Assembly (NCBI GenBank): GCA_002989075.1
Contig: PSQN01000005.1
Coordinates: 1,439,241-1,503,240, forward strand
Origin: Arthonia radiata
Lineage: Eukaryota > Ascomycota > Arthoniomycetes > Arthoniales > Arthoniaceae
Direction of reading: 5' to 3'
Length of the DNA: 64,000 nucleotides
Under the pieces are notes generated by a model. That model saw nothing but the letters and a program-made list of their open reading frames with translations, was not told the origin of the DNA and ran no database searches. The position numbers were made by a program, and so were the translations under genes. Position 1 is the first letter of the stretch; each line of letters begins with the position of its first letter. Shown in pieces: positions 1 to 64,000 of this stretch.

Positions 1-3000
1 TGTTTCTACTGCTCCAATTACTTTTATTGCTTCTATTGCTCCTAGTTCTTAAGGTATATTAATAATTTAATCTTGCTTCAACTTAATACTAATATACATT
101 AAAACAGCTTTCGCTTAACTATCTGCTAGCCCTATTGTAGTTATTTCTCCTCTAATTCCGTCTATTTAGCGCTAGCAAGATACCTACCTATAGTTCTAGT
201 ACGGACTATAGCCGAGTCCGGTTAACATCTATATTCTAGTTAACCTAACTATCGTTGGCAACATTCATTCTAGCGAAGAAGGTAATTTAACGTAGTCTAA
301 CAACGATGCTCGGGTATAGATTTAGTAGGCTCGGTATAGAATCGACTTCTTTATGCAGCAGCTTAATAATAGTAACTATCTTTGTCCTTAAGTTAGATAG
401 AACAATAACAATTTTAATAACTGTACTGCTTAATATATAGTTAATAAACAGTTAATAAGTACTTAACGCCTATATAAAGCTACTTTTACCCTAATAATAT
501 AATTAATGTATATATTGCTATATACCTATTTATCTTTGTCTTTGATACCTTATTTAAAAGTACTGTTTAAATTCTATTAAAACTTATGCTGCAAGCTGTA
601 TTACAGCAAATCTAAAGTAGACTCAACGTCTTAAAAGCTTTGCTCGGTACATCGAAAGAACTTACAGTCCTCTGTAGTATCTTCGTCTATCTATTAAGCG
701 AGGTTCTTAAGTACAGCTTTATTCTTAATATAAGCTAGCTTAAGACGTATTAAGAGTCTATTAAACTACGTAATCTTATCGCTAAGGCGCTAGAGACCTA
801 GTTAAATATAGTCTAGAGACTTGTTTAAGACTATTAAATTAGCCTCTAGAGTATTCTATACTACTAGCAAGGATCTAATAGCTACAAGAAAGATATTCTA
901 GTCTCTACGCGTAGAAGGATATATATTAGACCGGTATAGTAACAGCTGCTTTATAAGCCGCTCGTTAAGCGGATTAAGAAATAGCTTCTTAATAGTTCTG
1001 TACTCTGTAACGTCTTTAAACGTCTAGCGGCTATTACGTCTATTGAGCTAGATTTACTTAATAAGGCCGTTAAAGTGCTTATTTGTAAGATTAACTAAAA
1101 AGAAGCTATTAATATGTTCTTCGGTATTAATAAGCATTATCGAAAGTAGAAGGTCTCGTATAAGCGAATTAATATACTTAGTAGTAAAGATACGAAGAAA
1201 GTAAAGCGATTCAATCGTATAGTTGTACGCGCCGACGCCGTAGAAGAGGACGTAGTAGCAGCGTATATATTTAATAATTATTCTAACGTTGCTGTACTTA
1301 ATAGCCTACCGTAGATTAAAAAACGTTCCGGCGTTTTGAAAGAAGCCTATAAAGTACTAAAGCTCTTAGTTAGTATCTTTACTACGGACTTAGTTATTAA
1401 TATACTTTACCGTTAATTTAATTAAATGTTTAAACCGCTTAACTCTAAGGCTTTAAATTAAGCTTAAGATTTACTATATTGTTATTAATTAATTAAGCCC
1501 TTAATTAACTAGCTAGTACGTAAGAAATTGTCTATTCTAAGTATCTGTTAAAAAGTCCTTAAGCGCTTAATAGTTACTCTCCTTACTGAAGACGCCTTTA
1601 CGTTTAAGCTTCTCTGGGATCTACTGTAGGCGTCCGAGAGAGTTAGAGGTTAAATTTAGGCCGTAATATACCTTTATTAGATTGCGAGTAAGGTTTATTT
1701 ATAAATAAAAGAGGCTAAGCATTAAAAATAGATACTAAAACTAGTCCTGCTTATAAACGTTCTTAGTATATATTATAATAATTAAATAGACTTGCTGAAG
1801 AGTCTTTTAGTCTCTAAAGACAATATAAACGGGCTTAGTATTAAAATACTCGTTAAGAAAGCTAAGTATCTTATTAATCTTATGTTAAATCTTAATGTTT
1901 CCCTTATTTATACTTTTATTAATATTTATTAAGAGAAGTAGAAGAGAATTAAACTTAAAAGAAGATAGAACGTTAACTAGTTGACGGTAGATTGCAATAT
2001 CTTTAATATTACTTAAAAGGTTGTTAACAGCCTTAAGAAACCCTATATACAGCGTCTTAAAGCTTTAAGCAGCAAGACAGTAGGTTGTTTATACTAGTAC
2101 GTTAAAGAAGCTTACAACGGCTATTATACTTAGTAGCGTCTTTTTGTAGATTATCTGCTAGGTCGGTAGATAGGTTGAAAGGTTCTTTAGTTAGTATAAA
2201 AGTATAGTCGTTCTAGAGTATATACTCTTTTAAAGTCTTAATATTTAGTACGTTAATCTAGTTAATTGCTTTAAGTTATCGTAGCTATAAATAATAAGTC
2301 TACTCTATATAATAAGTTAATGCGGTACTTAATTAGCTTAAACCTTAAAACTCTAGTAATTCTCTATATATATCTTATAGCTTAAGTATACTTTAAGACG
2401 GTTAAATTATATTATTAAGTCTATAAATGCTCTATAATTATATATTAAAAGCCTAAGAATACTGAAAAGAAGATTATACTTGCGTAGTTAAAATATATAC
2501 AATAGTATTAAAAGAACAAGGTATATACGCTAGTAGAGGAATAGAACGTACTCCTTACTTTAAGATTAATTAATACGCTTTTGCTGCAACAAACTAAGTA
2601 GCAGTTAAGTTAAGTTTAAAGCCTCTTAATAGTATATCTACTTAATATCTATATAGCTAGGAACTATGTTAAGCTTTTAAACTTAATTAATCTTATACTT
2701 CTTAAATATTAGCTACTTTAAAAGCCTTGCTGCTTCTTTTTAAACCTTTGCTAGGAACAATATAGCCTCTATTAACTTATATTAAAGCTTAAGACGATTA
2801 AGTAAATCTTAATTGTTGCGTAAGGTCTCTATAAACTTACTAAAGAATGCCTAATAACTAGGTTAATTTAAGTATACAAGAGACAAAAGACCGGTATAAA
2901 AGGTTGTATGCTACTATTAAAGCTTAAAAAGGAGCTAATTAACCTTCTTCTCTTCGTTTCTCGTTAACTGTCGCTTATATTTAAGTTCTTTTTGTTTAAT

Positions 3001-3170
3001 TTATTCTTCCCTATTATAAAGTTGTTGAATACGTAATAATATATTATATGCGCTCTTTAATAACCCTGTACGGCCTATTTTGCTGTTAGAGAAGCAAAGA
3101 AAAAAAAGGGCTCTAAATCTTGAGATGCTCTTTCTACTGTAGTTTTTTTTAGATCAATACCTGTTGATTT
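1..3170. repeat. AT-rich decayed repeat block (RIP-like)
   Basis: This stretch is strongly enriched in TA-rich words such as ttaa, cttaa and ctatta, and has no open frame of 60 codons on either strand. Base composition changes sharply near 3170, where GC-balanced sequence begins. In filamentous ascomycetes this pattern is typical of transposable elements degraded by repeat-induced point mutation. It is a fossil; I cannot assign a family or see clear terminal repeats, and the left edge lies outside the window. Seen: composition and lack of ORFs. Inferred: RIP and transposon origin. Confidence 0.75.
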
Positions 3171-3809
3171 GGCTATAAAATCCTGTACCGGCGAAGGCGA
3201 GTTTTGGGTGTAAAAAAATGCCAAGAAATGCAAAACCCCGCCAAGACTGCTATCGGGCCTCAGGCCCGTGGGGCGGGCATTTCCTTATCGGGTAATATAT
3301 CAGCCGAGCGCACGGGCCTGAGTGGACTGAGGCTAGTTTGAAAGGCTCGGCGTCAGCTAGTCCGATGTGTCTTAGCGCCGGGATGAACCCGGCGCTAAAG
3401 CGCTTGTTTCAGCCTTACGTGCACACGCGCGAGTCAATGAGCACGAGCGCTCACGGCGTTTGCGAACGGAGTGATCAGGTCTCAGGTCTGTCTCTGTTCC
3501 AGGATATATGCTGAATCTCCAAAAGACACGACACAGGGCTTCTCGTATCTCGACACGCAATCACTTCAGCGCAGCACGCGAGATTGGCTCTCATTGTTCG
3601 ATCTCGCCTACTCTTTTGCGACACCCGCCGCTGCCCCTCCTGTACCACCCCAGGCCCGTCTTCAACCATTCGACTATCCACTTGTTCCATCCTCACGCTC
3701 TGCAAGCTGCATCCAAGTTCAAGATTTGCCTTCACTACAGCTAGAAACTCTTTGCACACCACAATTCGCCTATACCTTTCATAAAGCTTCCATAGCCAAT
3801 GCGCTCGTT
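3171..3809. other. Upstream region of the F-box gene
   Basis: GC-balanced DNA between the AT-rich block and the F-box gene. It presumably contains the promoter and 5' leader of that gene, since the same frame stays open upstream of the chosen ATG. Short overlapping ORFs on both strands show no recognisable family. I see no tRNA or repeat here. Confidence 0.4.
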
Positions 3810-5688
3810 ATGGGACTTTTAAAACATATCCGGTCCCGCTCACGCCTCAAGTCGCAGCAAGAGCTCAAGGACTATCCAAGAGCCTCCGGGCCAAACAGAA
3901 TCTCTCGTCTACCAAAGGACGTCTTGAAGCGCGTCTTCAATCATGTCTGCCCTCACACTATGGACGAGACGTACGAGGACAGCGAAAAGACCGTCATGGG
4001 CGACGGCTGCGGCCTTTGTGATTTAAGAGACCTTGCGCACTGTGCTCTTGTCAACCGACATTGGTACTTGGCGGTCCAGGACGTTTTGTATGTGTATGCC
4101 GACGTATCATGCCGCTCGTTGCTTACCTCGTGCCAGATACCACAGCGTCCGCATTGACGCAGTCCACTTCTGCCCTCTTGAAGAATATTTCTCGGAGCAA
4201 CGCAGAAAGAAGAACGTCGATCCAGCCTCCATCGTCCCGGCTCGGCTGAAGTTGTTTCAGCGTACAGCCTGGGCGCGTCCAGACATCGCCTCCTCCTGCC
4301 TCTTTTTCAAAGTACCCTACATGACCCGAGAGACACACAAGTCCGATCTCGCTCGAACAATATCTGCACTTCCGAATCTACGATATGTCGACTTGCCAGA
4401 TGGCTTCTACAGCGCCGATCCGTCCGCTAACATACTGCGAGATGAGATGCAAGCTACATGCTGGGACCTACGAAAGATGAAATACGCCGCAGGAGCTGAG
4501 CTGGTCTTTGAAGCACATGCACATCAGCAGCTATGGAGCAGTCTCGAAATCGTCGAGCTGGTCGAGCTCGGCGTGGACATCACGATACTCCGATTCGTGC
4601 TTGCGTCTCTGCCAGCTTTGAACGAGGTTTCCCTCCAAGGGCTGCCTCGGCTTGACGATACCGCCTTTCAACCGACACCAAACCTTCCCGCCTTTCCGGC
4701 GATACAGACCTTAAAGCTCCGCTCAGCGCCAGCTGTCACCACCGCCGGTCTTATGGCCTACCTCGAAAGGCCAGAGATCTGCAGGAGCCTCACGTCCTTG
4801 TCGCTCGCCGCTACTGGTGTCACACTTCCGACACTGTATCTTGTCCTCGCGGAGGGCCGACACCTCAAACACTTCTCGGTGACCGAAGATGTCTCCAGCA
4901 ACTTCCCTCTTGAGCCGGTGCCTCCTTTGGCATCGCGCTCACTACGCACCCTCAATTTTGAGATCACATCTGCGAATGACAACTCACGACCAGGGCTGAT
5001 ATCGCCAGCCATCTCTTATTACAACTACCTCTCAACCTCACTCCACGCCAACGCTCTGCCAGCATTGCGCAAGCTCTTCGTCCGCCATTCGCAGTTTCCT
5101 GAACTGCTTACTTCCATGCCTCAATCGGGTCCACGTGGGTCGATGATGCCCGGCCCGGCCCCGCCAGCAGCACAGCTTAGAAGAACAGCCACACAACGAG
5201 CTCGCTTTACTCAGCCGTTGGAGATATTTGCAAAAGGAAGTGATGATCTTGAGTGGGCCTTCACGGCCTTGTCTGTCGATGATGCTGTGCCCACGAATGA
5301 CTCGAGCTTTCCAGGTGCAAGCAGTGCACAGACTCTCGCACCTCCTTCGGCACCCTTTGCGGGCGGCCGACCAAGTTCAAGCCACGGCACGGCTCGGCGT
5401 GGCTCGGATCAGATGGGTCGACCGGTGAGCGCCTACATGGCAAGTCAGAGCAAGCTGGGTCCACAATGGGGTGGTGAAGCACGTAAGAGCGTCATGATGG
5501 GCAACGGCCAAGGCGGTTTTCTCGCTGTGCCTTCGACAGACGGTGCTGCTGCACCTACAGCTGACGAGAGTTTCCCCGCTCCACAGCGTGGATGGGCAGA
5601 TCCCAACGGCAGGCCGGGAAGCTCGAGTGGTAATGCTCCTTTCGTTCCTGGGCATAAGAGCAAGCCCAGTCGCGGCCTCTGGCGATAG
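3810..5688 (+). CDS. F-box / LRR-like protein
   Basis: Two exons, 3810-4087 and 4137-5688, give 609 residues. The 49-base intron has a GTATGT donor and CAG acceptor, and it restores a conserved-looking join reading DVLYHSVRID. The N-terminal part (about residues 28-100) has an F-box-like pattern: ISRLPKDVLKRVF, a short acidic, Cys-containing insert, then HCALVNRHWY. After it comes a long region with leucine-rich, LRR-like segments (for example LNEVSLQGLPRLDD) and a disordered Ser/Gly/Pro-rich tail. F-box proteins usually recruit substrates to SCF ubiquitin ligases; the substrate here is unknown. The start MGLLKHIRSRS was chosen because homologues of this type begin this way as far as I recall; the frame is open further upstream, so an earlier start is possible. 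Confidence 0.75.
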
Positions 5689-6273
5689 TGTTGCCAGAAG
5701 TGATAGAATTGCGGCTGCCTTCACAGCAGCACTCGTCAACTTGGGCTAGATGAGCTCTATTCATTGAACACATCACGATATGCTTCAGTGGGTTTACTAT
5801 ATGCATGCAGCACAGAAGATACCTTCAATATACGGAGGCACCAATCAAAGCGCAGAGCGACGATAAGGACTGACTCGATGATTAATGAAGATAAAGCAAG
5901 CAATATGGGGTGGTGTGCTTGTATTACGAACAGACAAGGCGGCAGCGCTCGCGCCCTGTGGAAATGGCACTGATGCGGAGGGAAAATAAGACGTGGAGCG
6001 AGGATTACTTGGCCATCATCCGGTCAGTCCGCCGCGCGCTACTGGTTGCTATTTACTACAGATAATGACGAAAGCGTTCAATAAGCTCTTTTAACAAACA
6101 AACGCACACCTTCTGCCTGCAGTGAGAGCTGTCTCAACATCCCTGCACGCTCTTAGTCAATGACACCCTCTGTGATCGTGTCAAACAGCAGGTGCACCCA
6201 CCCATCCATGACCATCCCTACCTCCCATCATCCCACATCTTCCACTCACCCCTCCCCCTTCACGCTCCCACAA
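5689..6273. other. Intergenic region
   Basis: Lies between the convergent 3' ends of the F-box gene (plus) and the HsbA-like gene (minus). It holds only short spurious ORFs; I see no gene, repeat or RNA feature. Confidence 0.4.
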
Positions 6274-7068
6274 TCACGACAAAGCCGCCAACGCCGCATC
6301 AAAATAGCCCAGCACTCTCGCCTGCACGGCCGGCGCGGCGCTCGCGTACGGCTCCGCCAGCTTGAGCGCAAACGAGTTGCCTTCTTCCCTGGTGAGCTCG
6401 CGCTGCGTGGTCAGCCCGTCGACGACGGTGAAGGTGACGCCCTGGTTGTCGAAGGCGGGGCGGTGGGCGACGAAGTTGGCGAGGAGGGACTGGATGAGTG
6501 GTTCGATGGAGGCGACGGTGGAGTTGATGGTGGAGGATTCGGTGACGGTGCTGAATTTGGTCAGTGAAGAGAGGTGATGTGGAGGGAGTGGGGGTTGAGA
6601 GGGTATGAGGTAAGGTGATAGGGGATGTTGCTTACAAGGGCGCGGAGTTGTTCGACGCGGCGGTGGCGGCGGAGATGTCGTTGCTGATGGTGTTGGACTG
6701 GTCTTGGATGGCGAGGAGGGTGAAGAAGTCGATGCCGGGAGCGTTGTCATCGATGCCTGTGACTGTGGCTAGGACATTATGTTCGTAGGACGAAGCTTGT
6801 TTGGCGTAGATGAAGCCAGCGAATTGGCCTTTGTATTACACCAACTGGCCTGAGAGGGAAACAGGTGTGGTCCCATTATTATGAGAGGTTTCAGAGACAA
6901 CAGAGAAAACCGACCATTCAGTGTGGTATTCAGAGTTGAGATGTCATTGGGCAGGAGCGTCAAGTTACCAATGACCTGAGGATAGAGGTCTGCGGTCTGA
7001 CGTGGAATGAGGGCTGCGCCGAGCGCGGAAGAGGAGAAGAGAAGGGGAAGCAAAGCGGGTGTGTGCAT
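6274..7068 (-). CDS. HsbA-like cell-wall / hydrophobic surface binding protein
   Basis: Exons in transcript order are 7068-6915, 6828-6636 and 6550-6274, giving 207 residues. The N-terminus MHTPALLPLLFSSSALGAAL is a signal peptide. The mature part is an all-helical HsbA-like domain with segments such as DISTLNTTLNG, DNAPGIDFFTLLAIQDQ and SSTINSTVASIEPLIQ. Family members are secreted or wall-bound proteins of filamentous fungi; HsbA of Aspergillus binds hydrophobic surfaces and recruits cutinase. Intron 2 is canonical (GTAAGC, CAG). Intron 1 has donor GTCGGT. The most obvious acceptor, CTCTCAG near 6850, leads straight into an in-frame TAA, whereas an AAG acceptor at 6829 keeps the frame open and gives NGQFAGFIYAKQ, so I chose that. 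If the first acceptor is the real one, the gene is broken. Confidence 0.7.
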
Positions 7069-7836
7069 TGTTGCGAATGATCCTACGAGCTGTTTTGAAT
7101 TTTGAAGTAAACTACCGGTTGCTGATCAAATCCTGATTCATACGCAAGTAGATCTGAGCGCTGCTCTTATACCATAACTGGTGCTTGTTCGTCCGAGTAC
7201 CCCGTGAAGGACCATCAAACGCAGTGCCCGCATCACTGAGAGTTACGGCCGCTGTTCAAGCTTCATACCTCGGTGGTCGTATACAACTCCTTCCCCTACC
7301 TATTCGATGCCATGTCGAAAGTCAAGGTGCGCTACTCACGTCAGGGTATTGTCAAGGCCTACAGCGTACCCCGGTTCCTGGGCGACAGCAGCCTCGGCAT
7401 CTGTTTAAGGAGGCTCCTCAAGTTGGAGAGGGAAGTATGCTAGCCCTCTCTATGATCCCGATGGTCAATTAGTCCTGGAGCGATGCATCACGTAAAGGTA
7501 ATCGGTAGTGACAAGGGTGGGAGGGGCTGGATTTCAAGAGACTTCTGCCCCGCTTCACCCATGCTACGAGAATATTCGAACACATGCCTTCTCTATTGCG
7601 AGTATGGCAGTGGAATGCGCAGGAAAAGGAAAGGAAATTAAGAACAGGGAAAGATCGGAGTAACGACGCAGAAGTTTGGATTTGGAGGACTGGAAGGCTT
7701 GGCACCATCCGGTGTGGCTGATAACTATACACCCAATATATCACAGGTTTATACACACAGGCGCAAACGGCGCTATATAGCAATGCACGCCGACATCAAG
7801 GCATTGGCTCGGGATCACATTGAGCTGCAGCGTAGC
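7069..7836. other. Intergenic region
   Basis: Contains the promoter of the HsbA-like gene (minus strand, reading away) and the 3' flank of the oxalate decarboxylase. ORFs on both strands are short and show no family features. Confidence 0.4.
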
Positions 7837-9462
7837 TCACAACCCCTCATGACCAAACTTCGACTTGATCACATCCTTCTCGGCACTCTCGATGCTGTCC
7901 GCGAACTTCTTCGCGGCTCGTGGGTTCTCTCTGAACAAGTGATCCTTGACCAGCCGTTGCGGCGTCTCGCCCAACCATTGGAAGAGCGAGAAGTCCTGGA
8001 ACTGATCGGCGCGGAAGATCTCGAGCACCTCAAGCGGCTCGTCGTCGCTTAGGTTCTCGATGAAGTGCCCGTTGTTACGCGGCACGACCCCGACGTCGCC
8101 GGCCATGTAATCAAAGGTGCGGGCGTTACCCTCGGCGGCGAAGATGGTGACACGGGCGCGGCCGCGGATGAAGAAGGACCTGTGTTAGGTGATTGTTAGC
8201 GATGATGCCGCGAAAGACTAAGGGAATATCGTCTTACCACTCATCAGCATTCGGATGCCAGTGCATCTCTCGCATCGCGCCCGGCTCAATGTCAAGATGC
8301 GCAGCCGCGACAGTCTTGGAGATATGGAAATTCCTGGAGTCAGTAATCCGGACCTGGCCACCCGTTGTGTTCTCGGGCTTTTGCGCCATCATCTTGTGTG
8401 TGAACTGCAAATTAGATTTCTTCACACCCTTGCCTGCTGGCGTTTCTTCGTCAATTGAGCCAGGCATATCTCCCTGGAAGATATACTTCTCCTTCGTGGG
8501 AATCGTGTCGAAGACCTCAGGCGCTAAGCGGAAGTTCTCGGAGATGACAGCCTTGGGCACATGCGCGAGGAAGTCCGTCAACAGGAATGTGGAATCCTCA
8601 GAGAAGTGGCCGTCGTCGAAGATGAGCAAGAACTCCGTGCCATTAGGACTGAGACCCTGCAGTGAGTGCGGGAAGCCAGCCGGGAAGTACCAGAGGTCGC
8701 CCTTTTCAAGGTCGTCGATGAAGCTGCCGCCTTCGACGTCCAAAGCAGTCACGCGGACATTGCCTTCGAGCACATATGCCCACTCGGCCTCCTTGTGCCA
8801 GTGCAGCTCACGAATGACACCTTCGTCTAGGCGCATGTTCACGCCCGCGATCTCAACGCTGGTGGGCAGTTCGCGGACGGTCGTTTGCCTGGTCCAGCCG
8901 CCCTCTTCGATACGGATGTGCGAGTCGGCGAAGGACCAGCGGTAGTTGGGCATCGTGCCGTGGTCGGTCGTGGGCGGTCTCAGTAGGTCCGGATTCTGCC
9001 TCTCACGGTCCCTGTTCCGTGGACCGAGCATTGAAGTGCCGTCGCCGTTTCGCTACAGCAAGCTCGTCAGTCATCTTGCCCTGAGCATGAGGCATGAACA
9101 ATGAGCTCAGATCCCATGTTTGGGCCACGCATCAGAGCAGTCTGCGAGACTATTCCCGTCTCATTTTTCCCGAGTCACGCTGTCCTACATACGCCATGTC
9201 CATTTATTGGGCTTCGGTTGTAGATAAGCGATCAGAAATTGGGGGGACTTACAATGGGCAGCGGTTGCATGCCATTCCCCACAGTATCAATCTTGTGATC
9301 ATAGGGATCGTTGTGCTTCTTTGTGAAAGGTACACCCCCCTGCGGACCCGCATGCTTTCCAGGTACGATCGGTTGCTGGCCGTTGACAGGTGCTGCCAAG
9401 GTACCTTGTCTAAGCATCAGACCTGCGCCAAGCAGCGCCGCCCATTGTTGAAACAGCTGCAT
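7837..9462 (-). CDS. Secreted bicupin oxalate decarboxylase
   Basis: Exons 9462-9253, 9052-8238 and 8179-7837 give 455 residues; introns are GTAAGT/TAG (200 bases) and GTAAGA/CAG (58 bases). MQLFQQWAALLGAGLMLRQG is a signal peptide. Two cupin domains each carry the metal-binding set: HWHKEAEWAYVLEG (His154, His156, Glu160) and MHWHPNADEW, the second split by intron 2 inside the Trp codon. The signature LGPRNRDRERQNPDLLRPP is typical of fungal oxalate decarboxylases, which turn oxalate into formate and CO2 using manganese. Length matches the family. The upstream ATG at 9507 would bury the signal peptide, so I prefer 9462. It shares a 244-base divergent promoter with the DUF1275 gene. A role in controlling secreted oxalate and pH is family inference. 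Confidence 0.92.
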
Positions 9463-9706
9463 AATGCCTACTCCTGTATGAGCCGCCAAAGAATCAAGAT
9501 GGCGCAAAGAAGAAGAAGGTCATGTCGTGCTGTCCGATGTCAACAACGTTTGGCTGAGAGGCGAGATCCATGACTCGCGGGTCGGGACGAAACTCGGGAG
9601 AAGCGGTCGGAAGAAAGAATCGCCGAACACGCCGAGGCCTCGCTCTGGCCAACAATGCCTGCTTCTTTGCTACTTTTGTTGACAAGTAAATAGAACGCCG
9701 GAGAAG
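9463..9706. promoter_or_regulatory. Divergent promoter region
   Basis: 244 bases separate the start codons of the oxalate decarboxylase (minus) and the DUF1275 membrane protein (plus), so they must share upstream DNA. I do not identify a specific operator. Co-regulation is possible but not shown. Confidence 0.5.
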
Positions 9707-10652
9707 ATGAGCAACTATGGCACTGTCAGCGCGAGCGATGGTGCTCCAGCCAATGGCGCTCAGCACGACTCTGAGGAAGGTCCACTGCTGGGCAAGCCTC
9801 CCAGCAGTCAGAGACTGTCCCAACGGGTCCATAAACACATGACGGTCAATGTCAGCAAAGGCTGGGCTGATCTAATTCTGCTCGCTGGCTATGTCATTAC
9901 GGGTTTGCTTGACAGCTCGTCAATATCGATCTGGAGCGCTTTCGTGTCTATGCAGACAGGTGAGTCCAGGCTCCCCCACTATTTCAGTCTATACGTCTGC
10001 GTGTCACCAGATCTGCAGTATCCGAATATCACTTTTGTCATACACCAAATGCTCATCAAACACAGGCAATACAATCTATCTCGGGCTTGGCCTCTCCAAC
10101 CCCGGAGCCTCCACCAAGTGGATCAAATCCGCCATCTCCATCGCCGCCTTCTGCATCGGCTCCCTCGTCTTTGCCGCCTGGCACCGTCGCTGTGGCCCTC
10201 GCCTCCGTTGGGTGCTTACCACCTCCTATTTCTTCCAATTCTTACTCATCGTTGCCGCTGCATGCATTGTCACGTTCGGCTCGGACGCGCCCACGGACGA
10301 CCACTCGCTCCACTGGAAGATCGCCGTACCACTCGCGGCGCTGGCTTTCCAGAGCAGCGGTCAGGCGATCACTAGTCGAGTATTGCAGTACGGAGGCTTG
10401 ACGTCGGTGGTACTGACGAGTAACTACTGTGATCTTTTCGGTGACCCGAAGCTGTGGGTGGGTTTGAGCGAGAATGTGGAAAGGAATCGGAGGATCGCAG
10501 CACCAATCTTGCTGTTGGGTGGCGCAGTTGCGGGAGGCTTCTTTTCGCATAGTGAGATTGGACTGAAGGGCGCGTTGTGGACTGCGGCCGCGCTGAAGGC
10601 TGTGATTGTGGTTACGTGGTTGGTATGGAAGGCGGATAAGGAGGAGGAGTGA
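9707..10652 (+). CDS. DUF1275 (YoaK-like) membrane protein
   Basis: Exons 9707-9959 and 10066-10652 give 279 residues; the intron is GTGAGT/CAG, 106 bases, joining QTGNTIYLGLG. The first 50 residues are polar and probably cytosolic. Then come about six hydrophobic segments, including ADLILLAGYVITGLLDS, FFQFLLIVAAACIVTFG, APILLLGGAVAGGFF and KAVIVVTWLVW. DUF1275 proteins are integral membrane proteins of unknown function, common in bacteria and filamentous fungi. The conserved DSSSISIWSAFVSMQTGNT segment and SNYCDLFGDPKLW fit the family. It is divergent from the oxalate decarboxylase; a transporter role linked to organic acids is only a guess from position. Confidence 0.85.
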
Positions 10653-10864
10653 CGATGGCTGGTGAAGGCTGCATGCCGGGACGCTCGATTATGGGCAAGA
10701 CGATGTCGACTGACCTCGAGCGATAGGCTCGAGTTTAGATCGAACCTCTTGCTGATAGACCGGTAGGGGCTCGATCTGCATCTGGGCATGAAGAGCTCAA
10801 GGACTCATTTGGCGGCGTAATAGACGGTGATAGTCTATAGACCTCGATCATGGCTCGTTTTGGC

Positions 10865-12471
10865 CTATTGTTTCTGTTGAATCGTTGGGTTTGGCATCTT
10901 CTGTCGTCTCAAGAACCGCCATGTGCCAAACGTGTGCAGACCCCACAACGCGATACCGACAAAGATGCTGAGCGGTATTGTCACTGCCCAATAGATCCAG
11001 AAGGTGCCGGACGCGTGCAAGGTACTCTGTATCCAATCATCAGTATCAACGGCAACCACAAGGGAGGAAGAGTCCGCTCACATTCGCGTCATCCGACACA
11101 CTTGACCCCGTGAAGAACACCGTACTAAACAGAGACTACAACTGTATTAGCATCAACCATTCAATATCAGCAAGCCCTTCGAGTAGAGACCTACCGCAAC
11201 AAAGGTCCCCGGCAGGAATACCGTAGTCAACACAGCAATCTGCCTCATCGCCCTGCTATCACTCGTCGCAGCTCTTGTTAACATCAGTGTCGCATGGCTA
11301 TCCCTTTGCGCCACGCTGTTGAACGCCAGCCCGATCTCATTGGTAATCCGCTTTAGATTACTGTCACTCCGCTGCTTCAGCGCCGCGAGGATGCTCTTCT
11401 GCTGACGGATCATCTCGTCGGTACTCGACACCGTGATCGCCTTACCATGCGGCTCCAGAAACAACCGCCGATGCATACTCGCCATCGAGCTGACATTCGC
11501 CTCCGCCGTCTCTAACGTCTCGCACGAGTGGATGGCGTGCCTCGCCACCTCGTGCAGGGACGGGAAATCAAAGTCTACATTCGGCGTGATGTTCATGCGC
11601 GCTTTCTCATGCAACCGTATCACATCGCGAATGGCCCAGACGGAGTCGTCGTGCAGATCACAGACGACGTTATTGAGCTGGGCGATGACCGTGAAGGGGT
11701 CACGTAGGGCTTGCTGGACGGAAGTGACGCGGCAGGCGGTGAGGAAGCGGTGTTCGAGGTTTGGCGGAATGTCGAAGAAGAACATGGTGAGGTGGTGATC
11801 CGCGCGCCAGTGGGAGAAGATGGTAAGCTCGTCCCAGTGGTAGGGGAGATGCGGAGAGATGTTTTTAGGGACCACGTGCTTGATGTAGTAGTTGAACCAG
11901 AGATCTGTTGTTGGCGTTTTGTTTAGTGAAGAACATGTATCAGTAGGCTCGGGCCACATGATGCCTGAGATGATGGAATTGGAGATTAGGTAGCATACCA
12001 AGACCGTTGATGGCGCCGGCGTCGTCTGTCAGGACAGCGCTTCCATATCCACCACTGAGCCTTTCAAAGGACTCTCGCCAGAAGGCTGGCGGCAGGTAAA
12101 AGCGTCGTATAAGATCTTGGCGGATGCGTTCGCAGTTGTTGTTGCGCATGTTCCGCATAAAGCTTGTCTCGTCAGCACGTACATATGCCATGTTTCTCCA
12201 TGATGACTTACACCATCGACACCCCTTCAAGGCAATCGTTCTGGGCAAAGCTGAGCGGGCACGACTCCCATTCTTGCTCGCTGGGGGAACCCACGCTGAG
12301 ATAAGACTGATATGTTTGGTGTGTGGTGTGCCAACGATCTGATCGTCGCACCGCTGTCAGTCGCTTCCGTCAGAGCTTATATTGGCCCTCCTTACCTTTC
12401 TCCCATCGGGCAATAGGGATCGAGGAGTCCGTCATCGCCTTCTCCGTCAAGTATTCGTTTGATTTGGTCAT
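10865..12471 (-). CDS. CorA-like membrane protein
   Basis: Six exons: 12471-12396, 12353-12212, 12162-11999, 11904-11195, 11135-11082, 11026-10865; 435 residues. All joins keep frame. Intron 3 appears to use an AAG acceptor (12163), because the other AG nearby breaks the frame. The N-terminal two thirds are soluble and mixed helical, followed by a long helix rich in Arg and Ser ending FNSVAQRDSHATLMLTR, then two membrane helices: RQIAVLTTVFLPGTFVASLF and FWIYWAVTIPLSIFVGIALW. This is the layout of fungal proteins placed in the CorA magnesium-transporter superfamily. The classical GMN signature after the first helix is absent (TVFFTGSS instead), so magnesium transport should not be assumed. 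Confidence 0.8.
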
Positions 12472-12991
12472 CGTGTACGTTCGTCACCAGCTTTCAAGTC
12501 AGCATCTATACTATACAAGATCATCTAGCACCAAGAACACAGCACCTGGCATCACGTCCGTTGCAGAGGCCCAGAGCAAGAAGTTTCGAGCAGCTTTGGA
12601 AATATAAATTACGACGGCTCATATGTTATGGAGCGAAACGTTAGCCTCGTGCTCGGTGCGCATGTAGGCATGGGTGGCGCAGATTTGGGCAGCCCTCCGC
12701 CACAGGTCATCGTCCAATGGGAAGGCTTGGCATTCAACGGGTATCCGTCAATCGCAACGGTTGAGAAATGGGGCATATAGCAGTCACAGCGTTCAAAAAT
12801 GTGAAGCATTTGTGTGTAGCAGGCTTGTACATGGAATCAGTCAAGTGGGCAAGTGAAGTACTTCGATATTGGACTCCTGAAAGGGCCCTGTAATGTTGTA
12901 TTGCTATGGACTCATGGTCCCATGTAGCAGAGAATGAATAAATGAGCATTAAAATTACACTCTTATCGAAACCCCTCCATGAAATAATTCA
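12472..12991. other. Intergenic region
   Basis: Between the start of the CorA-like gene and the stop of the S41-type protease, both on the minus strand. It should hold the CorA-like promoter. Only short spurious ORFs are present. Confidence 0.4.
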
Positions 12992-15960
12992 CTACGCCTC
13001 CGCACGCTTCGATGGCCGCGGTGGCGCCGCAACCTTCGCACTATTAATGGCGTTTCCTCGTCCTGACTGCGTGTTGGCCTTGAACTGCCCACCAAACCCG
13101 GCTTGCCCGGTGTTCCTGCCGCCGCCACCAGAATTGGCTCTGGGGGCGCTCCTGCTGCTTCCACCTCTTATGCGACCCAGTGAACTGGTGATGACCGGGC
13201 TCACTATGTCATACAACGCACCAATGTCAAAGGGAAAGACGAAGTCGTGATCTAAATCGAGGGAATCGTAAGAGACGCTGAGACGCCCTGCAGCACGCCA
13301 AGCTCGCTTCTGGTCTAACGTGGGCCCGACTTGGTCCGTGGTGGGCGAAGTTTGACCTGTCGAATCGGCAACGCATTGCATGCTTGTGCCACCAGCCACA
13401 GACGTGAGCGCATCTGCGGCGTCGATCCACAACTGAGTGTAGTTGTTAAAGTTGTTCAAGGTGAAGAAGATGCGGCAATCTGCTGCTTCCCAGGCGAATT
13501 GGAGCGGGAAATACTCGTTGCGACGGATTTGATCTTGCAGATTGAAGCTGAGAGAGTCGAGGAGAATACCTGTGTCTCTGTTGGGAAAGGCAGCGGCTAG
13601 CGTCTCATTGAGGAATATCACAAGTGCGATGTCGGCGTCGAGAGAAGCAGAATCCAGAGAGCGAGCGCCTCTCGAACCGGCGACGCCCTGCATAGGACCA
13701 GGTTGCGGCTGGCCCCCGACAGCAACCATGCGTACCCCGGCGTCGTGATGCATGGCTTCCGTGAACAGCGTGCAAGCAGAGCTGCAGAGGCCATCGACGA
13801 GAATGACGATGTCTTCTGCAGCGAACGGCGCTGTCGTAGCGGCTGGGCGATCGGCATAACCGTAGGGAGTGAGGCCAGGGCCCTCGTCGTCTCCGCTGTC
13901 CTCGGTTGTCGCGACTTGATCGAAGTCTGCATTATTCAGATCATTGCGTTGCTGCGACAGGGCGGGTCAGTGCAGTCCATGACATGTGGATTGATCTTTA
14001 CTTACTACAGTTGAGAAGAGATCACCGTGGTCGAAATGGGGCCCGAAAAGCTCAGGCCAGTCCTGAAAGGGCTCGTTGGATGCAGCGTTGAGAAAGCTGG
14101 TCGCCGCAAATGGATCGTCGAGGTAAGCGCCATACCAAGATTCATTGTCCGCAGAGATGGTCAGACCGAAGGGTGTAAGAGTGGTACCGATCTGGTCTGC
14201 ATAGCGGTGGGAGCGCAAGCGGCTTCCGCCAAACGGGTCTTATTAGTTGTCAGCAAACCTCGGGGTAAAATGCGCAATCAGAGGATGACATACCAATCTG
14301 TGGGAAAAACTGTTTGAACGTATCCAAGGCAAGTATACTGAGTCCTCCAAGATTTTGCTGCAAGTCGATGACGACCTTTGAAACCTTTTCTGCCTGTGCG
14401 ACCTGGATGAACTGCGCGGTCGTGTTCGAGAAAAGAGCGACATCCTCGTCCGTCATGTAGAAAGTAGGTATACTGAGCACACCAATCTTGGTCCCATCCT
14501 CTAAGCAAATGATGTACCCAGTGGTGTAGCCTGAAATACCGAGATTTGGCTGCGCCACAGCAGCTGCTTCGGGAAAGGCAGTGAGCAGGTAATCGATTCC
14601 ATCGTTCCAACTGGTTGCAGTGCTGGTAGGTGTTGGCTCTTCTGTCGTGGTGGTGGTCACGAGACCAGAGGTTTGAGACGGTACAGAGCTGGTAGGCGTA
14701 AGGAAATCTCCATAGACGAAGGCGCTTGAGTACGTCAACGACTCGCTGCTCGAGCTCGATGCTGTCAACGTCTCTATGGAGCTGTCGCCAATATCCGTCA
14801 CGGTGCTAGAACCCAACACGGTTGACGTGACCGTCGGCGGGACGCTGGAGCTTGAGTCTGTGGGCTGAGGAGGGGGCGGCATCACAAGGCAATTGTAAAC
14901 GTCTGCACCGTTTGCGATGGGGTTCGTGCAATAGCTGGTGAGATCGAGAAACGCTTGCATCTCGAGAACCGACGTCGAGCTTCCGTTCTCGAACTCGAAA
15001 CTGATGAAGTCGTCATTGTAGAACGAGGACAGCACGCCAAAGTACGATCCAGTGCCAAGTGCGTCATTGACCTGGCTGTCTTGGAGATCGTTCCAATCTG
15101 CGAATGGATCAAGGTTGCCGTACGCGTTGAGTTGCGCAAAACGTTCCAGATAGTCCGCAGCGCTCTGGCCGTTGATATTCAACACCGCTGACGGCTGATA
15201 TTCAGCTCCCGGTGCCATGGAGTTATACAGATCGTCTGCACATGTTAGACCGGTGCGTAGATTGGGCTGTTGGGTTCACTTACCAGTGAGATAGACCTTT
15301 GGAAGCTCCACGCCATCCGATGATAGTGCTGTTACCGTCTTTGGGCTGCCGAACGACGTGACTTCCAAGACACCGCCAAGAAGTAGAACGTGACCATCGT
15401 GCATGCGCGCCAAGAGACGCTGCACGGCGGACTCGAAGGCATACTGGTTGGTGAACGAGCCCGTATCGACCTGGTCTTGAATGAAGTCCACAGTCTGCAT
15501 GACATCTACCGAAGGCTGCTGATAGCTCGGCGGCGGGTCGCGAAGATATGCAAGCGAAGTTTGGAAGCGAAACGTATCCTTGATGTATTTGAGCAGTTGC
15601 GTAGCTTGGGCCGCGTAGAAGGGAATCGAAACCAGGCACTGGTAGACTTGATGAGCAGTAAAGAGTGTTGATGCTAGAAAGCGTGAGCGTTGCCTTTTGA
15701 TACTGGGCAAGAGTGCACTCACAGTCGGCCAGCTGCTGGTCGTAGAGGTACTTGCACGGATCTTGAGGAGCCCCATCTTGGCGCGCAGCGATCTTGGAAC
15801 TTGACGACACTGCCCTTTTGCCAGATAGCCGCTTCTTCATGAGCGCCTTGTTTGGCGGCGCTTCACTAGACACGGTCCAAGAACCACGGCGACTGGGGTT
15901 AGTTGCGATACAGGACACGCAAACCAGCGCTGCAACGAGCGCGGACAGCAAGAGCTTCAT
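12992..15960 (-). CDS. Secreted S41-type (CPAF-like) serine protease
   Basis: Five exons: 15960-15723, 15673-15284, 15235-14294, 14238-14006, 13951-12992; 920 residues. MKLLLSALVAALVCVSC is a signal peptide. Residues about 90-300 contain a PDZ-like interior with HDGHVLLLGGVLEV. A Ser/Thr-rich linker (many SSS and TTTTT runs around residues 330-400) follows, then the tail-specific-protease domain with KVVIDLQQNLGGLSILALD and the nucleophile region VDGLCSSACTLF (Ser about 658-659). Family S41 members cleave unfolded or C-terminal tails; fungal secreted ones are poorly studied. Intron 3 seems to use an AAG acceptor (14239), there being no other AG in frame. The C-terminus is basic and Gly/Asn-rich. 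Confidence 0.85.
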
Positions 15961-17197
15961 CTTCAGTGAACGACTGGTACTGCAGATGCCGTGTGCTGTG
16001 AGTAAAAGGAAAGAAAAGCCCGACCCCCAAATAACCACCTCTTGCAATAATCCTCCGAGAAACTTAAGTAGATTGAAGATGTCAAAATAAGAAAAGGATA
16101 AGACTGAACTTTAACCTCTATCCTGTCGCGGAAGGAAGGCCCGTGAGCGCAAGCCGGTTCGCGGACCAGAGAGCAGGCAGTGGCTCAAACATTTGGTACG
16201 CTGCCTGCCTCTGTTCATGCTGCGGAAGCGATGGGACAGTCAATGGCAAATGAGACGGCGGGGCGCGCGTCCCAGTCCGTGCTAAGGGGCTGATGATCAT
16301 TTGCCGTCTTGTTATATCTCCAGGCACACTGTTGTACTTCTTCTTGGCGGAGGACTGGCTCAAGCCTCGTGCACCTATTGATAGTGGTGTATAACAAGAC
16401 GCCTCGGCTTCCAGCATGTAGGGCAGAAGGCAAGAACAATGCGCCGGCTTCCTCCCTTTTTGCAAGGAGCGCGCTGCATCAGTCCAAGGTTGTGCGAAAT
16501 TCAAGAATGAGATGCAACCACGTGCGATCGAGAATAGCAAAAAGTCGGCCAGGACCAGTCCATTTTGGGCAGATGACTTGCCGTCTCGGGCCTAGCGCGC
16601 CGCCTTATGCAAGCCTCGTCCCGTCTTGAGTCAACCTTGATTCCAGACCCAGCCGGCTGGGCCGAGCAGCCCTGGCACCTCCAACAAGAATATTCCATAA
16701 GCCATGTGCATGCAGATTGAGAACGGCTTGGTTCAATAATGGAAGAGCAGACCGACTTTTCTGCTCCGTGCCTTCATCCGTTGTACTACTGGACGCAAGC
16801 TGACAAGTTTGCCTACAATGACGGATCTTTTATCGTCCACATGCGTTAGCGCTCACGTTCAACTTCGCTTCGGTGTGATTCGTCCAATCAGGCATGGCTC
16901 GTGGACGTTTGAAGTGTCTGTGCGCGGCGGCTGGTGCAGAGCATGTCAGGCCACTCCTCCAAGGCCAAGGAGTGTCTTCCCTCATGGCTTATGTCAGATC
17001 TGCCTGTGTAACAGCGGCGCTGACGGCCTTCATTTCGATGCCTTGCGCGTGTTCAGAATAGACTGATAGCTGGCTTGTTCTCATGCTCTCAAGCTCCACT
17101 GCGGGTCCGGTGCCTGTTGATACAGGTGCAGAGTCACCTCTCTACCTTTCTCGCACTCAAGGTCTTCCCCTCTATCCGTTGAGCGTCAGCGTGGATC
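15961..17197. other. Divergent intergenic region
   Basis: 1.2 kb between the starts of the S41-type protease (minus) and the NLR-type gene (plus), presumably carrying both promoters. ORFs seen on both strands are under 141 codons, overlap each other and show no family hallmarks. No repeat or RNA gene was recognised. Confidence 0.45.
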
Positions 17198-20100
17198 ATG
17201 GCTCCAAAGCAGCGCGATGAATACACCGTCGGCTGGATAGCTCCACTTGTCATCGAGAGGGTTGCTGCAACTCGAATGCTGGACATTCGACACGATCCCC
17301 TACCAAATGAGCTTAATGACACCAATTCCTATACCTACGGCGCCGTTCACGGTCCAACCGGTGATCACAATGTCGTTCTCGCTGCTTTCGGTGGATCGAT
17401 GGGAGAGTATGTATAGAGTCTGTTGTTTTCTCATGGCTGTAGCCATCATTGAGATGCTGCACCTGGCTCAAGGCGGTTAAACACTGGTTGGAGGCGCAAA
17501 ACTGTGATTTTTTTGATCAAGCATCGATCTGACGCCTCACTCTCTTAGGTCAGCAGCTTCGATTGTCGCGAATCAGATGTGGTAAGTGCGTAGCCTTTGT
17601 GATCCTTAGATACTGCCCTCTGTTCTCTGCTCTCAAGGCCACGAGCCTTACCTTTAAAGAGACCACTGCGCCTTCAGTTCTCGGCATGAATAGCACTAAT
17701 CGACTCAAAGGCGAAGCTTCCCGTCACTCAGGTTCGTTTTGCTGGTCGGCATCGGTGGTGGGGTCCCCGTCCCAGATGATGAAGAGCGCGATGTGAGACT
17801 GGGGGATGTGGTGATAAGCCAGCCTTCTGGTACACTAGGTGGCGTCGTACAATGGGATTTTGGAAAGGAGACCGCGAATGGTTTCCAAAGGACCGGAGCT
17901 CTCAGCAAACCCCCATCACTGTTGTTGAATGCTACTGCAAATCTGGCGGCTCGGATTGAATTGGAGGAAAGCACACTTCAAGAGAACCTAAAAGCCTCCA
18001 AAGTTCCACATCCATCGGCTGAAGATGTTTTGTTCAGACCTGAGTACACACATCTGGGTGGGAAGACCTGCAGAGAGTGTGACACGAGTCAAACAGTCGA
18101 GCGAGAGCCGCGAGAGAACAATGCGCCACGTGTTTTCAGAGGCCTTATTGCTAGCGGCAACCGCGTAATGAAGAACGGTGCAGAACGAGATAGGATTGCA
18201 GCCGGTCTTGGCGGTGTCCTGTGCTTCGAAATGGAGGCAGCAGGTTTGATGGACAACTTCCCTTGTTTGGTCGTGCGCGGTATTTCCGACAACAGTGACA
18301 GTCATAAGAATGATGCGTGGCACAAATACGCAGCTGCCACGGCCGCTGCTTGCGCAAAAGAAGTCTTACAAATCGTCGCACCTGAAGAAGCGCACGGACT
18401 GAAGCCTATAGGTGAGGTTCTTAGAAACTCATCGCAGTAGTGGTGTGACCTTCTGCTCCTGCTGAGGGGTCTCTGACGGCGGCAAATCAGGACGCTTGAG
18501 CGATGAGCAATGCGACCAAATCAACAACCTGCTTGTTGCTCGGGCCGAAAAGCTGCGTGCCTCAAACGATAGGCAAGCTGAAGCCATCAAGTCGCTAGTC
18601 GAGGAGGAAGGGGTGCAAATCCGCGCGGAGGTCGGGCACGAGGGGCTGCAAACTCGTGTTGAGGTCAAGGAGGATGGAGCACAAACGCGTATCGAAGTCA
18701 AGCGAGAAGGCGAGCTCACTCGCGCAGACAGCGAACGTAGATTTCAGGTACATCAAAGTCTGACAAGGGCTTTTCGCCCTTCGACGTTCAAACCTCGTAT
18801 TCTAATCACCGCATGGTATAGGAGAAACAGACAAAAGAAGAGAGAGACAGCTTCATGCAGTGGCTAGTACAAGCGAGCGGCGAGAAAACTTCGCAACCGC
18901 TGCCCACTTTGATCGATCACGTCGTTGGGGACGGCACCTGGTTCGCAGATTCTGAAACGGTAAGACTCTGGAGGGCGAGCGACGTCCACGCCGTGTTGCG
19001 CTGTTATGGTGACGCTGGTGTCGGCAAGGTAGGTAATGACTTCCTGGCCCACCCGTCGCCATGCATCGTGCCATCTGATGGCCTCTGCTGACGTCCTGTA
19101 GACAGTGCTCAGCGACCAAATTCGGCGACGCCTTCTGGGGACAAAAGCTTCAGATAGCACAGCGCTCGTACTGAGCCTCTATCTATCATATGACCGGAGA
19201 TCCACACAGTCGGTCGAGAATTGCCTGAAAAGCTTATTCCACCAATTGATCAATCGTACGGATGGGGAAGTCTCACAGGAAATGATCAATTTCAAGGCCG
19301 GCAAATTTCAGAGCCCGGAACAAAATGAGCTCCAGGCTCTTGAGTGGTTCTTGATCGCCCAGCTTACGTCCGACGCACTGAGTGAAGTATTCATTGTCAT
19401 AGATGGTATAGAAGAGCTCGATGAGATGACAGCGCAAGATCTCGAGAACTCACTGATGAGGATACGACAGAGTGCGAGCAGCACGAAAGTTCGAGTTGTA
19501 TTCTTCTCGAGGACCTTCAAAGATATGTCAACCACAGAAAACATTGCATGCCAGGAACGCGGAGAATCCTGCGAACAGTCTAACATGCCAATATTTTGGA
19601 AATGTGACTCCGAAGACGAGGACCACAGCTACATAGCGTGTCGTCCATGTTATGACGGAGGGGCGAGGTGCCCAGGCGAGCTTCCCGAGGCTCACACTAT
19701 GACGATATCATACCAACAGCGGGTGGAGGTACCGGACATTGTCATTGAGGACTACGTAGAATACGAAATGCGTCAAGACGCATCTAAAACGGGACGCCGC
19801 AGACTTGCTAAGCAGTGTCGTGAAGAGGATGGTCTCCGCGAGCGCGTCCTGGCCACCGTCACCGAGAGAGCAAGCGGATCATTCCTTGTGGCGAAGTATT
19901 TCATGCAACACTTGAAGAAGACGCAATCCCTGCTCGACACGCTCGAAATACTGGCAGACATGCCCAACAATCTCCATGATGCCTACAATAAATTTATCGA
20001 AAGGCTGGACACATTGGAAGGCAATATCAAGCGCAACGGGCAAAGGTTGCTCACTCTGTGCGCATCGTCAAGTCGCCCGCTCACGGCAAAAGAAGCTGCA

Positions 20101-22735
20101 CATGCTCTCGCCTTGCGTACACGAGAAGACCAGCGTGTAAAGCGCCGTCTAGCAGATGGCGAGTTCTCCAACGAACGCGCGAAGGTCCACATCGAGACCG
20201 CCATCGATGCAGCTCAAGGACTCGTCACTCTTGAGCTCGATCCAATGACGAATGAGGTAAGTTCAAACCCACAGTTGTTCGATGGTGCATGCCCAGCATG
20301 GAAGGACATATTAGGGTCGCTCATTGACGACCATTTGGTGAAGTGAGCTCGAGCGACGAGTTGTGCATTTGCTGATCATCGTCTGATTTTAGCGTCAATG
20401 TCGCATGCATCTCACGCTGCGTCAACATCTCACATCTGATGAAGGCCGCCCATCATGGTTCAACGACCACAGCCGTGCACTCGCCAGAATCATGGCCAGA
20501 CTGTTGAACCACGGCGACCTAACGAAGCCTGTGCCCAATGAGCCACCTGAGGCGCTGCAAAAGAGATTCAACGCGTTTCCTCTGTACCAATACGTAGCGG
20601 TGCATTGGCCAGAGCATGTGAAACCTCATCAAGAGAACGACACAGAAATCCAAAGCGAGATGGCGCTCTTCCTCAACTCACCTCAGCGCATCTCTTCCTG
20701 GATTCAGGCTGCGTCGCAAACTCGCGATGATGACTTTTCTGACCTGTTCGTGCAGCGCAATGCGCTAGCTTTGCACGTGTGTGCCTGGTATGGTCTCTAT
20801 GCTATTGCTGCTCGACTACCGAACCTCGAGAAGGCCGTCAACACGCCAGATCCCTTCTTCGACCGGCCACCCCTGGTTCATGCCTGCCGCGAGCGTCAAG
20901 TTGCGACTGCCAAATGGCTCATTGATAAAGGCGCATCCGCGTCTGTGGAGGACAGCGAGGGACAAACAGGCCTGATCGCAGCAATTTTGAATCGCTTGGT
21001 TGAAGTCGTGGAACTCATCTTATCGCGCCCAGAGAACGTTGACGTCAATCAACGGATGGAACAGATGCAAGAAAGGACACCACTTATTTTGGCCGTAACA
21101 AACCAACCCACCGTTTTAAATGTCTACAACCTTGAGCATGAAGCTATTGTTCAGGAAACTATGATCGGAATCGAATCAATCACGGAGTTGCTGCTAGCCG
21201 ACTCACGGACTGACGCAAATCTCAGAGACAAAGACGGCCGTACCGCTCTCGCATGGGCTTCAGTTGGCGTGAGTGATGCGATCTTCAACCTATTTTTCGA
21301 CGACTTTGGCGCAGCTCGGGTCCAACTAGATGCGCCCGACAACGCAGGACATACCCCCCTACATGAAGCTGCTAAGCATGGAAGTCTTGCGAGGGTGGAG
21401 AGGCTTGTACAGGCAGGTGCGAACATCAATGCTCGGGACCACAACCACGGGAAGGACTTTTTGGGCAAAGCCATCGATGGAGCACATACTCACATCCTCG
21501 AGTACATGTTTGATGGTCGATTTGAGGCTGCAGTGGAGGAAAGAGTCAACATCGCGCCAAAGGCAAGCCTTCAGTCCCATCCGCCAGAACACGAGTCAAT
21601 CGCGACTGCACACTACACAGGCTTTCGTGATCGCGACAAACAAGGCAAGACGCTACTCCACGTAGCATGCGATCTAGGTTATGAAAATATAGTACGGCTG
21701 CTATTGGAAAAAGCGAGCTTGAACATCAACGCGCAAGACCATAACGGAGACACTCCTTTGCATCTTGCGTGCGGCCTTGTAGCAGCAGAACACCCAGTGG
21801 AAACGATGGTAATGCTCTTGCTCAAGCATGAAGCACGCACGGATATACGCGACACTCACGGCCGTCTTCCGAAGGATGTTGCCTGGCAGAACGGCCATGC
21901 CAAGATACTAGCAATACTGCAGCAAACGGACACTGCGCCAGACCTGTCTCAGTTGACTCTAGAGCCTGACAGCCAAGAAGACACGCCCACATACGAAGAT
22001 TATCCCAACGTGCAGGACTTGCCCTCATGGTCACTCGCCAAACTCGGACTCTGGAACCTGCTGAAAGCTCGCGCGGAAAGATTTGAGTTGGTTGACAGCG
22101 AAGACCCATCCCAAGGATGGAACACACTTATGTGGGCACTGTCGTGGGGCGACGAGTGCGTGGAAGCATTTGCCACTCTGCTCTCAGCGGGCATGTCTGT
22201 GTCTTGTGCGGACTGGCAAGGCCATTCTGTCCTCTGGTTTGCTGTCAATTTCAACGCACCGCAGTGCATGAAGCTTCTCTTGCAGCATGACGTTGACCTC
22301 GAGCACAGGGACGTTTATGGCCAGACAGCGCTGCAATGGGCGCTGGGCAAAGATTATGACGACATCGTTGCATTATTAGTTGTCAATGGCGCGGATGTCG
22401 ACTCAGCTTCCGTCGGCGCAGATGTCAAACAGCGCGCTCTCAACCTTTGCGTTGACGGGACGCATCACGAGGCTGTGGAATATCTGTGCAAGAAGGGCGC
22501 GAACCCGTGGATGACGGATGCCAACGGTCTAAGCCCGCGTCTGAGAGCGAAGCTTTGGCGCGATTACGACTCCTTGGCCATTCTTCAGCGGTATAGTGAC
22601 CTGCGCAGAGTCGATACTGGTGAGAAGAAGGTGCCTGAGGCGAAGCCGTTCTCGGACTTTGCTGCAACATTATCGAGAAGTATGACGGCGACGGCGCAAC
22701 AGCCGAGTATTACTTCAACCCCGACGGAAGACTAG
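17198..22735 (+). CDS. PNP-NACHT-ankyrin NLR-type protein
   Basis: Proposed exons are 17198-17406, 17549-17581, 17732-18411, 18491-18747, 18822-19028, 19102-20337 and 20393-22735, for 1654 residues. Residues 1-305 form a purine nucleoside phosphorylase-like domain (RDEYTVGWI, LLVGIGGGVPVPDD, FEMEAAGLMDNFPCLVVRG). A charged helical linker precedes NACHT, with Walker A GDAGVGKT (455-463, split by an intron before Thr) and Walker B VFIVIDGIEELDE from 558. A Cys-rich insert lies at about 612-652. Residues 875-1654 hold ankyrin repeats (for example AGHTPLHEAAKHGSLARVERL and NGDTPLHLACG). Fungal proteins of this layout are NOD-like STAND receptors linked to self/non-self recognition. Uncertain points are the tiny second exon, whose join is a few residues shorter than expected, and the last intron: donor GTGAAG at 20338 was preferred over GTAAGT at 20257 because it keeps GACPAWKDILGSLID. 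Both are in frame. Confidence 0.85.
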
Positions 22736-23080
22736 GTTCGGTCTGCGAGAGAACATTGAGCTATACACAAAGCAATCTTTGCTTGATAGGGTCCTCTTTA
22801 TTCGAGCTTTTGACCGTAGAAGATCAATCTCGCACGTGGAATAAGTCAGTATCGAAGTTGTCCACGGTGTAATTGTGCTGATAGCACATCTAAATGTGAG
22901 ATCTTTGCCGAAATGGACCGTGGTTCCACTACTTGGTTCTCATGAACTTTGCGGGGCGGCCCTTTGAGCCGTCAAGTCTCGAGAGGTTTCCTGCCCACGG
23001 CAGCCATCTCGTAAACGTCCAACAAGAGGCCTGCCGTGTCTCGTGTGCAAATCGCGGCAGTGATTCTCAATGCACCTTTC
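22736..23080. other. Intergenic region
   Basis: 345 bases between the convergent 3' ends of the NLR-type gene and the alpha/beta hydrolase. Nothing recognisable beyond presumed 3' untranslated DNA. Confidence 0.4.
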
Positions 23081-23935
23081 TCACTTCTTCGTCAGCTCCT
23101 CAATGACCCCTGCCACCGCGTCCGTCTTCGTCAAGTTTGGACAATGCCCCGTCTCCAACGTCACAGTCTCCACCTTCCGCCCGTCCTCCTCCATCTTCTT
23201 CACCATACTTTGCTGATACACCTCCGGCACTGTCATATCCTTCGTCGTATGCACGTACGTCACTGGAACCTCTCGCCATGCCGCGTGCTGTATCTCATCA
23301 TACATGCACTGCCCGTTCCAGCGCTTCAGACTGGCCACATACTCGTCGACTTCTGCGTGCGTGTGCGTGTCGTCTTCGGCCGATGCGCCCACGATCAGCG
23401 TTTTAGGGTCTTTGCTGACGACGCTCTTGTCATCGGCGAAGTCGAAGGCGTACGGGATCAGGTTTTCTTGATCGAATTCGCGAACTTTGCGCATCATGGA
23501 GTGGTGCTCGGGAAGAGCGAACGCGCAGAGGTAGATGAAGTGGGTGACGCCGCCGGCTTTGTTCTGGGGATGGGGTTAGTAAAGCTTTCAGATGGCGCTG
23601 CAACACTTGAAGACGGAAGACGGAAGACTCACCTCCTTCTTTCTCGCCTCCGCTCGGAGATCTTTGAGCGCATTGGTGCCGACTTGGCCTCCATACGAGT
23701 GCATGATCACGATGACCTTCTTACCGCCTTTCACAAGCTTCTCCACGAACTGCCTCGCGAACTGCGTGTCTTCCTTCAACCCCGCATCTGGCGGTCTATT
23801 GCCATTCATCGAAGGCAGTGGCGGGACGTGCACTTCGAGCCCAGACTCTTCCAGCTTCTTCGTCAGCTTCTGGTAGGTGCTGGGCTGATGCCATCCCCCG
23901 TGTATGAGAACGATCGTTGGTTTAGTGCCCGACAT
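23081..23935 (-). CDS. Alpha/beta hydrolase
   Basis: Exons 23935-23633 and 23563-23081 give 261 residues; the intron is GTGAGT/CAG, 69 bases. The start is the ATG of MSGTKPTIVLIHGGWH; the frame stays open upstream but without a better ATG. Features are the oxyanion loop VLIHGGWH, a nucleophile elbow MHSYGGQVG, an acid region near YVHTTKDMTVPE, and a C-terminal His in ETGHCPNL. This is the small soluble fungal hydrolase/esterase group close to plant esterase-like and salicylate-esterase-like proteins. No signal peptide is seen, so cytosolic action is likely. The substrate cannot be told from sequence. Confidence 0.88.
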
Positions 23936-24504
23936 GTTCACTGAGCCGTTAGCTGAGCCGTTCACCCCTCCGTGGATGGTACTTTTGAACTATCAGGTTG
24001 TGAGGCCAGAAGGTTACTTTTTTGAGTCTACTGAAAACCTCAACATATAGTGGCTAACCACGAGACCAGCCACTAGCCAGCCATCAGGAGCGAAATTGAG
24101 GAGGCTGGTAACCGGTCCCCCTCATTTCAACAAGAGCCACTAGTATGATGATATGTTGTGGTGTCAGCTGAATGGTGCGCCGAAGAATTTCCCGAATGAG
24201 CTTGGATGACGCCGCTGGTCACTTTGCTGAGTATGCTTCAGAAATTTCCCATTCTTTAAAAACGAGAGCTCGAGTACTGATATCACTGCGCGGCGTCAGA
24301 TCCTCATCAGCATCGAGATGCCGTCTGCAGTCAAAGCGAAAGGCATCGCACTCCACTACTTGATTAAGTATCCTATGTTGCAACACCTCTACCGCATGAG
24401 AAAATAGGACACTAGCGCGGGCACAATCAATACCGACAATGCGGTCATCGATCAAGGCACGCTACAACGCAAGACATCCTCCTAAGCCGATGCGGCAGCG
24501 TTCG
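23936..24504. other. Intergenic region upstream of the PKS relic
   Basis: Promoter side of the alpha/beta hydrolase plus sequence of unclear origin. A short plus-strand frame around 24172-24363 shows no family match I can name. Parts may belong to the same decayed gene as the carrier-domain relic just downstream. Confidence 0.3.
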
Positions 24505-24660
24505 CGACTGAATGGTTTGCAGGCAACCTCGGACAGATCCTTGGACTTGCCGAAGATACCTGGCTGGTGCATGCCTATGGTGTAGATTCATTCGTCGCAG
24601 TTGATCTTAAGAACTGGCTTGAGCGCGACGTTATTGCTTAGGTCCTAGTCTCCGAGTTGC
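24505..24660 (+). pseudogene. Relic of a polyketide synthase acyl-carrier domain
   Basis: Reading plus strand, the stretch ending near 24643 translates as LGLAEDTWLVHAYGVDSFVA followed by VDLKNWLERDVIA and a stop. This closely resembles the phosphopantetheine attachment region of fungal highly reducing polyketide synthases, where the Ser of GVDS (codon 24588-24590) carries the arm and is followed by VAVELRNW-type sequence. No ketosynthase, acyltransferase or other domain could be found around it, and there is no long ORF. It is therefore a small leftover of a host biosynthetic gene. Seen: the GVDS motif in context. Inferred: origin from a larger, mostly deleted synthase. Confidence 0.55.
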
Positions 24661-25018
24661 TGGGTGACAGACGCTTGCACAGCTGAGCGCGAACGCGGTT
24701 GCGAGAAGCCGGTATCGGCAATAGAGCTCTGCAGCATGCCTTGTTTGACTTCTCAAGTTGATATAGTAACATATGCATATTGATGCTGGGCTATGCCCTC
24801 TATTTTGGGGGAGACCTAAGCGGAGCTATGAGGCAGGTTCATGCGTTCCCAAAGGGCATGCACAAGACGCGGAGGAAATTCGTAATGCAAACGTACTCGC
24901 GTTCGCCTTCGACGCCTGGACAAACACAAGTCGTCTTCAAAACACTCGTTCTCAGAATCTCGGGGTCTGCCTCTTGCGTCGCTGTCAAGCTCTTTCTCTT
25001 CACACAAATCCAGCAATC

Positions 25019-27116
25019 ATGACTGTGAAAAAGGAAGATGGTACCATGTACGGGCACCAAACGTTTTCGCAGCCTGCGCAATGCACACCTGAAGGCTGTG
25101 ATACGGCCGAAGATATTTCTATGCAGCACGCCGGAGACCAGGACGTAGAGTACCAGCCGACTAGTGATGAAAGCGATCTCGATGTGGAATTGCCGGAAGA
25201 CTGCGATTCGCAAGTCGATATAAGTGATCTCGAGCTACCGCAAACGCCATTATCTTGGAGCAGCAGCCATGGCCAATCGAGCAGAAGGCCGGGTGATGGA
25301 GCAGCTCCTCCTCAGAAGATCATCCTGACTTGCGAGAAGTGTGATGAAGACGATCCAACACTGCTGACGAATGATGCGGGCAGAAAAGTCACTCATTGCC
25401 TCAAGCACAGGTAAAGTGAAAGCTGGCTTCCGCCGTGGTTTAAGACATCGATGGGACTGACGTTCCTCACAGAGTGTGGTACGCTATGCGCGGGCGATGG
25501 CAGGCGTGGAAAAAGGCTGATCGTAGTAAGCGCTTGTCTGCCCCCCAGCTGAAGACTCTGAACATCAATGTGTGCCTCGACATGGTCCGTAAATGGAAGG
25601 CAGCTCACAGACACGTCCAACCGTCACCGTTGACAACCGAGAAAGAGGAAGACAGTAAGTGGGTTGATCGTCTGCCAGGCGGCGATACAATTGACACATT
25701 CAAACAGTTCGAGCCTTCATCGAGGACTGGTGGCCCCCTTGGATGTTCGACATGTCATGCAAGTCTGCCATCATCAACGAGGAGGCCAGATTCACGTCTA
25801 AGAAAGACAATAGCCAGTTGTGGAAAGATCCCACTGACACCTCCGTCTTGATACATTTGCATCCAGGTCCTGCAAAAGACAATACATGCAGCACCTGTCA
25901 AGTAGCTCGTGCCAACTATCACTACGCCGACCCTGACAACGAGGGCGAAGCGTTCGAAGTGTGTCTTTACGACCGAGCAGTGGGGTCTTTGAGGGGCGAC
26001 AAACACGTGCGCTCGATGTCGTCGGATAAGTGCAGGGAGAGACTGATCGCGTTCTACGCTCAGTGGGAGAGTGCGATGGTGCAGACAGGACATCCAGTCC
26101 CAAAGGCGGTCCGCGACGCGTACAAGGCGTGGCCTGCCGAGTTTCTGCGGACCGAAGTTTCGTCAACGCGCACAAGCTTCTTTGGAACGGCTCATCGTAT
26201 GCCAACCGCGCGGAGGAGGAAGCCTGAGGAGAAAAGCCAAGTTGATGACGCTCCGATGCCAAAGCGGAAGGGCGTCTCGGTTTCTGGGAAGGCGGTAAGC
26301 AACGTTGGGCTGTCCAACAAGCCGATCCCAACAGAGAAGCCCGGTGATGAGTAAGTCAGGAACGGGTGATTGTCCGTGCTTTGAAGTAGTGCTCTTCAAG
26401 ACGCCATAAACTACAGCTAACACATCAGCAGCTTCCAAATCATCGACTCACCCTACTCAAGGCTTCTTGTTCGCCACGGCCAAGTCAATGCGATGAAGTC
26501 TCCAACACCGAAACGAGTGGCTTCCCCCTCTCCAGTCAACCAACCAAAGCGTGTAAAGCTTGAGGAGCAAGCAAAGCGCCCGAAGCTCAAGAAGCCACAA
26601 GACCAACCTCAGACGCCTACACAACCGTCTCGACAGCGCGGGATGCTCAAAGACCCGCAGCGCCGCCCAAAGATTCAGCAGATGCCACAGCCTCAATGCG
26701 TGGATTTGACCACTGACGATGGTCCGGCTCTCGAGCAGACACTGCCAGTTCCGCAGGCTGAGTCTGTATCGGCGATTCGTGGGCTAAATGCACCAGAACA
26801 GCGCCCGCCTTTTGAACGCCTCCTCGCAAACATCGAGCGACTCAATTCTGAAACCAAGGAGGAGAACTCGAACGAGCAGCAGACGCAGCAGCAGCAACCA
26901 CAACATCTCTCACGTCCCGATCGCATCGCGCACAACGTCGAGCGTCTCCACCAAGCCTTTGCTATTCTAAAGCTAGACTGCACCTCTGCCACCGCTGACA
27001 AAATACTGAACTTCGTCTCAGCAGACCTGTTGGACGCTCTCACCTCAGACGATGTGGTGGCGTTAGCGGGTGATATCGAGGATTTGGTGCAGAAATCGAA
27101 GCGGTGGGGGCGTTAA
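25019..27116 (+). CDS. Novel two-zinc-module family, copy A
   Basis: Exons 25019-25410, 25473-25654, 25708-26350 and 26429-27116 give 634 residues. I do not recognise the family. After an acidic N-terminus comes module 1: Cys105, Cys108, Cys127 and His130 (C-X2-C-X18-C-X2-H) followed by Arg, whose codon is split by intron 1. A Trp-rich helical segment follows (WYAMRGRWQAWKK, then VRKWKAAHRH and PSPLTTEKEED). Module 2 is Cys252, Cys255, Cys277 and Asp280 (C-X2-C-X21-C-X2-D) then Arg, with the internal motif RANYHYADP. A long basic, Pro/Gln-rich linker contains CVDLTTDDG, which resembles a SUMO-interaction motif. The helical C-terminus ends LLDALTSDDVVALAGDIEDL. Intron 3 ends in CAGCAG, so two acceptors three bases apart are possible. 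It lies on the opposite strand and about 15 kb from copies B-F. A nuclear role is a guess. Confidence 0.8.
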
Positions 27117-28261
27117 GGCTTCCCGTGACGGGTTGAATTGATCGCGCTCAGTAGCAGAGCATCAAGTGCTGACATCTTTCGGGTCATCAGTCTCTCTTCA
27201 TCACTCTTTTGTCTTCGGTGTATGAGTATTGGTACCGCTGCTGTACTCGGACTCCAAAAAGTGACGAAACGCTGATACGATGAACTTCATTGGTATCAAA
27301 CATCTGTGACATGTGGGATGGCCTGGCTTTCAGAAGACATTGAGGCTTGAGACTAGCATTTCATGCATCCACGGCGATTCCACGCAGGCAGCTACAGATG
27401 GTCTTGCTGCGAAGACCTGTAATAAGACGTCGTCGCCGATTTAATCCTCCTCGTCAGCTCAAGCGGACAGCTAATGCTGACGGTGTTCATATTCATCCCC
27501 TACAGCGCCTAGCTCTGGGATTCGCATACCTGGTTCATGGTTGACTGTAGCCTCCCTGCTACGGCCGTATTGGTCTCAAAGTTTTGTTTCCCGGCTGTCG
27601 GTACGATGATCCAGCCTCATCACCGCTTCGCCTCCATCGTCTGGCCCGGTCCTCAAATCGGGCCACTGCATCTAGAAAAGCAGTGCATGTGATCATCACC
27701 ACTGTGGAGGATGTGCTTCGAAACCCAAAATCGGCTTTGTTGTTATTAGCGAGGCAGGTAGTTTACTTCTTCACATTGAATGTCTGACCTGGTACTCGCT
27801 TACAAGGACCACCAGATGGAGAGAGTCTTGGATTATTTGCTGTTCATCATTGGCAGGACTGCCCCTCGGTGATCAACCAGTGGTCGGTGATGTGATACTG
27901 TTTCATCATTACCTCCGCGCATCCCATGCGCGGTTGGGTACGCGAAACGAATTACCAGAATGGACAAACCCGGTCTTCTACCTCTTCACCACCGTCAGGG
28001 CTGCAAGAATAAGTATTGGTCTCAGTGGTTGTCTGCTCCTTCGCTCTTGCTTCATCCTCATCTTCCATTTACCTTTGGATCAAAACGTCTTCAACATCAC
28101 GTAGGTCGACTCTCACCACTCCACAGCGACCATTGACTGACACATGCAGCACTCACCGCGAACCTAAAGTAGAACGGACAACACAGGGTATGCTCTGCTT
28201 GCCATACTCCATGTTCACAGTTTCCTCACCGACTAACACCACCAGTCCCCCAAATACAACA
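27117..28261. other. Intergenic region
   Basis: 1.1 kb between copy A and the small secreted protein. Several frames under 90 codons occur but none has a recognisable domain or signal peptide with supporting splice structure. I see no repeat here. Confidence 0.4.
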
Positions 28262-28819
28262 ATGATTCCCACCAACGTCCTCGCCACTCTGGCCGCCACC
28301 CTCGTCGGCATGGCCGCCGCCGCTCCTACCAACAACACCCTCATCGGCCCGCTCGCCAAGCGCCAGTCCGACCCTACCTTCTACGGCCTCTTTCGCCTCT
28401 GGACCGGCACCGACTGCAACACCCTCGGCTCGCCCTGGTTCATCCAGCCGCCGCCTCAGGTTCCTGGGACTTGCTATATCGTCGGTGAGTTCGTTTCTCT
28501 CGTGGCTCATGCACGAGCGTGTGTGTTGTGGTGCCTTGACTGACGGGCTCGTGGATCCCACCGCCGACGGCGAGATCCCGATGTCGTCCAGCGCGGGCGA
28601 CACAATTGCTCAGTCGAGCGGCCACTCACTGAGCGTGTACGAGGATAGCAATTGCCAATTCTTGATGTGGACGTGAGTTCCTGTCCCTCCATGGATGCTG
28701 TGAGATGAAATGGAGTACCGTTCATGCTGATACGTCGCAGAGATAACGGCGACGCTCAGTGCTACAAGACTGGTACTGCGGGCGAGGGCGCGCTCTCGTA
28801 CCGCGTCAATGGGCCGTGA
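28262..28819 (+). CDS. Small secreted cysteine-containing protein
   Basis: Proposed exons 28262-28484, 28543-28672 and 28741-28819, 143 residues. MIPTNVLATLAATLVGMAA is a signal peptide, and LAKRQ suggests a Kex2-type cleavage site. The mature part has four cysteines (DCNTLG, GTCYIV, NCQFL, QCYKTG), enough for two disulfides. It matches the general profile of fungal small secreted proteins or effectors; I cannot name a family. The odd point is intron 1. It has a good GTGAGT donor, and the only frame that continues into the clearly coding second exon (VDPTADGEIPMSSSAGD) begins after a TG, not an AG, since no AG lies in the right phase. Either the acceptor is non-canonical, or the site is mutated, or my join is wrong. 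Intron 2 is canonical (GTGAGT, CAG). Confidence 0.6.
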
Positions 28820-29165
28820 GCGCTTTGAGCTTGTCATCGCTGCTTGATGACAAGCAGTCGGCGCCGTCGGCGTTGCATGCTGTGGTAGCGACGCAGATGG
28901 CGGAAGATATGAGCCAGAGTGTTTGGATAGATCGCTGCCCGTTGGGCGTCCGCTCTTTGGCTGGTTGCATACTCTGAGATGCGATGACATGTAGCGATGG
29001 CGTTGGGGTGGGCCAGATTGCTTGGTGAATGAATGGCTGCTACAGCCTTAGAAACACAAATGTGCTCCGTCTGTTAACATCCAGTAATATTCCGTTCAGC
29101 AAGCTGAGAATGCTGTGTGGATCACACAAGTGCACTTGAAGCTTACCATCTACCATCGCTTGGTC
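28820..29165. other. Intergenic region
   Basis: About 350 bases between convergent 3' ends of the small secreted protein and the short-chain dehydrogenase. Nothing recognisable. Confidence 0.4.
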
Positions 29166-30047
29166 TCACGGCGGCACCTCACTCCCCGCCCAATCCCAAC
29201 ATCGCCCCCTTCCCTCTTCGCCCTTGTCCCTCACCACATCCACAAGCCTCTCGGCCGCGTAATCAGCACTAAACAGCTTCTCTTTCTTCACATTACCCCA
29301 GAACTCCTTACTCAGCCCCGTCTTGACTGTCCCCGGGTGCAAACTCATCGCCACCGCTTTCTCGCCCGCACTCGTTTTCAAATAATTATCAAAAGTTTTC
29401 GTCAACTGATTGACGCCCGCTTTACTAGCCCTGTAGCTATACCAGCCACCCAAGCTATTATCGGATATCGATCCCACCCGCGCGGACATGTTCGCCCACG
29501 TCGCGCGATCCGCTGGTATCACACCACCCGTCTGCTCTTCGCTGAGGTTTATATTCGTGGACTTGCGCGGCAGGAACGGCGAGAAGTGCTTCAGCACCAG
29601 CATCGGGCCGATCAAATTGGTGTCGAATTGCGCGCGTATGTCTTCTTCCTGCAACTGCGCAGGACTCTTCTCAGGCCGCAGTATGCCGGGTATGCAAAAC
29701 GCGAGGTGTAACCAGCTTGGATCTTCCTTGCTGCTTACGAACTTGTTCTCGCAGTCTTCGGCAGCGGCGCGGATGCTGTCTCCGTTTGTAACGTCGAGAT
29801 TTAGGACTGTGAGGCGCGACTCGCTGTCACGCGGTGCTTCGGCGTGGAGGGACGTGGAGGGTTGCATACAGTCGGCTTCGTCTTGGGAGGGAGGTGCCGG
29901 ATCGGCGCGGAGAATTGCGTCTTGGAGCTCGGAGGTTGATGTGCGTGTTGTAGCGACGACAGGAAGAGTAGTCTGGCGGAGGAGACGGCGCGTTAAGGTC
30001 AGGCCTATGCCGCGTGAGGAGGGGGTTATGAAGAGCCATGGGGGCAT
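29166..30047 (-). CDS. Short-chain dehydrogenase/reductase (SDR)
   Basis: Single exon, 293 residues. The start MPPWLFITPSSRGIG was chosen because it places the nucleotide-binding beta strand at the N-terminus, as is usual; the frame is open upstream. SSRGIGLTL stands for the glycine-rich cofactor loop, LNLDVTNGDS for the strand 3 Asp region, and YSYRASKAGV supplies the catalytic Tyr and Lys. LHPGTVKTGLS is the usual post-catalytic loop. This matches the atypical fungal SDR group related to CsgA-like C-factor proteins. Substrate unknown; cytosolic or mitochondrial location cannot be decided. Confidence 0.88.
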   Translation of the reverse strand: MPPWLFITPSSRGIGLTLTRRLLRQTTLPVVATTRTSTSELQDAILRADPAPPSQDEADCMQPSTSLHAEAPRDSESRLTVLNLDVTNGDSIRAAAEDCENKFVSSKEDPSWLHLAFCIPGILRPEKSPAQLQEEDIRAQFDTNLIGPMLVLKHFSPFLPRKSTNINLSEEQTGGVIPADRATWANMSARVGSISDNSLGGWYSYRASKAGVNQLTKTFDNYLKTSAGEKAVAMSLHPGTVKTGLSKEFWGNVKKEKLFSADYAAERLVDVVRDKGEEGRGRCWDWAGSEVPP

Positions 30048-30864
30048 GGTTGTGAAGTCAGCTTGGAGGATGGTGGGCGGAGGTGATGCTGCGGCCGGAG
30101 CAAATACGTTATAGTCAACAGATATAGAAATAGAGGTTCTCAATCAAGTCAGCTGCTTCATGGCGAGCCCGAAAACATGAGGGTTTCATCGTCGTCATTG
30201 TCGTTCCAGATTATGATATCTCGGCGTTAGAAACTCCGCTCGGAGATTATGCTAGCGTACCGCATTTTGGGATGGAGTATTGAAAGAGAATCTTCAACAG
30301 CAGCAACCCGTGCACCAATTTTGCTAATTCTACGTGAGAACATCGCCAAGGTCAACTTTTCGATGCGAACTCGAAGCTACTACTTGCGTCTTCATAAGGT
30401 GGCTGACGAAGGAATGGCGGACAATTTGTCTTCTGCACACTAAGAGCTACGCTAGTACTACTAGCGTACCGGAGCACGTCTTGCTTGGAAGATGTGATAA
30501 ACCAAACACGACAATACATGAACAGAAACCAGATAATGCTTCGATTGATTGTTAAGCCGGTCCTATGATTTCATTGTCTTCTTTACCGCTCAGTCTGTGT
30601 GTGGGCTGTCATCCAGTAGCAAGCGCGGGATGCAGACCCAACACGTTCGACGCCTCGCGGGTATACTCTATATGTATACCTGTACCGGCGTTATCCACGC
30701 GTCGCTGTGATCATGCAGACGCCTTGCAAATGCTGTGTCGTAGCACCTCAAGTCCTTCGGCTTTATCATTGCTGTAATCTTCTCATGTGGGCAGATTGAC
30801 TTAGGAGACGAACAATGACTGCGACTTTGTTCTCCTGAGTTCGCTCTGGTAGACGAAGAAGGAG
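30048..30864. other. Divergent intergenic region
   Basis: About 800 bases between the starts of the SDR gene (minus) and the HeLo-like gene (plus), presumably both promoters. ORFs are under 75 codons and unconvincing. Confidence 0.4.
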
Positions 30865-32278
30865 ATGGACCCTATAAGCATCATCGGCACCGCCATGACC
30901 TTAGCAACGACACTGGGCGGCGTTGCTTCCAAAGCCCGCCCCATCGGCTCAAAATATCGACATGCTCAGCTTTCTTTCAAGATGCTGGCCAGCGAGCTAT
31001 CCACCGTCAAATCGTGCATGGATCGAATTTCCCAATGGGATGCCGGCAGTTGCTCAGATGAGCTGCTTTGCGACGCACAAGCTGCTGTTGACGCCTTGAC
31101 CACGGCAGTGCTGGTACTGGATGGGAAGCTCAACGACCTGAGGCACGATGATGTCGGCATGCTGACAAGAAGGGGTCGCGCGGACCTAGTTTGGAACGAA
31201 GGGAACCTGAAAGACTGTCGAGATATGTTTAGCGCTCAGGCGGTTCTGTTGAATCTGCTTTTGCATTTCTATGATATGTAGGTTGCGTTTTCGGGCCAAT
31301 CTGAAACACTGGCGACTGACGGCTCTTGCGCATAGCAACTCGAAGTCACAGCAACGTAAGGAGCTGCAACAGGACGACACCAGACAAGCATTTCTGGCTG
31401 CTTCCGACGCTGCCTCCTCACTTGGTTGTGCCAATGACTTGGCTCACTCTGCTGCCACGTTTGCTTCGTCTCCGGGCACAGGCGCTCAAAACCGCGAACT
31501 CGACTTTAATGCAGAGCTCTTGGCCTCACAGTCTACCGAAAGGCGCTTGGATCAAGGACTCATGGGCCATCGTCCTCCATGGAAACGCGATCTGCATTGG
31601 ACCAGTGAAGCACTCACAATACGATCCACGCCAAAAATCCTACGTGGTGGGTTCAAGTGAGCCTCGGCGACATGGTCAAAGACTTTCCAATTGACTGGCA
31701 AACGATACGTTCCGACGTGGTAAGCATTTGTTGCTAGTCCATACTGAATTGATGGGTGGGCATGACCTCAATAGGATCTCTTGACATCTCTGCAGTCAGC
31801 TCACCGCTCGCGCCGGTACTTCGGCAGATCTTGGCCTTGGGCCATCGAAGAAGTTCGTTTAATGAGATTGCGGATCCGTCACGCGTGCGGTATCAGAGTG
31901 TTCGAGAAGGACGTGTTCGACGACCCAGAGTTCAGTCTGCAGGCTGCAAGCGTCGGCGCGACCGCAGATCGATTCTTAACGCAAGTTCAAATGTCGATTA
32001 ACAGCCCCTTTGAGCAGGACGCTTGCTGTGTTCTGGACATACAAGAGCACACTAATATTATGGGGTCAAAACAATTCGGGCTGGTGTGGGCTATATTTAC
32101 GGTGTCTGGAACCTTGTTCTCCCTATGGAGCGTCCTTTACGGCTGGGAAGAAGCCTCATCCAGGTCGAAGGTCATACACAGTTGCAATCTCGTGTTGGCC
32201 GGTCTTCTTATATTGTATCTGGTTATTGTCATCATCGTAATGATCTTCTCTCGTAGCAAAGAGCAGAAAGTACTATAG
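30865..32278 (+). CDS. HeLo-like N-terminal domain locus with C-terminal membrane helices
   Basis: Exon 1 (30865-31277) begins MDPISIIGTAMTLATTLGGV and matches the N-terminal HeLo-like helical domain of fungal STAND and cell-death-type proteins. It splices (GTAGGT, TAG) to 31336, whose frame runs on through a Ser/Ala-rich part to 31660. Further on, a frame reading WVQVSLGDMVKDFPIDWQ splices with GTAAGC/TAG to an exon ending at 32278. That exon has FEKDVFDDPEFSLQ, INSPFEQDACCVLDIQEH and two hydrophobic helices, FGLVWAIFTVSGTLFSLWSV and VLAGLLILYLVIVIIVMIF. The link between the two halves (about 31500-31670) is not resolved in one frame. They may be one gene with an intron I cannot place, two genes, or a decayed locus. 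Function is not claimed beyond family resemblance. Confidence 0.5.
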
Positions 32279-32769
32279 GTTTCTGAGTCCCAGGACATGA
32301 TGGCGCCTCTCATCTTTTTACGCGTCAAATAGAGAGTCAGTAGTAAACCCGAATCCATTCACTCCACCACGTCCACCAACTCTTCCTCTGGCACTCGCGT
32401 TGCTTTCGCATACTCTCTTTCTGGGTTTGCAGCAGCATCATATCTGGAGATGTGCATGCGCGACCAAAAGCTCGCCTTGGCCACAGTCCCAGATTCGCAG
32501 CGCTTCTGCATCTGCATTTGCAAAGCCAGTACGGATCCTCGCTGGCCTGGCGCAGCGCAGAAATGCCGAGTATCAGACGCATTGCTTGTCGTCATTCCGC
32601 GCTGCGATAGGGCAGATCGCTCTTCTTCTATGGCCAGGCGGTGCCATAGCCGCGTCGCCTGCCAGTGCATCCACCGCACTCGACTTGTTTGACTGAGCTT
32701 CTGTGAATGCTGGTTCACAGCAAGAGTACTCAGCAGTCTCTCAACATGATCGCAGCCGCTCGCACGTGA
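32279..32769. other. Intergenic region
   Basis: About 490 bases between convergent 3' ends. Overlapping short frames on both strands have no recognisable features. Confidence 0.4.
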
Positions 32770-33932
32770 TCAGACGCCCGGCGGGCAATAGTAGTGTGCG
32801 AAACCTCCAGTCGCTGCTGAAATCGCATCGCCGAGGGGCAGCGTCTGAGTGATGTTCGGCATGCTTTGCAACAGATAGTGCAACTCAGCGCCACCGTACG
32901 TGACGTTGACAGGTTCCAGCGTCACCACGACCAAGCCTGTCTCGCACGCTGGTCGCACACCCAACGCGGCGATGGTCGGCTGCTGCTGGATCGAGGCAAC
33001 GATTGGAAAAGTGTTATTGCCCGGTGCGACCAGGACATCATTGAGGACCGCGCGGCCAATGGACGTTTGATTAGGCGCCGCGTAAACGTTGAACGTGATG
33101 TTGCCGACGTCGATGATGGACGTCGATGGATTCGGAATCGTGGTCATGGCATGAAAGTTGTTCTCTTCCGTCGTGATGTCGACGGTGATGTCAGACGTGG
33201 AGATATCCCTAAGGCCGTTCAGACCGGGGACGGTCACGGTCTTGTTGAAGTGGACGTTCGTCGTTGGCAGCGCGCCAAGCTTGAGATCGGGATGGCCCTC
33301 GACAACGATTGAGTAGCTCTCGCTAGCAATCGCGACGCGGGCGTACTCCTCGAAAGCGGGCATGTTAGTCAATTGCACTGGCTGGTCGGTGACGTTTACG
33401 GTCAGCGGCTTCCGTACGTGCACGTCAGGGAACTTGATCGTCGTGAAGGGGCCCAAAGAACTGCCAGCAATACTGAAAGTGGCATTGAAGGTGCTGAGGT
33501 TGGGGCGGAAGCTCGTCTTGGGCGTCAAGGTGCTGTTGATGCCGACGTGGATTGTATTCGGCGTTGGGCTGGACAGCATGACACCGTCAACAGTGGTCTC
33601 TGTGTCATCAATGTCGCCCTGAGCTATGTGTGGGTAACCCACGTAGACGCTGGTATGCTTGATTAGTATTTGCTGGTCGAATACTAGACTATATCGCACG
33701 AAGAAACTTACACAGGCAGGATAACAATGAGTGCGACGGCAGCAATGATGAAAAGGTGCAGCGGCCACCATCTCTTGAAGCTCTGTCCCAATCTGCCCCC
33801 AAATCGGGGCCCGGGCTTGACGAAGAACGGCGCCTTCCTTTGGCTGCCACCACGAGTCTGTTCAACGCTATGAGTATGCATTGATTTTTCGATGGAGGCC
33901 TCGCTGTCCGATGGCCCTGAAAAGCGCGACAT
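32770..33932 (-). CDS. DUF3712 membrane-anchored protein
   Basis: Exons 33932-33712 and 33649-32770 give 366 residues. The 62-base intron has a GTAAGT donor, a TACTAAT branch site and a CAG acceptor. The N-terminal tail of about 50 residues is polar and basic. One membrane helix follows (LHLFIIAAVALIVILPVVVY), then YVGYPHIAQGDI, which begins a large DUF3712 domain of repeated beta-rich, LEA-14-like character with many Thr, Asn and Val residues and several N-glycosylation sites. Topology is type II: small cytosolic tail, large outside domain. Function is unknown; the family is common in fungal membrane and vacuolar proteins. Confidence 0.85.
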
Positions 33933-34677
33933 TGTGTTGGTGGTAATGGATCAATAGCACAGATGGGGAGGACAGGCAACAGCGCAAGAGAAGACTTGCA
34001 GCCGTGGCAGTAAGATATGATTTCGAGAAAGCGCGAACGCCGAAAGAATTACTGACACCAAGCTGAAAAGTACGCGAGGGTGCGACGCAGATCCGAGTCA
34101 AGCCTACCACTGATTATCGTTAATAATACTGTGGGGCGCCACCGGGTTCACCCAAACGTCTCGCCTCATCGCAAGGATGATGTGACATTACGGGGGTTAG
34201 GCAAGTTCAGGCCGAACACTGCTCAAAACAGCACGAGTGGCCGCGTCAGGGTGCAGCGCGTGATGCGCTGCACTCGGCGAACGGCGAATTTTGCCATACG
34301 CGAAGCATTGCGCAAATTGTGTAATGGCGATGATAGGAGACGAGCACGTCGAGGTAGCATGGGGGACTACGGCCGAAGTCTCAAAGGAGTAGCCTCCGCG
34401 ATAATGTCCGAAAGTAGTAGTTGAGGATGCGGAGCGGATTCTCCTTTGTCCACGACAGCCAATCACGTCCGTCACGGCTGTGAGCTAACTCCGAGTCGGC
34501 GTGGTCAGCAATATTGAATACTAGGGCTGACAAGACAAAGAAGTCTGTGCGCGTGATCATTTGAATATCACTACTCTAACTTTTGTATCGCTAATAGTAA
34601 TTGTCTATGTTCGTAAGCCATCATGAAGTGAGCCTGCTCACGAATTCGCGCGCTCTCCAATTGTCCGTCAATCTAAC
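33933..34677. other. Intergenic region
   Basis: Promoter of the DUF3712 gene and 3' flank of the peroxidase. Frames up to 114 codons are present (for example 34080-34424 plus), but they have no splice support or family match and overlap antisense frames, so I leave them out. Confidence 0.35.
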
Positions 34678-36129
34678 CTACGACGCGTGGTCGCACAAAG
34701 GCGTCGTGGGGGTGTCTTTGAAGTACGTCTTGTAGTACACATTGTTGCCAATATTCTGCTGCACACTGGGAGGTGGGTTCTGCGGACCGCCCTCCTGGTC
34801 TGAGTTCGGATATAAGCTGAAGTTCGGGCTGACGGTGCCACGCGGGCAGCCTAAGATGGAGTCCTCGCCGATGAAAGGTGCAAGCTTGTCCACAGCCCAG
34901 GTGACCGCACTCTCAACGTTGTCCTCAGAACCGATAAGAATCTGCGGCACGATGCTGTTGAAGCCTTGGTAAAAGTCGCAAAGAATAGTCATGGGGTTGA
35001 AGTTGTCTGTGCCGAGCTGGCCGAAGGGCATGCCGACCGGGTTGCGGAAGTATATATTTGGGCCAAACCCGTCGACGAGCGTGGTGACAGCGCCGTATGG
35101 GGTGGCACGGCGGTACCAGTTCTCAGGCCATCGCTCAGGAACATACTCGAACTCGCCGGTATCCTCGTCATACTTGGCGCCGATGATGGAGGAAATGGAT
35201 TCGTAGTTAGGGTCACCGCCCGCGCCGTAAGTGCCGTTCGAAAAGAAGTTGGGGTAGAAGGCGTAGCCGCCGACAGAGACGATAGATGGGAAAGGGAAAT
35301 AGTAAAGGTAAGGGTTGTTTTGTTTGGCGAAGTCTGTCAAGAACATCAGCGGGAGAATACATGAGAAGGAACACTCCAATAGGGCAAGTCTAAGTAAGAG
35401 GAGGCAATAATGATGACATACCCGCTTGAGCACTGTAGTGAGTGCCCATGTTGTAAAGGTCAAACTTCTTGCTGGTGCTGTCCGAGACGATCCCAACGTT
35501 GCGCTTGAAGAGGCGGGAAGAAACGTGATGGTTGTCTCCGCAACCATTGTAGAAGTCCTCACGGTTGGATGAGATGTCAGCCTCGACTGTTGAATGTCTG
35601 TTCAAGCCGCCAGTGTTGCCTGGGTTGGCACCTAAGAGATGGCAAGTCAGCTTACATCGACTGGACGCCTGGAAGTCGTCATACCTAAATACCAAGTTTC
35701 CGTAGCGATATCGCCGTCGGTAAGAATGGCGAAGACGGCGAGCACGGAAGCAAGGTCTGCATCCATGTTGAAGCCACGAGCTGTCGCATCAAGTACTTGA
35801 CCAAAGCTGACGTGACCGTCGTGGGGCAGGTAGCCATAGTTCGCAAGCAGGTTCAGGCCTGGGCATGGACCTCTACTGTCATCAGGTCCGGGCTCCTGAA
35901 ACTCGTAGCCTGGCTCGGGTCGGAGGTTTTCAGGGTCGACTGATGTCGCGACGGAGCCTACGAGGCCTTGGATGGTGTCTGTAAGACTGCCAACGGCGCC
36001 AACCAGGGGACTCAGTGTCCCCACACTGTCGAGGGGGCTGCTCTGACGTTCCTCGACTTTGGGAGCAAAGCCGGGATAAGCAGAAGCAGAAGCGGCGAGC
36101 GAGAGGGCTGCGATCTTGGAGATACCCAT
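34678..36129 (-). CDS. Chloroperoxidase-like heme-thiolate peroxidase
   Basis: Exons 36129-35685, 35631-35422 and 35333-34678 give 436 residues; introns are canonical (GTATGA/TAG, GTATGT/CAG). MGISKIAALSLAASASAYPG is a signal peptide. The heme-ligand motif is RGPCPGLNLLANYGYLPHDG, with Cys89 in a Pro-Cys-Pro context. EADISSNREDFYNGCGDNHH corresponds to the distal region, with the metal-site and acid-base residues. Such enzymes (chloroperoxidase, aromatic and unspecific peroxygenases, sterigmatocystin StcC-like proteins) use hydrogen peroxide for halogenation or oxygen transfer. The length is above short peroxygenases and fits the long secreted group. Which reaction it performs cannot be told. 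Confidence 0.9.
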
Positions 36130-37888
36130 GATGGACACGTGAAGAGTTGAAGTAAGGCTCTGGTTATGAATGAGCACAATGAGACACGACAAGTAACAGC
36201 GTGGGTGACCACAGCTTCAGTCGAGTGGAAGGCACGCACGCTTTATGAATTGTCCACTCCATCGTAAGAACATTCCGATCTCGATTACCTCATCTTGCTT
36301 ACTTCGTCCCGACCAACGCCGACAAAGCTGTTCAATTCTGAGGCGTTGAGTATCCCCATCGTTCTGTCCGGTAATTCGAGCTCACACAGGTATGTGGTTC
36401 CTCGGTCCGAAGCTACGATGCCTGGATAGAGATAAGCGGTAATTAAAAGAAAGTTGTTGAGAGCGATCCCATTGGGAGCTCGCACTGACACGAATGAAAT
36501 AGTGGAGTCCGAGGATCAAATCATATGCGGCGCTGAGTAATATTCGAGAGTTTGTGATCAAAGACATGGGACGAAGTGGGACACCCAACTGGCATTTTGG
36601 CCATCGCTAACCCAAATAGAGCAGACACATGGTGCCGTTTCTGGTAAGCAGGCAAAAGTTTCAAGACTCGCACCGTCTTATCAAGCTGACCGAGTAACGC
36701 AAAGAGATACCAGGCACTTGTTATGTGCTACGACACCGTCCGTACAAGCTATGATCAAGCACTGTTCGCCACGCGCAACTGTTGGCTTCAGATGAGTCCT
36801 CGGCACTGATACAAAATCTTGCTTGGAGAGCATAGACAGCATTTCGAGAGCTTTGCAGCTGGTCAGCCACCGAGAGAACAAACGCAAGGATGGCGCACTC
36901 TGAGCCAAGGGAGCGAGGAAAGATTAAGAAATTATGGCTTGCAACGGTTCCAGGAGACGAAGATGACGACGTGCCGAAGAATGGAGATAACGGCCCTCGG
37001 TCTCTTACTTCGCAACAGACAAGCTTTCGAAGAATGCTCATGTACGACTTTCCTTGGTATTGGAGATCAAGAATTCATCTGCGAGTTCAGGTCGTTGTGC
37101 GTATAAAGGGTGAGTGTGTAGCGCAATTGTCGATGAAAACTTGAGCCGCATCTGAAGAGCCCACGGAGCCGCATCGCGATGCCGAGCAGATTGCCCGATT
37201 AGGAGCTGGGAGGAGACGCTAACCCTTCCACTCGATTCCGGGGCCAGCACCAGGCCACATTGGGTCGAAATAGTGCAGATCGCTCCATCCCATTCACCAA
37301 TTCAGCCTGTGGGCCGACTACTCTGCTCGAACTTCCTGACAGCCATCTGTCATCATGACTCTCATCAGCGCATAGCGATCTTCCGGGCTCTCTCCCGACC
37401 GCAACCTTATTTCTGGCCTCACCTTAAATCTACCGTGCTACCTTAAGCTCCAGGCCCCTGGTCCTGGATGAGAACCACTTCGTCAGCTCCCCTTCGCCGG
37501 TCTTACTTGCGAAGCTTTCTGCAACGGCGACCGACTGCCCAAATGACGTTCTGTGCCTCCAGCTTGTAGCATTTGTCAAGGCTTTGCTGTCTTGGCTGTG
37601 CATTCGGCTACATGGCGCTTCGTCTTGTTTACCTGCGCCTCGCCCAGCTAACGGGCGAAGAGACGATCCTCTCCGATCTTTCCGAGCTGCTTGCCGTTCA
37701 GCCTGCTGCGTACGTCTGCGGCGTTCGAGTTTGTGGTTCTTTCTCAGATCTCAAGGCTGGTATAATGACGTGACTCCTTACCGTGTTTCCCTCAAAGCTG
37801 TCATCGTTTCTCATGCTTTCAGATCGTTGTAGAATTCTATCTCAAGACCTAAAATACTAGCCACGACACGGGTATTTCTTCGTCTGCT
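36130..37888. other. Divergent intergenic region
   Basis: 1.76 kb between the starts of the peroxidase (minus) and the lipase (plus), presumably both promoters. Frames up to about 106 codons exist on both strands but have no domain, signal peptide or splice support. I see no tRNA or repeat. Confidence 0.4.
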
Positions 37889-39742
37889 ATGTCTCCGCTC
37901 AAAGTATCAAGCGTCTCGGTCTGGCTGGCTTTATTGCCTCAGCTGACCTTTGGCATCCCAGCGCCGCGAGCTTCGGAAGAGGCAGTGGCAACGTTCGCTT
38001 CGAAGTTGGATGCACGAGCTCCTGCCGCTAGGCCAGTGATCACACCTCGAGCTGGCCTGCTAAACGCGGCCTTGGGTGCTTCCGACAGCATAGTTTCAGG
38101 TCTCGCAGTCGACGGATCGGAGCTGTCCCAAGTCGGAAGCGCCTACGCCGGAGTGCTCACCGCACAGACGGCCACCAATGCCGTCCCCTCGGAGCCCAGT
38201 GAGGCCATCAGTATCGTCTCAAATATCCTGCAGCCCAGCGGTATCAGCGAAGCTGTATCTGATGCTTTATCGCCGCTCAGTGAGGCGCTCGGTCCGAACG
38301 GGCCAATTGCTCAAGCAAACAGAGGCCAAGCGGTGAGTGTTAACGTTTCCCTGTTCTCACAATGTATTCGAAGTCTGGGTGCTGTCAGAACGCGAACGCT
38401 GCTTCATAATAGTGCTTCCACGTGAAGCATCAAAAACGGCCAGTGCAACTTCTGGGCCACCCTTCTCAATTGGCTATGTTGCTCAACGTTCGATACAGCA
38501 GTGCCTCAAGTGGTGCCATGGCTTGCACAATCTGAAGATCGTTTTACTGACTTCACGATCGAAGGATCTCCCATCTGCACCGTCAAGCTCCGGCCCATTG
38601 AACCAGCCAGGCGGTGTCAGCATACTCGATGTCGCAGTCGAGTTCGTTACCAACAGCATCACTCCAAACAATGCCAACACTTTCGTGGCAGACCAACTGG
38701 ATGGCTCAGTCAATTCCTTTACCAATTCCAACCCAAGGAACCCTTTCCCTCCGGTCTATCCGTCAGGGTTTGGCGACGCTCCGTACGACATCCCAGAGGC
38801 TAAGCTGCGCAACGCTATCCATATCCCGAGTGGCTTCACATACGGCCAAAAGCAGCCCGTTATCCTCGTCCCCGGCACCGGTGAGTCTGTTCTGTTTACT
38901 TACTTTAAATGCGCTCACTAAATCAACAACCAGGCACCACCGGTGGGGACAACTTCGCCGGCAACATGATCCCGCTTCTCACCGGCCAAGACTATGCCGA
39001 CCCGGTCTGGCTCAACATCCCCGGCTACATGCTCGACGACATCCAGAATAACGCCGAATACATCGCTTACGCCATCAAGTACATCCACGCCATTTCCAAC
39101 AATGTAAAGGTCTCCCTCATCACATGGTCCCAGGGCGGTCTGGCAGCGCAGTGGGCTTTCAAGTACTGGCCCTCCGCCCGCACTGAGGTGCGCAACCTCA
39201 TCGCCAACTCACCCGACTACCACGGGACCGTGCAGGCATATTTCCTCAATCCCGGCTTCCCGCAGGTGCCCAGTGATCCCTCCATCATTCAGCAAGAGTA
39301 TGACTCGAACTTCGTCGCTACCCTTCGCGCGAACGGCGGCGATAAGCCTCTTGTGCCAACTACGAACATCTACTCCTCCTTCTTCGACGAGATCGTGCAG
39401 CCGCAGACTGGCACCGAAGCGTCAGCGTATCTGGAAGGCGCAAGCAACAACGAGCTGCAGACGCTCTGCCCAGGGTTGCCAGCAGGCAGTTTCTACACGC
39501 ATGAAGGCGTGCTGTATAACCCTGTCACATTCGGGCTTGTGAAGGATGCGCTGATGAGCGGCGGCCAGGCGGAAGCCGGCAACATCGGCCTGGACGAGCT
39601 ATGCCCGCTGTTTGTCACGCAGGGCTTGGATGTGGAAAGCGTGCTCAGCACTGAGGCGACGATACCGCAGGCTGCAATCAACCTGCTGCTGTTCGAGCCG
39701 AAGATGTTGAATGAACCTGCGCTCAAGGCTTATGCGCGATAA
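37889..39742 (+). CDS. Secreted CALB-type lipase
   Basis: Proposed exons 37889-38332, 38565-38880 and 38934-39742 give 522 residues. An N-terminal signal sequence (WLALLPQLTFGIPAP) and an Ala/Ser-rich pro-region of about 170 residues precede the catalytic domain. The catalytic domain resembles Candida antarctica lipase B: QPVILVPGTGTTG, the nucleophile elbow LITWSQGGLAAQW, the acid FFDEIVQPQTG and a late His in YTHEGVLYNP. Family members hydrolyse triglycerides and esters outside the cell. Intron 2 (GTGAGT, CAG) is clear. Intron 1 starts at a clear GTGAGT but would be 232 bases and ends at AAG before DLPSAPSSSG, so there may be an extra small exon or a different join within 38333-38564. Confidence 0.82.
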
Positions 39743-39921
39743 GGGCCAGGCTTGACGAATATATGATGGTATTGTATACATAGGTAATAGTAAAGCTACT
39801 TGCTGCTGTATCTTGCATTTCTGGCTCGGTTCCTTGCGATACGGCTGACGATGTTAATTCATGAGCGGACTGCCGTATTTCGATATACTGACAACGGGCT
39901 ATCATGGCCTTCCAAAGATCC

Positions 39922-40524
39922 TCAAGCCCTCCTCCTCGTCCTTTGCCTGACCGCTCTGGGCACTTCATCAGGCTCTTCCACCACCTCCACCACCTCCACC
40001 ACTTCCACCGCCCTTGCCTCCTCACCCCAAAGTGCCTCCCAAAAATACCTAACGCACCTCTTCACCGCTTCCCACCACATCCCCAAGCCCACCAAAACAG
40101 CACGCCCCACAGCCTTCCTGATCTCTTCCACAAGCCCCATCGCTGTACTCACCACCCACCAAAGTCCGCATCCCGCCGCCACCAGAAGTCTAGTCACGTC
40201 AGCACACATCACGACCCGTGTTCACTCGATTAGCTTTACTCACAAAGCGAGCACCAAGAACGCCAACGCCACCACCCCCGGGCTCACCACCATCTTACCT
40301 TCTTCTTGGTTCACCTCGCGGGCGGTCCACTCGCAGAAGCCGACCGCTTTGCTCACCAGCAACTCTAGGATGCATGTAAAATGGAAGCCAACGAGTCTGA
40401 GCGCGTCGCGTAGGTAGTAGAGGTGTTGCGTCAGGCTGTTTGTGCGCGTGAGGGGGCTGCACAAAGGGAGCCCGGGAAAGGCGATAGTGCTAAGGAGGTA
40501 AGCGAGGGTGGAGGTGCCCGTAGA
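39922..40524 (-). CDS. Hypothetical membrane protein (5' end unresolved)
   Basis: Two exons are supported: 40524-40244 (possibly starting further upstream) and 40189-39922, joined by a 54-base intron with GTGAGT donor, a CTGAC branch-like site and TAG acceptor. The product has several hydrophobic stretches (AYLLSTIAFPGLPLC, VVALAFLVLALLLLVAAGCG, LWWVVSTAMGLVEE) and amphipathic helices, and ends in an acidic VEVVEVVE run and a basic tail. No ATG lies in frame before an upstream stop, so at least one 5' exon is missing from my model. I do not recognise a family. It is convergent with the lipase gene. Confidence 0.4.
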
Positions 40525-40769
40525 CTAGTGTACATAATTCGGTCTGTGACGGGAGTACTGTAGGGTGTTTGGCTTGATGCAGATGAGTTATGGAGGAGCG
40601 AGTGGATATGGTTAGGGAAGGGTTGCGAGGCTGTGAGGGGAGTGTGAAAGGGTGGAGGGTGGAACAAAGAGCGAGTGCGATGGCGAGCCCAGCTTCTTTG
40701 TTCAATCGCGTCTGATCGCTGGTGAGTCTGCGGTATGAATGATGGCAAAGTCTATTGCAATACGTTGTA
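40525..40769. other. Possible 5' part of the membrane-protein gene
   Basis: Pyrimidine-rich on the minus strand, with overlapping Pro/Ser/His-rich frames. It may contain the missing first exon and promoter of the hypothetical membrane protein, but no start could be fixed. Confidence 0.3.
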
Positions 40770-42420
40770 CTCTAGAGCTCCTTCAGCGGCGCTGTCTACC
40801 AGATTGTGTTTAGGTCTTCCTTACCTTTGACGTGGACGCTATACAGCATCGCGAAGACATAGAGTGGAACAGAGAGCTCAGCGGTGCTTTCTCTGTTTAT
40901 CCTTCGACGTATGCTGACTGGGAATGTTGTTGTAGTATAGCACGCAGCAAGCAGACGAAGCTACAAATACTTCCGCTCAGGTGAATCCAGGGCCCCTTCG
41001 CCGGCGCTGCCTACAAGACCGTCCTCGGACCTGCCTCGCACCGGGCTTCGGCGCTGTTGACAACATAGGGATGCGCTAGCAGATCACTGGAGGGCGTAGC
41101 AGACACGCGAGCCACTTCCGCGCTTGACACTCTAGAGTGTTTTCACTGGCGCCGCGTGCACTTGCTTCTTCTTGCCTCAAATGACGCTGATGTGAACTCT
41201 GCACAGATCCGCAAGACCCAGGACATGCAGTAGTAATCTGAACGTCACTCTGCTACGGCGCACAGCAGACAGACAAGGTTGAAACTGCTTCTGCGCCTTG
41301 CTCTTCGGAGCCCTTCAGCCGGCACTGCTCACAATATTGCTTATTATTCCACCACCTACCTGGCTTGTGCGCTATACTTAGAACAGCATATGCACCAGAG
41401 CATGTTGCATCTTAGGACTTTGATCTGACTAAGAGTGTAGCAGAAACACAGGGTATTATTTGAATGTGCGCCTTGCACTCCGGACCTCTTTCGTTGGCGT
41501 TGAATACCGGCATGCTCTCAGATTTACCCCTCACCCAGCTTGGAAACTGCACATAACGTTTAATATACAAAAGTGGATTTCTTATGCCTGCACACGGCTC
41601 TGGTTTGACGCATAGCAGACGCACGAGGCTCAGACGATTTTGCGCGTTGCGCCTGGGAGCCCGTTGGCTGGGGCTGCGGCGGATGCGACGTTGAAGCCTA
41701 TTTAAGTATTACCTAGCTTACTCGCTGCATTCAATACAGAACATGTAGTCCGACATTCCTTGTCGTAGGACTCCTTTTGTTACAGCGCACAGCAGACACG
41801 ATAGTACGATTGTATCTTTACGTATTGCATTCTGGAGCCGCTCTGCTGGCGCTGCTCATTGCACTGGCTTGTTGGGCTGATTCTCTCCTAGCGTGAGCGC
41901 TGTGCAAATAGGAAAATACAGTAGAGGAATCCGGGTGTCTGGACTAAACTCTGCTACAGCCAACAGCAGACACGCGATGCCCAAATTACCTCCGCGCCTA
42001 GCATTCTAAAGCCGCTCTGCTGGCGTTGCTTCTAAGACTGATACTGGAGCTATTTTGCTCCCACGGTGAGCGCTACGCAGATTCGCAAATCAATGGATTT
42101 TACAGTAAAATACTTCTTAGCGTCTGGACTCAATTTTGCTATGGCGCATAGCAGAAACGTTATGTTTAAATTACCTCCGTACCTCACACCCTAGAGCCGT
42201 TTCGCCGGCGTTCGCTTATACCGCTGCCTTTAGACCTGCTTCTATCCTAGTGGGAGCGCTCTGCAAATGTGCAACCAAAGACGATATGCAACAGAGGACT
42301 TGGGTATCTGGACTCAATTCTGCTATATTGAACAGCAGAGACACGATGTCTAAACTACTCTCGCGCCCGGCACTCTAGAGCCAATACGCTGGCGCTGCCT
42401 ACAATTATGTCTTGGAAACC
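40770..42420. repeat. Tandem array of ten degenerate ~178-base units
   Basis: A landmark of the form GAGCC...GCTGGCGCTG recurs at about 40788, 41003, 41148, 41321, 41496, 41669, 41848, 42022, 42207 and 42391. The spacing is mostly 173-185 bases; the first two gaps, 215 and 145, add up to two periods. A second block, GC(A/G)(C/T)AGCAGACACG-like, recurs about 45-60 bases before each landmark from unit 2 on (for example near 41096, 41261, 41610, 41787, 41960, 42147, 42322). The units are clearly related but diverged, with no long ORF. It ends about 60 bases before the stop of family copy B. Purpose unknown. Confidence 0.8.
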
Positions 42421-42482
42421 TGTTTCTCTCCTAGCGTGCACGCTGTACATATGGTGTTGCTGAACATTCCCAGATGTGTGCG

Positions 42483-43743
42483 TCAAGCGTTGCGTGCGAC
42501 ACTGTTGAGAGCGCGTCCAAGGTCGTCCGCCATGTCCGCATAGTTGGTCGCGCTCAACACGCGACGGAAGTCAGGCGGCAGGATCTTGAAGAAGGCCTCC
42601 GCATTCTTGTTGGATGCGTTATCGCGCAAGGCGGTGACAAAGCGCTCGAATGCCCCAATGTTGGCGATCATGTTGTTATAACGCTGCTGGCGATCAGAAG
42701 CGGAGCTTGGCCCAGGTGTAGAGGACCCGTTCGTGCTGGCGTTACTGCCATGCGCCGGCGTGTTAGACAGGAATTCGGCAAGCCTCTCAGAGACGACGTC
42801 ATCATGCACGCTCTCTTCTGGCACAACAGCTGGCCCAGCAATGTTGGACTCGGGAGACGGCTCGTGGGTGTCGTTGGCTTCGTTGGTGGCATCAGCCTGA
42901 TCCTGATCGGACGCCTCGCTCATTCTAGAAGTAGTCAGTATTATGGCCACAAGTTCCAACGGAGCGATATGATTACTCACGTCGAATCCTCGTCCGTTTC
43001 TGTCTCCGCGACTCCCAGCTCAGGCGATTTTGGACGATTGTTGAACAATTTCTCGACCCAGCCCGGGAGATGAGAATCAATCATGGTCAGGACTATGAGC
43101 GTGAGCACAGGTCGTGATCGTCACAAGATAATCATGACTTACTTTCTTGCTCGCGTTCAGCTGTCAGACCATTAGACTGCTTATGAGCCCAGGTAGCTTT
43201 CCACCGCTGCAACATGGCCAACGCGTTCACTTTGGTACCGTTTCTCAATATCGTCGGAGACTCGCGCGTGGCTTGGTCTCTCTTCTTCCACTTGTTCCAG
43301 CGGGAATACATGTTCTGCCGAATACTGCGTAAACACGTTACTATGGTCACCTCTTTTAACATTTGATGAATGGGGTTGAAATCTTACCGATGGCGCAGAC
43401 ACATGATCATGGGCCTTCCGCGGTCATCTTTTAGCAATGGTGAAGTCTTCGGGACACATGTGGTGCATTTTACGGTGTGACCACGCTTGGATGATTTGCG
43501 AGTTCGACTAGTCGCAGCTCGGGTCGCACGGGTTTTCTTCGCACCAGCGTAGCTGTCGGCGGCTTCGTCGGGGTCAGAATTGTCGTCAGTAGATTCATCA
43601 GCATTGTCGTCAGCAGCTTCTTCAGCATTGAAATCATCGACGCCATCTTCGTATTCCTCAGTTTCCGCGGCATCGACGTAATTGGCGAGGTTTTCCAGTG
43701 CACCAGCAGCCTGGGTTTGCTGGTTGATTGCTTTCCACGACAT
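42483..43743 (-). CDS. Novel two-zinc-module family, copy B (lacks module 2)
   Basis: Exons 43743-43388, 43324-43143, 43092-42981 and 42924-42483 give 363 residues. The N-terminus is acidic, then basic (RTRKSSKRG). Module 1 is Cys93, Cys96, Cys115 and His118, with the same C-X2-C-X18-C-X2-H-R spacing as copy A. Exon 2 is again 182 bases and encodes the Trp-rich segment (MYSRWNKWKKRD, LQRWKATWAH, GLTAEREQE). Exon 3 is only 112 bases, and no C-X2-C module 2 follows; the protein passes straight to an acidic linker (TETDED) and the helical C-terminus (FRRVLSATNYADMADDLGRA). Introns occupy the same phases (2, 1, 2) as in A. The missing module may be an exon-internal deletion. Function unknown. Confidence 0.78.
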
Positions 43744-44985
43744 CCTGAGCGATGATTGGCGGAAGTTTGGATTGACCTGCAACGCAGGGTTTCCTGAAGA
43801 CAGTGGACGATTACAGCAACGCGGGCATAGAAAGATTGCAGAAACCCACAGAAAACTTGGAACTAGGCAACCATAGGGCTGAAATCGTGACGCATCAACG
43901 CGTATTATTACGTGATCTCTGCGCGTTTGTGGAAGGTACACGCGTAATTGCATAGTACCTCACCTGACGCCGTTTGTCCGCAGCGCGCGCTCAGGGGTAC
44001 GCGCACCTGCGCACCACTTTCAATCAGCACAAATGAATTTCAGCAGAGCCATTGCGCCTGGTAAGCAATCTTCTGATCTTGCAGAGAGCCAGCAACGCCA
44101 GCTTTCTGGCATCTTCGCAGCCGTTCTGAATATACAACGGCCTTGAGCTGACGCTCGACATTTGATACATCCAATTGTCTGACTGTCAACGACTGGATGG
44201 TCAGCAACTCCACGACCTTGAAGAGGCCCAGCAACGCCGGCGCTTTGCCATCCCTACGACTATCCTGAATATAGTAACGCCCCTATGCCTACGCTTGCCA
44301 TCTGGGACATCTACCCGTCTGATATTTTACCATCTCGATGACTCGAGTTTTGAATGCGCACTTTGCGGCTTGCATCGTCCTTGACATGCACGTCATAGTA
44401 CTAATGACAGAGATAAAATTCAGCAGCATTGGGAGGTGTTTCGCTTCGTGTTCCTTATCAACGAGGCTCGAAGACAGCCATGACACTCGTTCGATCGTCG
44501 CAATCGGGTTCCGTGATATTTTTCGATCCAGAAACTCAGCAAATCGTTGGAAACTTTGCGTATGTCGGATGTAAACAACAAGATTGCGATTGAAGTGGTG
44601 GGAAAAGAGGTAAATAGATGCGCCATGTGACATCGTGGCAATGATTGAACCCTTAATACCGAGCAATGCAAAGCACTACACTAAAAGCTGCGCCCTTTCA
44701 TCTCAATTGTAAATCACGTTAGGTTGCGGCAGTCTTGTGCGATTTCACAACAGAAAATAAAGAGACCGGCAGACGACATCTTCTTATGTATTATACCGTG
44801 ATCGACTGCCAGGAAATCTGCACTCTCACGTGCATGCCGTACTGTCACATTCCACCCCGAACCCAGATACACACTTCAACATCAACACGCCAACACACCT
44901 TGCAGATCTGCTCATACACCCTTTCGATCCTCGTCACTGCCAAAACGCCACCCCCATGCATTCTGCGCCACATTGCTTCAGAGCC
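43744..44985. other. Spacer between copies B and C
   Basis: 1.2 kb holding the presumed promoter of copy B and the 3' flank of copy C. It includes two diverged repeat units at about 44080-44290 (listed separately). Frames of up to 125 codons at 44289-44666 (minus) have no recognisable features. Confidence 0.4.
44080..44290 (-). repeat. Two units related to the 178-base array, inverted
   Basis: AGCAACGCCAGC at 44091 and AGCAACGCCGGCGCTTTGCC at about 44230 recur 139 bases apart, each followed after roughly 35-45 bases by a CTGAATATA-type word. The landmark is close to the reverse complement of the array landmark at 42022 (GAAGCAACGCCAGC). I read these as two stray, inverted relatives of the array; the match is short, so this is tentative. 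Confidence 0.4.
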
Positions 44986-46865
44986 TCAAGTCCTCGACAT
45001 ATTCTTAATAGCCTCAACGACACCTTCAATACCGCTGAACACCTTTGCAGTCTGATCAGAAGCGAGACCATCGAGCAAGCCAGCTGGAATCTTGTCGGAC
45101 AGCGTTTGCGCAAGGCCTGGAGGACAGTCGTCACGCAAGATCGTCAAGATATGAGGAACTTGCTTCGCGGTGTCGATCATGCGATTGAGATCCTCCAGGG
45201 ATCGTGGATGTGAGCTGGATTGAGCGGCTCCAAGACCTTTGGTATTAGTCGTATTAGGATCGCTGCTGTTGGCGACACGAGAGTTGAAGGTTTCGGCTAC
45301 CTGAGCGTTTTTCGTGGAATTCTCGGTGGCAGCAGCCTGCCCAGACGCCAGCGTTGATGTACGATTGCGACGGCTGCGCTGCGGCGCCGTGTTCGGCGCA
45401 GCGGGCTGGACTGTGTCGCTTGGCTCATCCGTGATGTCCATGTGAGACAACGCCGGCATAGAACAGCGGGTGCTGCGGTGCAATCTCGAGTGTGGAGTAG
45501 CGAAGCGACGTCCAGCTGGGGTGATGGACTGACGATCAGCTGGCGGCGAAATGGGTGAGAAGCCAGGCGCTCGTGCGGACTGGAGGGCGAGAGCGCGATC
45601 GTCGGCGTCGGGTGGCGGTGCTGTTGTCATCCTGTGAGACGTGAGTGTGATGTTCAATGCACGGTGAGAAGTAGGGCAAGTCGGAGTTGCGCGGTGCAAC
45701 GAACTCCATGCTGCAACACGGCCAAGCTGACTTTCAGCCGTGTCGATGTCGAGTGAGAGGAAGGAAGAGGCAACTTACTCATAATCCTCGCCGTCATCAT
45801 CCAGATCCAGCGCTCGCTTGCTACCGACGCGTCTGGCAGCTGGGGTCTTCTGCCGAATTCGGGCATTGCGCTGCTTCTGCGTCTCACCGACTCTCCCAGA
45901 AGTGGAAGAAGCCTGGCCGAGGACAATGCTGACGACATCGCGGTGAAGACTCTGCAAACCATTGCGTTGCGACTCTGGGACTTTGAAGCCTGCCACTCCC
46001 ATTGACTTTATCCAAAACTCAAGCTCAGCAACCACGAATTGGTCTAAGATGTCCGCGTCCTCGCCAACACGCACAAGAGCGCCCTCGTGAGAGTGGACTG
46101 CCTGCTCCTGCTTGCGCTCATCAAGGAACTCCTGGGCTTTGACGGCAAGGCGGTCGAAGAGGCAGGACTCAAAGCCGATCTCTGGCTCGTTCGGATCGAA
46201 GAACTGGAAGTTCTCGCGGTTGATGCGGCAGGAGTCGCATTCGTTTGACTCGGGGTTGTTGGGGTGAATGGTGCGCTTCATCGTGCCGGGCGGTGCCCAC
46301 ATGTCTGCTTCGGAGATGCGGCGGTTGGCAGGGGCGTAGCCCGCCACGTAAGGGACGGCCCAATCGGGGACGTAATCGTTGATCATGTCGCGTACTGGAA
46401 CACTCCGTCAGCTGATCGAAGGCATAGCTGTGATGGAGTGGGCGACTTGCTTTCTTCTTCTGCTTCGGGAGAGAGAGGCTTCGGCACAAAGGTGTCCTGG
46501 TAACTTTTCTTCCAAGCTTCCAGCTCGGTGATGGCACGCTCCATCGAATCGGACTTGACTTGCGCCCCGGTGGCTTGGTGGCCGCGCGCCTTCCAAGCAG
46601 ACCACATATTCGAAATGCCTTTGCGGAGGCTGTGAGACTTCATCAGTACTGTGCTATTACAAGATGGAGATAGCAGAAGGCATTACCGATGAAAGAGGCA
46701 TCTCACGTTCGGTACCCCCTTGCTGTTTTTCATGAGAGGTGAGTCGGCTGTACAGCATTTGTTGCAGGCATGTTGTTGGTTGACGACTAATACACCGGTG
46801 TTTAGGTCCACAGTCTTGCTGGTCTTTCTACGCTTGCGCGTCTCTGCATTTGGCGTCGAAGACAT
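44986..46865 (-). CDS. Novel two-zinc-module family, copy C
   Basis: Exons 46865-46687, 46629-46451, 46394-45779 and 45631-44986 give 539 residues. A short basic N-terminus (RKRRKTSK) leads to module 1: Cys34, Cys37, Cys56, His59 and then Arg, with X18 spacing. The Trp-rich segment is NMWSAWKARG, ELEAWKKSYQD and PLSPEAEEE. Module 2 is Cys172, Cys175, Cys197 and Asp200 (X21), preceded by a HPNNPESNEC-type turn and containing NRENFQFFDP. A basic stretch (KRALDLDDDGEDYE) precedes the disordered linker, and a helical C-terminus (LLDGLASDQTAKVFSGIEG) closes the protein. Intron 2 starts with GCAAGT, not GT, at the very place where A and B have GTAAGT, so it is a GC-AG intron. Length and phases otherwise follow copy A. 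Confidence 0.8.
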
Positions 46866-47586
46866 CTTGCTAATCGCTCGCTCCGCTGCTCTTCAGCAGA
46901 TTCGTCTGAGTAATAGAATATGTTAAAAGCTCGATCACGATACAGTTGCTGTCAAGCTCTCAACAAGAAGTCTGCAGTGCAGGACGAACTATGCTTCGCG
47001 TGAGGAAGAAAAGAAGAAGAAACTCGGTTGCTGTTTTGACGCGTTGAGATGCGCTAGCAAAGGGAAACATTACCAAGCAATAGCTGCAGTAACATGACGC
47101 AATCAGAAAAATATGAGGCTCGACGTGACATTTGCAGCGACCCTGTTGTAATCAGACGAAGTGTGAGCCACGCGTCTGAGCAGCGTCTGACGGTACAACA
47201 GCCTGACAGGTTACTGGAGCAAAATCTGGAGGGAGACTACTTTCACAATCGAATGGAACGCTACGTCTTGTGCCCTATGGCCGCGAAGCTGGCAGATAGC
47301 GCAAAGTATGCAAGCAAGCGACTCCGCTTCACGCTAGAAGAAAGCAAGAGCATGCCTCGGCAAGATGTCAAAGAGCTCAACAGCATAGCCTTCAAAAATG
47401 CCTGTGGTTCGATGCCATCGTAAAAAGTAAGCCGTGGCAGTGCGCTGCCATGTCAGCGCCCGTACTACATCTCGCACTGACAGCGTAACAAAATACATAA
47501 CTTCGGGTGCTTCGTCTTGGGTGCTCATAAATTGATTGTAGTCTCCAAAGGTAGTCTCTACAGCTCGCAAACGCAGCCAAAGCCGA
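46866..47586. other. Spacer between copies C and D
   Basis: About 720 bases that should hold the promoter of copy C and the 3' flank of copy D. A 109-codon plus-strand frame at 47094-47423 has no family features. Confidence 0.4.
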
Positions 47587-49435
47587 TCAGCCAAGACGTC
47601 GCAAATTGCTGCAAGAGTCCAGTATCCCCTCGATATTCACGATGTACTGTGGGAGCGCATCGGTCTCAAGCTCTCTCCGCAGCCCTTCCCGAAAAGACTG
47701 GTACAACTGGTTGACCAGCCACGGCGGCGCCTCGTCGCGAATCCTCGTCAAGGTCCGAGTCACTGCTGCAGCGTTGGCGATGGCTGCGTTCAGATCCGGT
47801 GATGCTGACCCGGTGTCAGGATTTGGGTTGGGCTCGGCAGCCGCAGGGGCCAATGACGGCGTGCTGTCGGTCTCTTGGACGTCTGCGTGCTCTGAGGGTG
47901 CTTCTGTCATCCTATTCATCGTCAGCATGATTATTTCTTAGATTGATTGGCTCACTCGCAACAAGTTGGAAGCTGCGCTGTGCCGTGCCGAGTCGTACTT
48001 ACACTTCATCAGCATCAGCTGCATTAGCTGCATCAACCGCATCAGCTGCATCAACCGCATCAGCTGCATCAACCGCATCAGCTGCATCAACCGCATCAGC
48101 TGCATCAACCGCATCAGCTGCATCAACCGCATCAGCTGCATCAACCGCATCAGCTGCATCAACCGCATCAGCTGCATCAACCGCATCAGCTGCATCAACC
48201 GCATCAACCTCCGCAGATGGCTCACGACGAGCGATAACAGCCCCTGGCACGTCCTCGTCCTCGAGCTCACCCCAGCGAGCAGACGAGGGAGGATGCTCTC
48301 GCTCATTGATGCCAAGATTGCTGTCGTGATGATCTGGGCGCAGCACACGGTGGATGAGCTCGGCGCACCACTGCTTCAGTTCTCCCTGAACATCTTCTGG
48401 TACGGCGTACCCAGACTCCTCTACAGAGTCCATCCACCTCTGGAGAAACCGCTTGAGGTACGCGATCATGGGCTCTTGGAGTCTACCGAGCTGTTCGGGC
48501 GACATGGAGTGCTTGTCGTGCTTCACGTTGTTAAGGTCCTCATAGATACCATCGAAGATGATACTAGCGTTTGCATCCACGAAAAGCGAATCGCCGAGCC
48601 GGTCGAACAGACAGATCTCAAAAGCGTCGCCATTCTCGTCTTCCGGTGCAAGATACTGATAGTTGGAGCGGTGAAAGTGGCACATCGGACACTCGTTGGT
48701 CTTGGGATTCCTTGGGTGGATCCGCACGTGTGCTTCGGTCGCTGGCGCCCACATGTCATCATCGGGGACCCGTGGCAGATCTGATCCACCGGTATTGTGT
48801 TGCATGGAGATACTAGTCAGATCGACACCATCGCCTGACAGCTTCTCGTGTAGCCACTTTTCTCGAACCTTTGGAGGCGCGGCATTGTGAATACACTCGA
48901 AGACTATAAATACCTGGTTAGCCATGGACAGCATCAGGCGCATCTAACAGGGAGCATACTCTGGTCCTCCAGCTCCTTGGTAAGAGGAGAAGGCTTGACA
49001 TCCTTATGCTTCTCTTTCCAGGCCTGCAAGAGGCTCATATTGCTCGCCACAATCTTTGCCTTGATCTCGGCTGTTGTTGGTCTCGCTTTGTGGCTCTTCT
49101 TCCATGCAGTCCAAGCGCAGCTGACATTGTGGTTGATGCTATAAAAATATCAGTACTCCTTCTTGAGGGTCGAAAAAGGTGACCTACCGGTGGTATAAGC
49201 ACAGCGTGCGGCTAATCCCCTTTCCATCGATCATCAACACTGAATCCCCGGGGCAGCAATTGGCGCAGTTTTTGCTCTGCTGCGTCTTCCCATCTTGCTT
49301 TGAAGGTATCTTAACGTTGACTTTGGGCTGAGTGGTCTTGCTCGCTGCCGCCCGCGGTCGCTTACTGCGGCTGCTCATGGTCATATCAAATACTTCGGCT
49401 TCTAAAGAAGTGCGCTGGTTATGTGACCTCTTCAT
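47587..49435 (-). CDS. Novel two-zinc-module family, copy D
   Basis: Exons 49435-49188, 49138-48960, 48903-48003 and 47911-47587 give 550 residues. Module 1 is Cys57, Cys60, Cys79 and His82 (X18), then Arg. The Trp-rich segment reads CAWTAWKKSHK, LLQAWKEKHKD and KPSPLTKELED. Module 2 is Cys214, Cys217, Cys240 and Asp243 (X22), preceded by IHPRNPKTNEC and containing RSNYQYLAP. The helix EELKRFLQRWMDSVEESG-like region follows. The linker contains ten perfect copies of an 18-base unit that adds an acidic (Asp-Ala-Val-Asp-Ala-Ala) repeat. The C-terminus (LVNQLYQSFREGLRRELE) is helical. Introns sit at the family positions. A second ATG 17 codons in would give MTMSSRSKRPRA and is also possible as the start. 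Confidence 0.8.
48029..48209 (-). repeat. 18-base coding minisatellite in copy D
   Basis: About ten near-perfect copies of GCATCAACCGCATCAGCT on the plus strand. Read on the minus strand these encode a hexapeptide repeat of Asp, Ala and Val. Unit length is a multiple of three, so changes in copy number keep the frame. The near identity of units against a highly diverged gene family indicates recent expansion or ongoing homogenisation. Confidence 0.9.
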
Positions 49436-50119
49436 CTGGACACTGTAACCTCTATATATTTAGGGTGGTGTGCCTGGATATGGGTAAGGGTCGAGTACTG
49501 GTAGAGCTGATGAGTGATAGAGCTTTGGATTGTCAGAGCTGAAGAGCGGTAGAACTAAAGATTGGTAGACTTGGATGTGTGTAGAGTTAGACACTGATAG
49601 TTGGGTAGAGTTGAAGAGTTGCCAGAGCTGCGAACTGTGAGGAAGAGAAAGATGGAGACATCCACCCTCAAATAGTTTTCGGACGCGTGAGGAGAGGTGC
49701 AATGTTTGCGCGAGGCGCGCGTCAATTTGTCTCGAGGTGAAATCCGCGCACCAAAACACAGTCAAGCCTCGCTTCTCAGAGGCAGCTCCGCCTTGGCTTC
49801 GCGCGCGTCGAATGAGTCTTGTCACCAGATCATTGCCAGAGAATTTTCACAAAAGGCCACGATTTGTATTTATATATTTAAATTGGAGGATTGCTGCCGT
49901 CCAGTATACGGCTTTCTGCCCACGGGTAGTGGAGTTCTGATTGCCTGAGACGGCGCATGTCTCCGCGTGGAGCTAGGAGTGTGTTTGCAAAGCTGCTACA
50001 CAGCTATGCTGTCAATCAGCGTATTCCTTGAGGGAAACAAGGGCGCCAGTTCGCAGCTGCGAACGGGTCACCCTTGCTGATGTGACATCAGCTGCCGACA
50101 AGCATCAAACCCAAACTGC
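49436..50119. other. Spacer between copies D and E
   Basis: About 680 bases with the presumed promoter of copy D. Around 49480-49620 the plus strand has loosely repeated GGTAGAG/TTGAAGAG-like words (tagagctgatgag, tagaactaaagat, tagacttggatg, tagagttgaag), a weak short-period repetition. No gene seen. Confidence 0.4.
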
Positions 50120-50397
50120 CTAGCTAGACGCCCGTGCCAAATTTTCCAACATGCCATCAATGTTCTGCGCAGCTCTTCGTACGTTGCCCGATGTCATCTG
50201 CCACTGCATGGGTCCGAGCATGGCTTCGCAAACCTCGTTAGCCACCTTTGGCGACGTCCGGTCGCGCAATCGAATGAGCGATTGCTGGAGCAAGCTAACG
50301 TCGCTGATGAACTGCTCAACACTTGCACCGCTTGTTGGCAATGCACTGAGCTGTCCAAGAGAGGATGCTTGGTAATTGTTGGTGGCCGGCTGCTCCG

Positions 50398-50428
<31 letters not shown>

Positions 50429-51613
50429 TGGTGGTGGTGATGGTGATGCATCAGTCATGGCTGTGTCTTCAGGGAGCTCAGCCGGTGCTGACTCTTGCAC
50501 CGAAAGCCGTGCGCTATCCGACTCCAGCGGCAAGGCGCCAGACTGCTGTAGTGGAGCACTACTCGCTTGCGCCTGCGAAGGTGGATTGCGATCATTCGGA
50601 CGTGGAAAAATGAGGCGCGCGACAAAAGCAGTCGCCCATGTCGTCAGCTCAGTCACAACCTCATCAGGCACATCAAATCCGGCGTTATCCATCGCGTTTG
50701 TCCAATCTGACAGATAGGCGCTGATGAAGTCTTCACAGGGCTTCTGCAGCCTAGCACCGGGGTTCGTATCGTTGCTGATGCCGTGCTTGTACTCGCCAAG
50801 ATCGACACGTTCACCCTTAATGAGCCTGCCTTCCTTGGCAGCCTTGACCAAGAACCCTTCCGCGCGACAGGACAGGCAGTCCGCGAAAGCTTCATTCTCA
50901 TTGTTACCAACAACGTAGAAATGGTAGTTTGCCCGCTTCCGACCGCAAATGTCGCAGACGTTCGATTCGGAATGGCCTTGAGGCTTCGAGATTTGTTGTT
51001 CAGGGACAAGGCTCGCAGGATCGACGAACATTGTTTGTTCATCATTAAGAACCATGGAGACGCGGCGCGACTGCCATGTGCTGATCAGCCCTCTAACTAT
51101 ACGATTCATTAGTACTGTACATGATAGCATTTAGGACAGTCAGATTCACTTTGAGCCTCAGCTTGTGCTGATAGAGGAAACGGTGTAACGTCCTTGTATG
51201 CTTGCTTCCACCCGTCAAGTTGCTCATATGCTTCCTCGATGATGTTCTGCCTCATCCTCGACGGTGCATCTCTATTGCGAGGATCCGTCTTGAGCCACGC
51301 GTTCCACTTGGTAGACATATTTGCAAGGGCACTATATTCTAGTCAGCCGAATTTGCGAAGGATGTTGTAGCTCACAAGCGTAGAAAATATGAGCTCGAGC
51401 CTACCGGTGCTTCAAACAATAGTTCTGAACAATTCCATTGGCTTTCTTCATTAGAGCTGGATTGTTGGTGTTGCAACCCTGCTTCGTGCACTGAATCCAG
51501 CCTCCTCCAGTTGCTGCGGGTAGTTGGGCGGCGCGGTGGGTTTCATCTGCTGACGCAGCCACGCGTTTGCGTGTGTTGACCGTGGTTGACGGCTTTGTTG
51601 GATCCGCGTATGT
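50120..51613 (-). CDS. Novel two-zinc-module family, copy E (5' end unresolved)
   Basis: Exons: up to 51613-51405, then 51331-51150 (182 bases) and 51096-50120. Module 1 has a wider first gap, C-X4-C-X18-C-X2-H-R (QCTKQGCN ... YCLKHR). The Trp-rich part is MSTKWNAWLKTD, LDGWKQAYKD and FPLSAQAEAQ. Module 2 is C-X2-C-X22-C-X2-C-R (NVCDICGRKRANYHF ... DCLSCR), a full four-Cys version. Copy E lacks intron 3: the linker, a run of 13 prolines and the helical C-terminus (VANEVCEAMLGPMQWQ) follow in one exon. In the module-1 frame there is a stop at 51616-51614 and no ATG before the module, so either an upstream exon exists that I could not find or the start is lost. At least about 450 residues otherwise. 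Confidence 0.65.
50395..50450 (-). repeat. Trinucleotide run encoding polyproline in copy E
   Basis: GGC then GGT triplets on the plus strand (about 50399-50440) encode a run of prolines on the minus strand. It is a simple in-frame microsatellite inside the disordered linker and is expected to vary in length. Confidence 0.85.
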
Positions 51614-52467
51614 TTAGAGGCTGTCGATGCTTGCGCAGAAATGCTTGCTGAGTCGAGGCTCAAAGTTTGGGTGATTGTGAGTTGTTCAAATAAGGAGGAT
51701 TGTGGTAAGATTTAGGAGGTGCAAGAATTTGACGTGCGAGATTTGCAGGTTGCTAGCAAAAGGTAGAGGTGCTGCAAGTCCGCAACGCGTTGTTTATTTG
51801 CAAGTGCCGATCGTGCACCTTTTTTTCCTGGTCGCCAAGTTATGAGAAATTTTCTCCGACCGCTCAATTTAGCCTCGGTGAAGATGATCAAGGCTGATTG
51901 CTCGTGCGATGTATTTTGTTACGGAATTTCACCTCCGAGTCTGGCTTCACTGAAGCGTGTTTGCGGTAATATATATATGATGAGCTTTGACACAACGCTC
52001 GCGTCAGTATGACGCAGCTGTTGCCTGGTCACATTCCGTTTGCATCAGATCTTGCGTAGATCCAGAGCCGTAACGAGGCTGATGTCAGCTGAGTGGAGAA
52101 CATCTGTCTCTATACGCCAGGATTTGGCTTTCGGCTATTTTTAAGAAACAAAAAGACGCCAATAGCTTCGAAGGCGGAATAGACGGTTAAACTCGACTTT
52201 CTACACAATGCGTGATGAATGAAATGCTGTTCCCTTGCGGAAGTCGCGGCTATTCGAAGGCGAACCGATCTGGCGGTCATACAATCGCTAATGTTGCTGT
52301 CTTCAATGACAAGCACTTCTACGATCATCATACTGCCAGTCAACCATCTCTTCCCTCCTCGTACATTATGATTGTCTCTTTCTTGTTGTCAGGAGATATC
52401 GTACCTAACGCGCTAATGTCTATTGTCGCACGTGTGAATGGACTTTGACAAGCCAAGATCCTAATGC
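51614..52467. other. Spacer between copies E and F
   Basis: About 850 bases, likely holding the 5' end and promoter of copy E. No other gene is supported; frames are under 80 codons. Confidence 0.4.
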
Positions 52468-54536
52468 TCATTCAATCTCGAGCGCCTGCAGGCTAGTAAG
52501 CGAGTCGCGAGCCGCAGCAATCGTAGTTTGTGATTTCTTTTTCATATTGCGCAGGGGGAATTTGAGGATTGCGTCTGCCTCATCATAGCCATGCGCTTCA
52601 ACCATGGCCTCCACTTTGTCTGCTAAGGCCCGACAGCTCTCAATGATTGCGCGAGCGTCGGAGAGCTTGTCACCTCCAGACTTCGGAGCGGGCCCGCTCG
52701 ATGACTGCGAACGAGCGGGCGTTTGCAGCTCATGGTTGTGCTTACCGAGTGGTGACTGTGACTTATTCGCATCGACGTCGTTCGAGATGAGTGGCGTTGA
52801 GGCTGATTCTTTCAATGCCTCAGCCAGCATTGGCTGGTTGCCGTTACCGTTATCGGCACTGTTTGCTTTCCTGGATTCGTTTGGCTCAGGCGAACTGGAA
52901 GAGGTCTGAGCTACGATGTAGCTTGGAGGGGGCTGTCCGCGTTTGGGGGCTTGACGACGACGTTTGGCGAAGACTGCTGGCTCAGCAGGTGTATCCAGTT
53001 CTATAGAGGGATTTCGACGTAGATTCTCATCTGTGAGAGCTTGGAACTAGTTTTGCGCTTTCGGCTCTTTCGGTCCGGACGAAGTGGTGCGTCCGAGTCG
53101 CCATCTTGCACCTCGGCAGCATGCGTGGCGATGGGCTTGTTGGAGATCCACAAAGCTGTGTTAGCGTTCACTGAGGAGGCGGCAAAGGCGTCAATCGCTA
53201 CGTCGCGTAGCGAATGGTCGGTGGTACGAATGTCAGGCGGTAAGCTCTTCTGCGTCTCGGCGTCTGCGCTTGTGGGTGCATGAGCACTTGATGCCTTTGT
53301 GTGCTGCGGATGAGTGGAGGAATCAGGAGCGACTAGCGACTCATAACGCTGGGGGGCAGGCGACAGCGCTGGCTGTGCTCGGACTTTGCCATCAAACATG
53401 TTCTCCAGCATGTCCCAAGCCCAGTCGGTGGCCCATATGAAATCTGTCACGCGTCAGCTGCATCGAGCTGAAAGTATACACAATTGACTTACACTCTTTT
53501 TTCAGCGGACTGGGAGCCTGCCAACGCATATGCTCCTTCATCGCACTCGCCCACTCGTTCCACTACGCCGTTAAAGCGTGCAAAAGCATGCCACGGAGCG
53601 TCTTGTGGTCGTCACGGATGATACCTCGCTCAAGTTGGGCGCTGATCTCTTTGAACGCCACGTGTTCTGTTACCTCGCAGTGCTTGATAGCCTCACCACT
53701 TGCGCGGCATTTGATGCACTCAAGAAATTGATAGTCGCTGTCGGTCGGGTCAACATAATTATAGCTCGGAAGCCATCGATCTTCGCAACCATCGCACTTG
53801 TTGTCGTCCGCGTTCAACGCATGCCCATCAGTGCATCCTTCAAGATCTAGCGCAGTCACCTTCCCGCTAAAGCGTTGTGATCTAATTCTGGTACGTGATG
53901 GCGGTTGTGTAGTGGATGCAGAAGCCTTAAAGTCACCGCACTCCTCTGCTGAGCGGCCTACTTTGGCGCACCTTCCACAAGGGCGACGTTTGTCACAGGC
54001 CCAGTGTCGCTTGATGCAAAGTGGACACCGGCTTGTTCCATCCCCACCTTGCTTCACTTTCTTTTGGACCCTCTTCAAACGCTTTGCTGGCAATTCTTCT
54101 GCCTCGTCTTCAATCGTGTGACGGTAGGGCAGGAGGTACTGTGGCGCTGGCGCTGTGGCCTGGATCGCCATTCGGACTGCAAAAGTCAGAATTGTCGCTG
54201 CGACTGGTTCAAATACTTACTATCGTTTTCATCTGCCTCGGAGAGGGGCCAGGGTCCGGTATACCACGAGCGGATTTTGTTCTTCCATCGCCTCAAGTAA
54301 TCGTTCTCCACCTTTCGCACATCTTTCTTCTTGTCTTCGACCGATGGAACACCAGAAGTACTCTTGCTCCAGGCCCACCAGATGGCGTTCATGTTAGCTC
54401 TGATGCGACACTTCACACAACGAGTCTTCTCGTCTTTCTGTCCATGATGGAAGAGAACTTCTTCTTTCATCTCGCCGCAGCCGGGGCATTTCTTGGGCTC
54501 CCTGCTGGGCTTAGCAGCTAGAGTCGGTTGCTCCAT
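52468..54536 (-). pseudogene. Novel two-zinc-module family, copy F, fused to a Zn2Cys6 cluster; apparently broken
   Basis: Reads from 54536 (MEQPTLAAKPS). Intron 1 is absent: module 1 (Cys17, Cys20, Cys40, Cys43; C-X2-C-X19-C-X2-C-R) runs directly into NMNAIWWAWSKS, YLRRWKNK and WPLSEADEND. Intron 2 is 54177-54220 (GTAAGT, CAG). Then comes a fungal binuclear-cluster signature, Cys156, 159, 166, 172, 175 and 185 (C-X2-C-X6-C-X5-C-X2-C-X9-C), with basic RLKRVQKKVK before it. Module 2 is Cys233, 236, 259, 262 (X22). In the next helix the frame hits TAG (53565-53563) exactly where copy A has AQWESAM-like sequence; the same frame continues WNEWASAMKEHM, so a Gln codon was probably lost. An intron (53492-53444) leads to YFIWATDWAWDML, but near 53031 the frame must shift to reach the C-terminus ending at 52468. 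A pseudogene is the simplest reading; a shorter protein ending at the TAG is possible. Confidence 0.6.
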
Positions 54537-55384
54537 CTTGACTAAAAGAGACATCAGTAAGGATTTTTTCGCGGGTAGAAGATTGAAAGGCTTTCGCTGT
54601 CGACCTACTAGAACAGTGGCAAGGCCACCTTGAGGCGTGTTGAAGGAAGGCCAATGCAGATGAGGCGCGTATGTCATCCAGGTGCGTCTCTGGAGGTCTG
54701 CGGGATGTAGCGGCGTGTGCCCGCAGATGGTTGGAATGAAATGTAAGGTGAGAAGCAAGCGCTATTGCAGCGGTGTAACGATGGGGAGGGGCCGACAGCA
54801 AACAAGGCTTCTCCAGAGAGTGACTGGGAATTCCTACGGAGGGTGACAGCAGCGTTCTGTGAAGACTGACTGAAGCTTTCTCCGGAGAGCCAAAGAAGCT
54901 GGATGAAAGAAGACGAGGGTGAGGAGAGAGGAAAGAGGGGAAGAGCTCTAAAGTGTAGCAGCCTAAAGCTTGGCAGCAAACAAAACATGCAGCGTATTTG
55001 GGAAATTGCGCATTTTCTGCGCCTCATGCATGCATCCGAGACCAGGGGGGCAAAATTCTGGGAAATGCATGTGATACCCAATGAGGTAGGAGAGGACAGA
55101 GAGGATTTTGCGACCAGCAAAGATATACAACGATACAATAATCTTTCCATATAGAATAAGAACTCATGATCATACGATCAGCGACGCTGGCCTGGCCACA
55201 AGCTGAACTCGTCCATGACGCCAGCATCACTCCACCAATACCCCATGAGACTCACCAGCATACTCACTATCCCCCTAGACAGTGTTCGCCATTCACCGTT
55301 CATTCGCTAACGTCTTTCATTCATGTTACCTTATGCTCCAGTGACTCCACGCGTACGCCTATGTGTCCGATGTCCAGGTCCCGC
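54537..55384. other. Spacer between copy F and the MADS-box gene
   Basis: About 850 bases with the presumed promoter of copy F and the 3' flank of the MADS-box gene. It holds purine/pyrimidine-rich stretches and short frames only; no gene supported. Confidence 0.4.
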
Positions 55385-56190
55385 CTATCTATGGCCGGGG
55401 TGTGGCATCTGCGCCTGAGGCGGGATGGGATATTGGCCGCCTTGGTTTTGAGCCTGCGCATGGGCGAGGTAGTTGTATTGCGCCATCGAGTCCTGAGGCA
55501 TGGCGTAGCCTGGTGGCATAGGGGTCTGGCGGGGTTGCATGCCTTGCTGTTGAGGGATCTGAGCCGGATTGTCTTCGGGTGAGTCAACCTGAGGAGGGCC
55601 GTCGTCGAGGCCGTTAGACTCGCCGGTGGGGGATGGCGCATTGAGGCAGTGCTGTCGCATGGGTGTCAGTGGGGCTTTTGTTTACAATGGTGTCATGAGA
55701 CGCGTACCTGGATGAGATTCTTGCCCTCGGGCTTGGTGACGAGCGGCTGAAGCTTTGGCGTGGTGAAAGTATACACGAGACCGGTTTCAGACACGACGAG
55801 AAGCAAGACTTGTGTTCCAGTGAGCACAGAGAGCTCGTATGCCTGGAGAGAGACGCGTCAGCGATAAGTCGCGTGTTGCGCGCGAGGGGAGTAAACATCG
55901 GCGGACGACGCGCTGTCGAGGGCGGATTGCCGGCGAACGACGGGAATGCGTACCTTCTTCATGATGCCGGCCTTGCGCTTAGAGAATGTGATGTGTCGTC
56001 GCGACTTGTCCGTGATGAACTTAATGTCAATCTTGCGGCGCTCGCGGCCAGGCTTCTCGTCGTCGTCATCATCATCTTCGGGCGCACGGCGCTTGTTGGC
56101 CCTGGAGGAGTCGAGCGCTGCGGCAGCGTTGGCAGCGGCTTGGTCGTCGTGACCTGGAGTGGATGGATCGTGGTCGCCGAGATCAGCCAT
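55385..56190 (-). CDS. mcm1: MCM1-type MADS-box transcription factor
   Basis: Exons 56190-55954, 55842-55708 and 55651-55385 give 212 residues; introns are GTACGC/CAG and GTACGC/CAG. An acidic stretch (EDDDDDDEK) precedes a complete SRF-type MADS domain at about residues 46-103: RRKIDIKFITDKSRRHITFS, KRKAGIMKKAYELSVLTGTQ, then VLLLVVSETGLVYTFTTPKL. The C-terminus is Gln/Pro-rich. Fungal Mcm1 binds CC(A/T)6GG boxes with partners and controls mating, cell cycle and arginine genes. This is a conserved single-copy gene and an anchor for the right edge of the accessory cluster. The long 5' region upstream may include an untranslated exon. Confidence 0.95.
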
Positions 56191-57207
56191 CACGCTTGTC
56201 CGATGTTGGTAGGGACGTTGGAGAAGGTTAGAGGATTACTTGAAGCGGTGATCGTGCAGAGCAGGACCGCCAAGCGAAAAAAGGGCGCAGGTTTGCTGCT
56301 TGAGGAATCTGAGTAGACGCGTCGGGAGAGCCTAACGCAATGGAGAAGCGTCAGTAATTTAGGTGTATAAGAGCAATACAGGCAACTGGTGATGTAGAAA
56401 AACAGTAAAGGGTAAGGACCGAGTTTGCTCTGGGTTTGGTGCAAGGAATGCAACGGTCTTGGGGCTCGTTCAAGAAGGAAAATCGGGTGTAGGAATGTCA
56501 AAGGGGAAAGCGCTAGACTTTGAGGGGAACGGACCTTGTGCGTTGTAGAGAGCTCGCCGAAACGGACAGAGTTGATGTTCAAGAAGACCGGGAGAGACTG
56601 GGCCAGACGCACGGATGGTCAGTGACGGGCTGTACTTGAAGGGGGATGGCGTGAGGGGAGAAGAGGAAAGGCGGGTGATGGCAGAGCTGGAGGGCGTGTT
56701 GTGGTTGGCTGAAGGCGAGAATCGGCATGGTGGGTGAGCCGCGTCTGCCAGGTTGTTGATATGCACGCACGGCTGCCCCCAAAACAGACGATGCTGCTGG
56801 GAATAGCATCGTGCCAGCATCGCGATCGATGTTTGGGGATTTGCAAGCGTGTTCACGACGATGTTGGTGATGTGGAGGAGGATCGTGGCTGCTTACCTGA
56901 ACGAAGAAGCAGTCGTGGCTAGCTTTGTGATGGTTGGGTGGAAGCTCGAAGAGGATTAGTGAAGAAGCGAAAGAGGCAACAGAAGAGGAACAACACGGAA
57001 ATGGTTACGGGTGGGGCGCCGCTCGATACTACGTGGCACACTCCGCTCAGCTCCTCTCCCCTATTGGCCTTCACCGTTGCACAGCGCACAGCAGGCGGAC
57101 CGCTCGGGAGGCACGACGCTTCATGTACGCACTCAGTAATTTATATATTGCTCCTGGGTATCATATGGTCTTAATAATAGTACCACGCGGCCTCATTTGG
57201 TACTTCA
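56191..57207. other. MADS-box 5' region and RAD1 3' flank
   Basis: About 1 kb with the promoter and probably a long pyrimidine-rich 5' leader of the MADS-box gene (minus strand), then the short 3' flank of the RAD1-type gene. Frames on both strands are low-complexity and unsupported. Confidence 0.45.
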
Positions 57208-60104
57208 TTATTCGTCGTCAAACACGCTTCGATTGAAGAAACGGTAGATCTTCCTCCCGTTCTCCTTCCCGACCAGCGGCTCGAGCTCGCCCGCCTCCAT
57301 CTTGGCCAGCGCGTGAATACTTTCCACATCCAGCATGATGTTGTGCATGTTCTTCGCGTCAATGCCCGGCAACACCCTCAACATGTCTTGCGGCGCCTGG
57401 CTGAAGGTACGTTGCTCTGCATCTTCGCCGGCCTCCAGCCCAATCTGCACGGCCCTCATCGGGTCCGCCTCCTCTTGCTGCTTCTTTAGCTCTTCAAATA
57501 TCTCCGCTGTTTGGTATGGTGATGAAGACCATATGATCCGCAAGCGTGGAAACGCAAGCGTGAGCAACACAAGCTTGGACTGCAGATCGTTCGATGCTTT
57601 GGGATCCAGACTAGCAATGGAAGAGGCACCGCCAGCCGTGAGGTCTGCGAATGGCTCCAGCGTGAAGGCTTTGTTCTGGTCAAACTCGATGAGCAGCATC
57701 GGCGCCTTGTAGTGGAGGAGCATCGTCTCTGCTTGGTCGTAGAGGCGGCCATCTTTGAATGAAGAGATCAAGTCGCGCACAGACTTACGTTCGATGCAAA
57801 TATCAGGCGTGAGGACGTAGTCACCCACTGTGAGCATGCAAGGTATGGCCTCCATGTTTCGCCCGTGCAGAAGGGAGGGTAGCGACGAGCGGAACTCACG
57901 TACGTCGATCACGACGCGCGGTGGTGCTGCAGTAGCGGCAAGTCGGCCTCCACCAGCAATGCGAGTGTTGACCGTTCGTAAGAATTGCTCTTGCGGATCA
58001 TCAATACCATGCGCATCCAGGGTGAGTGTGACAGTCATTGAGCTTCGCTCGCGGATCAATTGCGTGAAGGCGTCTTTCTCGCGACGCAGCTGGCTTAGAA
58101 ACTTGCGCTCCTCAACGGAGTCCTTGTAGTAGAGGAAGTAGACACGAATGTTTCGATCCGTGTGCGAGCTTCGATAGACTTCCACGCGACGGATGAAGGC
58201 TGGGTCAGGCTCGTACATGATGATGTAACGTGGTTTGACCTCTTCCAGTAGCATGTCGTCTCTGTCTCCATCATACGGATGGACGACAACCAGGTCCTTC
58301 ATCTCGAGTAGAGCATACGACTCTTCCATATCCACTCTTTCCAGAGGATCTGTTGCGACTTCAGGCTTTACTCCAGACTCTTGCTCATTGGGTTGCAGAT
58401 CATCCATGAGACTTGCAATGTGTGCGTCGCGATCACCAGCAAGACTCACAGCTCCGTTCACTGCTCGGCCGCCACCGTTAGTGGCTGCAGCAGACCCGCC
58501 TCTGACGCGTCGACGTTTGTTGGGAGGCCCTCTTCCGCGGCTTGCTGTGCTGTTGCGAGAGTCTGACTGTCCATTGATGTTTTTCTCGTTCTCTGAAAAT
58601 AACGCTGCGCTCACCTTTGCGAACTCTTTCCGCCAGACAAGATAGTTCCGCAGCTTTCGTCGCATCATGAAGGCTGCGGAAGGCTGTTGAGAGTCTTCGT
58701 CTTCGCCTTCGCCATCTAATTCTTCATCACGATCTTCAGGTCTTACATACATCGTCTGCAGGTATTCTCGCAGCTGTCTACAGATCTGCTGGTCGCTAGC
58801 CATGATCAGGATAGTGCCGTTGGAGTCATCGGCAACCAGGGGATTGAAGTAGACGTCTTGTTCAATCTCTTGCAAAACCTCTGCCAACACGTTCCATTTT
58901 GGAAGCTCCTCTAGCACAGGCCGAAGTGTATCAGGTATATCTGTCGCTCCTTGTGCGGTCGTCTTATCTGTAATGCGCCCAGTATATACTCGCCTCTTTG
59001 CTGTCGCGAAAAGAGTTGTGGCTGCATCCAGAAAGAGCCAAGGCGACTGATTTTGCCTTGTCGATCCCGGTGGTGGTGTGGAGCTAGCAAGGACCGTGTC
59101 TAGATATTTGTTGAAGCCGACCGCATCGTTTGTCAGAAGGTAGGAGAGAATCTGTCGAAGTACAGTCAAGTCTCGGACAATCTGCCGGGTGCGGAAACTC
59201 GTCCGATGCCACTGAGGATCAAGCTGCCTACGTATCATCTGATCAAAGTTTCGATGCAACGCGCTGTCGATGTTCCAGTCTTCCATCTCGAGGCCAGAAT
59301 TGGCCTTCTTCAACTCGCCGATGCTGACCTCCACGCATTCGAGGACAGCGTGCTGGATCTCCTTCATGCTGTCGGTCATTGGTACTTCAAGCTCGATGAC
59401 CTCTGCCTTCTTCTTGCCCTCCAGTGACTTTGCAACTGTGACGTGAAAGCGTGGCCACAACGCTGGTCGCCGCAGGAACATGTTCCGCATCATGTTTGCT
59501 AAGGGTGCAAAGCCCATCGTGAAGGGCTCGGGCATATCTGAGAAGGCCTTGAGGAAGCCAGTCTTATTCTTCTGGCGAAAGATGCGCAGTATGAATGCCT
59601 CGGTGGATGTTGCGATGACTCGCTCGGCGTGCATGACTATCACTCCGGTTATGCTGGCAGGATTCAGCAGTCCTGAGAGTAGGTCGACAATGAGTATTCT
59701 TGATGTAATGCTGAAGACGCCGCCACGCTTGTAATATTCTTCTCTTGTGCCCACCGTCATCAGCTCCGTCTGAACCAATGTAAGGCCACGACATTTTGGA
59801 GCATTGCTGACTGCAGCTTGTTCCGCGAGCGACTCTCCTAGCCAGTCATTCTCCCTCTCATCTGCACCGAGGACAAGGACAAGGTTGTTGCCAGCAGCAT
59901 CGTAGGCGTGCAGAAGGTTGGATACGATTTTGAGAAGGCCCAAGCCTCTGGCAATAACGACAAGCTCATCCTCCGAAAAGAGCTCGTTGAAAAGATCTTG
60001 CTGATATTCCTATGCATCGTTAGATTGGGTATACTGGGAACGTGCGGTCTTCTGCATACTAATGGCAACGACACCTTCACGGGGGCTTTCTCATTTCCTG
60101 CCAT
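57208..60104 (-). CDS. rad1: XPF/Rad1 structure-specific DNA repair endonuclease
   Basis: Exons 60104-60060 (15 codons) and 60009-57208 give 948 residues; the intron is GTATGC/TAG, 50 bases, restoring LPLEYQQDLFNELFSEDELV. The N-terminal half is the degenerate helicase-like part of XPF (RGLTLVQTELMT, GGVFSITSRILIVDLL). A disordered basic patch (RGPPNKRRRVRGG) sits mid-protein. The ERCC4 nuclease motif is VGDYVLTPDICIERKSVRDL at about residues 743-760 (GDX(n)ERKX3D), followed by a helix-hairpin-helix pair (MLRVLPGIDAKNMHNIM, GELEPLVGKENGRKIYRFF). With Rad10/ERCC1 it cuts 5' of lesions in nucleotide excision repair and single-strand annealing. Complete and apparently intact. Confidence 0.96.
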
Positions 60105-62707
60105 CGATGTCTGTTGCGTGACAGTCCGAACATTAGATTGACATCAACGTCGCTTCTCTACGAAGCCGATCAGGAACAGTGTCGAGCTTGACGAGTATCA
60201 CTCATTCAAGGGTTGCTTGCCAATACATGCAACATGAAGTACAGAACCGCATCATGATGAGAAGTCTTGGCATCGTGCGAGCTCCTCCCAATTCCAGTCA
60301 TCTCTGCAGAGTCTCGTCTCGAGATTTCCATCTGGTCCTCTGTAATTATTACAATTGATCCCAAACAGCTTTGCAGATCTTCGCCACACCATTATCCTGC
60401 CGCGCAAAGCTTTTGAACGCGGGCGCGTGAAGGGCTTTCGTGTGGTACAGCATTACACCAGACCGCAACCAATTACAATGTTCGCGTGTTCTCGAGAACA
60501 ACCACGCTTAGACAAATTGACAGTTGACTGCAAAATAGGTATAGCGAACTATGTCATATCTGCAAATCGTAGGTGTGGCTGGAGAACAGCTTCAATATCC
60601 AGCCTTGCTCTTCAAAAGGTCGTTTATTCATCTATATCGCTAAAGGCGTGACCACGAAATTGAAGAGTGGCCGCCTAACGATGCACTGTTAGTTAGGCCC
60701 AACCAATTATTCGATTGCATGATGGCTTGGCTGGGTTTCGAAAATTGTCATGCAAGGTCGCTTGAGCCAGTGCAACATGGATGATGACCCATATTGTTTG
60801 CCATGGGTACGGAGGCAAGTCCGTGGACACTTGCGAGAAGATCACTTTGGCCATATCAGCAACGCGGCGGCGGAGGCTTCTTTTTGGCTTCTTAGTCTTC
60901 CTTGTCATCCCACGCTGTGGTATGGTCCTTTCGTTCGGATGTATAGAAGTGCTAGTGGCCCGACTGAACTTATATCGATTCGTTGACCCATTCGCTGACC
61001 AATATCGTGACAGTGCGGAATCTGGAAGGTCAACGCCAAACCTCGTTGGCCACTCCTCTTGCGCAAATCAAGTATGTCGGTGGGCCCACCGCTTCTATTC
61101 GCCTTGTCGTTTTTCGCGCCAGGGCATCCGCTCTGTGACCACGTGGCAAATTCCTCGGAATTTTTCCATGACTCCAGCCGGACAACCATCATATGGGCGT
61201 CGAAAGATAACAGAATGCCGGTTGCTGTTGTCAGCAACACAACTTTCAAAGTAGCGTGCTCGTCGGTTGAACTGGCGAAATTCTGAACAATGACTGCTCC
61301 ATTGAGACTCGACGTCACAATAGAGAAATATGCGTTGAGGCATATGTCCTTCCGGCGGGCCCTCTTTCGACAGGTTCGGCATCCCTCTAGCACTAGTGTG
61401 CTTGCCGGTATCTTTGCCTGGGCGGCCGAGATCAACATCTCGGGATTGGCCTAGCTTCGCAGTTGAGGCGTTGTTCGCATACTCATGGCTAGCGTACGAA
61501 ACGTGCCAGGGTACGTTCAAGGTACACCACTTTCGAGACTCCTCCCGAGACGGGTTTCTTGTGCGGTCAAAGCTATGTTGCTGGCTCGACCTCTGGCTAT
61601 CATATCGTTAGATTGTCGTGCAGTCATCCGCGATGTTTGCCTTCAAATGCCACAGTCCAGCAACGCCTGCGCCAGTCATGATGTCGTCAGATACTGATCA
61701 CAGATTTAATCCTGTAAGGTCGAACAATCCGAGCCCTACGGCTACATGTAGCCAGCGCGGCTCAATGGGCATTTTGAGACGTACGAATGAGAAATTGAAG
61801 TCAACCTCAGGCACTTGAGCAGCAATCCGCCGTACGGGCAAGTCCAGCTCGACAGGGTCTTTCCTACTACATCCACAGAAGCGACATGATCGTGTCTCAA
61901 TATGATTATGATCACGATTTTCAAGGGGGACGCAGAATACGTTCTAGATGCACGCTGCGACCCCGAGCTTCCCACCAGACAGCTTACCGCATACCCTATA
62001 GCAGCGGTGGATATGGGCCGAGGCCTCTTTACTACTGTCAGATTGGCGCGATCTCGCTAGGTTTCATTCTCGACGTCCGAGATGGTGTGCGCAGACAGCA
62101 TCATCATCCCAGATAGCGTTGAGAAATCAATAACACTACTCTAACTGCTTTGCCTCTCTTCAATAATCCCACAGCCACTCTGCAGAGCGAAGACAAGCAA
62201 ATCTAGGAAGGCTCAGAGGTCGTTTGAGAGAGACTTTGAGATGACTGATTCGTAGACAGGTGCTCCTTTTCAGAACCAGATTCATGATTTAAAAGCGCAA
62301 TAAGGTCAATTCGATGACAAAATAGAATGTCGTAGAGAATGAATTCGATGACAAGAGAGCAAGGGTGGAAAACCGGGATTTTTTATGCAGCTCAGATGAC
62401 CCTGTATTTTTGCAATGGAGGATGAGGCCCTATTGATGAGGATCGCTCGCTGTCTGAAGCGCCATGGATACTTCGGGTCTGGCTTCACATGGATCACCAA
62501 TCCAGACCCGGCAGACAGTGAATAGATCTGCAGAGCTAACACTGTATCCAGGTAAGACCTCATTCGCCCAAGCTTTACCGAGCTACGTCAGTCGCAAGGT
62601 CTCTCTTCCCACGGTCCCTTCTTTGGAGTCCAAGGAAACTGCTTGTACCTTTTTGAATAGACAAGCAGTCATCGCAATACAACCGGAAGCGCTACTTCGG
62701 CGCAGCA
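60105..62707. other. Long intergenic region, possibly with a decayed gene
   Basis: 2.6 kb between RAD1 (minus) and the GlcG-like gene (plus). Several overlapping frames of 70-177 codons occur at 60.7-61.5 kb. The longest on the minus strand (60905-61438) has a hydrophobic stretch (LKVVLLTTATGILLSFD), but no family, splice support or start context. It could be a decayed membrane-protein gene or chance. Part of this DNA must serve as promoter for both flanking genes. Confidence 0.35.
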
Positions 62708-63172
62708 ATGGCACCGCTCACAAGCAACAATCCCAATCTCACCTTGGCCGCAGCCCGTCACGCCACAGCCGCTTGCGAGCGCAAAGCTACTGAGCTTGGA
62801 ATGCCCATGAACATAGCTATTGTCGACTCGACGTTGCATCTGCTATCATTCGCGCGGATGCCCGGCGCGAAGCTCACATCAATCGACATCGCCATCAACA
62901 AAGCGTTCACAGCCGCCGGCCACCGAGTACCAACACACAATTACAAAGAGGCTGTCTGGCCAGGCGGTGCTGCTTACGGTATTAATCTCAGCAACGGAGG
63001 CCGCTTCATGGTCATTGGAGGAGGCATTCCCGTGGCAGACAGTGAGGGGCGAGTGTTGGGCGCCGTGGGATGCTCGACAGGCACGCCGGACCAGGACCGT
63101 CAGGTTGCTGAGGCCGGCGTTGCTGCGCTGAAGGAAGCGCTTTCGCGCGAGGCGCCTAAAGCGAAGCTCTAG
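62708..63172 (+). CDS. GlcG/HbpS-like (DUF336) protein
   Basis: Single exon of 154 residues with a clear ATG. The sequence follows the GlcG/HbpS/PduO-C fold: TLAAARHATAACERKATELG as first helix, MNIAIVDSTLHLLSFARMPG, IDIAINKAFTAAGHR, GGRFMVIGGGIPVADSEGRV and LGAVGCSTGTPDQDRQVAEA. Bacterial members bind heme or cobalamin adenosylation substrates or sit in glycolate operons; fungal copies are of unknown role and often regarded as bacterial-like. No signal peptide, so cytosolic. Conserved Gly-rich loops are intact. Confidence 0.9.
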   Translation: MAPLTSNNPNLTLAAARHATAACERKATELGMPMNIAIVDSTLHLLSFARMPGAKLTSIDIAINKAFTAAGHRVPTHNYKEAVWPGGAAYGINLSNGGRFMVIGGGIPVADSEGRVLGAVGCSTGTPDQDRQVAEAGVAALKEALSREAPKAKL

Positions 63173-63233
63173 ATTGCTTGAGGTCGCATACGAGATGCCT
63201 TGCGTGATGGTAGCAGAGATTTTGGCAGGCTTA

Positions 63234-64000
63234 TCAACTAAACCCCTTCTCTTCTTGATACCCGGACAAACCCTCTTCGATCGTCCTCTTCAACTGCCCA
63301 GCTGATCGCCCGAGCTCTCCTCCTTCTTTGATCATGCCGTTGACACCTGCGAGGCATGTCGATGCAAAGCTTTGAGCAAAGACTCTCTGCCGATCCTCTC
63401 GATCTTCCAGCATCTGAGTTTCATCTTCTCGAGGTGCTCCAAAGAGGTCGAGATATGCGAAGGCGTTGGACCGCTCAGGGATCAGATGTGCACGCATGCA
63501 ATGCAGTGGGAAGTTCCCGACAAGTGTCTGACCTGATGCTCGGTTGTCGCCAGATCCAAGCCCAACGCCGAGAAAGCGATTCAGCGCGGTGAGCTGCCGC
63601 CTCACAATCTTGATGTCAATACCAGCGCGTGTGCTCGACCTTTGCTGCGCGGACCAGCCACCGTGATTGACGCTCGAATGTTGCCAGCCCATCAAGCCAA
63701 GAAAGCAAGATAAAGTCTTCACCCAACCCCCAGCTGTGCTCACAGCCTCCTGCCCGGCGCTATCCATGAGCCAGTCGATTACATCCATCGACGATATGCG
63801 GATGCTCGCATGAAGGCTCGTCATGGCGGCATGCAGATACAACAGGAACTTATCCGTTTGAGCCCGAACGTCCTCATTAGGCAGGCATTCCAAGACCTTC
63901 ATTAGCTGGTGGCGGACTTTTGGCGAGGTGTCCAAGATGAGGGGCTGAAGTTTTGCAATTAGAGTCGCTGGTGATTCTGGAAGCGATCGAGCGTCTGTGG
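63234..64000 (-). CDS. ipi1: IPI1-like pre-rRNA processing protein (partial)
   Basis: The 3' part of a gene that enters from beyond the right window edge; 255 codons are visible plus stop. The frame is open to the edge (SLPESPATLIAKLQPLILD just inside). It shows helical-repeat sequence typical of Ipi1/TEX10: VRHQLMKVLECLPNED, LYLHAAMTSLHASIRISSMD, VIDWLMDSAGQEAV and GGWVKTLSCFLGLMGW. Ipi1 with Rix1 and Ipi3 works in ITS2 processing and 60S subunit maturation in the nucleus, and with the MCM replication complex in yeast. The N-terminal part lies outside the window. Confidence 0.85.
   Translation of the reverse strand, partial: TDARSLPESPATLIAKLQPLILDTSPKVRHQLMKVLECLPNEDVRAQTDKFLLYLHAAMTSLHASIRISSMDVIDWLMDSAGQEAVSTAGGWVKTLSCFLGLMGWQHSSVNHGGWSAQQRSSTRAGIDIKIVRRQLTALNRFLGVGLGSGDNRASGQTLVGNFPLHCMRAHLIPERSNAFAYLDLFGAPREDETQMLEDREDRQRVFAQSFASTCLAGVNGMIKEGGELGRSAGQLKRTIEEGLSGYQEEKGFS

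Follow-up and report, generated by a model that had tools for sequence, protein, structure and literature searches.

An apparently lineage-restricted family of anciently diverged genes with two putative zinc modules in Arthonia radiata

The fungal GATA finger (PF00320) has the pattern C-x2-C-x17-20-C-x2-C, adopts a treble-clef fold and recognises (A/T)GATA(A/G). The Zn2Cys6 (GAL4-type) cluster follows C-x2-C-x6-C-x5-12-C-x2-C-x6-9-C, and treble-clef fingers, such as those of ArfGAP, LIM and zf_Tbcl proteins, present two pairs of ligands separated by about 15-20 residues. Within the GATA class, a passage of PMC7457929 gives Leu at loop position 7 as a mark of animal-like fungal fingers.

A 64-kb window of the Arthonia radiata genome (the window being the whole stretch of DNA analysed) contains six paralogues, A to F, with A on the plus strand and B to F in tandem on the minus strand. 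All six carry a motif designated module 1, C-x2(4)-C-x18(19)-C-x2-[H/C]-R, and five of the six also carry module 2, C-x2-C-x21(22)-C-x2-[D/C]-R. Together with copy G, on another contig, they bring the family to at least seven anciently diverged copies in the genome. The exon/intron structures listed here are models predicted from the sequence.

25019-27116, plus strand: copy A, 634 aa; exons 25019-25410, 25473-25654, 25708-26350 and 26429-27116; GT-AG introns, no internal stop
25331-25411, plus strand: copy A module 1, C-x2-C-x18-C-x2-HR; intron 1 splits the Arg codon
25887-25976, plus strand: copy A module 2, C-x2-C-x21-C-x2-DR
42483-43743, minus strand: copy B, 363 aa; exons 43743-43388, 43324-43143, 43092-42981 and 42924-42483
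43387-43467, minus strand: copy B module 1, motif match
44986-46865, minus strand: copy C, 539 aa; exons 46865-46687, 46629-46451, 46394-45779 and 45631-44986
46686-46766, minus strand: copy C module 1, motif match
46150-46239, minus strand: copy C module 2, motif match
47587-49435, minus strand: copy D, 550 aa; exons 49435-49188, 49138-48960, 48903-48003 and 47911-47587; linker with an Asp-Ala-Val repeat
49187-49267, minus strand: copy D module 1, motif match
48599-48691, minus strand: copy D module 2, motif match
50120-51544, minus strand: copy E, at least 432 aa; exons (51544 or higher)-51405, 51331-51150 and 51096-50120; poly-Pro linker
51404-51490, minus strand: copy E module 1, C-x4-C-x18-C-x2-HR
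50864-50956, minus strand: copy E module 2, C-x2-C-x22-C-x2-CR
52468-54536, minus strand: copy F; exon 54536-54221, an exon from 54176 on, and a C-terminal ORF at 53046-52468
54405-54488, minus strand: copy F module 1, C-x2-C-x19-C-x2-CR, with no intron within it
53938-54027, minus strand: copy F Zn2Cys6 (GAL4-type) cluster, C-x2-C-x6-C-x5-C-x2-C-x9-C, between modules 1 and 2
53704-53796, minus strand: copy F module 2, C-x2-C-x22-C-x2-CR
C2:2151667-2152179, outside the window: copy G, intronless, module 1 only

A to F form a genuine gene family. A regular-expression scan of the six frames of the window found module 1 six times and module 2 five times, and all 11 matches lie inside A to F; the chance expectation for both modules together is about 0.1 per window, as estimated from 100 windows simulated with a first-order Markov model (means of 0.07 for module 1 and 0.05 for module 2, maximum 1 each). 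Downstream of module 1, a Trp, a second Trp and a Trp-Lys pair are invariant in all seven rows of the A to G alignment. A helical C-terminus of about 65 residues is detected in all six window copies by an HMM, which was built from the same six rows plus G. By eye, B, C and D show basic stretches close to module 1, and A shows them in its linker. The models also share introns: intron 1 (phase 2, within the Arg codon of C-x2-H-R) is common to A-E, intron 2 (phase 1) to A-F, and intron 3 (phase 2) to A-D. The initial annotation, which described a six-member family of one layout, placed the six genes and their strands correctly, including the side-by-side arrangement of B-F, and is now extended by the seventh copy on C2. 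The single layout needs correction: B lacks module 2 (the unit-2 HMM has no match there), and F has the additional cluster and an in-frame TAG. Likewise, the spacing said to be kept almost exactly is near constant for the cysteines only, since the distance from module 1 to module 2 varies among copies.

The copies are very diverged. In an all-against-all phmmer comparison, with E-values computed for a set of just seven proteins, scores run from 119-122 bits (C/D) down to 6-7 (B/F). Protein identity among A, C, D and E is 22-31%, and nevertheless the ligand pattern and its Arg are kept. Codon identity among the same four copies is 0.49-0.56 at position 2 versus 0.27-0.33 at position 3; third positions are near saturation and second positions are conserved best, in agreement with the old divergence that had been proposed. 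The phmmer scores, codon-position identities and shared introns argue for paralogy and for constraint at the protein level, and the kept ligand pattern makes selection on a metal-binding scaffold plausible.

An opposite account, which we consider unlikely, is that the array is eroding, with old duplicates relaxed from selection, some of them pseudogenes and most with little function. Consistent with erosion are the in-frame TAG of F (53565-53563, minus strand, where an unrecognised intron is the alternative), the absence of module 2 from B, the first exon of E, in which no in-frame ATG was found, and low-complexity tracts in D and E. However, the spliced frames of A, B, C and D are open throughout in the models, and ligands, introns and C-terminus persist at the low identities given above, as does the better conservation of second codon positions. 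The description of the family as expanding is doubtful in view of the strong divergence between copies, the missing module of one and the stop codon of another.

Searches with known families named no relative. In Pfam, none of A-G reaches any family's cut-off, whether the seven module-1 rows were taken singly or full-length A-D and the ORFs of E, F and G were used, and no family relative turned up among 5.77 billion proteins in either of two profile searches, with six-row and five-row profiles. The RAD1 protein of the window, whose gene is 3-15 kb away from the array, was used as a comparison in the same database and has 2085 homologues there, with identities in named species of 89% (Coniocarpon cinnabarinum, the best), 75% and 73%; a further contig encodes RAD1 at 88% identity. 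The family thus looks lineage-restricted: relatives of the host are represented in the database, and neither profile search returned a family member from it; the earlier labels of unrecognised and lineage-specific fit these results. It is improbable, in our estimate, that the family is instead wider and fast-evolving and was simply missed. The protein search requires shared 5-residue words, so that remote orthologues of members only 22-31% identical could escape, and the database does not contain this genome's own proteins (there is no 100% RAD1 match); both profile searches and the presence of the host's relatives speak against such an escape.

Among the described domains compared, module 1 seems nearest to the GATA finger. 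Aligned by hhalign with a profile of the eight GATA fingers of this genome, it scores 24.0 (probability 62%, E 7e-5), and none of 150 shuffles with fixed Cys columns reached that score (maximum 19.6). The 24.0 comes from an 8-sequence profile, whereas the ArfGAP and LIM decoy sets comprised 1-3 sequences each; taken one by one, the GATA fingers score 12.0-20.7 and overlap the LIM/ArfGAP decoys (8.8-16.7), with only 4 of 8 exceeding the best LIM decoy. ArfGAP (10.6-12.6) and LIM loci (8.8-16.7) fall within the range of the shuffled GATA profile, zf_Tbcl matched one of seven members at E 7.7, and copies A, E and G, taken singly, score no better than decoys. Module 1 shares with GATA the C-x2-C pair, an 18-residue loop, a C-x2-ligand pair, which in G is predicted at the start of a helix, and basic surroundings. 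Two loop residues agree with the genome's own x17 GATA fingers: Leu at position 7, in five of seven copies (A-E), and Gly at position 13, in six (A-E and G). In contrast, it lacks the CNAC-G-L signature, the GATA loop Trp is replaced by Leu, Met or Phe, and what follows it is a helical segment rich in Trp and then a second module unlike GATA. The fourth ligand is His in six of seven (A-E and G) and Cys only in F, which has a C4 arrangement and a 19-residue loop. PF00320 had no match up to E 10 in the module-1 rows of A-G, full-length A-D or the ORFs of E, F and G, and a PDB search with the module 1 profile gave no GATA chain at E up to 10. Module 1 may resemble a GATA-type finger whose fourth Cys is mostly replaced by His, and for this module the earlier statement that no named domain has this signature may be too strong.

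Copy F carries a cluster, CPLCIKRHWACDKRRPCGRCAKVGRSAEEC, that fits the Zn2Cys6 pattern and is preceded, by eye, by a basic stretch. Its CDxxRPCGRC core is similar to that of two clusters at other loci of this genome, with the best match at 46% over 37 aa. Unlike GAL4-type proteins, it occurs in this family only in F, between the modules and in a gene with an in-frame stop; Pfam Zn_clus had no match up to E 10 at window positions 53566-54216, and no fungal transcription-factor domain was matched in the scanned pieces of F. A cluster of this DNA-binding type speaks for a regulatory role.

Module 2 shows no similarity to GATA (44 of 100 shuffles score as well). Units 1 and 2, each a module plus the helices after it, can be aligned by hhalign across 76 columns at E 0.009, a result equalled by 2 of 150 shuffles. 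Beyond unit 2 of its own five genes, the unit-2 HMM matches unit 1 of F best (E 0.23). These alignments suggest another possibility, doubtful but almost as likely as the reading preferred below: a new, non-GATA zinc-knuckle domain, duplicated within the protein, that would be a scaffold for proteins or RNA and not a regulator that binds DNA. No sequence search named a known domain, and both AlphaFold2 models (mean pLDDT 55 and 68, low to medium confidence) are mainly helical; that of unit 1 of G (pLDDT 68) has helices and not the GATA beta-hairpin, and fold searches gave no usable match. However, the signal between the units is weak (probability 4.5%), hhalign places module 1 closer to GATA than to module 2, and F contains its DNA-binding-type cluster.

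The reading we tentatively prefer is that these paralogues are lineage-restricted, probably nuclear, zinc-stabilised proteins. A full member would consist of two zinc-knuckle units, with Trp-bearing helices after each of them, a linker that is basic and disordered, and finally the conserved helical C-terminus. Module 1 would be a GATA-type finger turned C3H by the Cys-to-His change and still C4 in F, binding DNA, perhaps with module 2, beside basic NLS-like stretches; the helical parts would make protein contacts such as dimerisation, and the paralogues would serve as diverged regulators of transcription or chromatin. A more specific version, rather unlikely as a whole, is a new, arthonialean-restricted two-finger domain in which a GATA-derived finger with the Cys-to-His ligand switch and a Trp-rich helical module were joined, duplicated internally and spread as tandem nuclear regulators.

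As just another fungal orphan family, these genes would be of modest interest. If the preferred reading is true, a new zinc-finger architecture arose in one fungal class, seven paralogues in one genome differ in module 2, introns and a Zn2Cys6 cluster, and the origin of orphan regulators would become testable in a lichen-forming lineage.

The safest statement about genes A (plus strand) and B to F (a minus-strand tandem array) is that they represent an undescribed paralogous family with conserved Cys/His knuckles, apparently lineage-restricted. The patterns of module 1 (C-x2(4)-C-x18(19)-C-x2-[H/C]-R) and module 2 (C-x2-C-x21(22)-C-x2-[D/C]-R) have 6 and 5 matches in the window, respectively, always inside these genes; in 100 random windows generated with the same first-order composition, the mean numbers of matches are 0.07 and 0.05. 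When HMMs of unit 1, unit 2 (each module plus the Trp-bearing helices that follow it), and the C-terminus were run against the 1927 window ORFs, only family genes, among them the rows used in building, fell below an E of 0.2. Codon position 2 is the best conserved and position 3 is near saturation among A, C, D, and E (six pairs).

Spliced models of the six genes were predicted from GT-AG introns, with homology helping to place them. The ATG-to-stop frames of predicted A, B, C, and D are open (634, 363, 539, and 550 aa, respectively). The E frame stays open for 432 aa or more, and its exon 1 has no in-frame ATG. The F frame is open across module 1, a Zn2Cys6 cluster, and module 2, and then reaches a TAG at 53565-53563; the family's helical C-terminus lies beyond it, within the ORF at 53046-52468. 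The predicted models share a phase 2 intron within the Arg codon of C-x2-H-R (A to E), a phase 1 intron after the PLxxExE segment (A to F), and a phase 2 intron before the last exon (A to D), an agreement that is not fully independent evidence because homology guided intron placement. In the D linker, a tandem Asp-Ala-Val-Asp-Ala-Ala repeat (about 48010-48209, minus strand) is in frame throughout. The array is an old one in partial decay (B, F, and perhaps E); thus, the word "expanding", used for the family in the initial annotation, should be dropped.

Around these genes, about 2 kb upstream of A, successive plus-strand ORFs at 17700-22735 with PNP_UDP_1, NPHP3_N (NACHT-type), and ankyrin repeats probably constitute an NLR-like gene of the fungal kind. 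On the minus strand, 14250-15275 has a CPAF-like PDZ domain together with a peptidase S41 segment. Between A and the array (29166-35601, minus strand) lie short-chain dehydrogenase and DUF3712 ORFs; peroxidase family 2 also has a match there, under its cut-off. The GC content of 1-4000 is 31-39% versus 50-57% in the remaining window, as a RIP-mutated repeat would show.

When parts of A, C, D, E, F, and G were used as queries against all six frames of the 33.5-Mb genome, together they matched the window copies and a further copy on contig C2, designated G, which was recovered with pieces of D and E:

L012:850-1956 (genome sequence C2), minus strand: G, seventh member, intronless, module 1 only, from the six-frame search

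No single search recovered the full set; F exon 1 found only F, and G only G. Because the genome search scores best candidates only, the family has at least seven members. The intronless G ORF (343 aa from the first likely Met) has the Trp segment, a module 1 with C-x4-C spacing, and a questionable C-terminus, and lacks module 2. Its phmmer match to each of A to F is weak but repeated (14-27 bits). Its neighbor, labeled by eye, is a NUDIX-like ORF.

That the family was unrecognized, as first proposed, held up when the profile and Pfam checks were run. Pfam gave nothing above cut-off for full-length A to D, the ORFs of E, F, and G, or single modules. Among 5.77 billion proteins, a cleaned five-row profile gave 3305 candidates, none of which reached an E of 10 or lower, in a search that needs shared 5-residue words, so that a fast-evolving orthologue could escape; the first profile, of six rows, had a single, low-complexity match. 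In the same database, the window's RAD1, a conserved control, gave 2085 matches at E up to 1e-10, the best 120 including Coniocarpon cinnabarinum (89% identical), Alyxoria varia (75%), and Chrysothrix (73%), which we take to be Arthoniomycetes. Fungi, near relatives of the host included, are thus well represented in the database. This genome's RAD1 is not among the matches listed (best 120 of 2085), indicating that the host's own proteins are absent from the database. PDB sequence searches gave no credible match, and fold searches with predicted structures nothing specific. The predicted structure of module 2 of D, modeled with four relatives (mean pLDDT 55, pTM 0.51), has a helix starting directly after the third Cys, where a treble clef would place one, with confidence there of about 50. 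That of unit 1 of G, modeled with six partial relatives (pLDDT 68, pTM 0.50), has four helices, one beginning at the second ligand pair.

By eye, the module 1 loop (S/P-x-L-L/M-K-x3-G) resembles that of GATA fingers. Against a profile of 8 GATA fingers from the same genome, the module 1 profile scores 24.0 (probability 62%, E 7e-5), a value reached by 0 of 150 Cys-column-fixed shuffles. ArfGAP (2 sequences) and LIM loci, used as decoys, score 8.8 to 16.7, a contrast that is partly due to profile depth; taken singly, the GATA fingers score 12.0 to 20.7, with four of the eight above the best decoy. Single copies score 14.8-18.2 (B, C, D, F) or 8.7-10.7 (A, E, G) against the GATA profile. Since GATA was chosen after the sequence was inspected and three families were compared in all, this likeness is a lead. 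Unlike a GATA finger, module 1 has His as its fourth ligand in six of seven copies; it fails as a formal member of the GATA family.

Units 1 and 2 align across 76 columns (E 0.009, probability 4.5%), with 2 of 150 shuffles scoring as high. Beyond its TAG, F has the stretch WNEWASAMKEHMRWQAPSPLKKE, which by eye closely resembles the end of unit 1. These signs of an internal duplication that may relate the two units are suggestive only.

F also carries an extra cluster, which resembles one elsewhere in the genome, at C11:452540-452650 (46% identity across 37 aa):

53938-54027, minus strand: Zn2Cys6 (GAL4-type) cluster in F, between modules 1 and 2

Confidence in both GATA-derived regulator readings is slightly reduced because single GATA fingers overlap the decoys in score. 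The fuller one, rather improbable as a whole, would be an arthonialean-restricted two-finger family of tandem nuclear regulators, with a GATA-derived finger, a Cys-to-His ligand switch, a Trp-rich helical module, and internal duplication. Our best guess, a tentative one drawn from the GATA profile lead, basic stretches, and the Zn2Cys6 cluster of F, is that the family may encode zinc-stabilized nuclear DNA-binding regulators, partly GATA-finger-derived.
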